Source of the DNA: an uncultured Bacteroidales bacterium | Lineage (GTDB): Bacteria > Bacteroidota > Bacteroidia > Bacteroidales > Bacteroidaceae | Length of the DNA stretch: 44,389 nt | Reading direction: 5' to 3' | Assembly: GCA_902798705.1 (NCBI GenBank) | Contig: CADBXS010000005.1 | Span: 1-44,389, forward strand | Shown here: positions 1 to 44,389 of the stretch, piece after piece | Numbering within the stretch: the stretch's first letter is position 1 | How the letters are laid out: the number at the start of each line of letters is the position of its first letter | Position numbers and translations under genes: made by a program | The notes under the pieces: generated by a model | The model's database searches: none | What the model was told of the DNA's origin: nothing | What the model saw: the letters and a program-made list of their open reading frames with translations, nothing else

Positions 1-2
1 TG

Positions 3-1928
3 ATGAAAATCATCCACGACCAGAACTACCTTTACGTGGGCACAAAGGGCGGCGGCATTGTGAAGATTGACAAGCAGAGCGGCCAGCAGACGGTACTCAA
101 ACGCGCCGACGGGAGCATGACGGGAAATTACATTACAGACATGGTGTTTCACAACGGCGAGCTGTGGGTTGGCACGGAGTTCAACGGCTTGGCAAAGGTG
201 ACTGAAGGTGGCATCGAGAAATACGACAAAAGAAATGCCAACTTTCGCATCAACCAGCACTTTTCCGGCTTCTATTTCAATGCCGATGGAACCATGCTTG
301 TGGGTAGTATCACATCTTTGTACACTTTCGATGGCAAGAAATGCACAGCCACATACGACATCAATCTGCTTAGCCCCTACTCCTACGTCAAGAAGATTAG
401 GGCTGATGGCGACGGGCGTATATGGGTGGCGTGCTACGATGCGTTGAACATGTATAACCTCTGTCTATTCATGCCCAATGATTTGGTACCATACAACATT
501 CCCTACGGGAAAGCAAACAACATCGAAACCGACAAGGAAGGATGTCTATGGATAGCGACCAACAACGGTCTCGTCAAATTCGACGGCAACGATTTCACGC
601 ATTATACTCCCGACAATTCTGCCCTGCCCGAGGCGAACATCACAGACCTGACTATCGACGAGAAGGACAATCTGTGGATGATGAGCGAACACTATATTAC
701 AAAGTACGACGGTACGAACTTCAAGGCCTATCCCTATCAACTGAACGTCGCGAACGATTACTTGCTGACCATCGATGTCGATAACGACAACGTATATGTA
801 GGCTCGCATTTCGAGGGCTTGCTAAGGCTCACGGACGATGGATTGACAGCCATCCCACTCACTGACAACCAGCTCTACGACAGCGGCATATCCTATTCCA
901 GTGGCTGCATTGATGGCAAAGGCATTTTCTACGCCAGCACACAGAATGGTTTCCAGACCTACAACATTGAAACGAACGAATGTCATATCGAACCTATGGG
1001 GGTGATTGCCCAAACGGAGACCGACCGTAATGGCAACGTCTGGTTACTCTGGCCCTGGTTTGCTACCGACACCTGTCTCGTAGAACTAACCGCGACAGGC
1101 AAGAAAGCCTACATGAGAACCGACTATCCATTCAGCGAAGCCGATGCCAACCTCATCAAGTTCGACCTCAAGAATCGCCTTTGGATAGCCACGAACAAAG
1201 GCCTCTACATGCGTGACGGCGAGACGTGGACGGCCTACAATAAGAGCAATTCCACCCTCTCCGAGACAGTCCAATGCATGGACTTCGACAGCAACAACCG
1301 CCTTTGGTGCGGCACCTTCGGCAGTGGCCTGTTCTGCTTCGACGGCACACGATGGAGCAACTACACCACCTCCAACTCGTCCATCCCATCCAATTACGTG
1401 GGTACGGTGTCCGTCGATAACAACAACAGCCTTTGGCTGAACTGTCGCGACCCACGCTATCCCGACAAGATGGGGTCAGAATTCGGCTTAGGTCTGACAC
1501 ATTTCGACGGAAACACATGTACGACATACAACCACAACAACTCACCACTGCCCAGCGACTGCTTCTGGGATGTACAGGTGGATGCCGACAACCGTCTCTG
1601 GATAGCCACCGCTGGAGACCTCAGCGTTGTCGGTCTTGCTTGCTTCGATGGAACCGAGTGGACTATCTACAACACCGATAACTCAGGCATCGTCCTCAAC
1701 GAGGTAACAAAAATCACCCTCGACCCCAAGCACGACCTCATTTGGCTCACTCATCACCCCGGCCTCGGCCTTTCCGTCGCCCGCATGAATTGTAAGACTT
1801 CGGACATCACACCTACACCCATCCAACAACCCAGTTCTACTATCTCATACGATCTTCAAGGCAAGAAGGCAAGCCTGCAATCCAAAGGATTTGTTATAAT
1901 GAACGGTAACAAATACTTAATAAAATGA
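3..1928 (+). CDS. Two-component-regulator-type beta-propeller protein, N-terminus cut by the window edge
   Basis: The protein is built from repeated Reg_prop-like blades: 'LWVGTEFNGLAKV', 'IWVACYDALNMYN', 'LWIATNNGLVKFDGNDFTHY', 'LWIATNKGLYMRDGETWTAY', 'LWCGTFGSGLFCFDGTRWSNY' and 'LWIATAGDLSVVG'. These blades are best known from the periplasmic sensor half of Bacteroidetes hybrid two-component systems. Here there is no membrane segment, histidine kinase or response regulator after the propeller, so it is more likely a secreted or surface propeller protein. The C-terminus ends in 'YDLQGKKASLQSKGFVIMNG' followed by a short Lys-containing end, the sort of sorting-like tail common on exported Prevotella proteins. 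The ATG at base 3 is probably internal, because no signal peptide is seen and the blades start at once. Function beyond a beta-propeller is unknown. Confidence 0.8.
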   Translation: MKIIHDQNYLYVGTKGGGIVKIDKQSGQQTVLKRADGSMTGNYITDMVFHNGELWVGTEFNGLAKVTEGGIEKYDKRNANFRINQHFSGFYFNADGTMLVGSITSLYTFDGKKCTATYDINLLSPYSYVKKIRADGDGRIWVACYDALNMYNLCLFMPNDLVPYNIPYGKANNIETDKEGCLWIATNNGLVKFDGNDFTHYTPDNSALPEANITDLTIDEKDNLWMMSEHYITKYDGTNFKAYPYQLNVANDYLLTIDVDNDNVYVGSHFEGLLRLTDDGLTAIPLTDNQLYDSGISYSSGCIDGKGIFYASTQNGFQTYNIETNECHIEPMGVIAQTETDRNGNVWLLWPWFATDTCLVELTATGKKAYMRTDYPFSEADANLIKFDLKNRLWIATNKGLYMRDGETWTAYNKSNSTLSETVQCMDFDSNNRLWCGTFGSGLFCFDGTRWSNYTTSNSSIPSNYVGTVSVDNNNSLWLNCRDPRYPDKMGSEFGLGLTHFDGNTCTTYNHNNSPLPSDCFWDVQVDADNRLWIATAGDLSVVGLACFDGTEWTIYNTDNSGIVLNEVTKITLDPKHDLIWLTHHPGLGLSVARMNCKTSDITPTPIQQPSSTISYDLQGKKASLQSKGFVIMNGNKYLIK

Positions 1929-1987
1929 TTTCCAAATTATTCTGATTATTATTCAGTATCGAAAACAATCAAGAATATCTGGAAATC
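1927..1987. terminator. Imperfect inverted repeat between convergent genes
   Basis: Arms of about 21 bp (1927-1947 and 1967-1987) pair with a few mismatches, starting 'gatttcca' on the left and ending 'tggaaatc' on the right. The structure lies between the stop codons of the propeller gene (plus) and the GH94 gene (minus), the place expected for a bidirectional terminator. No clean U-tract follows, so intrinsic termination is an inference. Confidence 0.5.
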
Positions 1988-2022
1988 ATTGCTTCCTAAT
2001 TCTGTTTTATTCTGTCTGCAAG

Positions 2023-4530
2023 TTACATCACGACCTCAACGGTATGTGTACCTTCGAGTGCTGGAACGACATTGCCATCGATGGCTTGTCCATCCACAGC
2101 GATGCTCTTAACACCTTTCTGCACACCATTAGGATTGCTGACATGGATGAGGTATTCAGCACCACGGAACTGACGCTTCACAGTGAATTCGCGGCACGAA
2201 CTTGGCACGCATGGGTCTATGAGCAGTCCTTCGTAGCTTGGTTTCACACCAAGAATATACTGACTTGCCGTGAGCCACATCCACGCTGCCGTACCTGTGA
2301 GCCATGAGTTCTTGCCTTCGCCTGGACGAGCAGCATCCTTGCCGGCTACCATCTGACAGTTGACGTATGGTTCCACCTTGTGCAAAGTCTGATCCTTGAT
2401 GAACACAGGGCTGATTTTCTTGTAGAGTTCCCATGCATCGTTTCCACGAGAAGCCACGGTATCGGCAATAATCACCCAAGGATTGTTGTGGCAGAAGATA
2501 CCAGCATTCTCCTTGTAACCAGCAGGATAAGAGGAGATTTCACCGTATTCCACATAGTAGCGAGTGAAGGCAGGGTTATTGAGCACCATGCCATGCTCGG
2601 AGTCGAGGTATTTCTTGCAAGAATCGAGCGCCTTGTCCACCATGCCATCTTCGAGTCCGATACCAGCCATAGCACACCAACCTTGACTCTCGATGAATAT
2701 CTTACCTTCCTCATTCTCATGCGAACCTATCTTGTTGCCATAGAAGTCATAGGCACGCAAGTACCATTCGCCATCCCAGCCATGCTTCTTCACAGCTTCC
2801 ACCATGGAGTCGATGCACTTCTGGGCACGAGCTGCTTCGTCCTTGAAAGAAGCAGCGCATTTGTCATCGCTCGCCCTCTTTTCCAACTCCTTGCAGAGTT
2901 CGACGTAATCTTTTCCGCAAACCACAAACAAACCAGCAATCATCAGACTCTCAGCCTTGCTGCCTACGGAATTGTTTTCTGTAGTTTGGAAACTTTCGTT
3001 AGGATCCCATGAGAAGCAATTGAGGTTGAGACAGTCGTTCCAGTCAGCGCGGCCAATGAGTGGCAAGGCATGAGGACCCAGATTCTCCACCACATGATTG
3101 AAGGAAATGCGCAGATGCTCGAAAAGACTCACTTCGGTACCAGGTTCATTATCCCAAGGCACCATCTCGTCAAGAATCGAGAAGTCGCCCGTTTCCTTGA
3201 TATATGCCACAGTGCCGAAAATGAGCCACATAGGGTCGTCATTGAATCCACCGCCAATGTCGTTGTTGCCTCGCTTGGTGAGTGGCTGATACTGGTGATA
3301 ACAACCGCCATCAGGGAACTGAGTGGAAGCGATGTCGATGATGCGCTCACGAGCACGAGAAGGAATCTGATGGACAAAGCCCACCAAGTCTTGATTGGAA
3401 TCGCGGAAGCCCATGCCACGTCCAATACCACTCTCGAAGAACGATGCCGAGCGAGAGAAATTGAACGTAATCATGCACTGGTACTGATTCCAAATGTTCA
3501 CCATTCTATCCAATTCCGCATTGCCGCTCTTCACCTGATACTTATCGAGCAATGCATCCCAATAAGCCTTCAATTCATCGAAAGCAGCATCCACCTTGGC
3601 AGCAGTATCAAAAGCAGCAATCGTTTCCTGTGCGCGCTTCTTATTAATAATTGTACGGTCGAGTTCGCCCAAAGAAGTAATCAATCCAGGAGTCTTTTCA
3701 GCATATTTCTCCTCTTGTGGTTGCTCCACATAGCCCAGTACGAACACGAAATCTCGGCTTTCACCTGGAGCCAATTCCACCTCGATATAATGGGAAGCAA
3801 TAGGACTCCAACCATGTGCCACGCTGTTCTTTGGTTTGCCTTCCATCACGCAATCAGGGTTGGCAAACTCATTGTAGAGTCCGATGAAAGACTCGCGGTC
3901 GGTGTCGAAACCATCTACGGGAACATTCACACTGTAGTATGCGAAACGATTTCTGCGCTCCTTGTATTCTGTCTTATGGTAAATGGTGCTACCGTCAATT
4001 TCCACTTCACCCGTCGAGAAATTGCGCTGGAAGTTCTCCATATCCGTAGCGGCATTCCACAGACACCATTCAGCAAAAGAAAAGAGTTTCAACGAACGTT
4101 TCTCCTGACTATGATTCGTGAGTGTGAGTTTTTGCACTTCGCACCATTTCTTGAGAGGCACAAAGAAAAACACACTTGCCTCCACATCGTTCTTCGAACC
4201 AGTAATGCGCGTGTAGTTCATGCCATGACGACATTCATAGCTATCGAGTGGTGTCTTGCAAGGCTTCCATCCTGGGTTCCAAACCGTGTCGCCATCCTTG
4301 ATATAAAAGTATCGACCGCCATTGTCCATAGGCACTCCATTGTAACGATAGCGCGTGATGCGACGGAACTTGGCATCCTTGAAGAAAGAATATCCACCAG
4401 CAGTGTTTGAAATAAGTGAGAAGAAATCCTCGTTGCCCAAGTAATTGATCCAAGGCCAAGGAGTCTGAGGGTCTGTGATGACATACTCCCTTTGAGCATC
4501 ATCGAAGTGACCATAAACTTTTTGTTCCAT
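2023..4530 (-). CDS. GH94 glycoside phosphorylase, probably cellobiose phosphorylase
   Basis: An 835-residue protein with no signal peptide, so probably cytoplasmic. GH94 enzymes split beta-glycosides with phosphate; cellobiose phosphorylase makes glucose 1-phosphate and glucose. The N-terminal beta-sandwich (about residues 1-280) holds '[20 protein letters not shown]'. The (alpha/alpha)6 catalytic domain carries '[15 protein letters not shown]' (369-382) and '[14 protein letters not shown]' (493-506), whose second Asp, about D499, matches the general acid of the family. The 'FRDSNQDL' and 'WNDCLN' signatures and the ~810-840 aa length fit cellobiose phosphorylase better than cellodextrin or chitobiose phosphorylase, but substrate cannot be proven by sequence. 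It stands alone, with its own TAnnTTTG element at 4569-4576 upstream, and serves intracellular use of imported beta-glucan disaccharides. Confidence 0.88.
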
Positions 4531-4568
4531 GATATTGTTCTGTTTTAGAGTTTCATTGATATGGTGTG

Positions 4569-4576
4569 CAAAATTA
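4569..4576 (-). promoter_or_regulatory. Bacteroidetes -7 element for the GH94 gene
   Basis: Reads TAATTTTG on the minus strand, matching TAnnTTTG, and lies about 40 bp before the start codon. A possible -33 'TTG' is at 4592-4594, slightly closer than usual. Confidence 0.5.
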
Positions 4577-4663
4577 GTGTTTTTTCAAACACAAAAGACT
4601 TTTATAAAAGGAAAAGAATAACTCAAATTTAACACATCATTAGCTTTTCCTTTCATTGCAGAA

Positions 4664-5476
4664 TCATTTCATATTACGAGCCTTGAAGATGATTTCCTTG
4701 GCGTTATTGATTTCTTGAAATTTCTTTTGTGCTGCTGCCTTCACATCCTCACCGAGTGTATTCACGCGGTCTGGATGATATTGCAGTGCCATCTTGCGAT
4801 AAGCCTTGCGTACTTCGTCATCCGTAGCATCCTTAGTAATTCCCAACACGGCATAAGCATCCTCAATCGTCTGCCCACCCAAATGCAGCATCTGGTCCAC
4901 AACATCAGCACTCAGCGACAGATTCACTGCCACCTGTCGCAATGCCTTTAGTTCAACATCAGCAAGCTTACCATCCGCCTTGGCTATATCGCAAAGGAAA
5001 GCCATCAACTGAAGTCGATGTTCATGTTGCATCTGCCTTGCCATTTCTTGACACGCTTGCTGAATCTGCTGTTGCCACACATACTCACCTTTTTCCTTAC
5101 GGTATTCAAAAAGCTTCTTCAAGATGCTATCGCCCTGCTCCACAGCCGTCTCGCCGAAGGATTGACGAAGGAACTGACGTACATGCTCCATCTCTGAATG
5201 CATGATTTTGCCATCAGCCTGAATGATGTGGGCAGCAAGCACCATCAATGAAAAAAGGAAACTATTGCGGTTACCTTCATTTGTTCGAGCAGAATCGTAA
5301 GGATTTGTCTGCTGATAGCCACCGTATGACGAACTATCTTCGTATTCAATCTTGCTGCTATCGCCACCTAACAAAGAATCGAACAAAGAGCCGAGGGCAT
5401 ATCCCACCATCGCACCCAAGATGTTCTGACTCATTATCCAGCCCAGCCAACCGCCTATCCATTTGCCAAGTCCCAT
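4664..5476 (-). CDS. DjlA-like co-chaperone with TerB and J domains
   Basis: A 270-residue protein in three parts. The N-terminal ~35 residues are hydrophobic and Gly-rich ('WIGGWLGWIMSQ', 'GAMVGYALGSLFDSLLGG') and probably contact the membrane. A TerB-like helical domain follows at about 70-190, with 'LMVLAAHIIQADGKIMHSE' and 'LCDIAKADGKLADVE', the paired acidic 'DGK' motifs typical of TerB. A C-terminal J domain (about 205-268) carries 'YAVLGITKDATDDEVRKAYR' and the HPD tripeptide in 'LQYHPDR' that stimulates DnaK ATPase. This order matches DjlA. It is transcribed in the same direction as the GH94 gene and lies upstream of it, with a 130-bp gap that contains the GH94 promoter, so the two are probably separate units. 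Confidence 0.85.
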   Translation of the reverse strand: MGLGKWIGGWLGWIMSQNILGAMVGYALGSLFDSLLGGDSSKIEYEDSSSYGGYQQTNPYDSARTNEGNRNSFLFSLMVLAAHIIQADGKIMHSEMEHVRQFLRQSFGETAVEQGDSILKKLFEYRKEKGEYVWQQQIQQACQEMARQMQHEHRLQLMAFLCDIAKADGKLADVELKALRQVAVNLSLSADVVDQMLHLGGQTIEDAYAVLGITKDATDDEVRKAYRKMALQYHPDRVNTLGEDVKAAAQKKFQEINNAKEIIFKARNMK

Positions 5477-6032
5477 ATTTGATTTACTGATTGAAGATTT
5501 ACAATTTACGAATTATCGACAGATTCCATCATCCCATAATATTCGGCAAAATAAACGAAAAAATTTTGCTTGACAAAATAATTCTCAATTTTAATACATG
5601 ATGGAACAAATGGTATCATCAAATATCAAACATTTAGAATCTTCTCATCATCACCATTATTACTCCGAATTTCATGTGAATTCAATCATGCGCATATATA
5701 AAATATGAAAAATGAAATAGGGGAATTAGTAATATGCTATTGGGGAATGAAAAAGATGCAAAAAAGGAATAAAAACTACGGAATAGGGACTATTAAAATC
5801 GGATAAAAGTTCATCAAAAGATTTTTAAAGGTTCATTTCAGAAATTTTGAACGTTCATTTATATTTTTTTGAACGTTCGATTTAATATTTTTGAACGTTC
5901 AAAAATTTTGAAATGAAGGTTCAAAAAATTTATATTGAAGGTTCAATAGATTTTTGAATCCCCAATAGAACAAATGAAAAAGCGAAATGAAGATGTTTGA
6001 AATAGCCTGTGAAAAATGAAAAGGTCCTCTAT
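5477..6032. other. AT-rich intergenic region of about 550 bp holding a 22-bp repeat array
   Basis: The gap lies between two minus-strand genes. It is very AT-rich and has no convincing gene. Its right half (5805-5944) is the 22-bp tandem array described separately. The first part (5490-5520) has short near-repeats of 'atttac' and otherwise nothing I recognise. No promoter of the TAnnTTTG type is evident for the DjlA-like gene. Confidence 0.6.
5805..5944. repeat. 22-bp-period array 1 (seven units, core GAACGTTC)
   Basis: Eight-base cores start at 5805 (aaaagttc), 5827 (aaaggttc), 5849, 5871 and 5893 (all gaacgttc), 5915 and 5937 (both gaaggttc), each exactly 22 bp from the last. The three middle cores are perfect palindromes. 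The linkers are AT-rich and variable. The flanking units are mirror-related ('ggttcatttca' on the left, 'tgaaatgaaggttc' on the right), so the array as a whole is also a long imperfect palindrome. Function unknown. Confidence 0.85.
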
Positions 6033-6962
6033 TTAGGTGATGTGATAAAGCCTTCCTTGATAGGTGTTTCGCTCCTCCAATCGCTTGTTAACCTTTTCCA
6101 CAAATTCATAGTTCTTCAGTCCCCAACCAGGTATGGCAAGGAGGGAAGAAGGGGATTGGGAAACAAATCTTTCAACAATGATTTCTGGACGGATAAGTTC
6201 AAGGAAATCAATTACTTCATCAATATATTCAAAGGATTGATACAGGTGAAAATGTTCGGGATGTTCAGCATATTCATCTGCCATTTTTGTTCCCTTAATC
6301 AACTGAAGCTGGTGGATTTTCAGCGTGTCGAGAGGAAGGGAAGAAATTCGTTTTGCTTCATTTGAGAGATACTGGGGAATGGTGTGCGTGAGGGGTAAGC
6401 CAAGAATGATGTGACCTCCTGTGAGAATACCTCGTTCATGTGTTTCCTCAATAGCCTGACGCGTGCAAGCGAAGTTGTGTCCTCGGTTGATGTGCCGAAG
6501 AATTGAGTCGTCAGTAGATTCGATGCCATATTCCACGGTGAGGAAACACTGACGGTTCAGTTCTGCCAGATAATTTAGCAGTGGCTCGGGCATACAATCG
6601 GGTCGCGTACCAATGACAATGCCCACCACGCCTTCCACAGATAAGGCCTCCTCATATTTACGTTTCAAGTCGTCGAGAGAAGCATACGTATTCGTATAGG
6701 CTTGAAAATAAGCCAAATACTTCATCGAAGGATATTTACGAGAGAAGAAAGTCTTTCCTTCCGCCAACTGCTGCGCAATGGATTTCGACGTTTCACAATA
6801 GGCAGGGTTGAAAGTCTGGTTATTGCAATAGGTGCAGCCCCCTACCCCGACTGTTCCGTCACGATTGGGACAGGTGAAACCCGCATTGATAGATATTTTT
6901 TGAGTTTTCTGACCTATTTTGCCAAAAAGCCATGGTCCATATTCCCTATATCGATGGTTCAT
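6033..6962 (-). CDS. Radical SAM protein of the YhcC family (TIGR01212)
   Basis: A 309-residue protein. 'FTCPNRDGTVGVGGCTYCNN' near residues 29-48 supplies the three cysteines that bind the 4Fe-4S cluster of radical SAM enzymes, with the wide spacing typical of the TIGR01212/YhcC group. Further family signatures are 'AYFQAYTNTYA', 'GTRPDCM', 'VEYGIESTDDSILRHINRGH' and 'GGHIILGLP'. The physiological substrate of YhcC-type proteins is not established. The gene is divergent from rplM and has its own -7 element at 6991-6998. Confidence 0.88.
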   Translation of the reverse strand: MNHRYREYGPWLFGKIGQKTQKISINAGFTCPNRDGTVGVGGCTYCNNQTFNPAYCETSKSIAQQLAEGKTFFSRKYPSMKYLAYFQAYTNTYASLDDLKRKYEEALSVEGVVGIVIGTRPDCMPEPLLNYLAELNRQCFLTVEYGIESTDDSILRHINRGHNFACTRQAIEETHERGILTGGHIILGLPLTHTIPQYLSNEAKRISSLPLDTLKIHQLQLIKGTKMADEYAEHPEHFHLYQSFEYIDEVIDFLELIRPEIIVERFVSQSPSSLLAIPGWGLKNYEFVEKVNKRLEERNTYQGRLYHIT

Positions 6963-6990
6963 GTGAGCAAAAAATGTAATATTGACATTG

Positions 6991-6998
6991 CAAAATTA
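6991..6998 (-). promoter_or_regulatory. Bacteroidetes -7 element for the radical SAM gene
   Basis: TAATTTTG on the minus strand, about 30 bp before the start codon and back to back with the rplM promoter. Confidence 0.5.
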
Positions 6999-7039
6999 AG
7001 GTTTTTCGTGGTTTTAAATATAAAATTTAAGATTTTTTA

Positions 7040-7070
7040 TTGTCTTTCAAGAAAAAATTACCTACCTTTG
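7040..7070 (+). promoter_or_regulatory. Promoter of the rplM ribosomal operon
   Basis: TTG at 7040-7042 and TACCTTTG at 7063-7070 fit the Bacteroidetes -33/-7 consensus with a 20-nt spacer. Transcription would start near 7075, about 150 nt before rplM. Confidence 0.75.
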
Positions 7071-7075
7071 CACTC

Positions 7076-7223
7076 GAAATATGCGCGCCCCCGAAGCGTG
7101 CGTATGGATTTAGTGTGTGAATAGTGTCTCCTATTAGCCGGGAACATGGTTCGTGAATCACTGAAAGATGCAATTAAAGACAAAACAAAATTAGTAACAA
7201 CAAAAAAAGAATTCTAAGAAGTA
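7076..7223 (+). promoter_or_regulatory. Structured 5' leader of rplM
   Basis: About 150 nt of untranslated leader. It opens with a hairpin pairing 7081-7088 (ATGCGCGC) with 7098-7105 (GTGCGTAT), eight pairs including two G-U, right at the predicted transcript start. The 3' part is A-rich. Ribosomal operons are often autoregulated through such leaders; that role here is inferred, and I do not match it to a named RNA family. Confidence 0.45.
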
Positions 7224-7685
7224 ATGAACACTTTAAGTTTCAGCACTCACTTCGCAACAAAGGAAGAGGCACAGAAAGAATGGGTGGTCGTTGATGCCAC
7301 AGACCAGGTTGTTGGTCGCCTCGCTTCAAAGGTTGCAAAGATTTTGCGTGGTAAGTATAAGCCATGCTTCACCCCTAATCAGGACTGTGGTGATAATGTG
7401 ATTATTATCAATGCAGACAAGATTCAGTTCACAGGTGCTAAGTGGACAGACAAGCAGTATCTCACCTACTCAGGTTATCCAAGTGGTCAGCACAAGATCA
7501 ATCCTGAGAACCTTGCTAAGAAGCCTCATGGCTATGAGCGCATTCTCCGCCATGCTGTGAAAGGTATGCTTCCAAAAGGCCGCCTCGGTTCGAAGATTCT
7601 CAAGAACCTCTACATTTATGAGGGTGCAGAGCACGAACAGCAGGCTCAGAGTCCAAAGTCAATTGATATTAACGCTCTTAAATAA
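7224..7685 (+). CDS. rplM: 50S ribosomal protein L13
   Basis: A 153-residue protein of the usual length for the order. Family signatures include 'WVVVDATDQVVGRLASKVAK', 'LRGKYKPCFTPNQDCGD', 'VIIINADKIQFTG' and 'GMLPKGRLG'. It binds 23S rRNA early in large-subunit assembly. It is first in the cluster rplM-rpsI, 14 bp before rpsI, the pairing seen in most bacteria. The start at 7224 gives a short N-terminal extension before the conserved core, which is usual for Bacteroidetes L13. Confidence 0.97.
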   Translation: MNTLSFSTHFATKEEAQKEWVVVDATDQVVGRLASKVAKILRGKYKPCFTPNQDCGDNVIIINADKIQFTGAKWTDKQYLTYSGYPSGQHKINPENLAKKPHGYERILRHAVKGMLPKGRLGSKILKNLYIYEGAEHEQQAQSPKSIDINALK

Positions 7686-7699
7686 TAATAAGGTATAGC

Positions 7700-8086
7700 A
7701 TGGAAGTAATTAATGCATTGGGTCGCCGCAAGAGCGCTGTTGCCCGCGTATATCTCACAGAAGGTTCTGGTAAGATTACTATCAATAAGAGAGATCTCAA
7801 AGAATATTTCCCATCTGAACTCGTTCAGTATGTTGTTAAGCAGCCGCTGAACCTTCTCAACGTTGCTGAGAAGTATGACATCAAGGTGAACCTCTACGGT
7901 GGCGGTTACACTGGTCAGAGCCAGGCTCTCCGCCTCGCTATTGCCCGCGCACTCGTAAAGATTAATGCTGATGACAAGAAGGCTCTTCGCGCAGAAGGCT
8001 TCATGACTCGCGACTCACGTGCTGTAGAACGTAAGAAGCCAGGTCAGCCAAAGGCACGCCGCAAGTTCCAGTTCAGTAAGCGTTAA
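7700..8086 (+). CDS. rpsI: 30S ribosomal protein S9
   Basis: A 128-residue protein. It starts 'MEVINALGRRKSAVARVYLT' and ends in the invariant basic tail 'KARRKFQFSKR', whose final Lys-Arg reaches the ribosomal P site. 'GGGYTGQSQALRLAIARAL' is the central family motif. It is co-transcribed with rplM just upstream. Confidence 0.97.
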   Translation: MEVINALGRRKSAVARVYLTEGSGKITINKRDLKEYFPSELVQYVVKQPLNLLNVAEKYDIKVNLYGGGYTGQSQALRLAIARALVKINADDKKALRAEGFMTRDSRAVERKKPGQPKARRKFQFSKR

Positions 8087-8216
8087 TATTTATTTGGTAA
8101 CTCATAAAGATTATCGTTTAGTATCTAAACTGAGAAGATTTCTCACCGTATGGGAACTACTCCTCGGTTGGGTTTTCAAAAATCAAGAAACTTACAAAAG
8201 AAAGTAAACAAAAATT
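8087..8216 (+). promoter_or_regulatory. Structured spacer or leader before rpsB
   Basis: Two perfect six-pair triloop hairpins lie back to back: 8116-8130 (GTTTAG-tat-CTAAAC) and 8131-8145 (TGAGAA-gat-TTCTCA). A third possible stem pairs ACCG at 8145-8148 with CGGT at 8165-8168. No TAnnTTTG element is clear, so rpsB is probably read from the rplM promoter through this RNA. An S2-binding autoregulatory site or attenuator is plausible but inferred. Confidence 0.5.
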
Positions 8217-9092
8217 ATGTCAAGAACATCATTTGACGCCCTGCTCGCAGCAGGTGCACATTTCGGTCACCTCAAAAGAAAGTGGAATCCAGCTATGGCT
8301 CCTTATATCTTCATGGAGCGCAATGGTATCCACATCATCGACCTCAACAAGACAGTTGCTAAAGTTGATCAGGCAGCTGAAGCACTCAAGCAAATTGCAA
8401 AGAGTGGAAAGAGAATTCTCTTCGTTGCTACTAAGAAGCAGGCTAAGGACATCGTAGCAGAGAAAGCTACATCAGTGAATATGCCATACGTTATTGAACG
8501 TTGGCCAGGTGGTATGCTCACCAACTTCCCAACCATTCGCAAGGCTGTGAAGAAGATGGCAAACATCGACAAGTTGATTGCAGACGGAACTTACGACAAG
8601 CTCTCAAAGCGTGAGAATCTTCAGATTCGTCGTAAGCGCGAAAAGCTCGAGAAGAACCTCGGTTCTATCGCTGACTTGACTCGCCTTCCTTCCGCTCTCT
8701 TCGTTGTTGACGTACTCAAGGAGAACATCGCAGTTCGCGAAGCTAACCGTCTCGGTATTCCTGTATTCGCTATCGTTGATACGAACTCTGACCCAGACAA
8801 CATCGACTTCGTTATCCCAGCAAACGACGATTCCACAAAGGCTGTTGAAGTAATCCTCGACGCTTGCTGCAAGGCTATCAACGAAGGTCTTGAGGAGCGT
8901 AAGGCAGAGAAGATTGACATGGAAGCTGCCGGCGAAGGTGAAGAAGAGAACGAGGAAAAGGTTGAAAAGCCTGCTCGCAAGCGTTCAACTCGTGCTCGTG
9001 CTGAGAAGAAGGAAGAAGCTGCTGTAGCTGAAGAAGAAGCTCCTGCTGCTGAAGCAGAAAAGGCTGAACCAGAAGCACATGAAGCTGAATAA
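8217..9092 (+). CDS. rpsB: 30S ribosomal protein S2
   Basis: A 291-residue protein. It has the S2 signatures 'LLAAGAHFGHLKRKWNPAM', 'YIFMERNGIHIIDLNKT', 'RWPGGMLTNFPTIRK' and 'LFVVDVLKENIAVREANRL'. The globular part ends near residue 232. The rest is a low-complexity Ala/Glu/Lys tail ('EEEAPAAEAEKAEPEAHEAE'), longer than in E. coli S2 (about 240 aa) but common in Bacteroidetes. S2 joins the small subunit late, next to S1. tsf follows, as in nearly all bacteria. Confidence 0.97.
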   Translation: MSRTSFDALLAAGAHFGHLKRKWNPAMAPYIFMERNGIHIIDLNKTVAKVDQAAEALKQIAKSGKRILFVATKKQAKDIVAEKATSVNMPYVIERWPGGMLTNFPTIRKAVKKMANIDKLIADGTYDKLSKRENLQIRRKREKLEKNLGSIADLTRLPSALFVVDVLKENIAVREANRLGIPVFAIVDTNSDPDNIDFVIPANDDSTKAVEVILDACCKAINEGLEERKAEKIDMEAAGEGEEENEEKVEKPARKRSTRARAEKKEEAAVAEEEAPAAEAEKAEPEAHEAE

Positions 9093-9134
9093 GCTTTATT
9101 TCAAAAAATAGAACAATTAACTAAACTAAGGAAA

Positions 9135-9166
9135 GGAGCGTTGACACACGCTGTGATTGACGCTCC
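9135..9166 (+). promoter_or_regulatory. Hairpin between rpsB and tsf
   Basis: Seven perfect pairs, GGAGCGT (9135-9141) with ACGCTCC (9160-9166), closing an 18-nt loop. No U-tract follows, so it looks like an attenuator or processing site that could tune EF-Ts relative to S2, not a full terminator. Confidence 0.5.
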
Positions 9167-9192
9167 ACCCTCTCAAAACATAATAAAACATT

Positions 9193-10185
9193 ATGGCAAT
9201 TACATTACAAGAAATCAATGCACTTCGTCAGAAGACACAAGCAGGACTCATGGACTGCAAGAAGGCTCTTACAGAAGCAAACGGTGACATGGAAGCTGCT
9301 ATGGAAATCCTTCGCAAGAAGGGTCAGCTCGTTGCAGCAAAGCGTTCCGACCGTGAAGCTTCTGAAGGTTGCGTTCTTGCAAAGGTTGATGGTAAGTTCG
9401 GTGCTATGATCGCTCTCAAGTGCGAAACAGACTTCGTTGCAAAGAATGCTGACTTTGTTGCTCTTGCAAACAAAATCATCGACGCTGCAATCGCAGCAAG
9501 AGCGAAGACTCTCGACGAAGTAAAGAACCTCGACATCGACGGTGTTCCTGCTGCTGAAGCTGTTGTCAACCGTTCAGGTGTTACGGGTGAAAAGATGGAA
9601 CTTGATGGCTACGCTACAGTTGAAGGTGAAAAGGTGGTTGCTTACAATCACATGAGCCAGAGCTTCCTCTGCACACTCGTTGCATTCAACAAGGACACTT
9701 CTGATGAAGTAGCTAAGGGCGTTGCTATGCAGGCTGCAGCTATGGCTCCTCTCTACCTCGACGAGGCAGGTGTTACAGAAGAGACCAAGGCTAAGGAATT
9801 GGCAAGCATCATTGACAAGACCAAGGAAGACGAAGTGAAGAAGGCAATCGAAATTGCTCTCAAGAAGGCTGGAATCAACCCTAATCTCGTTGATAGCGAA
9901 GACCACATTGCTTCCAACACCACTAAGGGCTACATCACAGCAGAAGAAGGCGAAAAGGCAAAGGAAATCATCGCTTCTGCAGGTGAGGCTGCTCGTCAGA
10001 ACCTCAATGAAAAGAAGATTGAAATGATTGCTCAGGGTCGTCTGAACAAGTATTTCAAGGAGGTTTGTCTGCTTGACCAAGCATACATCGACGACAACAA
10101 GATTTCTGTTGCAGACTTCCTCAAGAAGGCTGACAAGGACTTGACTGTTGTTGATTTCAAGCGTTACACACTCCGCGCAGAGTAA
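9193..10185 (+). CDS. tsf: Translation elongation factor Ts
   Basis: A 330-residue protein. EF-Ts is the nucleotide-exchange factor that reloads EF-Tu with GTP. The N-terminal UBA-like domain includes 'LRQKTQAGLMDCKKALTEAN' and 'AMEILRKKG'. The core has the 'MIALKCETDFVAKNADF' motif that contacts EF-Tu. It is longer than the 283-aa E. coli protein because of inserts in the core, as is normal in Bacteroidetes. It is the last gene of the ribosomal cluster. Confidence 0.96.
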   Translation: MAITLQEINALRQKTQAGLMDCKKALTEANGDMEAAMEILRKKGQLVAAKRSDREASEGCVLAKVDGKFGAMIALKCETDFVAKNADFVALANKIIDAAIAARAKTLDEVKNLDIDGVPAAEAVVNRSGVTGEKMELDGYATVEGEKVVAYNHMSQSFLCTLVAFNKDTSDEVAKGVAMQAAAMAPLYLDEAGVTEETKAKELASIIDKTKEDEVKKAIEIALKKAGINPNLVDSEDHIASNTTKGYITAEEGEKAKEIIASAGEAARQNLNEKKIEMIAQGRLNKYFKEVCLLDQAYIDDNKISVADFLKKADKDLTVVDFKRYTLRAE

Positions 10186-10258
10186 AAACTAACCGACTCT
10201 CGCCGTTAAGGACAGCGCACTTAATGAAAGAAAAATACCAAATCATGATTAACCCTTT

Positions 10259-10292
10259 TGAAAGTTAAAATAGCGCTGGTTTTTAACTTTCA
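10259..10292 (+). terminator. Stem-loop between tsf and the OmpA-like gene
   Basis: TGAAAGTTAAAA (10259-10270) pairs with TTTTAACTTTCA (10281-10292) across a short loop. It may terminate the ribosomal operon or form part of the leader of the next gene. The U-run is inside the stem instead of after it, so the terminator reading is uncertain. Confidence 0.45.
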
Positions 10293-10318
10293 TGGGGTTA
10301 TATTAAGAAACACAAAAT

Positions 10319-12133
10319 ATGAGAAGAAAGATTTCAAGTTTATTGCTTCTGGGCATTCTGGCCTGCGCCAATGTTTCTGCTCAAGAAAACACGCAATGGG
10401 TTAAGGTAGATCGCTCTCAACTTCCTGAGTCTGTCTTAGCTGAAGAAATTACTTTTCCTCAACCAACAGACGACAAATATCGCGTTGTAACGAATCGTTT
10501 CTGGGAAAACTGGTTCATTTATGCCGATGCGGGTGGTCACGCTTTCTTTGGAGACTATAGTCACTGGGGAAAGTTCAAGGAGACTCTCTCTCCAGAATTT
10601 GCAGTTGGTATCGGTAAGTGGTTCACTCCAGGTATTGGTGTAAAGGCACAGTTTGGCATGGGTTCATCAAGAGGTTTCTTGAATGACAGCTATGTTTTCA
10701 CTTCAAACTATGGCTACCTTCATAACCCTTATCTTGACACGCATGTAGGCAACTACCCTCAACAGCACAATGGTTACAACTATTGGCCAATGAAGACCAA
10801 GTTCTGGGATGTGAGCATGAATGTATCGTTCAATCTCTCTCGTCTCTTCTGTGCTTGGGAAGACTATGGAACCAAGAAGTTGTTCAACCAGTTTATCTTC
10901 ACTCTCGGTTTTGGTGGTCTTCATCACTACGACTTTGATAAGGATAAGTTTGGTCCAGAGAACGACTGGTACATGAATGCAGAATTGCAGTATAGCCGCT
11001 TCTTCACAAGAGCCAAGGCTTTCTCACTTGACGTCAAAATTCGTTCTCAGATTTTTGAGACTCACTTCGACCAGTCCTTCATTCAGGATCATCGTTGGGA
11101 TGCCAATCTCGGTGTTGCATTCGGTTTGACTTATTACATCAAGGTTCGTGGTTGGGATCGTTGTGTATCTTGCGGCGAAGCAAACTACTACATTCCAGCT
11201 CCTCCTGTAAACGATTGTCCTGAATACAAGACTTTCACATTCTACGTGTTCTATCCAAACAACTACTCTGGACGTGACGATGCTCCAACTATTGCAGGTG
11301 ACGAAGTCAACGCTATCGACTACCTCGCAGGTGGTATCTTCACTCAGAAGAAGTTTGCGAATACGAATGCTGCCGGTTCAAGCCTCGGTTCAACAGCTAA
11401 GTTGCGCAGACAGGCAACAGAAGACATTGCCACAGAGAAAGCAACATTTGGTGGAAACCAGATTGTTACTCGTGGTTATGAAATTTCTAACGAGCCTATC
11501 TCGCTCAGCATGAGCGAAAGCGAACTCAAGGCGTTCAAGGATAAGTATGGTTACTATTATGCACCAATCTACGAGGGCAACAACACTTGGTACTATCGTG
11601 TGGATGACGTAACAGCAACTCAGAAGCTCCTTAGCGACGACAACTACAAGGAAAGTGAATCTTACTCTCTGAATGCTCATGCAGGTCTTGGCACAATTCG
11701 TCAGAACATGCCAATCGACAAGAACAGCGACCTCTACAGCTTCGCAGATGTATATGCTGCTCTAGAAGGCAACAACGGTTACATCAGCAAGTATGCAGAT
11801 GCACAGAGTGTTGCAGCTATCAAGGAAATCCTCGAAAGTGGTACAATCCTCAGCGTTCAGGCTGAAGGTCTTGCTACAAGTCAGGACAACAACAAGGAGA
11901 ATGAAGTTGGTATCCAGCGTAACAACACACTCTCTTTCAATCGTGCTCTCACAGCTACCAAGTGGTTGCAAGGAAGTGGCAAGTTCAACGGCGTAAATTC
12001 TGACGCTTTTGTTGTTAACTCCTTGAATGCTCCTATCGGTCAGGTAAATGACAAGAGCACACGCGGCTTAAATGCCAAGTTGAACCGTTGCGCTCGTATC
12101 AAGATTAGCTACCTGATTAACAGCAAAAAGTAA
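10319..12133 (+). CDS. OmpA-like outer-membrane protein
   Basis: A 604-residue exported protein. The signal peptide is 'MRRKISSLLLLGILACANVSA' with cleavage before QEN. Residues about 60-290 read as an outer-membrane beta-barrel, rich in alternating aromatic strands ('WFIYADAGGHAFFGDYS', 'AVGIGKWFTPGIGVKAQFGM', 'FIFTLGFGGLHHYDF'). The C-terminal ~100 residues resemble a diverged OmpA peptidoglycan-binding domain: 'EGLATSQDNNKENEVGIQRN', 'LSFNRALTATKWLQ' and 'RCARIKISYLI'. The region between is Ser/Thr/Tyr-rich and unassigned. Prevotella genomes carry such OmpA-like porins as major surface proteins. It ends at a strong terminator. Confidence 0.75.
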   Translation: MRRKISSLLLLGILACANVSAQENTQWVKVDRSQLPESVLAEEITFPQPTDDKYRVVTNRFWENWFIYADAGGHAFFGDYSHWGKFKETLSPEFAVGIGKWFTPGIGVKAQFGMGSSRGFLNDSYVFTSNYGYLHNPYLDTHVGNYPQQHNGYNYWPMKTKFWDVSMNVSFNLSRLFCAWEDYGTKKLFNQFIFTLGFGGLHHYDFDKDKFGPENDWYMNAELQYSRFFTRAKAFSLDVKIRSQIFETHFDQSFIQDHRWDANLGVAFGLTYYIKVRGWDRCVSCGEANYYIPAPPVNDCPEYKTFTFYVFYPNNYSGRDDAPTIAGDEVNAIDYLAGGIFTQKKFANTNAAGSSLGSTAKLRRQATEDIATEKATFGGNQIVTRGYEISNEPISLSMSESELKAFKDKYGYYYAPIYEGNNTWYYRVDDVTATQKLLSDDNYKESESYSLNAHAGLGTIRQNMPIDKNSDLYSFADVYAALEGNNGYISKYADAQSVAAIKEILESGTILSVQAEGLATSQDNNKENEVGIQRNNTLSFNRALTATKWLQGSGKFNGVNSDAFVVNSLNAPIGQVNDKSTRGLNAKLNRCARIKISYLINSKK

Positions 12134-12157
12134 TTCGGTTTAGAACTTTTTGACCAT

Positions 12158-12196
12158 AAAGAAAACCCGCTGGGACATTCTCAGCGGGTTTTCTTT
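12158..12196. terminator. Strong bidirectional intrinsic terminator
   Basis: Arms AAAGAAAACCCGCTG (12158-12172) and CAGCGGGTTTTCTTT (12182-12196) are perfect, with a 9-nt loop and T- or A-runs on both sides. It serves the OmpA-like gene (plus) and the UDG-like gene (minus). Confidence 0.9.
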
Positions 12197-12237
12197 TTTA
12201 TTTTTCAAATGTGTCACATACCTTTGGATTCAATCCA

Positions 12238-12882
12238 TCAAATCAGTCCAAAAGTGTCGAACATCTTTCGATAAGCATCCGCTTTCTTTTCTAAAGAAAG
12301 GGGGTAAGCTCTGGAACTGGAAGGGAGGCGATAAAGGCAAATTGATTCTTGATTTTCATTAAGAAGATGAGGAATATTCACAAATGTGCCTACTTTTGGA
12401 ATCGTGTTTATGCTCAGATGTTCGCAAATAGTTTGTGTAGCTTTTTCGCCAGTTGTCACAATCGTTTTCAGCTGAGTCATCTTCTTAATCAGCGCACGAA
12501 TATCCGTTGATTCCACAACCTCCAAGAACTTATCCGACGCATTATCATTCAGCCGTCGAATAGCGCACGACGTATCGAAAAAACCTATCCCCTTCTCGTT
12601 GAGAAACTCGATGATTTTCTGCAATTTAAACGTCTTGTGTTCCTCATCCACAAAATGGTTCTTATCCCCAAAGAAAACAAGTCCTTCTATTCTCCAATGA
12701 TCGTTTACGTAGTTGGGGTAATAAAAATTTATTGACCAGCGCTTTCTCTGTGGAGGAAAACTTCCCAAGAAAAGCACTCGTCCGTTTTGAGGCAAAAAAG
12801 GTATGAGCGGATGATATTCCACACCATCTTTCGACCGCTTGATGTTCTCCTCATTCAGATAAGAATACAAAAACTCACTCAT
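12238..12882 (-). CDS. Uracil-DNA glycosylase superfamily protein
   Basis: A 214-residue protein without a signal peptide. 'VLFLGSFPPQRKRWSINFYY' (about 36-55) resembles motif A of the UDG superfamily (G-x-x-P near the N-terminus of the fold). 'LYRLPSSSRAYPLS' near residue 190 matches the C-terminal 'LPS(P/T)S' motif that inserts into DNA in Mug/TDG-type members. It would excise uracil or mismatched bases in base-excision repair. The usual catalytic Asp/Asn cannot be assigned with confidence, so specificity is open. It lies 17 bp after the lipoprotein gene and is probably the last gene of the polygalacturonase operon. Confidence 0.72.
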   Translation of the reverse strand: MSEFLYSYLNEENIKRSKDGVEYHPLIPFLPQNGRVLFLGSFPPQRKRWSINFYYPNYVNDHWRIEGLVFFGDKNHFVDEEHKTFKLQKIIEFLNEKGIGFFDTSCAIRRLNDNASDKFLEVVESTDIRALIKKMTQLKTIVTTGEKATQTICEHLSINTIPKVGTFVNIPHLLNENQESICLYRLPSSSRAYPLSLEKKADAYRKMFDTFGLI

Positions 12883-12899
12883 TGTTTTTCCTCCTCACC

Positions 12900-13370
12900 T
12901 TATTTGTCACTTTTTCCCTGATTTTCTTTTTGTTTGAGTCGCTCTTGAATCTTCCTGTGAAAGAACCTCACCTTCATTTGCATTCTATTGCGTTCCATCT
13001 TCAGAGAATCCAGTTTTTCTGAAGCGGCGCGCACCGTTGGATGATATACAGGCAGTCCCTTTGTCACATCTTCAAACTCAAACTGTCCAAAGCGATAAAT
13101 ACTGTCCGCTTCTCGCGACTGCACTTTAGCCTCTTCGAAGTTGACAGTGTCCTCAAAATACAAAGCCGCCCACCTTACCTGCGTAGCGCGAGGATATGCG
13201 GAACGGATGGAATCAATCAAGGCATGAGCCTTTTCAAAGTCCTTTTCCAAAACCGCTTGTCTTGCCTCTTCCAGCAGAGGAGCTGCCTCTGTATTCGGGT
13301 CTTTTTTACTACAAGAAATAACGACGAGGCTAATGACAGCCAAAACAAACATCTTTTTCATCAAAATCAT
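12900..13370 (-). CDS. Small helical lipoprotein, function unknown
   Basis: A 156-residue protein with a lipoprotein signal peptide: 'MKKMFVLAVISLVVISC' ends in a lipobox with Cys followed by SKKD. The likely true start is the Met-Lys-Lys at 13361, three codons in. The mature part is almost all helix and charged ('LLEEARQAVLEKDFEKAHAL', 'RMQMKVRFFHRKIQERLKQK'), with a TPR-like first half and a probable coiled coil at the end. No enzyme motif is seen. It begins 7 bp after the polygalacturonase stop codon, so the two are probably co-transcribed. Confidence 0.7.
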   Translation of the reverse strand: MILMKKMFVLAVISLVVISCSKKDPNTEAAPLLEEARQAVLEKDFEKAHALIDSIRSAYPRATQVRWAALYFEDTVNFEEAKVQSREADSIYRFGQFEFEDVTKGLPVYHPTVRAASEKLDSLKMERNRMQMKVRFFHRKIQERLKQKENQGKSDK

Positions 13371-13377
13371 ATTTTAT

Positions 13378-14799
13378 TTAGAAACTTTTCACAATCTCGC
13401 CATTGATGGTGAGATTGTCAAACTTCACATCATGCACTTTTCCCGTCACTTTCACAGGCTCTGCCGTCACGCCTTCGAAGTCCGAGTTCTTCACATGAAT
13501 GTTGTATACATTGGATTCTGTAGGCAGGCCAATCATCAGCACACCGTATTTACTTTTCTTGCAAGTGACGTTGTCAAGAAACACATTGCGAACCGTCGGA
13601 TTATGCGTTCTGTCAGCCTTTTCACGCGGTTCATAGTCGAGATTGATTTTCAGCACAGCCTCCCGACATTGCCCCACGGTTACATTCCTCACATAGATGC
13701 CGTCAGTCACGCCACCACGGCAAGGATTAGTCTTGATGCGAATCACACGCTCCAGATGAGGACTGTCCATCGTGCAGTTTTCGACAAACACATTCTGACA
13801 ACCTCCACTAATTTCACTTCCTACCACCACTCCCCCATGTCCGTCGAGCATTTCACAATTCCTCACGATGATATCCTTGCTCGGAATGTTGAAAGCTCGT
13901 CCATCCGCATTTCGTCCACTCTTGATGGCAATGCAGTCGTCGCCCGTGTCGAACTTGCAGTTTTCTATCAGCACATTCTCGCAAGACTCTGGGTCACAGC
14001 CGTCGCCATTTGGACCATCGTTTTGAATATACACATTGCGCACAACTACATTCCGACAAAGCAGAGGGTGAATCACCCAGAAAGGAGAACGAATCATTGT
14101 CACACCTTCAATCAAGACACCATCGCACTGGAAGAAATTCACCAGTTGAGGACGAAGGCCTTTTCCTTGACCAAATCGACGCTCATCAATCGGAATGCGA
14201 TTCTCATTCATCTGCATCAGTTCTCCACGCGTTGTGCGTTGATGCTCAGGTGTTTGCTCAGTCCAGTTGTAATGCGCAGCACCACACATCGGCCACCATG
14301 CATCCATACCAGCACCACCATCCACAACGCCTTCACCCGTAATGGCAATGTCTGTAGCATCCGCAGCATAAATCATCGGTTGGTAGTTCCAGCAATCGTT
14401 GCCTTCCCATCGCGTGCGAACAAGAGGATAGAGAGAAGTATCGGAAGAAAACAACAGCGTTGCACCTTTTTCTAACACCAGATTCACACCCGTTTGCAGC
14501 ACAATGCCACCCGTATTCCAAGTGCCAGCAGGCACTACCAGCTTTCCGCCACCCTCCTCTGAGCAAGTGAGAATCGCCTTGTTGATAGCCTTCTGATTTT
14601 CGGCTGCATTGGCGTCGACACGAGCACCAAAATCTTTGATGTTATACGATTGATTCGCAAACATAGGTTTACGGATGGATTGCTCTATCTGCTTGTAGGT
14701 CGTGTTCCAGACATCTGTTTCCTGAGCAGAAACCAGCAAACTCGCCAACATCGCACACCACAAACAAAAATATCTTACTATGATTTCTTTCTTTGCCAT
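13378..14799 (-). CDS. GH28 polygalacturonase (pectinase), secreted
   Basis: A 473-residue protein with a signal peptide ending 'LASLLVSAQ'. GH28 enzymes hydrolyse alpha-1,4-galacturonan (or rhamnogalacturonan) on a right-handed beta-helix. All four family motifs are present: 'NGDGCD' (N264, D266), 'DTGDDC' (D287, D288), 'GHG' (H321) and 'RIK' (354-356). Three Asp residues and His form the usual catalytic set, so the enzyme should be active. It is 45-50% similar by eye to the GH28 half of the fusion at 30070-32517 and gives the reference for the deletion seen there. It heads the operon with the lipoprotein and the UDG-like gene, from a promoter at 14826-14833. Confidence 0.92.
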   Translation of the reverse strand: MAKKEIIVRYFCLWCAMLASLLVSAQETDVWNTTYKQIEQSIRKPMFANQSYNIKDFGARVDANAAENQKAINKAILTCSEEGGGKLVVPAGTWNTGGIVLQTGVNLVLEKGATLLFSSDTSLYPLVRTRWEGNDCWNYQPMIYAADATDIAITGEGVVDGGAGMDAWWPMCGAAHYNWTEQTPEHQRTTRGELMQMNENRIPIDERRFGQGKGLRPQLVNFFQCDGVLIEGVTMIRSPFWVIHPLLCRNVVVRNVYIQNDGPNGDGCDPESCENVLIENCKFDTGDDCIAIKSGRNADGRAFNIPSKDIIVRNCEMLDGHGGVVVGSEISGGCQNVFVENCTMDSPHLERVIRIKTNPCRGGVTDGIYVRNVTVGQCREAVLKINLDYEPREKADRTHNPTVRNVFLDNVTCKKSKYGVLMIGLPTESNVYNIHVKNSDFEGVTAEPVKVTGKVHDVKFDNLTINGEIVKSF

Positions 14800-14825
14800 A
14801 TTACACCTTATTATATTGTAGGAGG

Positions 14826-14833
14826 CAAAGATA
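14826..14833 (-). promoter_or_regulatory. -7 element for the polygalacturonase operon
   Basis: TATCTTTG on the minus strand, about 27 bp before the start codon. 'TTG' trimers (minus strand) at 14849-14851 and 14856-14858 are -33 candidates and lie in a 'ttgtcaa' direct repeat shared with the divergent cca promoter. Confidence 0.65.
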
Positions 14834-14877
14834 AGGATTTTTAATTGTCAATTGTCAATTATCATCTAAAAAATCAC

Positions 14878-14885
14878 TAAATTTG
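14878..14885 (+). promoter_or_regulatory. -7 element for cca
   Basis: TAAATTTG, 22 bp before the ATG at 14907. Because it overlaps the in-frame TTG at 14883, that upstream TTG cannot be the true start. Confidence 0.65.
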
Positions 14886-14906
14886 CACCTCAAAAACAAA
14901 AAACGA

Positions 14907-16463
14907 ATGAAATTTCTCAGCGACGAAGAACTCAAACAAAGCCTTTCCCACCCCATTTTTCATTTGATAGGAGAAACTGCCGACGAACTGCACACTGAAT
15001 GCTACGTGATTGGCGGTTTCGTCCGCGACCTCTTTTTGGAGCGTCCGTCGAACGATATCGACTGTGTGGTGGTGGGCAGCGGTATCACAATTGCAAAGGC
15101 TGTAGCCGAAAAAATCAAGGAGAAATTTCACAAGAAGCCTCACATCGCCGTCTATGCCAATTTTGGTACAGCGCAGATACATTTTGATGGCAACGAGATT
15201 GAGTTTGTGGGAGCACGCCGCGAGAGTTACTCGCACGACTCACGCAAACCCGTTGTGGAGGATGGCACACTGGAAGATGACCAAAACCGTCGAGATTTCA
15301 CCATCAATGCCATGGCACTCTGCCTCAACACGAATCGATTTGGTGAACTCGTTGACCCTTTCTACGGCTTAGACGACTTGGAGGACGGCATCATCCGCAC
15401 CCCTCTCGACCCCGACATCACTTTTAGCGACGACCCGCTCCGCATGATGCGCTGTGTACGTTTCGCCACCCAACTCAATTTCTTCATCGAGGATGAAACC
15501 TTCGACGCTCTTCAGCGCAATGCCGAACGCATCAAAATCATTTCGGCGGAACGCACCATCGACGAATTCAACAAAATCATGATGGCCAAACATCCATCCA
15601 AAGGCATCATGGACCTGGAACGATGCGGACTGCTCCAACTCATTCTGCCCGAACTTGTTGCCCTCGAAGGTGTGGAAACCATGAATGGAAGAGGACATAA
15701 AGACAATTTCTACCACACGCTTGCAGTACTGGAGAATATAGTGAAAGCTCAGGAAACAGCCCTCACCCAATCTCCCCAAGGGGAGGGGAATGTAGATACT
15801 CCGTCAATTGATAAAAGCAACGAACAGTGTAACATCCAATCTTCCCCCTCAGGAGATGAGAGGGGGGCTTTATGGCTTCGTTGGGCTGCCCTCCTTCACG
15901 ACATCGGTAAGCCCAAGAGCAAGCGCTGGGATGCATCCAACGGTTGGACGTTCCACAACCACGATTACTACGGGCAGAAGATGGTGCCCAACATTTTCCG
16001 ACGCTTGAAACTTCCACTCGATGAGCGCATGAAATACGTGCAGAAGCTTGTCAGTCTCCACATGCGTCCCATCGTTATTGCCGACGAGGAAGTGACCGAC
16101 AGTGCCGTGCGACGACTCCTCTCTGATGCTGGCGACGACATCGACGACCTGATGATGCTTTGCGAAGCTGACATCACCTCCAAAAACGAAGTCAAAAAAG
16201 CACGTTTCCTCGAGAATTTTCGCATCGTCCGTGAGAAAATCACAGATCTGAAGGAACGCGACTACAAACGCCTCTTTCAGCCCGTCATCGATGGTGACGA
16301 AATCATGCGAATGTTCGACTTGAAGCCAAGCCGAGAAGTGGGCATCCTGAAGAAAGCTCTCAAAGACGCCATCCTCGACAGCGTTATCCCAAACGAACCC
16401 GATACAGCCCGTCATTTCCTCACGGAAGAGGCAAAGAAAATCGGACTAATTCCACAAGTATAA
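14907..16463 (+). CDS. cca: CCA tRNA nucleotidyltransferase with HD domain and an in-frame repeat insertion
   Basis: A 518-residue protein from the ATG at 14907. It adds or repairs the 3' CCA end of tRNAs. The head domain has 'VIGGFVRDLFL' (34-44), the metal-binding 'DIDCV' (D50, D52) and 'RRDFTINAMA' (128-137). 'DDPLRMMRCVRFATQL' marks the neck. A C-terminal HD domain includes 'LHDIGKPKSKRW', with H331-D332. Between 'LAVLENIVKA' and 'LWLRWAALLHDIGK' lies an unusual 40-residue Ser/Gly/Pro/Gln-rich stretch (about 282-321; 15750-15870) where homologues have only a short linker, as far as I recall. It is encoded by a palindromic element that stays in frame. The protein looks otherwise intact. 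Confidence 0.92.
   Translation: MKFLSDEELKQSLSHPIFHLIGETADELHTECYVIGGFVRDLFLERPSNDIDCVVVGSGITIAKAVAEKIKEKFHKKPHIAVYANFGTAQIHFDGNEIEFVGARRESYSHDSRKPVVEDGTLEDDQNRRDFTINAMALCLNTNRFGELVDPFYGLDDLEDGIIRTPLDPDITFSDDPLRMMRCVRFATQLNFFIEDETFDALQRNAERIKIISAERTIDEFNKIMMAKHPSKGIMDLERCGLLQLILPELVALEGVETMNGRGHKDNFYHTLAVLENIVKAQETALTQSPQGEGNVDTPSIDKSNEQCNIQSSPSGDERGALWLRWAALLHDIGKPKSKRWDASNGWTFHNHDYYGQKMVPNIFRRLKLPLDERMKYVQKLVSLHMRPIVIADEEVTDSAVRRLLSDAGDDIDDLMMLCEADITSKNEVKKARFLENFRIVREKITDLKERDYKRLFQPVIDGDEIMRMFDLKPSREVGILKKALKDAILDSVIPNEPDTARHFLTEEAKKIGLIPQV
15750..15870 (+). repeat. Palindromic element inserted in frame inside cca
   Basis: The segment opens with CTCCCC-aa-GGGGAG (15772-15785) and closes with a second stem CCCCCT/AGGGGG (15844-15849 with 15861-15866). 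Its base composition (runs of C and G) differs from the surrounding gene. Both stems look like an intergenic palindromic repeat that has become coding, translated as 'ALTQSPQGEGNVDTPSID' and what follows. Confidence 0.65.
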
Positions 16464-16488
16464 ATTTTCATATTCGACTTTACGATAA

Positions 16489-16552
16489 AAACGAGCGCTC
16501 GTTTTGATGAAAACGGGCGCTCATTTTTGTTAAAACGGGCGCCCGTTTTTTC
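16489..16552. repeat. 22-bp-period array 2 (three units, GC-rich palindromic core)
   Basis: Cores GAGCGCTC (16493), GGGCGCTC (16515) and GGGCGCCC (16537) are each exactly 22 bp apart, each preceded by AAAAC and followed by a T-run. The first and third are perfect palindromes including their A/T flanks (AAAACGAGCGCTCGTTTT, 16488-16505 approx.). The array starts about 25 bp after the cca stop codon, so one unit could also act as a terminator. Confidence 0.85.
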
Positions 16553-16838
16553 TCTACATCCCCATACTTTGGAAAACAGGAAAGTTAATGAAGGTTCGTT
16601 AAGCTTGTAATGAACGTTATTGATTCCATAATAGAATGTCATTTTGAAATCATAGTAACATTCAAGGCGATGGTTAGAAAGAACTAACGTGCTTTTCTCA
16701 ATAGGCGATTGTCATCCTATCAAGTCAGAATGGCAAACAAGGCACTCAATTCGAGATATATCTTAGGCCTAATGTTAAATTTCGTTTTTGCCCATCATTT
16801 TATTGCAAAAACATTTGGAAGAAACATAGCTTTGTGTA

Positions 16839-16864
16839 TATCTTTGCGATATCAATTTGATATC
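16839..16864 (+). promoter_or_regulatory. Promoter and operator-like palindrome of the SPFH-RHH operon
   Basis: TATCTTTG at 16839-16846 is a good -7 element (TTG at 16815-16817). Immediately after it, GATATCAA (16848-16855) and TTGATATC (16857-16864) form a perfect inverted repeat with one central base, covering the predicted transcription start. That position suits a repressor operator; the small RHH protein of the same operon is one candidate ligand (inference). Confidence 0.6.
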
Positions 16865-16893
16865 AGTATTCAATCATTTAAATCAAACGAATT

Positions 16894-17832
16894 ATGGAAT
16901 CAAAAGAAACTGAATTCAAGGGAGGTTATCTCAATGGTTTCCTCATGTGTATTATCGACGTGTTACTGTTCGTGTCCACCATTTGGGCTTTATGCATGTG
17001 TATCAGACAAGAAAGTTTAGCTTACGGTCTGCTTTGTCTCTTTCTTGCTATTGTTACTATTTTCTTCTGCTGTGGTTTCTGCATGCAGGAACCAAACGAG
17101 GCTAAGGTGCTGACTTTTTTCGGTAAATATGTGGGCACGTTCCGCAAGAATGGATTCTATTGGGTAAATCCACTTATGAGCAAGAAAAGCGTTTCTCTTC
17201 GTGCCAGGAACCTGAATGCAGAACCCATCAAGGTCAACGACAAGAATGGTAACCCTATCTTGATTGGTTTGGTTGTGGTTTGGCGACTGAAGGACACTTA
17301 CAAGGCCATCTTCGATATTGATACCGACGTCAGCAATACCGCTTCTATAGGTGGCGCCGTTTCTGCGCGTATGAACAAGTTTCAGAATTTCGTAGCCGTT
17401 CAGAGTGATTCTGCACTCCGTCAAGTGGCAGGCATGTATGCTTACGACAATAACAACGGAAAGACGGAAGAAGTGACACTGCGTGATGGTAGCGAAGAAA
17501 TCAACGATGTGTTGCAGACAAAACTGAACGAACGCCTTGCCATGGCAGGACTTGAGGTGACGGAAGCGCGTATCAACTACTTGGCATACGCTCCTGAGAT
17601 TGCTGCAGTGATGCTGCGCCGTCAACAGGCTGAAGCCATCATCAGTGCTCGTGAGAAGATTGTGGAAGGAGCTGTGGGAATGGTCAAGATGGCATTGGAC
17701 AAGTTGGGTGATGAGGATATTGTCGAACTGGATGAGGAGAAAAAGGCCGCCATGGTCAGCAACCTGCTCGTCGTTCTTTGCGCAGATGAACCAGCACAGC
17801 CAGTTATCAATTCTGGTACTTTAAATCATTAA
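16894..17832 (+). CDS. SPFH/band 7 membrane protein
   Basis: A 312-residue protein. Two membrane segments lie near the N-terminus (about 14-35 and 42-63). The SPFH domain follows with 'CMQEPNEAKVLTFFGKYVGT', 'RKNGFYWVNPL', 'RARNLNAEPIKVNDKNGNPI' and 'TEARINYLAYAPEIAAVMLR', then 'RQQAEAIISAREKIVEGAVG'. SPFH proteins scaffold membrane microdomains and often hold proteases or other partners; the specific partner is unknown here. It is followed after 1 bp by a small ribbon-helix-helix gene, a neighbour pairing I have seen in other Bacteroidales. Confidence 0.9.
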   Translation: MESKETEFKGGYLNGFLMCIIDVLLFVSTIWALCMCIRQESLAYGLLCLFLAIVTIFFCCGFCMQEPNEAKVLTFFGKYVGTFRKNGFYWVNPLMSKKSVSLRARNLNAEPIKVNDKNGNPILIGLVVVWRLKDTYKAIFDIDTDVSNTASIGGAVSARMNKFQNFVAVQSDSALRQVAGMYAYDNNNGKTEEVTLRDGSEEINDVLQTKLNERLAMAGLEVTEARINYLAYAPEIAAVMLRRQQAEAIISAREKIVEGAVGMVKMALDKLGDEDIVELDEEKKAAMVSNLLVVLCADEPAQPVINSGTLNH

Positions 17833-17833
17833 T

Positions 17834-18010
17834 ATGCCCGAAAAGACAAATAAGGAAAAATCCAAGAGTTTCATCCTACGCATCGATAGCGAAACAATGA
17901 ACGCTATCGAGGCGTGGGCTGCTGATGAATTTCGCTCTACCAACGGCCAAATTCAGTGGATACTGAATGAGGCTTTGAAAAAGGCTGGGCGACTGAAAAA
18001 GAAACAATGA
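17834..18010 (+). CDS. Small Arc-type ribbon-helix-helix DNA-binding protein
   Basis: A 58-residue protein starting at the ATG at 17834. 'SKSFILRIDSETMNAIEAWA' and 'ADEFRSTNGQIQWILNEAL' fit an Arc/MetJ-like ribbon-helix-helix fold: a short beta strand (FILRID) that would enter the DNA major groove, then two helices. The Lys/Arg-rich end is 'GRLKKKQ'. RHH proteins bind DNA as dimers and are often autoregulators. Its start lies one base after the SPFH stop codon, so the two genes are translated from one transcript. Confidence 0.82.
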   Translation: MPEKTNKEKSKSFILRIDSETMNAIEAWAADEFRSTNGQIQWILNEALKKAGRLKKKQ

Positions 18011-18067
18011 TTTCGTTTTGAAACATTGCACACGAGTCTTAATAATTCTGACGAACAAGGAAAAAGA

Positions 18068-18131
18068 CACGCAGAAATCGCAGAGATACGCAGGAATACA
18101 GAATTTCCGCTATTTCTGCGATTTCTGCGTG
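18068..18131. repeat. Inverted-repeat element with 17-bp perfect arms
   Basis: CACGCAGAAATCGCAGA (18068-18084) is the exact reverse complement of 18115-18131. The left arm also shows a ~10-bp internal periodicity (cgcaga/cgcaga/cgcagg). The ACGCAGAAA core is shared with the element at 40665-40827. It could end the SPFH operon, but it looks like a dispersed intergenic repeat. Confidence 0.75.
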
Positions 18132-18213
18132 ACATTAATAAAACAATTCAAGTGTTTTCGTGGGCAAAGTAACGCAATTATCATTGTTTATCAGAACAAT
18201 TTTTATGTTTTTG

Positions 18214-18244
18214 TTTGAAAGTTGAAAAATAAAGCATACCTTTG
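18214..18244 (+). promoter_or_regulatory. Promoter of the GH105 gene
   Basis: TTTG at 18214-18217 and TACCTTTG at 18237-18244, with a 19-nt spacer, match the -33/-7 consensus closely. It may drive the whole run GH105-sppA-lpxK-thiL-GH25. Confidence 0.75.
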
Positions 18245-18316
18245 TAAATTAGAGTAATTTGCAATGATTGCAAATGACGGTTTGCACAAACAAAAACTTA
18301 AATATCATCAACCACA

Positions 18317-19477
18317 ATGAAAAGATTGAAAACACTTCTCATGTCGTCCGTTCTGCTGGCATCGACAGCTATGGCACAGGAATTGGCACCGACAACGGCT
18401 CCTGCTCAACTGCTGAAAAGTGCAGAGGCACAGCAAACTGTGGAATTGATTCACAAGGTGAATGCCTATTGGCAAGCTAATCATCGTGCTGAATGTCGTG
18501 GATTTTGGGATAATGCGGCTTATTTCACAGGCAATCAGGCAGCTTACGAACTGACAGGAAAGCCTGAGTATCTGGACTATGCTATCCGTTTTGCTGAACA
18601 CAACCGCTGGACGGGTGCAACAGAAAAGGACCCAAAGAAATGGGAATACAAGACGTATGGCGAGGATATGCGCCATGTGCTTTTTGCAGACTGGCAGATT
18701 TGCTTTCAAATCTATATCGACCTCTACAAGCTTGAGCACCGCGCTGAACGCTTGCAACGTGCGCTGGAAGTGATGACCACCCAGGCTCAGATGGAGGAGA
18801 AGGACTTTTGGTGGTGGAGCGATGCACTCTACATGGGTTTGCCTATCTTCACGAAGCTCTACACGGTGACTCACAACCAGAAGCTGCTCGACAAGCAGTA
18901 CGAGAGTTTCAAGTGGACTGACGATTTGCTTTTCGACAAGGAAGCACAGTTGTATTACCGCGACGGAAAATATGTGCATCCAAAGGTGAAGACAGCTTGC
19001 AACGGTGGCAAGAGCTTCTGGGCACGCGGCGACGGTTGGGTGCTGGCAGGCTTGGCAAAGGTACTACAAGATATTCCAAAGGATTCGAAATATCGTGCGT
19101 TCTATGTGCAGCGCTTCCAGCAGTTGGCTGAAGGCGTGGCTCGTTGTCAGCAGGCAGAAGGTTATTGGAGCCGTTCGATGCTCTGCGAGGACGATGCTCC
19201 TGGCTATGAGACAAGCGGAACGGCATTCTTCATCTATGGTATGCTCTGGGGTGTGAACAACGGCTTATTGCCAGCTACGAAGTATAAGCCAGTGATTGAA
19301 AAGGGTTGGAAATACTTATCAACAATTGCTTTGCAGAGCGATGGTTCCATCGGTTTTGTGCAGCCTATCGGCGAAAAGCCTGACCCTACCAAGACGGTGG
19401 ACGCTCACTCACAAGCTCCTTTCGGTACTGGAGCTTGGCTGCTGGCTGCTTGCGAATATGCAAAATACTGCAAATAA
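18317..19477 (+). CDS. GH105 unsaturated rhamnogalacturonyl hydrolase, secreted
   Basis: A 386-residue protein with the signal peptide 'MKRLKTLLMSSVLLASTAMA'. GH105 (YteR/YesR type) hydrolyses the delta-4,5-unsaturated galacturonate that pectin lyases leave at the non-reducing end. The (alpha/alpha)6 barrel motifs are 'FWWWSDALYMGLPIF' (164-178; D169 is the likely catalytic Asp), 'SFWARGDGWVLAGL' (233-246), 'YETSGTAFFIYGMLWG' and 'APFGTGAWLLAACEYAK'. It would complete what the PL1 lyase at 28158-29966 starts. sppA follows 33 bp later. Confidence 0.9.
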   Translation: MKRLKTLLMSSVLLASTAMAQELAPTTAPAQLLKSAEAQQTVELIHKVNAYWQANHRAECRGFWDNAAYFTGNQAAYELTGKPEYLDYAIRFAEHNRWTGATEKDPKKWEYKTYGEDMRHVLFADWQICFQIYIDLYKLEHRAERLQRALEVMTTQAQMEEKDFWWWSDALYMGLPIFTKLYTVTHNQKLLDKQYESFKWTDDLLFDKEAQLYYRDGKYVHPKVKTACNGGKSFWARGDGWVLAGLAKVLQDIPKDSKYRAFYVQRFQQLAEGVARCQQAEGYWSRSMLCEDDAPGYETSGTAFFIYGMLWGVNNGLLPATKYKPVIEKGWKYLSTIALQSDGSIGFVQPIGEKPDPTKTVDAHSQAPFGTGAWLLAACEYAKYCK

Positions 19478-19510
19478 TGATAAAGATTACAAACTAAAAA
19501 TTATTACAAT

Positions 19511-21295
19511 ATGAAAGACTTTTTTAAATATGTGCTGGCTACGGTTGTAGGAATCATTTTGGTAAGCCTGATTTGCACCATCATTTCTGTCATTACCCTA
19601 CTCGGTATGGCAAGTAAATCGACGAAATCGGTTCCAAACGATGCTGTGCTGGTGCTGAAATTAGACGGTTCAATCTCGGAGCGCTCACAAGACAATCCAT
19701 TCGGAAGCCTTTTGGGAAGCGCTACAACACAAATGGGACTAGACGACATACTGAAGGCGATTCGCAATGCACAGAATGACGATAAGGTGAAGGGCATCTA
19801 TATCGAAGCAGGCAACTTTGCTGGTGCCATCCCTGCCCAACTTCAGGAAATTCGTCAGGCTCTGTGGAATTTCAAGAAATCGGGCAAGTTCATTGTTTCT
19901 TACGGCGACCAATACACTCAGGGCACCTATTATTTGGCATCTGTTGCTGACTCTGTTGTCATCAACCCTGAGGGCATGCTCGACTGGAAGGGATTGTCTT
20001 TCCAAACCTTATATTATAAGGATGTGCTCGACAAGGTGGGCGTGAAGATGGAGATTTTCAAGGTGGGAACCTATAAGAGCGCCGTTGAGCCATACTTCCT
20101 GACTGAGATGAGCGATGCCAACCGCGAACAAATCACGGTGTTCAGCGATGAAATCTGGAAGCAGATGCAAAGCGAAGTTGCAAAGTCGCGCAAATTCTCG
20201 TATGAGCAGCTGAATCAACTGACTGACGAAGGTTTGACATTCAAAGAGACAAACTACTACTTGAAGAAGAAGTTGGTTGACAAGGTGGCATTCTCCGACG
20301 AAGTGCCACAGATGTTGGCTTACTGCATGGACAGGACTAAGGCAGGCGACTACAACACCATCTCGGTGGAAGATTTGGCTGCCAGCACCTCGAGTGAACC
20401 AAAGGGCACAAGCGGCAATGTGATAGCTGTGTATTATGCAGCAGGCGAAATTGTGCAGTCTGATGAGTCTTCGTTGGGCAGTATGGGCGAAATGATTGCC
20501 GCCGACAAGGTGACAAAGGACCTGAAGGATTTGGCAAATGACAACGATGTGAAGGCTGTAGTGATGCGTGTGAACTCCCCTGGTGGTAGCGCTTTCGCCA
20601 GCGAACAGATATGGCATCAGGTGATAAACATCAAGTCGAAGAAGCCTATCATCGTGTCGATGGGTGGCTATGCGGCTTCGGGCGGTTACTACATTTCGTG
20701 CGCAGCCGACTATATCGTTGCTGAGCCAACCACACTGACAGGTTCTATCGGCATCTTCGGCGTATTCCCTGTGGCAGAAGAACTGATTAACAAGAAAATT
20801 GGCATACACGCTAACACAGTGAAGACCAACCAGTTTGCCGACTTCGGCGACTATACACGTCAGATGACAGAGGCAGAGAAGAACGCCCTGCAGACATACA
20901 TCAACCGTGGCTACGAACTCTTCACTAAGCGTTGTGCCGACGGCAGAAAGATGCCACAGGATTCCATCAAGGCTATTGCAGAAGGCCGTGTGTGGACAGG
21001 CGAACATGCATTGAAGATTGGTTTGGTGGATAAACTCGGCAACTTGGACGATGCCATCGAAATCGCAAAGCAGCGTGCCAATGTGTCAGAAGCTACTATC
21101 CTCTCCTACCCTGCTAAGTCGTCGTTCTTCGAACAGCTGATGGATAAGGCAAATAACACCGACAGTTATGCCGATGCCAAGATGAAAGAACTGTTAGGAC
21201 CTGAATTCTATAACTTCTTCATCAACCTCCGTTCGCTCGACAGGAAGGGTTCTGTGAATGCCCGCGTGCCATTCTACGGCAACTTCAACCTGTAA
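19511..21295 (+). CDS. sppA: Signal peptide peptidase SppA, 67K type
   Basis: A 594-residue membrane-anchored protease of family S49 that degrades released signal peptides. One N-terminal membrane segment spans about 7-33. The duplicated domain layout of the long form is present. The catalytic Lys is K189 in 'KVGTYKSAVEP' and the nucleophile Ser is S390 in 'MGGYAASGGYYISCAADYI', corresponding to K209 and S409 of E. coli SppA. 'VNSPGGSAFASEQIW' precedes it. lpxK follows 53 bp later in the same direction. Confidence 0.95.
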   Translation: MKDFFKYVLATVVGIILVSLICTIISVITLLGMASKSTKSVPNDAVLVLKLDGSISERSQDNPFGSLLGSATTQMGLDDILKAIRNAQNDDKVKGIYIEAGNFAGAIPAQLQEIRQALWNFKKSGKFIVSYGDQYTQGTYYLASVADSVVINPEGMLDWKGLSFQTLYYKDVLDKVGVKMEIFKVGTYKSAVEPYFLTEMSDANREQITVFSDEIWKQMQSEVAKSRKFSYEQLNQLTDEGLTFKETNYYLKKKLVDKVAFSDEVPQMLAYCMDRTKAGDYNTISVEDLAASTSSEPKGTSGNVIAVYYAAGEIVQSDESSLGSMGEMIAADKVTKDLKDLANDNDVKAVVMRVNSPGGSAFASEQIWHQVINIKSKKPIIVSMGGYAASGGYYISCAADYIVAEPTTLTGSIGIFGVFPVAEELINKKIGIHANTVKTNQFADFGDYTRQMTEAEKNALQTYINRGYELFTKRCADGRKMPQDSIKAIAEGRVWTGEHALKIGLVDKLGNLDDAIEIAKQRANVSEATILSYPAKSSFFEQLMDKANNTDSYADAKMKELLGPEFYNFFINLRSLDRKGSVNARVPFYGNFNL

Positions 21296-21348
21296 AGGAT
21301 TTAATACAAACTATCAACTAAACAGCGTCAAGACGTTCTCTCTCCTGC

Positions 21349-22473
21349 ATGGAAGGTGACCACATAAAAATATGCAAAGCTCTTCTGCCATTCTCGTGGC
21401 TTTACGGAATGGCAGTCAACTTGCGCAATGTTCTGTTCGACAGCGGAGTGTTGCCAAGCGAGAGATTTGACATACCTGTTATTTGTGTGGGCAATATCAC
21501 AGCAGGAGGAACGGGCAAGACACCTCACACAGAATATCTCATTCGGCTTCTCGCGGCTCAGAACCAGGTGGCAGTGCTGAGCCGTGGCTACAAGCGGAAG
21601 TCGAAAGGCTACATCTTGGCGAGGGACGACATGCCGATGAAGATGATTGGTGATGAGCCTTACCAAATGAAGCACAAGTTTCCTCGCATCCACATGGCTG
21701 TCGATAAAAACCGCCGGGAGGGCATCCGACGACTGTGCGACAAGAAGGTATGGCCTGCCACCGATGTGGTCCTCCTCGATGATGCCTTCCAGCATCGTTA
21801 TGTGCAGGCAGGCATCAACATCCTGCTAATGGACTACCACCGACTCATCTACTTCGACGAACTCTTGCCAGCAGGACGTTTACGAGAGCCAAGGTCGAGC
21901 ACACAGCGAGCTGACATTGTCATCGTTACAAAGTGCCCTACCTACATCACACCGATGGAGGAACACGGCATCGCTCGTTCGTTGGGCATGCAACCATGGC
22001 AAAAGCTGTTCTTCACCCATTTCAAGTATGGCGCACTCCACAACATCAAGGACGGTTCCGAAATTGAACTCGACGACCTGAGGGGAGAACAATACAACGT
22101 GGTGTTGCTTACAGGCATAGCCTCGCCTCAGCAGATGGAGTACGACTTGAAGAAATACTGCAACTTCACGTCGATACACTTCTCGGATCATCACAACTTT
22201 ACTGACAAGGACATCCAACGTGTGAAAGACACGATTCAGAAGGTGAAGGCTACCGGAAAGAAAACTATCGTCATCACCACGGAGAAGGATGCTACCCGAC
22301 TGAGGGACAACAAGACCTCACTTGTAGAAGGCATGGATGTCTATGCCCTTCCTATCGAAGTGGAATTTCTGGATGAGCGTGGTAATGAATTTGACCAATT
22401 GATACTGAATTATGTTCAAACAAATTCAAGAAACAGCGACCTACAAAAAAAGCAGGATGAGAACAAAGCCTGA
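21349..22473 (+). CDS. lpxK: Tetraacyldisaccharide 4'-kinase
   Basis: A 374-residue protein. LpxK phosphorylates the 4' position of the lipid A disaccharide at the inner membrane. The Walker A motif is 'NITAGGTGKTPHTEYLI'. 'FSWLYGMAVNLRNVLFD' is the membrane-associating N-terminus, and 'DVVLLDDAFQHR' and 'LLPAGRLREP' are further family motifs. The last ~20 residues ('NSRNSDLQKKQDENKA') overlap, in another frame, the remnant of a purine-nucleoside phosphorylase gene, so the natural C-terminus may have been altered by that deletion. Confidence 0.94.
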   Translation: MEGDHIKICKALLPFSWLYGMAVNLRNVLFDSGVLPSERFDIPVICVGNITAGGTGKTPHTEYLIRLLAAQNQVAVLSRGYKRKSKGYILARDDMPMKMIGDEPYQMKHKFPRIHMAVDKNRREGIRRLCDKKVWPATDVVLLDDAFQHRYVQAGINILLMDYHRLIYFDELLPAGRLREPRSSTQRADIVIVTKCPTYITPMEEHGIARSLGMQPWQKLFFTHFKYGALHNIKDGSEIELDDLRGEQYNVVLLTGIASPQQMEYDLKKYCNFTSIHFSDHHNFTDKDIQRVKDTIQKVKATGKKTIVITTEKDATRLRDNKTSLVEGMDVYALPIEVEFLDERGNEFDQLILNYVQTNSRNSDLQKKQDENKA

Positions 22474-22546
22474 AAAGGTAGTTATTCTTGGAGCGGACCG
22501 AGATGACAGAATGAGGAAATCGATATTGATAACAAATTATACATAA
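22412..22546 (+). pseudogene. punA: 5' remnant of a purine-nucleoside phosphorylase gene
   Basis: The open frame from the ATG at 22412 reads 'MFKQIQETATYKKSRMRT' then 'KPEKVVILGA' and stops at 22544-22546. The first ~30 residues look like the start of Bacteroidetes purine-nucleoside phosphorylases (M..I.ETA.Y.K......P...IILG). After 'VVILGA' the similarity ends and a short unrelated tail reaches a stop codon. In related genomes, as I recall, punA sits between lpxK and thiL, which is exactly where this fragment lies. It overlaps the end of lpxK by 62 bp. A deletion of most of punA is the simplest reading. Confidence 0.65.
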
Positions 22547-22551
22547 GTCTA

Positions 22552-23613
22552 ATGACACAAATTTCCACACTTGGTGAGTTTGGACTCATCAAGCGTTTAA
22601 CCAAAGATATAGAACTCAAAAATCCAGAAACGAAGAAGGGCGTGGGCGACGACTGTGCCGTGCTAACTTTCGATGGTGAGAAGGAAGTGCTCGTCACCAC
22701 CGACATGCTAATGGAAGGCGTCCACTTCGACCTCACCTATATGCCTTTGAAGCACTTGGGCTACAAATCGGCAATAGTGAACTTCAGCGACGTTTATGCT
22801 ATGGGAGGCACTCCCAAACAGATAACCGTCAGTTTGGCGTTGGGAAAACGATTCTCCGTTGAAGACATGGACGAATTCTACGATGGGCTACGTTTGGCTT
22901 GCGACGAACACGGAGTAGATATCGTGGGAGGCGACACGACTTCATCGATGACAGGACTTGCCATCAGCATCACTTGCATTGGCGAGTGTCCAAAGGGCAA
23001 AGCCATCTATCGCAACGGCGCAAAAGAAACCGACCTCATCTGTGTGAGCGGTGACTTAGGTGCTGCCTACATGGGACTCCAACTGTTGGAACGCGAGAAA
23101 GACGTATATTATGGGCAAGTGGCTGACGCTAAAGCTCAAGGCAAGGAACCCGTTGATTTCCAGCCCGACTTTGCAGGAAAAGAATATCTACTGGAACGCC
23201 AGATGAAGCCCACTGCACGTCGCGACATCATTCAGGCGCTTCGCGAAGCAGGCATACAACCCACTGCCATGATGGACATAAGCGATGGACTTTCCTCAGA
23301 ACTGATGCACATCTGTTCGCAGTCGAATGTGGGTTGCCGCATCTACGAAGAGCACATTCCACTCGATTACCAGACCGCTGTGATGGCAGAGGAACTCAAC
23401 ATGAACGTAACGACTTGTGCGCTGAATGGTGGCGAGGACTACGAATTGCTTTTCACAATTCCTATTTCCGACCACGAAAAGGTGAGCAACATAAAAGACG
23501 TGAAACTCATTGGACACATCACAAAGCCCAAACTCGGTCTCGCACTCATCACCCGCGACGGCAACGAATTTGAGCTCAAGGCACAAGGCTGGAATCCGCT
23601 GAAAGATGAATAA
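22552..23613 (+). CDS. thiL: Thiamine-monophosphate kinase
   Basis: A 353-residue protein. ThiL makes thiamine diphosphate, the active cofactor, from thiamine monophosphate. It belongs to the PurM/HypE ATP-binding fold. Family motifs are 'GVGDDCAVLTF' (metal and phosphate binding), 'VTTDMLMEGVHFDL', 'GYKSAIVNFSDVYAMGG', 'VGGDTTSS', 'MMDISDGLSSEL' and 'LNGGEDYELLFT'. Length fits the family. It overlaps the next gene by 8 bp. Confidence 0.94.
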   Translation: MTQISTLGEFGLIKRLTKDIELKNPETKKGVGDDCAVLTFDGEKEVLVTTDMLMEGVHFDLTYMPLKHLGYKSAIVNFSDVYAMGGTPKQITVSLALGKRFSVEDMDEFYDGLRLACDEHGVDIVGGDTTSSMTGLAISITCIGECPKGKAIYRNGAKETDLICVSGDLGAAYMGLQLLEREKDVYYGQVADAKAQGKEPVDFQPDFAGKEYLLERQMKPTARRDIIQALREAGIQPTAMMDISDGLSSELMHICSQSNVGCRIYEEHIPLDYQTAVMAEELNMNVTTCALNGGEDYELLFTIPISDHEKVSNIKDVKLIGHITKPKLGLALITRDGNEFELKAQGWNPLKDE

Positions 23614-24913
23614 CAAACAAATGGACGATACAATCAACCAAATAACTCCTCCTTCCACCACTGGGAGTGCGAAGGAGGAGTCTATGTGTAAGGAACAGTC
23701 CTCCAGAAGAATGACGTTGAATTACATTCTCTTCCTCATTCTCGGACTATTTTTGGGTTTTGTGGGCTACCTTCTGATTGACCATCACTACTACCGCTCA
23801 GAAAAAATCCATTTTCAAAAAAGCGACACACTTCACCTTGAAGACGGCTCTATCTACCTAGGTGAAATCAATGCCGCCAAACAGCCCCACGGCTATGGAA
23901 TGCTGACAACAACAGAAGGCAAACGTGTGACAGGAGAATGGACCAACGGACGACTCAACAAAGGAACGCTCCTCACCGACCAATACGAGTACGTTGGCAG
24001 TCTGCGCAATCTGATGCCCGATGGTGACGGAAAAATGATCTATGCTTCCGACTCCACCTTCATTGGCAGATGGCAACAAGGTAAGCGTCAAGGCATTGGC
24101 AAGCTCATCTTCAATCCCGACAGCATAGTGTTTGGACGATGGGACAGCGACTCTCTTTTGATGCCCAATCCTTTCAAGATTGGAGAGCGTGTTTATGGCA
24201 TCGATGTGTCGCGTTTCCAGCATAGCATCGATTGGGGCAATCTCGCTCTGCACTCCGACTCGCTCGGACGCATTTCAAAGAATGGTTGGGTGGAAGGTGA
24301 GCCAGGCTACTATTTCGGCAAGACCGATTTCAACTTTCTCCAGCCGATCCACTTTGTGTTCATGAAATCGACAGACGGCGCCTATCAAATCGACCCATTC
24401 TATTATCGCAACCACAATGCGGCACGTGAACGGGGCATCACGGTGGGTATCTACCATTTCCTCCGCTTCGAGCCCGTTGAGGAACAAATCGAGAATTTCA
24501 TTGCCAACGTACAAATGGAGAAAGGCGACCTGCCGCCTGTGCTCGACATTGAAGACGATAACCGCCACCATGCGCTCACCCAGCACAGCGAAGCCTACCT
24601 CAGTATGGCACTGAAATGGTTGCATGCCATTGAAGCCCACTTCGGCGTGCGCCCTATCATCTACATGAACAAGAACAACTACCTGCGCTATGCCGTAGGC
24701 ACAGAATTGGAGCAATACGATTGTTGGATTGCCAATTACAACAGGACAGCGCAAGACCCTGAAATAGAAGGCAAATGGCGATTCTGGCAAGTGAGCTGTA
24801 AAGGTGCTGTGAACGGAATCCAATACAAGGATATGAGCCATGTGGATTTGGATGTATTCCACGGAACACTCCCCGAATTCCATCAGTATGTTGAAACTTA
24901 CGGAATCAAATAG
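23606..24913 (+). CDS. Membrane-anchored MORN-repeat/GH25 lysozyme-like protein
   Basis: A 435-residue protein. After a ~36-residue cytoplasmic head, one membrane segment spans about 37-58. MORN-like repeats follow at about 80-180 ('HGYGMLTTTEGKRVTGEW', 'GDGKMIYASDSTFIGRW', 'GIGKLIFNPDSIVFGRW'). A GH25 muramidase domain covers about 195-430, with 'YGIDVSRFQHSIDW' (D200), the catalytic 'DIED' (D314, E316), 'CWIANYN' and 'FWQVS'. GH25 cuts the MurNAc-GlcNAc bond of peptidoglycan. Between the first strand and 'FVFMKSTDG' it has a loop about 30 residues longer than in typical GH25 enzymes. MORN repeats often recruit envelope or membrane partners; the combination is uncommon. Confidence 0.88.
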   Translation: MNNKQMDDTINQITPPSTTGSAKEESMCKEQSSRRMTLNYILFLILGLFLGFVGYLLIDHHYYRSEKIHFQKSDTLHLEDGSIYLGEINAAKQPHGYGMLTTTEGKRVTGEWTNGRLNKGTLLTDQYEYVGSLRNLMPDGDGKMIYASDSTFIGRWQQGKRQGIGKLIFNPDSIVFGRWDSDSLLMPNPFKIGERVYGIDVSRFQHSIDWGNLALHSDSLGRISKNGWVEGEPGYYFGKTDFNFLQPIHFVFMKSTDGAYQIDPFYYRNHNAARERGITVGIYHFLRFEPVEEQIENFIANVQMEKGDLPPVLDIEDDNRHHALTQHSEAYLSMALKWLHAIEAHFGVRPIIYMNKNNYLRYAVGTELEQYDCWIANYNRTAQDPEIEGKWRFWQVSCKGAVNGIQYKDMSHVDLDVFHGTLPEFHQYVETYGIK

Positions 24914-24990
24914 TGATTGCGTCTGTTAAAAACTGCAAATTGTAACACAATCGTAACATTCTGAATTGGATTCCTTTCTGCATTTTTCCT

Positions 24991-24998
24991 TACTTTTG
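24991..24998 (+). promoter_or_regulatory. -7 element for the Na/Pi symporter gene
   Basis: TACTTTTG, 80 bp before the start codon, with TTG at 24966-24968. Confidence 0.6.
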
Positions 24999-25077
24999 CA
25001 TTTATGAATCTCAGGTAAAGTTCTTCTTTCCCAATGATAGAATTCACTAAGTATTAACCGAATACATATTTTCATTT

Positions 25078-26793
25078 ATGGAAGATTCTCAAAACTACTT
25101 GATGCTTACCTTTCGCTTGTTAGGTTCACTGGCATTGCTGATGTACGGTATGAAAACGATGAGCGATGCATTGCAGAAATTAGCAGGTCCTCAGCTTCGA
25201 CATGTGCTCGGTGCCATGACCACCAACCGTTTCACAGGAATGCTGACAGGTATGGGAGTGACAGCAGCTGTGCAGTCATCAACTGCCACCACCGTCATGA
25301 CCGTGTCGTTTGTTTCCGCAGGATTGCTAACGCTTGCACAAGCCATTTCCGTCATCATGGGTGCCAACATCGGTACGACACTCACGGCGTGGATCATGTC
25401 GGCAGGTTTCTCTTTCAACATCACCGACTTCGTCTATCCCGCTTTCCTCATCGCCATCATCCTCATCTATCGCAAGAGTAACCGAGTGGTGGGTGACTTC
25501 CTCTTCGGTATTGCCTTCATGTTCTTGGGACTGGGCACCCTGCGTCAGACGGGTATCGACATGAACATTGGTGCTAACGAGGCTGTGCTGTCGTTCTTCT
25601 CTTCGTTCGACCCACATAGCTTCACCACCACCCTGCTTTTCCTCTTGATTGGTGGAGTGCTCACCATGTGTGTGCAGTCGTCAGCAGCAGTGATGGCCAT
25701 CACCATGATTCTATGCTCCAGTGGTGTTCTCCCTATCTATCAGGGCATCGCATTGGTGATGGGTGAAAACATCGGCACCACCGTCACTTCTAACATTGTG
25801 GCACTCTCGGCAGGTACTCAGGCACGTCGTGCAGCCTTCGCCCACATGTTCTTCAACCTCTTTGGCGTGTGCTGGATTCTCATCGTCTTCCGTCCGTTTG
25901 TCAATTTGGTATGCGAATTGGTAAACTACGATGTGAACATGACGAAAGAAAGTGTCAGCAATGCCGTGTTCTTGAAAAACTCCGCCAAACTGAGTTTCGT
26001 ACTGGCAGCCTTCCACACTTGCTTCAACCTTGTCAATACAGGTATCCTCATTTGGTTCATTCCTCAGATTGAGAAATTGGTGTGCCGTGTCATCAAGTCG
26101 AAAAACAAGGAGGAAGAAGAAGATTCTCGTCTGCAATACATTTCCGCTGGTATCATGAAGACACCAGAAATCTCAGTGCTCCAAGCACAAAAGGAAATCA
26201 CCCTCTTTGGTGTACGCATTCAGCGCATGTTCCAGATGGTACGCGATTTGGTAGATGAACGCGACAGCGACAAGTTTGCTAAGCTCTACAGCCGCATCGA
26301 AAAGTATGAAGGCATCTCCGACAATATGGAAATTGAAATTGCCCACTACCTCGAGCAGGTGAGCGATGCACACCTTTCCGATGAGACTAAGCAGAAGATA
26401 CGTCAGATGATGCGCGAAATCGGTGAAATTGAATCCATTGGCGACGCTTGCTACAACATTGCACGCACCCTCAACCGTCGTATGCAGTCCAACAAGGATT
26501 TCAACGAGAATCAGTATAAGGAGCTGAAGGAAATGCTGCAGCTCACCGATGATTCCCTCACCCAGATGAACCGTGTGATGCAAGGTCGTCGTGAAGAGCA
26601 GAATATTAAAGAAACATTCCGCATCGAGAACGACATCAACGCTATGCGCGACCGTCTGAAGGCAAAGAACATACAGGCTATCAATGAGCACGAATACGAC
26701 TACGCCATTGGAACCATGTTCGTGGACCTCATCAGCGAATGTGAGAAATTGGGCGACTATGTTGTGAATGTAGTACAGGCAAGATTAGGCTAA
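25078..26793 (+). CDS. Na+/phosphate symporter with PhoU-like C-terminal domain
   Basis: A 571-residue inner-membrane protein of the NptA/YjbB family. The two inverted repeats of the transport core carry the diagnostic QSS motifs: 'TAAVQSSTATTVMTVSFVSA' and 'TMCVQSSAAVMAITMILC'. Glycine-rich partners are 'VIMGANIGTTLTAW' and 'LVMGENIGTTVTSN'. After about residue 350 comes a soluble helical PhoU-like domain ('GEIESIGDACYNIARTLNRR', 'LISECEKLGDYVVNVVQ') that probably tunes uptake. It is a single-gene unit ending at a strong terminator. Confidence 0.93.
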   Translation: MEDSQNYLMLTFRLLGSLALLMYGMKTMSDALQKLAGPQLRHVLGAMTTNRFTGMLTGMGVTAAVQSSTATTVMTVSFVSAGLLTLAQAISVIMGANIGTTLTAWIMSAGFSFNITDFVYPAFLIAIILIYRKSNRVVGDFLFGIAFMFLGLGTLRQTGIDMNIGANEAVLSFFSSFDPHSFTTTLLFLLIGGVLTMCVQSSAAVMAITMILCSSGVLPIYQGIALVMGENIGTTVTSNIVALSAGTQARRAAFAHMFFNLFGVCWILIVFRPFVNLVCELVNYDVNMTKESVSNAVFLKNSAKLSFVLAAFHTCFNLVNTGILIWFIPQIEKLVCRVIKSKNKEEEEDSRLQYISAGIMKTPEISVLQAQKEITLFGVRIQRMFQMVRDLVDERDSDKFAKLYSRIEKYEGISDNMEIEIAHYLEQVSDAHLSDETKQKIRQMMREIGEIESIGDACYNIARTLNRRMQSNKDFNENQYKELKEMLQLTDDSLTQMNRVMQGRREEQNIKETFRIENDINAMRDRLKAKNIQAINEHEYDYAIGTMFVDLISECEKLGDYVVNVVQARLG

Positions 26794-26822
26794 GCTCAAA
26801 AACCTATATTAGCAAAATCGAA

Positions 26823-26858
26823 AAACGAAAGCTGCCATCCGGATGGCAGCTTTCGTTT
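26823..26858. terminator. 36-bp perfect palindromic terminator
   Basis: AACGAAAGCTGCCATCC on the left (26824-26840) is the exact reverse complement of 26841-26857, followed by T-rich sequence. It serves the symporter gene and the convergent Gly/Tyr-rich lipoprotein gene. Sixteen bases (26831-26846) recur exactly at 28091-28106. Confidence 0.9.
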
Positions 26859-26886
26859 CTTTAAAATTTTAACTTTCTCAAACCTC

Positions 26887-27378
26887 CTACTTCGTCATTT
26901 CCTGGATGGATTCATCCACCTTGTCGCGAGTAGTTCTTCTACTGCGGGAACTCGATCCTCCTTTGGCAGACGTACGCTGCACCTCGTCTTTCTTCACTGA
27001 GCTGCCCCTATTCTGTCCCTGATTACCCTGTTGAGTTTGATTAGGCTGGAGCACATTCGGATTGTTCTTCAAATTACCATTTCCTCCGTTCGCATACACA
27101 CCCGCAGGGTCCCGATAGCCGTGTCCAGGATTCTTGCCGAAATGGCTTCGACTGTTGTTCTCGTTCAGATAATACCCGTAGTAGTCACCATCGCGCCTGC
27201 TGTAGTAACCACCATGCTTGTTTCCCTTACGGAAAAACACATTGTAGCCACCGTCAGGACGATTGTAGTAGTAGCCGCCAGTGCTGAAGTCGTACGCCTC
27301 GCGATAAGTCTCCTGATAGATGCCGCCACATGCCACAAAAGTAAGGCACAAAGCCGACAAAAACAATAATTTCTTCAT
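26887..27378 (-). CDS. Gly/Tyr-rich lipoprotein, function unknown
   Basis: A 163-residue protein with the lipoprotein signal 'MKKLLFLSALCLTFVAC' (lipobox FVAC). The first half of the mature part is rich in Tyr, Gly and Arg with short near-repeats ('GGYYYNRPDGGYN', 'KHGGYYSRRDGDYYGYY'). The second half is Asn/Gln/Ser/Arg-rich and probably unstructured. I do not recognise the family. It is divergent from the DUF4251 gene, with its own promoter at 27445-27452. Confidence 0.65.
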   Translation of the reverse strand: MKKLLFLSALCLTFVACGGIYQETYREAYDFSTGGYYYNRPDGGYNVFFRKGNKHGGYYSRRDGDYYGYYLNENNSRSHFGKNPGHGYRDPAGVYANGGNGNLKNNPNVLQPNQTQQGNQGQNRGSSVKKDEVQRTSAKGGSSSRSRRTTRDKVDESIQEMTK

Positions 27379-27444
27379 TTTGCGTGTTATTTATTAGTTT
27401 GTGAATCGTTAAAAATAAAATCGTGTCAGTTTTGTCTATTTTTG

Positions 27445-27452
27445 CAAAGGTA
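27445..27452 (-). promoter_or_regulatory. -7 element for the Gly/Tyr-rich lipoprotein gene
   Basis: TACCTTTG on the minus strand, about 67 bp before the start codon. Confidence 0.6.
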
Positions 27453-27495
27453 AAAGAAAGCTGGGAAAAAAACAAAGGAAAAAAGAAAAAAAATG

Positions 27496-27503
27496 TATCT
27501 TTG
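27496..27503 (+). promoter_or_regulatory. -7 element for the DUF4251 lipoprotein gene
   Basis: TATCTTTG. It overlaps the ATG at 27493, which shows that the real start is the later Met at 27553. Confidence 0.6.
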
Positions 27504-27552
27504 CAATGAGAATGCTACTTTCACACATTTTCAAATCAGACATAGCAGAATT

Positions 27553-28053
27553 ATGAAAACCAAAAATCACACATCATTCCTATTGCTCTTAGCAGCGGTT
27601 CTGCTGGCTGCCTGTGCCACATCAGGACTCAGCAAGGAAGAGCGCCGTGCCCAAACCCGCAAACATGTGGAGGAGTGTTTGGCAGCCCGAAGTTTCAAGA
27701 TTGACGTTCGCGATATGCAGACCCTCCGTTATGGTAGTCGCAACCTCACATCGGTATGGAATGTGGAAGTGAGGAACGACTCACTCATTTCCTACCTCCC
27801 CTATTTCGGCAACGCCTATTCCGTCACGCCATACGGAAGCAGCAATTCCAAAGGACTGAATTTCAGTGAGCGGATTCTGTCCTACGAGCAGGAGCGCAAT
27901 CAGCGGAAAGAGCGCACCAGTATCACCATTCAGGTGGCAAACGATGAGGACAAATACACCTACCTCATCGAGATTTATGACAATGGCTACAGCAATGTCA
28001 GTGTCCGTTCTTTCAATCGCGACTACATTAGTTTCTCAGGCGAACTGCAGTAA
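27553..28053 (+). CDS. DUF4251-family lipoprotein
   Basis: A 166-residue protein from the Met at 27553, chosen because it starts a clear lipoprotein signal 'MKTKNHTSFLLLLAAVLLAAC' and because the promoter overlaps the more upstream ATG. The mature part fits DUF4251: 'SFKIDVRDMQTLRYGSRNLT', 'VRNDSLISYLPYFGNAYSV' and 'GYSNVSVRSFNRDYISFSG'. The family is widespread in Bacteroidetes, with no known function. It ends at the bidirectional terminator at 28078-28129. Confidence 0.82.
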   Translation: MKTKNHTSFLLLLAAVLLAACATSGLSKEERRAQTRKHVEECLAARSFKIDVRDMQTLRYGSRNLTSVWNVEVRNDSLISYLPYFGNAYSVTPYGSSNSKGLNFSERILSYEQERNQRKERTSITIQVANDEDKYTYLIEIYDNGYSNVSVRSFNRDYISFSGELQ

Positions 28054-28077
28054 AGTCCCTTTCCCTTTCTCTATAAA

Positions 28078-28129
28078 AACGAAAACGAAGGCTGCCATCC
28101 GGATGGAAAAAACAGCCTTCGTTTTCGTT
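28078..28129. terminator. Bidirectional terminator with nested palindrome
   Basis: Perfect 17-bp arms at 28078-28094 and 28113-28129 (AACGAAAACGAAGGCTG). Inside them is the palindrome CCATCCGGATGG (28095-28106). It lies between the convergent DUF4251 and pectate lyase genes and is related to the terminator at 26823. Confidence 0.85.
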
Positions 28130-28157
28130 ATCGTTTTCGTTTGTTTATGCGAAGCTT

Positions 28158-29966
28158 TTATCTATTTAGAATCTTCGTAGCAACCTGTTTGCCATTGCTC
28201 AAGGTGTTGATGCGAATCAGCACACCTTCGTAATTGTCAGGGTGAGCGATTTCCATACCAGAAAGGGTGTAGAAGCGTGAGCTGAGCACTGCTGCATGGT
28301 CGTCAGCAGTAATTGTACTGATGCCAGTTGGGTCCACAAACGTTGGATAATACTCTTCCACTGCAGAGACGGCATTGAGGTTCTGTGCCTTGGCTATTTG
28401 CTCTACAATGCTGTTGAGATACACCTCAAGGTTCGTGTAGTACTTCTTAGCATCAAGCGTGTAGGTTTTACCATCGGCAGCACTATTCGGATTCAATCCA
28501 TTAGCCTTTTCCCATTCATCAGGCATTCCGTCGTTATCTGAATCGTAGCCCGCAGGACGAGTATTGGATACCAATTCTGGGAAGGATGGCAGAGCTGAAT
28601 TTGGTGTTTTCGAAGGGTCGTTGATGAGGTCGATGAGTCCTTTCTTAGGTTTTTCTGATTCTGTACCAGTGTAGGTAGCAGTTCCGTTTTTCACTTCATT
28701 CATATAACGCTCATCCACGGCATCGCGATAGAGTGAAGCTCCTGCGTATGCCATCACCTGTGTGTAAGCAATCTGAGCCGTATGGGTTGTCACATCTCCC
28801 GTAGGACATGGTTCATCGACCTTAATGGACACACAATCTACGTCTTTCGTATTCTTCACGTAAGTAACGCCACTGCCATAATAATGGTTTGGATCCTTGC
28901 TGTATTTCTGACCATTGATTGTGAAAACATCTGAATCGTATGAAACGCCCTTCCAGTCGTAATTGGCTGCATTCGAGCCTGCCGCAGTGACATAATTGCC
29001 ATTGATGTAGTAGCGACTTGTCAATCCAATCAGTTCTGATGAAGTGGAATTGCCACTGGCACCCACAGAAACTTGAGTCACTCGTGTGTCGTTAGTACGT
29101 GCAGGACCTGCCTTATAGTAGTTGTTGACGATGTTGATGTATCCACCACCTGGGCCTCCGTAGCATCCCGAGTTGCAGTTATAGATGATACAGTTGCGGA
29201 AATCCACATTCTCTGCCTGCACGGCATTCTCCCATTTGTAAGTGGAATAATAGGCATTGCTCTTGTAGATGTCTTTCATATAACGAGCACCATTGAAACG
29301 AGGAGAACGGTTCGAAACATGGGTAATCAGATTGTGATGGAAACTGGCAAGCTTACCGCCCCAAATGCCGCCATAGCCATGCGCACCTTTTCCATGGCCT
29401 GCGTTGTTCAGACTTTCGCCTAACGTACACCATTGAAGCGAGAAGCAGTTCATGTCGTAGAACGAAGCCACCTCATCGATACTCCAACTGAAGGAGCAGT
29501 GGTCGAGTATCTGGTTGTTGTATTCGCGTGTCCAAATGGCATCAGCTCCGTCATTTACATCCTTCACCTGACTGCGGCGACTGCGAATATAGCGAATGAT
29601 GATATTGTTTCCATTAGGTCGCACCGTGAAATAGCGAAGCGTAATACCAGGTTCAGGTGCCGTCTGTCCTGCAATGGTGGTGTTTTCCCGAATGACGAGG
29701 TCTGCCACCAAGTCGATATAGCCACTCACATCAAACACAATCGTACGAGGAGCAGCCTGCTTCAAGCACCAACGGAGAGAGCCCTTTGTATTGCCACTGG
29801 CATCATCAGCAAGCGTAGTGACATGATACACATTTCCTCCACGTCCACCTGTCGTAGTATATCGAGCATGTCCTTCAGCTCCAGGGAAAGCAGGAGCTTG
29901 AGCACTTAAATGAAGAGCGAAGAACGAAGAATGAAGAATAAAGAATGATATTAAAATTTTATTCAT
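28158..29966 (-). CDS. PL1-family pectate lyase, secreted
   Basis: A 602-residue protein. The signal peptide 'MNKILISFFILHSSFFALHL' is followed by SAQA. The parallel beta-helix lyase domain begins 'FPGAEGHARYTTTGGRGGNV' and 'GSLRWCLKQAAPRTIVFDVS', and continues with 'NNIIIRYIRSRRSQVKDVND', 'DHCSFSWSIDEV', 'FHHNLITHVSNRSPRFNG' and 'DFRNCIIYNCNSGCYGGPGG', as in subfamily 2 of PL1. Around residue 475 is a calcium-loop-like 'DSDNDGMPDEWEKANGLNP'. The C-terminal 'YTLSGMEIAHPDNYEGVLIR' and following Lys-rich end resemble a secretion-sorting tail. It cleaves polygalacturonate by beta-elimination, making substrate for GH105. It lies ~100 bp after the GH28-GH105 fusion gene in the same direction. Confidence 0.9.
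   Translation of the reverse strand: MNKILISFFILHSSFFALHLSAQAPAFPGAEGHARYTTTGGRGGNVYHVTTLADDASGNTKGSLRWCLKQAAPRTIVFDVSGYIDLVADLVIRENTTIAGQTAPEPGITLRYFTVRPNGNNIIIRYIRSRRSQVKDVNDGADAIWTREYNNQILDHCSFSWSIDEVASFYDMNCFSLQWCTLGESLNNAGHGKGAHGYGGIWGGKLASFHHNLITHVSNRSPRFNGARYMKDIYKSNAYYSTYKWENAVQAENVDFRNCIIYNCNSGCYGGPGGGYINIVNNYYKAGPARTNDTRVTQVSVGASGNSTSSELIGLTSRYYINGNYVTAAGSNAANYDWKGVSYDSDVFTINGQKYSKDPNHYYGSGVTYVKNTKDVDCVSIKVDEPCPTGDVTTHTAQIAYTQVMAYAGASLYRDAVDERYMNEVKNGTATYTGTESEKPKKGLIDLINDPSKTPNSALPSFPELVSNTRPAGYDSDNDGMPDEWEKANGLNPNSAADGKTYTLDAKKYYTNLEVYLNSIVEQIAKAQNLNAVSAVEEYYPTFVDPTGISTITADDHAAVLSSRFYTLSGMEIAHPDNYEGVLIRINTLSNGKQVATKILNR
29903..29950. repeat. Simple GAA/TTC repeat inside the pectate lyase signal sequence
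   Basis: The plus strand runs 'gaagagcgaagaacgaag' and continues as 'aatgaagaataaagaatg', a degenerate ~7-bp repeat of the 'attcttc' kind. It encodes the 'ILHSSFFALHLS' part of the signal peptide. Confidence 0.6.
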
Positions 29967-30029
29967 TTTTTAGTTTTTGAGTTTTTATGTTTTTGAGTTT
30001 TTGAGTTGAAAGTCTAATGTCAAAGGTCA

Positions 30030-30066
30030 AAAGCTACCATTAGGATGGCTGTTTTCGTTATCGTCT
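30030..30066 (-). terminator. Degenerate relative of the GCTGCCATCC terminator
   Basis: 'agctaccattaggatggct' with 'gttttcgttatcg' after it is an eroded form of the unit at 28078-28129. It lies just after the GH28-GH105 gene and may weakly end its transcript before the pectate lyase gene. The stretch 29970-30005 to its left carries repeated 'gtttttgag'. Confidence 0.45.
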
Positions 30067-30069
30067 TTA

Positions 30070-32517
30070 TTAGAATTCAATGCCCTTGTTCGGATCCACC
30101 TTCTCAGTGGTTAGATCCTTTTGCAGATTCATTTCAGGGAACATACGTTCCATTTCGAGACTTGCCCATATGAAAGGGCCAATGCCTTTGGCATCATTAT
30201 CACGAATGGCTTCGCTCATGTAGTATTCGAAACTGCCATCGCGCTTTGGATTCGATTCAGGACCGAGACCCGAAACCGAGCAGCAGTTGGTAAGACTGAT
30301 GGTGGCATCTTCGTTCACCTTGATGAATTCATTGATGATGCCCTTGTAAGCCTTGATGCCAGCTTGTTTCAAATCCTCGCCCACATAACCGAGGCGTGCA
30401 GCCTTGAGCAGACAATAGGCAAACATGCTGGAAGCAGTGGATTCCAAATAGTTTTCCTTGCGGTCCTTCACATCCATCACATCGTACCACACACCCGTCT
30501 TCTCGTCCTGATAAGCAACAGTGGCTTTCAGTACCTTATTTAATATGTCTATCAACTGCTGACGCTTTGCATAGCTTTCAGGCAATGCGTCAATCACTTC
30601 CACGAGCGCCATCGCAAACCAACCCTGAGCACGGCTCCAAGTATGTTGTGACAAGCCTGTCTCCTTGTTAGCCCAGAAGATGCTGTGAGTTTCATCCCAA
30701 GCATGCTTCCACAGATTCGTCTTTGCATCGTATGTGCGGAAGTCGGTGCGCGAAATCTGCTTCACGGCATCGTCATACACCTTCTTCGTCTTCTTGTTCA
30801 GATAAGGAGCAGCATGGGTGTAGAACGGCAGTCCCATGAAGATGCCATCGAGCCAAACCTGCTTCTTGTAGATAGCCTTATGCCACCACACACCCTCTTT
30901 CGTGCGAGGCTGCTTTTCCAACTGTCGGAACAGTGTCTGCAATGCCTTTAGATTCTTGTCCTCAGGGAAGAGCTGTTGCCAACGAAGCACAAACTTACCC
31001 GTGCGGATGTTGTCGAGGTTGAAGTCCTCAAGCTTGTAGTTCTTGATGTTGCCATCGGCTTCAATCATCTCTTCGCAGTATTCCTTCAGATACTGACGAA
31101 TGGACTCGTCCTTATAAGTGAGATAGGTGTCGAGCATACCTTCCATCTCTATTCCCATCACATAGCTCCACTTAGGTTTCTTAGCAAAGTCGAGCATGTA
31201 AGGGTGGCTCACGCGAGCCATTTCAGAATGCGTCATCCATTCGCTATAGTGGGCGTATGGAATCTTGTCGAGCACCACCTTGCCATTCACGTAGAACTTG
31301 TTGAAATGCAAGTCGCGAACCCTACCCGTTCGATAAACCGCTTGCTTCTGCACACCGTTCCATCGGCAGTTGTTCACATGGATGTTATACACATTCTCCA
31401 TTGAATCGAGTGCCACAATCATCACGCCGTATTCGCTCTTCTCGCAGGTCACGTTGTCCATATACACGTTGCGAACCGTAGGATAGAAACCACGGCAGCA
31501 CACCTCCTTTGGCTCATAATCGAGATTGATTTTCAGCACCGACTCCTGACACTGCCCTACTTTCACATTGCGGAAATATACGTCCTCGATGATGCCACCT
31601 CGGCAACTGTTCGTCTTGATGCGAAGTACGCGCTCCAAATTAGGACTATCCATCGTACAGTTTTCCCAGTCATCGCCCGTATGGAAGGTGCAGCCCTCAA
31701 TCAGCACATTCTCGCACGATTCAGGGTCGCAACCATCACCGTTAGGACCTTCGTTCCATATCTTCACGTTCTTCACGGTGATATTCTTCGAAAGCAATGG
31801 ATGAATCACCCAGAATGGTGATCGAAGCATCGTCACTCCCTCAATGAGGATGTTCTCGCACTGGTTGATATTCACCAGCTGAGGACGTAAGCCCTGTCCT
31901 TTGCCATAACGGCGCTCATCCATAGGCACGCCATCCTCTCCCTGCTGCAACAATCGCGCACGGCTTCCCAAATCCTGACGCTCCTTTACGGCATCCACAG
32001 GAGGGAACTTCCTCTTTCCGCTCATTGCCCACCATGTCTCGCGAGTGGCAGCACCGTCGATGGTACCCTCACCCGTGATGCCTACGTTTTTCTCCTTATA
32101 GGCATAAATGCAAGGCTGATAGTTCCAGCAGTCGAGTCCTTCCCAACGAGTGGGAACCAATGGATAGAGATTTGTGTCGAAAGCAAAAAGAAGCGTGGCA
32201 TCCTTTTCAATCACAAGGTTCACATTCGACTTCAGTGTGATGGCACCGGTATTCCATTTGCCGGCAGGTACCACCACCCTACCACCTCCAGCTTTCGAGC
32301 AAGCGGCAATCGCCTTGTTGATAGCAGTCTGGTTCTGACGTGCCGAAGCCGTCGTCTTAGCTCCATACTTCGTGATGAGGAAACTGCGATTAGCGAATTC
32401 GGGAGCTTTGATGTTCTGTTCAATCAGTTTGTAATCTGTATCCCAAACACCTGCGCTTAGATTCATCACCGCCATCGTCCATAGCAGCAGCAATGAAAGA
32501 ATACTCTTTTTGGTCAT
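30070..32517 (-). CDS. GH28-GH105 fusion protein with an internal deletion in the GH28 domain
   Basis: An 815-residue protein from the Met at 32515-32517, which begins the signal peptide 'MTKKSILSLLLLWTMAVMNL'. An upstream in-frame ATG (32631) is rejected because a -7 promoter lies between. Residues ~25-420 are GH28, with 'NEGPNGDGCDPESC' (255-268) and 'FHTGDD' (278-283). There the sequence jumps straight to 'WENCTMDSPNLERVLRIKTN' (284-303). Compared with the GH28 at 13378-14799, about 50 residues are missing, including the catalytic GHG. Residues ~440-800 are GH105, with 'QVWLDGIFMGLPFYT' and 'HTWSRAQGWFAMALVEVI'. GH28-GH105 fusions normally cut galacturonan and trim unsaturated ends in one protein. 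Here the GH28 half is probably inactive while the GH105 half looks intact. Confidence 0.88.
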   Translation of the reverse strand: MTKKSILSLLLLWTMAVMNLSAGVWDTDYKLIEQNIKAPEFANRSFLITKYGAKTTASARQNQTAINKAIAACSKAGGGRVVVPAGKWNTGAITLKSNVNLVIEKDATLLFAFDTNLYPLVPTRWEGLDCWNYQPCIYAYKEKNVGITGEGTIDGAATRETWWAMSGKRKFPPVDAVKERQDLGSRARLLQQGEDGVPMDERRYGKGQGLRPQLVNINQCENILIEGVTMLRSPFWVIHPLLSKNITVKNVKIWNEGPNGDGCDPESCENVLIEGCTFHTGDDWENCTMDSPNLERVLRIKTNSCRGGIIEDVYFRNVKVGQCQESVLKINLDYEPKEVCCRGFYPTVRNVYMDNVTCEKSEYGVMIVALDSMENVYNIHVNNCRWNGVQKQAVYRTGRVRDLHFNKFYVNGKVVLDKIPYAHYSEWMTHSEMARVSHPYMLDFAKKPKWSYVMGIEMEGMLDTYLTYKDESIRQYLKEYCEEMIEADGNIKNYKLEDFNLDNIRTGKFVLRWQQLFPEDKNLKALQTLFRQLEKQPRTKEGVWWHKAIYKKQVWLDGIFMGLPFYTHAAPYLNKKTKKVYDDAVKQISRTDFRTYDAKTNLWKHAWDETHSIFWANKETGLSQHTWSRAQGWFAMALVEVIDALPESYAKRQQLIDILNKVLKATVAYQDEKTGVWYDVMDVKDRKENYLESTASSMFAYCLLKAARLGYVGEDLKQAGIKAYKGIINEFIKVNEDATISLTNCCSVSGLGPESNPKRDGSFEYYMSEAIRDNDAKGIGPFIWASLEMERMFPEMNLQKDLTTEKVDPNKGIEF

Positions 32518-32575
32518 AGTTAGTGATATGTTTTTAGTAAGTTTCTTATCTATATATAGCATCACATAGATTTTG

Positions 32576-32583
32576 CAAAGATA
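32576..32583 (-). promoter_or_regulatory. -7 element for the GH28-GH105 gene
   Basis: TATCTTTG on the minus strand, 58 bp before the chosen start codon. It decides against the longer open frame that starts at 32631. Confidence 0.65.
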
Positions 32584-32676
32584 AAAAACAAAATCCACAA
32601 ATGCCGTGTGAATCAGCAAAAAATACATCAATCAGCAAAAGAAAACCCCATGAACCCTCAAAAAGGACAAAATATT

Positions 32677-32706
32677 TTGTGTGGAAAAAATAAACAAGTA
32701 AATTTG
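32677..32706 (+). promoter_or_regulatory. Promoter of the secreted protein gene at 32746
   Basis: TTG at 32677-32679 and TAAATTTG at 32699-32706, with a 19-nt spacer. Confidence 0.7.
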
Positions 32707-32745
32707 CAGTTTGAAATTAACTCACATTCAAATCCATAAACAACG

Positions 32746-33648
32746 ATGAAAAAAACATTTCTCACAGCAGCCCTGCTGCTCACCGCCCTCATGGCACAGG
32801 CACAGGCATTCATGAAAGTCACTCCAACCATGAAGGTGGGCGACGTGAAAACCTACACCACCGAATCTAAAATGGTGCAGAAGGACGGAACCAAAACCAC
32901 AAAAACCGATACTCGCTTTTCCGTCATCAAGGAAATGCCCGAAGGATACATCGTCGAAGTGCTGAAAACCCAACCCGACGACAAGAAGTCTGCCGATGCA
33001 CTCGAGCGCCTGCAAAACATCCAATCCGAAATCTACTACAACCAGCCTATCCGCCTCGTCGTCAACAAGGAAGGACAGCCTGTAGGCATTGCCAGCTTCC
33101 CACAGCTCAAGCAGATGCTTGTGCAGAAATTCGGATTCATCCTCAACGACCTCTACAACGAGAAGCCTGAGTTAGCACAACAGGCACCAAAGGACACACT
33201 CCTCAACCGCTTTGCTGAAGCCCTTGAAGTGGACGACATCCTGGAGGATTTCATACAACCAGGAGATGTCATGTGCCTCAACGGAAAGACCATCGTCATC
33301 GGCTTCCAGGAAGACTTCGAAATGCAGGGATTGAAGATGAAGCGCACACTCATGCCAGCAGGCGGCGGCAAGAGCGTCATGGAAATGCTCACGTCCAACA
33401 TGACTCCCGATGACTTCAAGGCAGTGCTCATGAAGCAGCTCGAAAAAGCTGACGAGGCAACCAAGAAAGAAGCAGAAGCCCAAATCGACCAGGCCATCCA
33501 GAGCGGCCTCCTCAACATGAAAGCTGGTGGAAAAGGCACATACAACTATGGCGACGACTTCTGGCCAACGTCCATCACCCAGGACATCGACATCGAACAA
33601 GCTGGCGAGAAAGTCACCATCAACGAAGTCACCACGCTGAAAAAATAA
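32746..33648 (+). CDS. Secreted protein of unknown function
   Basis: A 300-residue protein with the signal peptide 'MKKTFLTAALLLTALMAQAQ'. The mature part alternates strands and helices: 'VGDVKTYTTESKMVQKDGTK', 'RFSVIKEMPEGYIVEVL' and a long charged helical stretch 'QLEKADEATKKEAEAQIDQA'. It ends 'SITQDIDIEQAGEKVTINEV'. The overall shape recalls periplasmic proteins that measure or bind an envelope component, but I recognise no family. It is divergent from the GH28-GH105 gene and ends at its own terminator. Confidence 0.65.
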   Translation: MKKTFLTAALLLTALMAQAQAFMKVTPTMKVGDVKTYTTESKMVQKDGTKTTKTDTRFSVIKEMPEGYIVEVLKTQPDDKKSADALERLQNIQSEIYYNQPIRLVVNKEGQPVGIASFPQLKQMLVQKFGFILNDLYNEKPELAQQAPKDTLLNRFAEALEVDDILEDFIQPGDVMCLNGKTIVIGFQEDFEMQGLKMKRTLMPAGGGKSVMEMLTSNMTPDDFKAVLMKQLEKADEATKKEAEAQIDQAIQSGLLNMKAGGKGTYNYGDDFWPTSITQDIDIEQAGEKVTINEVTTLKK

Positions 33649-33671
33649 CAACACCACATCCAATAACCTAC

Positions 33672-33703
33672 AAAGGGATGCACCCACCACAGTGCATCCC
33701 TTT
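33672..33703 (+). terminator. Intrinsic terminator
   Basis: AAAGGGATGCAC (33672-33683) pairs perfectly with GTGCATCCCTTT (33692-33703) and runs on into TTCCTTTT. Confidence 0.88.
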
Positions 33704-33884
33704 TTCCTTTTCCGCATAACTCAAAAAAACTCTACGCAATCAAAGGACGATAGAAATAATAAACTCCCTTTCTCCTTTCATTCCGTAGAAACAAAAAAAA
33801 GCTTCTCCCATGATAGTTTTCCACAAAAACAATCCTCTTTCAATCTGATATGACCAAGAATCATAACCAATTGAACCAACCACA

Positions 33885-35105
33885 ATGAAAAAATCCACTA
33901 TCGCTTTTATATCGAGTGCGCTCACCCTCCTGCTTGTGGGAGGAGCCGCAGCCGCCTTCTATTTCCTCGGTGCACAAACCGAGGAGAAAGAAGAATTGAA
34001 AGTGGAAGTGAACGAGTATCATTTCCCCGATATACATTTCCGCCAGTGGATACAGGAGCACGTCTCTGGAGCCGCTGACGGCATCCTCACCGGAGAGGAA
34101 ATCGACAGCGTCGAACAAATCGACATCGCTGCACTTGGCATCTCCGACCTCACCGGCATCGGTTACTTCCGCTCTCTCCGCGAACTCCACTGCCAAGGCA
34201 ACCAGCTCACCAAGCTCAACCTCAGCGGCGACTCACTCCTCACCTACCTCGACTGCTCCGACAACGAACTGGCCGAACTCGACCTCATCCACAACCCACA
34301 GCTCGTCAAGCTCAACTGCGCCAGCAACCACCTCCAGTTCCTCGATGTGAACCACAACCCACTGCTCACACATATCAACTGCGCCAACAACTCCATCAAG
34401 TATCTCGATCTCAGCCACAACTACGAGCTGAGCATCCTCATGTGCAACAACAATTACCTCGACTCCATCAACGTGACACAGGCCAAAGGGCTCACAGGAC
34501 TCAACTGCGCCAACAACCAGATGCGCGAAATCGACCTCTTTCAGAACACACGACTCGAAAAGCTCTTCTGCCAGAACAACCAACTCGAGTGGCTCAACCT
34601 CAGCAAGAACTACGCACTCAGCCTACTCGACTGCAGCGAGAACTGCATCACGCGCCTCGACCTCCGTCACAACCATGCCCTCACTAGCCTCCGATGCCAC
34701 AACAACCAGCTCTCTTGGCTCGACCTCAGCCGCAACAAGAAACTGCGCGACAAGGACAACGTCAGCATCGCACAGAAGGAACAGGCAGCGAGAGTGGCAT
34801 CCATCTTCGACCGTGAACTCGGCATCGCCGTCGAGGAGGCATTCGACGGAGCACGCGTCGGCAACCTCAAAGTGGAGCGCGAATCCGACGACTTCTGGGA
34901 CATCTTCGCCAGCTACTTCGGCAGAAGCCGAATCCGCCTCACAGAGATCCATCCCAATGTCACACGAAAGACCGGCGACCCTTTTCTCCTCATCGACTCC
35001 ACCACCGGCGATGCCAACGTCTATAAGGGCAGGAAGATGGAATACGACTACGACACAGGCAACCTCGCTGCGGGAAAGCTGCACGTCAGGATGCGACTCA
35101 TCTGA
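33885..35105 (+). CDS. Membrane-anchored leucine-rich-repeat protein
   Basis: A 406-residue protein with one N-terminal membrane anchor (about 7-29). Residues ~45-100 resemble the cap that precedes such repeats: 'FPDIHFRQWIQEHV', an acidic loop 'DGILTGEEIDSVEQID' and 'ISDLTGIGYFRSLREL'. Then come about nine 21-residue repeats of the pattern LxxLxCxxNxLxxLDLSxNxx, for example 'LTYLDCSDNELAELDLIHNP' and 'LSLLDCSENCITRLDLRHNH'. Such repeats form a solenoid for protein binding. The last ~100 residues are unique. High Cys in each repeat at the same position suggests a buried Cys ladder. The ligand is unknown. Confidence 0.85.
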   Translation: MKKSTIAFISSALTLLLVGGAAAAFYFLGAQTEEKEELKVEVNEYHFPDIHFRQWIQEHVSGAADGILTGEEIDSVEQIDIAALGISDLTGIGYFRSLRELHCQGNQLTKLNLSGDSLLTYLDCSDNELAELDLIHNPQLVKLNCASNHLQFLDVNHNPLLTHINCANNSIKYLDLSHNYELSILMCNNNYLDSINVTQAKGLTGLNCANNQMREIDLFQNTRLEKLFCQNNQLEWLNLSKNYALSLLDCSENCITRLDLRHNHALTSLRCHNNQLSWLDLSRNKKLRDKDNVSIAQKEQAARVASIFDRELGIAVEEAFDGARVGNLKVERESDDFWDIFASYFGRSRIRLTEIHPNVTRKTGDPFLLIDSTTGDANVYKGRKMEYDYDTGNLAAGKLHVRMRLI

Positions 35106-35287
35106 AACCACTGAAAACCCATTATGTTTTTCTTCATTTGTATCTTTTGTGTTGGGCGTTCATTGCTTTGGCAGTGAATGCTCAATGCATTTCGGATAGA
35201 GGACAAATCGTAAACCATTTTTTTTCACAATTAGTGTAGCAACGCAATGCCACAGTTTTTGCGTCTTTGGCTTTGCTTGAAAGTACT

Positions 35288-35419
35288 GTCCCATAGTTAC
35301 TCGAGTGGCGTCCCATAGTTGTATGAGTGCCGTCCCATAGTTGTATGAGTACTGTCCCATAGTTATATGAGTGCCGTCCCAATAGCGCTTGAGTGTTGTC
35401 GAAATGGCGATAATGGGAC
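35288..35419. repeat. 22-bp-period array 3 (five full units and ends, core GTCCCATAG)
   Basis: GTCCCATAG starts at 35288, 35310, 35332 and 35354, GTCCCAATAG at 35376, and a decayed GTCG at 35398, all exactly 22 bp apart. Each unit continues 'tt(a/g)tatgagt' or close to it. The array closes with ATGGGAC (35413-35419), the reverse complement of the core, so the ends are inverted relative to each other. Confidence 0.9.
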
Positions 35420-35491
35420 AAATAAATGCTTTTGATGTAGTGCATGTGGGGATGTACTGAAGCGATACTTTGGTTCAACTAGTTGCCCGAA

Positions 35492-35579
35492 GGCTCGGCA
35501 TCGAATTGGCGAAGGCTCGGCACTGCGATGGCGAGAGTTCGGCGTGTCAACGTTGAGGGCTCGGCATTTCAGTACAATC
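35492..35579. repeat. 22-bp-period array 4 (four units, core GGCTCGGCA)
   Basis: GGCTCGGCA at 35492 and 35514, AGTTCGGCG at 35536, GGCTCGGCA at 35558, each 22 bp apart, with variable 13-bp linkers. The sequence is unrelated to array 3 only 73 bp away. Confidence 0.85.
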
Positions 35580-35910
35580 AAAGGCATGATTCAGTCACGA
35601 CAAAATTTACTTTCGGCATATTGGTATAACGCTCTGTTTAACTTGATACACATAGCAGGGGGCCGCTACGCTTCACCACGCATTTGGAGCCTTCTCTTTG
35701 AAGGGTCTGCCCTCTCGAACATCCGTCAGGGCGCAACGAAGGTTCATTCCAATGTAGGTTTCTATCAACTGATTATCAGCACCAAAGGTTAGCTATCCAG
35801 CACAACAGAACATGCCAATAAGCAAAAAACGATGGTACTCCACAACGAAAAAAATTGCATTTTCGAAAAAAAAGTGAGCAAAAAAGTTCAAGCGAATCAA
35901 TTATTTTTCT

Positions 35911-35918
35911 TATATTTG
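35911..35918 (+). promoter_or_regulatory. -7 element for the HU-CCDC81/SPOR gene, implying a leaderless transcript
   Basis: TATATTTG ends 4 bp before the ATG at 35923. With transcription starting 4-7 nt after the element, the mRNA would begin at or within the start codon. Confidence 0.55.
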
Positions 35919-35922
35919 CGGC

Positions 35923-36843
35923 ATGATTAATTTGGCAAGACACATAGAGATTTTATTGCTGGAACACGACTGCGTCGTGATTCCAGGTTTTGGAGGATTC
36001 ATCACAAACGCTGAGGAAGCACGATTCCTGGAACAGGAATGGCAAATGATGCCTCCATATCGTACAGTGCGCTTCAATCAGGCACTGAAGTCTAACGATG
36101 GTTTACTGGTTCAGTCGTACATGAACATCTACGACGCTTCGTTCCCCGCTGCTCAGAAGCAGATGCAGATGGACATCGACGAGATGATGGACCAGCTGAA
36201 CCTGACAGGTGAGTACGCCATGGAGAATATTGGCACGCTGCGTATCGACATCAATCACAACATCTCGCTGGACACGGACGAAAGCGGCATCAACACACCG
36301 TGGTTTTACGGACTATCGTCGTTCGCTCTGGAACCAGTGGAGGCCATCGAGAAGCAGCGCGAGATTGCCACTGCCATCCAGCAGACGTCGGTTCTGCCAG
36401 TGACTTCAGCAGGCAACGACGAAGAAAAGAGCAAGACGGTGGTGGTGAAGTTCAACCGCCGCTGGATAGACGTTGCCGTGTCGGCTGCCGCTGCGGTGAT
36501 GCTCTTCTTCCTCCTCTCCTACTCATCGGAACCAAAAGCAACGACGGACACGCTTACTGCCAGCGCTGTGAACATCAGCGAGCAGTCTGACGAGGTGGCC
36601 GTGCCAAACGGACGCTTCGCCCTCGTAATGGCAAGCTACACCACCCGTGCCAACGGCGAGGAGTACATCCAAAAGCTCGCAGAGGAAGGCTACAAGGAAG
36701 GTCGCTTCTTCGAGAAGGGCAAGATGACGCGCGTGCTTTACGGACACTACGCCACTGCCGAGGATGCTGATGCTGCGCTGCACGAACTGCGCGAGAAAAA
36801 TTCGGAATTCAAGCAGGCCTGGGTGCTGGAAGTGAAGGAGTGA
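35923..36843 (+). CDS. HU-CCDC81-like domain protein with C-terminal SPOR domain
   Basis: A 306-residue protein. The N-terminal half matches the bacterial HU-CCDC81 arrangement: 'MINLARHIEILLLEHDCVVI', 'PGFGGFITNAEEARF', 'FNQALKSNDGLLVQSYM' and 'GEYAMENIGTLRIDINHNIS'. A membrane segment lies at about 185-203 ('VAVSAAAAVMLFFLLSYSS'). The C-terminal ~75 residues are a SPOR domain ('GRFALVMASYTTRANGEEYI', 'VLYGHYATAEDADAALHELR'), which binds denuded peptidoglycan at division sites. The layout puts the HU-like part in the cytoplasm and SPOR in the periplasm, linking nucleoid or cytoskeletal partners to the septum (inference). The start is fixed by the conserved N-terminus. Confidence 0.9.
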   Translation: MINLARHIEILLLEHDCVVIPGFGGFITNAEEARFLEQEWQMMPPYRTVRFNQALKSNDGLLVQSYMNIYDASFPAAQKQMQMDIDEMMDQLNLTGEYAMENIGTLRIDINHNISLDTDESGINTPWFYGLSSFALEPVEAIEKQREIATAIQQTSVLPVTSAGNDEEKSKTVVVKFNRRWIDVAVSAAAAVMLFFLLSYSSEPKATTDTLTASAVNISEQSDEVAVPNGRFALVMASYTTRANGEEYIQKLAEEGYKEGRFFEKGKMTRVLYGHYATAEDADAALHELREKNSEFKQAWVLEVKE

Positions 36844-36849
36844 GCAGAG

Positions 36850-37383
36850 ATGAAGCGGGTGAGATGTCCGAAGTGTGACACATACGTGGTGTTCGACGAG
36901 ACACAGTACACGGATGGACAGAGCCTCGTGTTCGTCTGCCGACACTGCAAGAAGGAATTTGGAATCCGAATCGGCAAGTCGAAACTGACGGGCATCCACA
37001 GCGAAAGGACACTCGACGAACAGGCATACAGCCAAGACTATGGGAGTATCGTAGTGGTGGAGAACCAGTTTGCATTCAAGCAGGTAATACCACTGTCGAT
37101 GGGCGAAAACGAGATAGGAAGATATATTAAAGGTACGAACATCAACAAGCCGATAGAGACCAGTGACCCCAGTGTCGATACGTTTCACTGCGTCATCAAG
37201 GTGGAAAAGACGAAGACAGGAGAACTGCGTTACACGCTGAGGGATGCTCCGAGCGAAACGGGCACCTTCTACATGAACACCATTCTCCGCGACAATGACC
37301 GCATCCGCATAGAAGACGGGGGTATCATCACAATCGGTGCAACCACGCTCATCTTGCGGGCTGCTGGAAACAAGGAATACTAA
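36850..37383 (+). CDS. Zinc-ribbon and FHA-domain protein
   Basis: A 177-residue protein. The N-terminus has a zinc ribbon: 'VRCPKCDTYVVF' and 'FVCRHCKKEFG' give the C-x2-C pairs. An FHA domain follows (about 80-170): 'NEIGRYIKGTNINKPIETSD', 'DTFHCVIKV', 'GTFYMNTILRDNDRIRIEDG' and 'ITIGATTLIL'. FHA domains bind phosphothreonine, through an Arg and Ser pair near 'GRY' and 'TSDP' here. No Ser/Thr kinase lies in the window. It starts 6 bp after the HU-CCDC81/SPOR gene, so they are co-transcribed. Confidence 0.85.
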   Translation: MKRVRCPKCDTYVVFDETQYTDGQSLVFVCRHCKKEFGIRIGKSKLTGIHSERTLDEQAYSQDYGSIVVVENQFAFKQVIPLSMGENEIGRYIKGTNINKPIETSDPSVDTFHCVIKVEKTKTGELRYTLRDAPSETGTFYMNTILRDNDRIRIEDGGIITIGATTLILRAAGNKEY

Positions 37384-37401
37384 CAATCAACAATAACCTA
37401 T

Positions 37402-37474
37402 ACAAAATCCGTATTCCGATTTGTACGGAAATAGTCCTCATTGCAGCGATGCAGTGCACCGTTCAAAACGGTAT
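37402..37474. promoter_or_regulatory. Two inverted repeats upstream of the first AraC-type gene
   Basis: TCCGTA (37408 region) pairs with TACGGA about 16 bp later, and ACCGTT-caa-AACGGT (37458-37472) is a perfect short inverted repeat just before the AT-rich stretch that precedes the start codon. Either could end the FHA transcript or be an operator of the regulator. No TAnnTTTG element is seen. Confidence 0.4.
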
Positions 37475-37494
37475 AATATAACGAGAGTATTATT

Positions 37495-38415
37495 ATGATT
37501 TCAACAAGGATTCTAACTGCTCAAGATTTTGCAGCAAGTACTTCCTTTCTAAACTATAAGGACAAGTACATATACGTTGACAATCTTGACTCGCAGGATG
37601 GCATTGTGAAAAGCATTGAACCATTCTACAATGCAGACTATACCATTGTGATTTCGGTGGTTCAAGGCAGTATGGAACTCATTGTGGATGGCACAGACAT
37701 CAAAATGAGACCTTTTGACTATATCGCCATCATGCCATGCACAACCGTGGAGTTACGAGATTCGCGTGCCATCTTCTTTAGCCACATGGTGCAGGCAGGC
37801 ATCATGATGAACATCTACACACACATCGGATTCAAAACGTCGATACGTCATAACAGCTTCTGTTTCCACTACCATCATTTCCTGCCCGAGCACATCTACC
37901 GCTTCAAGGAAATCTTTCTGCGACAGAAGTTGGAGATGAATCGTCCTGACTATCTGATGAAGGAATTTACACTGCGTGCACTCGTCACGATTTATATATC
38001 CTATCTGTACCACATCAAGCAAGACTTCCAGGAAACCAAACTGGTGTGGGTTTCGCATCAGAGGGAAATGTTCAACAAATTCCTTGATTTGCTCAACGAC
38101 AATTTCGACAAAACACGCTCGGTGTCGTTCTATGCCGACAAGGTTCACATCACGGCAAAATATCTCTCCACCATTTGCACGGAATTTGCGAAGCTTCCTG
38201 CCTCGAACGTCATAGACCAATACGTGGTGTTCCGCATCAAGCTGATGCTCTATGAAAATGAAAAAAGCGTCAAGAGCATCAGTGAACAACTCAATTTCGC
38301 TACCCAGTCATTCTTCGGACGCTATTTCAAGCGTATCACAGGTATTTCGCCACGCCAGTACCTTGCAAAAAACAGCAAGTTCCTCGTTGACGAAGAAATG
38401 GTTCAGAACTCTTAA
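37495..38415 (+). CDS. AraC-family transcriptional regulator 1
   Basis: A 306-residue protein. The N-terminal ~190 residues form a cupin-like sensing domain ('VQGSMELIVDGTDIKMRPFD', 'YIAIMPCTTVELRDS'). The C-terminal AraC DNA-binding domain has two helix-turn-helix units: 'FYADKVHITAKYLSTICTEF' and 'VKSISEQLNFATQSFFGRYF', followed by the family signature 'KRITGISPRQYL'. Inducer unknown. It is a clear paralogue of the next gene, 3 bp downstream. Confidence 0.9.
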   Translation: MISTRILTAQDFAASTSFLNYKDKYIYVDNLDSQDGIVKSIEPFYNADYTIVISVVQGSMELIVDGTDIKMRPFDYIAIMPCTTVELRDSRAIFFSHMVQAGIMMNIYTHIGFKTSIRHNSFCFHYHHFLPEHIYRFKEIFLRQKLEMNRPDYLMKEFTLRALVTIYISYLYHIKQDFQETKLVWVSHQREMFNKFLDLLNDNFDKTRSVSFYADKVHITAKYLSTICTEFAKLPASNVIDQYVVFRIKLMLYENEKSVKSISEQLNFATQSFFGRYFKRITGISPRQYLAKNSKFLVDEEMVQNS

Positions 38416-38427
38416 TCAGTGACGCAC

Positions 38428-39330
38428 ATGAAACAGAAAGCATTTGGCCCTCTCGACCCCAATATCCAGCATGCATACACTGCATCAATGTCGGACTACA
38501 TATCGCTCTACGACAACAAGAACAGCTTCATCCCCTTCAAGGCAGTAGTGGGCAAACACACGCCTTTCATCACCGAGAGGATGGTGTTGGTGGCCATCAA
38601 GCAAGGACGCGTGGAGGTGGAAATCAATGGTGAAATTCTGGAACTGAATGCACTCAGCTACACCTACATCATGCCAAGGTCGAAGATGAGAATACTGAGC
38701 TACACCCCCGACATACAGTATTTCATCTATTCCTTCTTCGACAGATTCCTGCAGGACCTGCACTTCGACTTGGGACTGAGCTACAACAAGTCGGTACTGT
38801 CCTTTGCCTATCACACGCATCAGCTGACGCAGGAAGAATTCGACTATCGCCAAGACCTCTACAAGGACATCAAGGAAGAGATTCTGCACCGTGGTAGCAT
38901 TCACCGCAAAATTGCAGTGCGCTGCTGGGGCAATATACTGCTTATCAACGACTTCAAGTTCTTCGACTATTTTGTGAACAGCAACAAGAAGAACATTTCT
39001 CGACAAGGCGTACTGTTTCGCAAGTTCATCGATTTGCTAAATGTTCATTCCACGAAGGAGCGCGAAGTGCAGTTCTACTCCAAAATCCTCGGCATCACAC
39101 CGAAGTATCTCTCTGCCCTCTGCATCGCCTACAGCGGCAAGAACGCCAGCACATGGATTGACGAATACGTCACCGTGCGTGCAAAGGAACTGCTGCGCGA
39201 ACGCAAGTACACGGTTCGCGAAGTGGGCGATTTGCTCAACTTCCCTTCGCAGAGCTTCTTCGGTCGCTACTTCAAGCGCAATGTGGGCCTATCGCCAAAG
39301 GCATTCATAGATCAGGGCGGATGGGCATGA
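38428..39330 (+). CDS. AraC-family transcriptional regulator 2
   Basis: A 300-residue protein from the ATG at 38428; a GTG three codons upstream (38419) is also possible. It shares the plan of the preceding gene: sensing domain ('VAIKQGRVEVEINGEILELN', 'YIMPRSKMRILSYTPD') and AraC domain ('FYSKILGITPKYLSALCIAY', 'LLNFPSQSFFGRYFKR', 'VGLSPKAF'). The conserved 'SQSFFGRYFKR' is almost identical in the two. Tandem duplication is likely. The dacB-like gene overlaps its stop codon by 4 bp. Confidence 0.9.
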   Translation: MKQKAFGPLDPNIQHAYTASMSDYISLYDNKNSFIPFKAVVGKHTPFITERMVLVAIKQGRVEVEINGEILELNALSYTYIMPRSKMRILSYTPDIQYFIYSFFDRFLQDLHFDLGLSYNKSVLSFAYHTHQLTQEEFDYRQDLYKDIKEEILHRGSIHRKIAVRCWGNILLINDFKFFDYFVNSNKKNISRQGVLFRKFIDLLNVHSTKEREVQFYSKILGITPKYLSALCIAYSGKNASTWIDEYVTVRAKELLRERKYTVREVGDLLNFPSQSFFGRYFKRNVGLSPKAFIDQGGWA

Positions 39331-40658
39331 AACGGCTCTTCATCCTTGTAACATTCATCATCGCAGCGTCGCTATGCTGGACAAGCTGCGGGGGTTGTTC
39401 AGAATCGGACAGGCTTTCGTCTGAATCCGATTCTGCTGCTTTAGCCTCCCTCGAAGCTCAAAGGATGAAAGAGGAGAAGAACCGCATCTGGAGCCAGCAA
39501 CTGCACGAACGACTTCAGGCCATCGAAGAAAAAGCGCAAAGTGCCAATTTCACCACTGCACTTTGCATTTACGACCTCACCGACGACTCATTGTTTTCTG
39601 CATTCAACGAGCAGAAAACCATGATTCCGGCATCTACCCACAAGCTTCTCACTTCCATCACTGCTCTCCACTTCTTAGGAAAGGACCACAAACTGCGCAC
39701 ACAGGCTTTTTGCCATGGAAGCATCCAGCAAGGAGTGCTCAATGGCGACATCTGTGTGGTGGGTGGTTTCGACCCTGCCTTCAGCTATCAAGACCTTCAG
39801 CGTCTGGCTAAAGCGGTGAAGAACCTGGGCATTCAGAAGATATCGGGAAGCATCATCGGCGACATCAGCATGAAGGACTCGCTCCGTCTGGGCTATGGAT
39901 GGAGTTGGGACGATGTGCCCTCTCCCATCACGCCTTGCCTCACACCGCTCTTCCTCAATCATCAGCGTCCCATCGACGGACGGATGAACATGATGATGAA
40001 TGCCGACGAGTATTTTCTGAAACTATTGCAGCGCGAACTCAAAGCCATAGGTGTGGAGACGAAGGAAAAAGCCATCCGCCTCGTTTTCTCTCCTTCCGAT
40101 GCGCGACAGGGCAAGGCTTTCTTTACCGCTACGCATACCATCAAGGACATTCTCCCAACACTCCTGCAAGAGAGCGACAACCTCTATGCAGAAGCACTGC
40201 TCTATCAGTTGGCTGCCACGCAACGCCCGATTCGTGCCACAGCCAAAGACGGCATTCAGTTGTTGTGGAATTTGCTCGAACAGGCAGGCATAGAAAAACA
40301 GAGGATTCGCATTGTAGATGGTAGCGGCATAAGTCTTTATAACGGTACCACCGCTCAAGCACAAGTAGCACTCTTGCGCTATGCTTACAACAACAAGGAA
40401 AGCATTTTCGACGTTCTTTATTCTTCCCTACCCGTGGCTGGGGAAAGTGGCACCATCATGGAACGAATGACAGAAGGTACGGCACGGGGAAATGTTCATG
40501 CCAAGACGGGCACTCACACCAACGCATCCTGTCTCACAGGCTATGCCACTGCCTCCAACGGCCATCTGCTTGCCTTCTCCATCCTTTGCAACGGCACTAC
40601 GAGTCGCTATTCCTGCCGCCTCTTCCAAGACGAAATCTGCCAGGAACTCACAAAATAA
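39327..40658 (+). CDS. dacB: D-alanyl-D-alanine carboxypeptidase/endopeptidase, PBP4 type (family S13), lipoprotein
   Basis: A 443-residue protein. I chose the ATG at 39327, which overlaps the previous stop as ATGA and begins 'MKRLFILVTFIIAASLCWTS' with a lipobox Cys right after; an ATG at 39321 gives two more residues. A Glu/Lys-rich stretch (about 30-75) follows the lipidation site. The penicillin-binding motifs are 'PASTHKL' (SxxK), 'ESDNLYAEAL' (SxN) and 'AKTGTHTNAS' (KTG). PBP4-type enzymes trim and cut peptidoglycan cross-links. The family's insertion domain between SxxK and SxN is present. Co-transcription with the two AraC genes is likely. Confidence 0.93.
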   Translation: MKRLFILVTFIIAASLCWTSCGGCSESDRLSSESDSAALASLEAQRMKEEKNRIWSQQLHERLQAIEEKAQSANFTTALCIYDLTDDSLFSAFNEQKTMIPASTHKLLTSITALHFLGKDHKLRTQAFCHGSIQQGVLNGDICVVGGFDPAFSYQDLQRLAKAVKNLGIQKISGSIIGDISMKDSLRLGYGWSWDDVPSPITPCLTPLFLNHQRPIDGRMNMMMNADEYFLKLLQRELKAIGVETKEKAIRLVFSPSDARQGKAFFTATHTIKDILPTLLQESDNLYAEALLYQLAATQRPIRATAKDGIQLLWNLLEQAGIEKQRIRIVDGSGISLYNGTTAQAQVALLRYAYNNKESIFDVLYSSLPVAGESGTIMERMTEGTARGNVHAKTGTHTNASCLTGYATASNGHLLAFSILCNGTTSRYSCRLFQDEICQELTK

Positions 40659-40664
40659 AACCAA

Positions 40665-40827
40665 AACCGCAGATTTCACAAATAAACACCGATTTTTATG
40701 GGCACGCAGAAATAAAGGAAATAAAAGAAATATTTTTCTGCGTTTTTTTTGCGTTTTTCTGCGCTTTCCGCGAGACTATAAAAAAGATGGCACTGATAAT
40801 CTGTGAAAATCCGTGCCATCTGTGGTT
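40665..40827. repeat. 163-bp composite inverted-repeat element
   Basis: The ends AACCGCAGAT (40665-40674) and ATCTGTGGTT (40818-40827) pair in 9 of 10 positions. Inside are ACGCAGAAA (40704-40712) with TTTCTGCGT (40735-40743), and AGATGGCAC (40785-40793) with GTGCCATCT (40813-40821), both perfect. It fills the gap between the convergent dacB and DUF5723-like genes and is related to the element at 18068-18131. 'CCGCAGATTnCACA'-type repeats are common in Bacteroidetes intergenic DNA. Confidence 0.75.
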
Positions 40828-40858
40828 CTGAAAAGGAATCAGCAGTAATCAGAGTGTA

Positions 40859-42253
40859 TTAGAATGGGAAGTTCATTCCCAAGTTGAAGCTTGCGTTCGA
40901 AGAAAGAGGAATGCCCTGTTTTGCCAACTCACCCACCAGGTGGTCCATGCCCAAGAAGAGGTTGAAGCCATTAGGATGGAAGTTGATGAGCCAACCGAAA
41001 TCGGCACCAAATGTTCCTACACCTAAATTGATACCTACCGAGAGGATGTTGATAGGAGCCACATTTGCCGAGAGACGGAACTGAGTCCAACTGTATTCGC
41101 CCTGAATCCTCGTACTATTCAACAAGCCGAAAGTCAGTTTCCGATACATCGGGAGAGCATATTCCGCACCAAGATTGAGCGTCGCTCCCAACATCCTGGT
41201 TCTTCCGCCCTTGTCGCCATTGTTTTGCAACTCATAAAGGTTGCACAAGTCATCCATCAAGCGGTCGCCTTCGTTTTCAAAGCTGTTTGTTGCCTCGTCG
41301 TCAAGATTGAAGATATACTTGTCGGTCGTGAAAGTCTTTTCGCCATTCGTGGAAGCCACCATATTGTTGTTCCAACGAATGAAACCCAAATCGAGCAACG
41401 CTGCAGAGAAACGCCAATCGTCATCGAGCTTGTATTCCGCACCGAGGTCGATTGCCAAACCAAAGCCGTTCAGACCGAACTTGTCGAAATCCACATCGTT
41501 CACGTAGGTGTGCTTGTGTTCTTCACCTTCAGCTCCACGCATCTTCGTTTCCGTCTCGTACTTAAAGCTCTTCACACTGGTCTGCACCTCTGCATCCGTC
41601 ACGGCAGTCCATTCGTTCTCGCCCAACGTCAGTTGTGCCTTCTTGAATTGGGCATCCACATTGCCAGCACCCAGCAAGAACTTCAGTTTTCCACCTACAC
41701 GCAGATTCTCATTGATGTCACGCGAATGACCAAAAGCCAACTCTGCGTATGCTTCGCCATGCGCATCAAAATCGCTGATGTCGTACGTCTTATTTTCAAT
41801 TCCCTGCTTAGCCAAACGAAGCAACGCTCCTGGCAGATTCACATTCACATTTGCTCGAGCACTCAAACCCACCGTGTTGTAACCACCGAAAGCCTTGAAT
41901 CCTGCGCCCAGCACCTGCACATTCACGTCGGTGCGGATTCTATTCTTGTCCTTGATATTGCCCAAGAACTCGTCGGCACTTACAGCAGGATTGAGGAAAG
42001 TGGTCGTCTTTCCGTTCACATTGTAGAGCACATCCTTCACAGCCAAATTGCCACGAAGTGAAACATCCACATTTCCAATACCCGGCATCGACACATAGCT
42101 CTGCTCGTTACTGGCAGCTGGATTCATCTGATGTCGAAAGAGGTAGCCATCCGTGAAATATCCCGAATAGGTGTGCTGCGCATTCACGGTGAGTCCTCCA
42201 CACATTGCAGCCAACACCACTGCCTTTATTTTAATATTCTGATTGAAAAACAT
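40859..42253 (-). CDS. DUF5723-like outer-membrane beta-barrel protein
   Basis: A 464-residue protein. The signal peptide ends near 'CGGLTVNAQ'. The body is a series of amphipathic strands with Phe/Gly endings ('GYFTDGYLFRHQMNPAASNE', 'RVGGKLKFLLGAGNVDAQF', 'LTFGLLNSTRIQGEYSWTQF', 'SVGINLGVGTFGADFGWLIN') and it finishes in an aromatic residue ('NLGMNFPF'), as outer-membrane barrels do. 'HQMNPAAS' recalls PorP/SprF- and DUF5723-type proteins. It is translated with the upstream partner gene 13 bp away. Substrate or role unknown. Confidence 0.75.
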   Translation of the reverse strand: MFFNQNIKIKAVVLAAMCGGLTVNAQHTYSGYFTDGYLFRHQMNPAASNEQSYVSMPGIGNVDVSLRGNLAVKDVLYNVNGKTTTFLNPAVSADEFLGNIKDKNRIRTDVNVQVLGAGFKAFGGYNTVGLSARANVNVNLPGALLRLAKQGIENKTYDISDFDAHGEAYAELAFGHSRDINENLRVGGKLKFLLGAGNVDAQFKKAQLTLGENEWTAVTDAEVQTSVKSFKYETETKMRGAEGEEHKHTYVNDVDFDKFGLNGFGLAIDLGAEYKLDDDWRFSAALLDLGFIRWNNNMVASTNGEKTFTTDKYIFNLDDEATNSFENEGDRLMDDLCNLYELQNNGDKGGRTRMLGATLNLGAEYALPMYRKLTFGLLNSTRIQGEYSWTQFRLSANVAPINILSVGINLGVGTFGADFGWLINFHPNGFNLFLGMDHLVGELAKQGIPLSSNASFNLGMNFPF

Positions 42254-42266
42254 CGTACTTCCTTAT

Positions 42267-43568
42267 TTATAATTCGTCATCGTAATACCCCGACACCTTC
42301 ACCTTCGTGTCCGTAAGTTTTATAGTCATCGTCGGAGAAAGCGGTTCGCCATCGTGGGCTTTCACATGAGCCTTGAGGATGATACCGTCAATCTTCTTGA
42401 TGGTACCCTTCACCACAGCATGGAAATCATGGTTCTTGGCATTGGCAGGGATGTCAGCCCCTTCCACTGTCACACCTTCCAACTTCTTTCCATTCACGTC
42501 GATTGGATAGACGTCGCATGTGGCATCGGCAGGCAGGTCGCTGCTTACCTTTGCCGTTATATCGAGCGAGGTAATCGTCAACTTGTTCAAGTCCTCGTCA
42601 CTCCATCCGTTGATGGTGTCAGCATAAGCCAAATAAGAACCTTCCGTCATTTGCAGCGGAGCGAAGAAGGTATAATTACCATGCACCTTGCCATAATTGC
42701 CTAAGTTGAAATGGTCGAGATACTGATCCACACCAGCACTCACCTTGATGTCGATGCTCTTTGGCATCCTCTCACCCTTTGCATCCTTACTCTTTAGGAT
42801 TTCGCTCAAGTTGGCAAATTCCTTGTACTCGGCATTCTCCCAACCTGGATAGTACGAAGCAGGTTTCTGAGGCGAATAGCAGAACATGTTTTCCGCTGCA
42901 TCAGCCTCGATGCCTGCAGTGAATTCCTTTCCCTCAGCATTGGCTGGCGTTGGTTCCAGTTCAAGTTGTGCATTCAGCTTCACACCTTGCTGTATAGGAT
43001 TGGTGATAGACAGATATACCTGCGGATTGGCAACTCCAATCGACGTGCCGTCTTGCAGAAGGAAATCGGGAAGGTTGTCCAACTTAACAGCATCGATGTG
43101 AATGTCATCCACATCGTATTTCACCTTTCCACTAAATGTCTTCACCGCCATATCATTCGACATGCTGGCCGTCAGCGTGTAGCCAATGCCATCTACATCG
43201 AGCAACTTGTGAGCATTGATGACCTCCATCAGGTTGTGTCTGTAGATGGAGAGGTGACCTGTTGCCACACATACCGTATTAAATGAGAACTTGTGGTTTT
43301 CGAGTGTGGCTCCCGCTGCCTTCACATCTACGCCTTCCACCAAGAAGGTGAAATTCATGGCAGCACCTTCGTCCAGCACCAACTTGTCGTAAAAAGTAAC
43401 GTCGCCTGTTTCTGGATTGTACTCGCCCAAGTCGAATTTCAGCTTCAATCCCTTTGGCAGATGCACCACCAAATTCTCCAAGTCGTAATTCTTCACAAAT
43501 TCGCTTAACGAAAACGGCGCGCTGATTGAAACCGGCAACCCTTCCGCCGCGTCAATATGGTTCTTCAA
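42267..43568 (-). CDS. Surface/periplasmic protein, N-terminus lost at a contig junction
   Basis: The reading frame is open from about 43,500 to the stop at 42267 and gives ~410 genuine residues: strands such as 'LENLVVHLPKGLKLKFDLGE', 'GIGYTLTASMSNDMAVKTFS' and 'GKVHGNYTFFAPLQMTEG', ending 'KLTDTKVKVSGYYDDEL'. It lies just upstream of the DUF5723-like gene, a pairing I expect in this order. The first ~20 residues drawn from a TTG at 43568 ('MKNHIDAAEGLPVSISAP') use GCG/CCG-rich codons unlike the rest and probably come from the foreign segment. The real start and signal peptide are missing. Function unknown. Confidence 0.65.
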   Translation of the reverse strand: MKNHIDAAEGLPVSISAPFSLSEFVKNYDLENLVVHLPKGLKLKFDLGEYNPETGDVTFYDKLVLDEGAAMNFTFLVEGVDVKAAGATLENHKFSFNTVCVATGHLSIYRHNLMEVINAHKLLDVDGIGYTLTASMSNDMAVKTFSGKVKYDVDDIHIDAVKLDNLPDFLLQDGTSIGVANPQVYLSITNPIQQGVKLNAQLELEPTPANAEGKEFTAGIEADAAENMFCYSPQKPASYYPGWENAEYKEFANLSEILKSKDAKGERMPKSIDIKVSAGVDQYLDHFNLGNYGKVHGNYTFFAPLQMTEGSYLAYADTINGWSDEDLNKLTITSLDITAKVSSDLPADATCDVYPIDVNGKKLEGVTVEGADIPANAKNHDFHAVVKGTIKKIDGIILKAHVKAHDGEPLSPTMTIKLTDTKVKVSGYYDDEL

Positions 43569-44389
43569 AGAGGAAGGCGGCTACTACAAGATTTCCACAA
43601 TGGTTGACGGCGTTGAGAAGTATATTCACACCAAATCCGGAAATGAAATCGAACTCAGCGACAGCGCGGATCTGTTCATGATTTCCCCTCTGGCAAATAA
43701 TCTGTATTATTTCAAGAACAAAGATGAAAACAAGTGGCTGCAGCATTCGGGCAGCGGTAACGGTATCAGATACTACACGTCAAATTCGAACGCCACGAAT
43801 TCGAAAATCAAGATCGTGTTTGCGGATTCGATGGATCTGCCCGACGACTATTACCACCTCAACGGCAAGAGCTACGGACTTATGAACTATCCGGGCGGTA
43901 CTGTCGGATGTGCGTTTATGGCTCAGGACAGCGGCAATTCCCTTTCGATGCTTTCGCTGAATGTCCGCAGAGAAACAGGCAGCGAGACCCTGTACGTTGC
44001 CGAAGACAGCGACATTACCATGTGGACGTTCCACTATGTTTCCGATACGGATTATAAGCTTTCGACAACCGTAAACGGCGAAACGAAGTATCTGAATATC
44101 GGCAGCACGCTTTCGCTTGTCAACGAAAATCAGGCGTCGTTGATCACTGTGTCCTCGGACGCTCAAAATCACCTTAAGCTGTCTGCCAACGGTAAATCCG
44201 TCACATATAGTGCAGATGGATTTGTCAGCGCTGCCACCTCGGGCAACAACAAAAATCAACTGCTCCATCTGGTTGAGCTGTCGGAGCTTACGCTTCAGGA
44301 CTATATCACCTATTACGCGGACAAGGTGAGCGTTTCAGAGGTTGAGGACGGCGCGAAAGTAATTGTCTATACCCGCGTATGGAACGATA
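43489..44389 (+). CDS. Fragment of a Firmicutes-like extracellular protein (probable chimeric contig end)
   Basis: The plus frame is open from 43489 to the end of the window. From 'LNENGALIETGNPSAASIWF' onward it reads as a coherent protein: 'FKEEGGYYKISTMVDGVEKY', 'LANNLYYFKNKDENKWLQHS', 'YHLNGKSYGLMNYPGG', 'YKLSTTVNGETKYLNIGSTL' and 'KVSVSEVEDGAKVIVYTRVW'. These repeated small domains, and the last motif, recall large cell-wall-anchored proteins of Ruminococcaceae/Lachnospiraceae with pilin- or Cna-like domains. Codon use is richer in GGC, GCG and ATC than the rest of the window. It has no start or stop here, and the strand flips relative to the gene it interrupts. Confidence 0.7.

Follow-up and report, generated by a model that had tools for sequence, protein, structure and literature searches.

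The arrays described here are several dispersed families of intergenic sites laid out at a 22-bp pitch, and the explanation that we favor, at about even chances, is that their units are predicted double-stranded sites for a dimeric protein, with neighboring dimers in contact. The DNA analyzed, which we call the window, is a stretch of 44,389 nt from an uncultured, Prevotellaceae-like Bacteroidales bacterium (contig CADBXS010000005.1), whose genome (G000) is 82% complete in 195 contigs. Intergenic repeats are usually sorted by sequence; the common trait here is a distance, which is invisible to a sequence-based search. The initial annotation of the window had described four unrelated arrays of exactly 22-bp period, and core starts do lie 22 bp apart in all four. 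Their cores are unlike one another as it had said, but the arrays are not one-offs, each belonging to a dispersed family whose core recurs in the genome. They were said to lie in gaps of over 400 bp, and the three gaps measured are 556, 430 and 817 bp.

The array at 5805..5944 belongs to family B and has seven 22-bp units, identified by sequence and by recurrence of the core at 22 bp. The central three are GAACGTTC, with cores starting at 5849, 5871 and 5893, and the weaker copies keep the pitch unchanged, fading outward to AAAAGTTC, AAAGGTTC and GAAGGTTC. A lag-22 self-similarity scan of the window marked five stretches, all of them non-coding, the fifth of which, 5694..5789, had been overlooked. 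It is a degraded 22-bp array on the reverse strand with a GGGGAAT-like core at about 5720, 5742, 5764 and 5786 (lag-22 score 30/44), assigned by its sequence to the directional family A, and it continues into the GAACGTTC array. On the far side of the B array, at 5957..5968 on the forward strand, is AATCCCCAATAG, an inverted family A core by sequence, and A-type cores also lie beside B arrays at other B loci.

The family E array at 16493..16550 consists of three palindromic AACGRGCGCYCGTT units (sequence and core pairs), whose GRGCGCYC cores start at 16493, 16515 and 16537; it begins 30 bp past a poly(A)-polymerase-like gene. The sister-species locus L045 has two E units versus the three in the window. 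Two decayed family B units (GAAGGTTC and GAACGTTA) stand 22 bp apart at 16590..16619, as recognized from the sequence and from comparison with L045, which has clearer GAACGTTC-like units in that place. The array at 35288..35419 on the forward strand is directional, with four exact GTCCCATAG cores (35288, 35310, 35332 and 35354) and two weak ones (35376 and 35398); sequence and core pairs make GTCCCATAG a variant of the abundant family A (TCCCCAATAG), which also flanks palindromic arrays. Next to it, the family D element at 35477..35579, defined over 18 copies, runs from AACTAGTTG through four CGARNNYTCG units (35488, 35510, 35532 and 35554) to TTCAGT flank units (35568 and 35590). Its GGCTCGGCA cores start at 35492, 35514 and 35558, and the core at 35536 is a variant. 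On the reverse strand at 35448..35474, directional units (GGGGATGTACTGAA...TTTGG), taken from the consensus of 18 D loci, flank the element and run into it. The B, D and E features have no assigned strand. An Rfam search of the window at the gathering score matched none of the arrays, and its sole match was an L13 leader at 7081-7159.

How common the pitch is was asked with a sequence-blind scan for intergenic tandem arrays in 41 stretches of this genome, 813 kb in total. There are 51 arrays, of which 28 have a period of 22 bp (21 arrays) or 44 bp (7 arrays); six are at 21, one at 42, one at 46 and none at 20, 23 or 24, the comparison of periods that the initial annotation had proposed. Five of the stretches were picked non-blind, namely the window and others from contigs C7 and C115, which were chosen for their GAACGTTC arrays, and without these five the count at 22 or 44 bp is 20 of 38. 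Dinucleotide shuffles of the intergenic DNA of the sample gave none, and neither did 250 kb of E. coli scanned in the same sequence-blind way. In G020, a 99% complete genome of another genus, the corresponding count is 30 of 34, and in 80 loci from Bacteroidales genomes it is 19 of 55; in these loci the plain match rate at lag 21 equals that at lag 22 in strength. Some arrays have a pitch of 21 or 23 instead, and family C is at 21. The pitch is conserved without conserved sequence, as originally claimed, and the intergenic DNA of this genome and its relatives favors 22 bp. The arrays are spread over many gaps, at one per 25-45 kb in both G000 and G020.

Searches for exact pairs of cores, each permitting 31 linker lengths, give the same spacing. 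In G000 the pairs are 22 bp apart in 12 of 12 cases for GAACGTTC, 6 of 6 for ACGGGCGC of family E, 12 of 12 for GTCCCATAG and 2 of 2 for AGGCTCGGC, and GAACGTTC adds 11 of 11 in G002 and 15 of 15 in G011. Family D has 18 copies in the 813-kb sample, including that of the window. G020 uses two other cores, F1 and F2, both at 22 bp, with 66 and 113 exact pairs. When the next core lies 11-34 bp away it sits at 22 in 51/51 cases for D, 63/63 for F1, 29/29 for F2, 19/20 for B and 39/42 for A; the family C pattern matched just two pairs, spaced 21 and 33 bp. Distinct linkers are identical at only 42-69% of positions and the pitch is nonetheless kept; linkers tolerate substitutions and almost never indels. 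Cores are also exchanged at fixed pitch: across six composite G020 loci, not all of them independent, each of the 71 F1-to-F2 center distances comes to within 0.5 bp of a multiple of 22. Genus-wide scans found family D in this genome only, one further GTCCCATAG pair (G006, at 32 bp), and family E pairs in G002 (one at 22, one at 40) and G007 (one at 40), while beyond the genus GAACGTTC pairs are single, with assorted spacings, as by chance. Reversed-pattern controls for D, GTCCCATAG, E and GAACGTTC had no match in G000; elsewhere the E control had single matches in G001 and G006, and the GAACGTTC control had one each in G019, G040, G054 and G081 and six in G047.

The units are frequently symmetric. 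Among 98 arrays with a pitch of 21-23, 65 have a significant dyad; over 21-24 bp the count is 72 of 106, versus 11 of 54 at other periods, with copies of one family counted separately. Family A, the most abundant in this genome, has no dyad, so dimers cannot account for every unit. The reader of the arrays would, we infer, be a protein. Each unit would be a double-stranded DNA site bound by a dimer, neighboring dimers would touch on one face of the helix two turns (22 bp) apart, and cooperativity between them would set the pitch. Different core types may be read by different, perhaps paralogous, proteins with one packing geometry. Protein binding every two helical turns was one of three mechanisms offered at the outset and fits best. 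There is no support for 22-nt units being added by a polymerase or reverse transcriptase: neighboring linkers differ, the alignment gaps to orthologous loci of a sister species total 22 or 66 bp, that is, whole units, and the two homogeneous long arrays among the G020 loci listed, of about 7 and about 17 units, resemble products of plain tandem expansion. The third, an RNA fold whose arms have a set length, is disfavored by the tests of gene orientation, covariation and linker exchange given below.

The best-surviving alternative, which we regard as possible although doubtful, is that the arrays are selfish or neutral dispersed repeats of MITE or REP type, spread by a mobilizing enzyme and grown by unequal exchange, with a pitch passed on by the copied unit that serves the element rather than the cell. 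Dispersed copies with related linkers are what it predicts, as are arrays that fade toward their edges like minisatellites, orthologous loci that differ by whole units, and the mirrored directional flanks, as at the D loci, which resemble inverted repeats. One F2 array in G020 has also grown to about 17 units with nearly identical linkers. It is harder to see from this side why different cores in different genera have a common pitch, and why cores stay fixed and linkers drift with almost no indels. Moreover, similarity among the 18 aligned D loci fades step by step to the left and right without a common terminus, the drop on the left being steeper at 66-88 bp out. REP and BIME sequences, which RAYT transposases mobilize, are small palindromes scattered through intergenic DNA, several of them to a locus. 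The present arrays resemble them in being intergenic, palindromic (family A excepted) and present in many copies, but differ in standing on a fixed 22-bp tandem lattice. The Y1 (TnpA-REP) transposase, PF01797, which also counts against a selfish origin by its absence, was found once in G002 and not in G000 (82% complete), G011, G005 or G020, and with none in four of the five genomes searched we rejected identity with the RAYT/REP system.

In the open-licence literature on repeats, to the extent of its accessible text, no common 22-bp pitch was found, and the nearest case is the BrickBuilt MITE, a 23-nt minisatellite with 19 intergenic copies in one Porphyromonas gingivalis genome, reported, in the part of the source available, from P. 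gingivalis and P. gulae, with a leader and a tail with terminal inverted repeats (PMC4596501). Like the present arrays it is a dispersed intergenic tandem repeat in Bacteroidales with conserved and variable parts to the unit, and its repeat number varies between strains. As described there (PMC4596501), it differs in three respects: its unit is 23 nt, against 22 bp in 4 of 4 window arrays and in most arrays across families; it is one sequence family, against several families with one pitch across genera; and its terminal inverted repeats are at fixed ends, against no common ends in D, the family aligned.

It is improbable that the arrays work as RNA, as rows of hairpins in untranslated regions that serve as terminators, stabilizers or protein-binding RNAs with 22 nt as two A-form turns, although the window arrays do fold. 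Against shuffles, the single-strand z scores are −5.5 to −7.4 for B and E, −2.5 and −3.3 for A, and −2.4 and −1.0 for D; the strong folding of B and E is expected of palindrome arrays. When linkers were swapped between loci of one family the folds were equally or more stable, with mean z of +0.34 (9 D), +0.54 (24 F1), +0.57 (13 F2) and −0.02 (4 B), which makes the pairing look like a by-product of the dyad cores, and on this basis the hairpin or long-stem model was rejected as the main explanation. The window B array is the one of the four B arrays whose linkers also favor pairing (z −1.9). In D (0.40/0.52), F1 (0.42/0.48) and F2 (0.64/0.71), linkers of one array complement each other less well than linkers of different arrays do, but in B they do not (0.64/0.57, few pairs). 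An intrinsic terminator is a G+C stem with a T run behind it, oriented after a gene. The E array, 30 bp past a stop codon, contains one terminator-like hairpin; the directional arrays lie in either gene orientation, with 10 same and 9 opposite at 3' ends and 8 same and 6 opposite at 5' ends for 17 arrays. Convergent gaps are somewhat favored in G000 (7/33 arrays, where such gaps make up 13% of the length) and G020 (6/14, 20%), but not in the 80 Bacteroidales loci (2/26, 14%). Any hairpin formed by a core like GAACGTTC or AAACAATATTGTTT would probably be weak.

Covariation was looked for in B, C, D, E, F1 and F2, with E represented by 8 units. Outer unit positions favor complementary bases without covarying, and most symmetric positions are independent, with paired counts of 38 versus 36.1 expected at D ±7 and 41 versus 40.4 at F1 ±9; in family C no symmetric position exceeds z 1.1. 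D ±2 has all four purine-pyrimidine combinations, a limit imposed by the search pattern, and 34 of 71 are paired versus 34.4 expected. Some positions do covary, as RNA pairing would have it: F1 ±2 (z 7.2), D ±10, ±12 and ±13 (z about 3), and, in B, ±5 at z 4.3 and ±10 at z 2.6; since the B pattern picks up some D units as well, the ±5 signal may come from them. Others deviate in the opposite direction (D ±1, ±9 and ±11; F2 ±10 and ±11; F1 ±8 and ±10), which means that kinship of the copies blurs this test. Taken with the dyads, the indifference to orientation and the linker swap, the mostly independent half-sites speak for double-stranded sites and against RNA hairpins or a polymerase that makes 22-nt units.

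It is quite improbable that the arrays are operators through which ordinary transcription factors control the adjacent genes. Operators typically show helical phasing and have dyad cores of 8-14 bp, which speaks for this reading, but divergent, promoter-rich gaps are not favored (G000 4/33, 80 loci 7/26 and G020 2/14 arrays versus 21%, 35% and 24% of gap length), each core has dozens of loci in G020, and the scanned flanking proteins of the window have no common Pfam family. Transposases of the Mu/Tn7 type recognize repeated sites, about 22 bp long, close to the ends of their element, and an element of this kind with arrays of multiple transposase-binding sites would suit the pitch and the opposed orientation of directional units on the two sides of a center, but it is very improbable with dyads in most arrays, no common element terminus in family D and no transposase among the ten window proteins scanned. 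Partition-site and iteron arrays such as ParR/parC are helically phased direct repeats bound cooperatively, at one locus per replicon beside the gene of their protein; ours are likewise direct repeats in helical phase, but scattered over the chromosome. CRISPR arrays have near-identical repeats, unique spacers of about 25-40 bp and cas genes, unlike the linkers here, which are 8-14 bp and partly conserved between loci.

Returning to a row of cooperating dimers, the job of the arrays would be chromosome organization or cell-cycle marking and not local gene control. We infer this with less confidence, from arrays every 25-45 kb, the lack of a promoter-gap preference, and the scarcity of F1 near the likely G020 terminus. 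Such a protein row, if real, would point to a new DNA-organizing system in Bacteroidaceae-like bacteria, a dominant gut group, and the array DNA and its pitch would give a direct route to the protein. Among the G020 loci listed within 0-2.90 Mb, the 1.83-2.90 Mb zone holds 1 of 28 for F1 and 22 of 39 for F2, with limits set after seeing the data in the one complete genome examined. An origin near dnaA was rejected: dnaA is at 2.947 Mb, no skew flip occurs there, and GC skew of the sampled stretches was therefore used in its place. One sign change falls between 2.33 and 2.43 Mb and another within the unsampled 0.2-1.0 Mb, and the 3.27-Mb stretch has the wrong sign. Among the loci listed, F1 is nearly absent across about 1 Mb round the likely terminus as estimated from GC skew, and F2 is present in all listed or sampled parts of the chromosome.

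Nucleoid-occlusion sites bind a protein that keeps FtsZ from assembling or anchors the DNA to the membrane. The Noc (NBS) and SlmA (SBS) sites of this kind are, in the accessible parts of their sources, dispersed 12-14-bp palindromes, tens per chromosome and sparse round the terminus, with SlmA binding as a dimer of dimers and Noc building large complexes (PMC4726725, PMC3116907). F1 is a 14-bp palindrome similarly depleted, with the post hoc zone limits and skew-based terminus just given, but those texts do not describe NBS or SBS as 22-bp arrays (PMC4726725, PMC3116907). The matS site of MatP is, in the available text, a 13-bp palindrome whose central base is free, as is F2, but lies in Ter, unlike F2 (PMC3116907). 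An unlikely but wider reading is that a family-wide 22-bp nucleoprotein lattice serves as a ruler into which interchangeable dimer sites are slotted, site types marking origin-side versus terminus-side zones as a positional address for segregation and division; the addresses would turn over fast between species and the ruler would stay. The two G020 cores in different zones offer a test of zone marking beyond the E. coli and Bacillus systems. Locus spacing along G020, which we do not use as evidence, is weakly more regular than random (CV 0.78 versus 0.98, p 0.027).

The core-to-core distance is 22 bp throughout the four arrays of the window, which lie where the initial annotation had placed them. 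Their refined extents are 5805-5944 (family B), 16493-16550 (family E, core GRGCGCYC), 35288-35419 (family A, directional) and 35477-35579 (family D). A lag-22 scan finds five stretches, all non-coding, namely those four and a fifth, degraded one (5694-5789), which continues into the GAACGTTC array. Tandem Repeats Finder likewise assigns period 22 to the arrays at 5.8, 16.5 and 35.3 kb. The source assembly, G000, has 3.31 Mb in 195 contigs and is 82% complete; of the named relatives found, Prevotellaceae bacterium UBA4361 is the closest (radical-SAM protein, 92% identity). The genes flanking the arrays are unremarkable and mutually unlike (TerB/DnaJ, radical SAM, poly(A)-polymerase-like, Band 7, LRR, HU-CCDC81/SPOR). 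The last of these, the next gene downstream of the A and D arrays (35923-36843, plus strand), fuses a double HU domain HU-CCDC81 to a SPOR domain; such a pairing of a DNA-binding fold and a SPOR domain would fit a role in tethering the chromosome to the envelope, but the gene's position beside the arrays may be chance. An L13-Bacteroidia ribosomal leader RNA (RF03127) is located at 7081-7159 (plus strand), upstream of rplM.

To ask whether 22 bp is preferred, every period from 10 to 60 was scored with the sequence disregarded, and intergenic arrays were counted at the main threshold. Period 22 or 44 accounts for 28 of 51 arrays in 813 kb of G000, and for 20 of 38 (698 kb) once the window and two contigs chosen for known arrays are set aside. 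In G020, a genome of another genus of the same family chosen for its completeness, it accounts for 30 of 34 in 800 kb. Enrichment over neighboring periods, which the initial annotation had proposed as support for a single family, is present in both genomes, where periods 20, 21, 23 and 24 have 0, 6, 0 and 0 arrays (G000) and none at all (G020). Eighty named loci (1.40 Mb), all surrounding one gene, give 19 of 55, spread over 16 loci, with 1, 4, 3 and 2 arrays at those neighboring periods, and stretches of three further genomes (G015, G022, G034) give 5 of 6; another, G047, contributed tiny contigs only. Further out, 20 other families of the order (236 kb) yield 1 of 4, with two more at 23, and the class sample (205 kb) yields 1 of 11. 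The remainder of the phylum (106 kb) and E. coli (250 kb) are devoid of arrays at every period scored, and shuffled intergenic DNA has practically none. Plain match rates bear out the array counts in part. Lag 22 exceeds other lags by 9.3 SD in G000 and by 7.2 in G020, and echoes appear at 44 and 66; the value for the 80 loci is 5.2, with lag 21 higher at 5.9. The lag-22 value is 1.6 in the order, -0.9 in class and phylum (lag 21 there 4.3) and 1.1 in E. coli. Within the sampled DNA, then, the 22-bp preference is not a general one and belongs to the family together with close relatives.

The arrays had been called unrelated. Their cores are indeed unlike each other, but they are not one-offs, since each recurs in G000 at 22 bp. 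When 31 linker lengths were permitted and exact core pairs counted, GAACGTTC pairs were spaced 22 in 12/12 cases in G000, 11/11 in G002 and 15/15 in G011 (single pairs occur at 21 in G005 and at 24 in G020), and in G000 the same holds for GTCCCATAG (12/12), ACGGGCGC (6/6) and AGGCTCGGC (2/2). G020 has 2 core types of its own. For F1, AAACANNNNTGTTT, the commonest form makes 66 exact pairs, spaced, among the matches listed, by 22, or by 44 with another unit in between; F2, AAGTATNATACTT, has 113 pairs, all at 22 among the matches listed. Since G020 has its own cores at 22 bp, and the commonest F1 pair is absent from all 60 G020 relatives searched, cores turn over between species while the pitch persists. 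F2 arrays are mostly two to four units among the matches listed; those at G020 C1:1443816-1444180 and 589538-589682 have grown to about 17 and 7 units, and their linkers are almost identical. G000 also carries GGAAAACTTTTCC palindrome arrays of pitch 21 (one scored at 42) at seven sampled loci, such as L017 12030-12119 and L184 19100-19192.

When the next core is sought 11-34 bp away, the spacing is 22 in 51/51 cases for D, 63/63 for F1, 29/29 for F2, 19/20 for B and 39/42 for A, and distinct linkers have only 42-69% of positions in common. Linkers this diverged, if unconstrained, should show gains and losses of bases, and almost none have accumulated, which suggests selection on the distance. 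Against a sister species, alignment gaps in the 5.8-kb and 16.5-kb arrays total 22 or 66 bp; therefore whole units were gained or lost. In G020 the register also holds across unlike cores. Six G020 loci, fewer than six independent cases as some resemble each other, have F1 and F2 units in alternating blocks (in L131, F2 units with F1 on both sides), and each of the 71 F1-F2 center distances comes within half a base of a multiple of 22. Composite A and D elements recur in G000, where palindromic B and D blocks have A-type directional units on both flanks, facing opposite ways; the phase between A and D is not constant. At C129:2755-3010 about 203 bp separate inverted GTCCCATAG and GGCTCGGC arrays, and a similar arrangement at 35288/35492 of the window has 204 bp. 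The G000 sample contains 18 copies of the D element, the window's included, and the four CGARNNYTCG units align gap-free in 18/18, under a finder that demanded CTAGTTG and at least 3 core-like matches and so favored good copies. In a profile whose search pattern itself set the distances among units one to three, similarity peaks across the four (0.79-0.84) and reaches the background of 0.38 some 110 bp out on both sides, gradually on the right and more steeply on the left between 66 and 88 bp.

Of 98 arrays with a pitch of 21-23, 65 have a significant dyad (16/36 in G000, 17/29 in the 80 loci, 29/30 in G020, 3/3 in the order), family A being an exception without one; at 21-24 bp there are 72/106 versus 11/54 at other periods, same-family copies not being independent. 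Ordinary operators are disfavored, since the arrays show no preference for divergent gaps. An RNA fold with fixed arm lengths, one option of the initial annotation, has in its favor that folds of the B and E arrays are much more stable than those of shuffled sequence, and that a few symmetric positions covary (F1 ±2; D ±10, ±12, ±13; B ±5, ±10), with several others deviating oppositely. Three tests speak instead for double-stranded DNA. Seventeen directional G000 arrays have no orientation bias toward neighboring genes (3' ends 10 same, 9 opposite; 5' ends 8 and 6), symmetric positions prefer complementary bases with covariation mostly absent, and linkers swapped in from other loci do not weaken the fold.

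Palindromic sites of 8-14 bp are typical of dimers. At a pitch of 21-23 bp, successive sites would be two turns apart on nearly the same face of B-form DNA, and the simplest reading, which takes up the earlier suggestion of a protein binding every two helical turns, would be a row of predicted protein dimers, each touching its neighbors. Protein-protein contact would then set the distance and the mounted subunit the sequence.

Among the matches listed, 27 F1 loci fall in 0-1.83 Mb of G020, a single locus in 1.83-2.90 Mb and a further two between there and 2.95 Mb; as matches are ordered by position, 14 further pairs should lie beyond, where sampled stretches do contain F1 units. For F2 the listed loci number 17 in the first zone and 22 in the second (Fisher p 4e-6, interval limits set post hoc). 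The sampled stretches switch from positive to negative GC skew between 2.33 and 2.43 Mb, likely the terminus, near the middle of the F1-poor interval. This bias, in one genome, is a lead toward chromosome-zone marking. The depletion resembles that of Noc sites (about 70 copies of a 14-bp palindrome) and SlmA sites (about 24-52), both thin around the terminus (PMC4726725, PMC3116907).

Dispersed arrays of dyad sites are an already known kind of thing; for a pitch common to many unlike cores across genera, searches of open-licence literature listed no case. REP/RAYT identity fails on the Y1 transposase, of which four of the five genomes scanned have none. The nearest published case found is BrickBuilt of P. 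gingivalis, which PMC4596501 describes as 23-nt units in 19 intergenic copies, with a leader and a tail with inverted ends; the present arrays do not match its unit length and ends, and the two may be cousins. We assign the 22-bp arrays to no known family.

Other short repeats were noted along the way. Period 14 (two similar 7-mers, e.g., CATTACC) is the next commonest in the 80 loci, with 10 of 55 intergenic arrays (L093, L101, L110 and others); it recurs in L210 and L219, and makes up 7 of 11 arrays in the class/phylum sample, within 2 of 20 stretches there. In the window, AATGAAG x5.7 and TTTTTGAG x5.2 adjoin at 29909-30007, at the start of reading frame 28158-29966. Two gaps (18069-18129 and 40708-40767) hold 9-11-bp repeats, ACGCAGAAAT-like and then the inverse ATTTCTGCG, possibly a second class of mirrored repeat.
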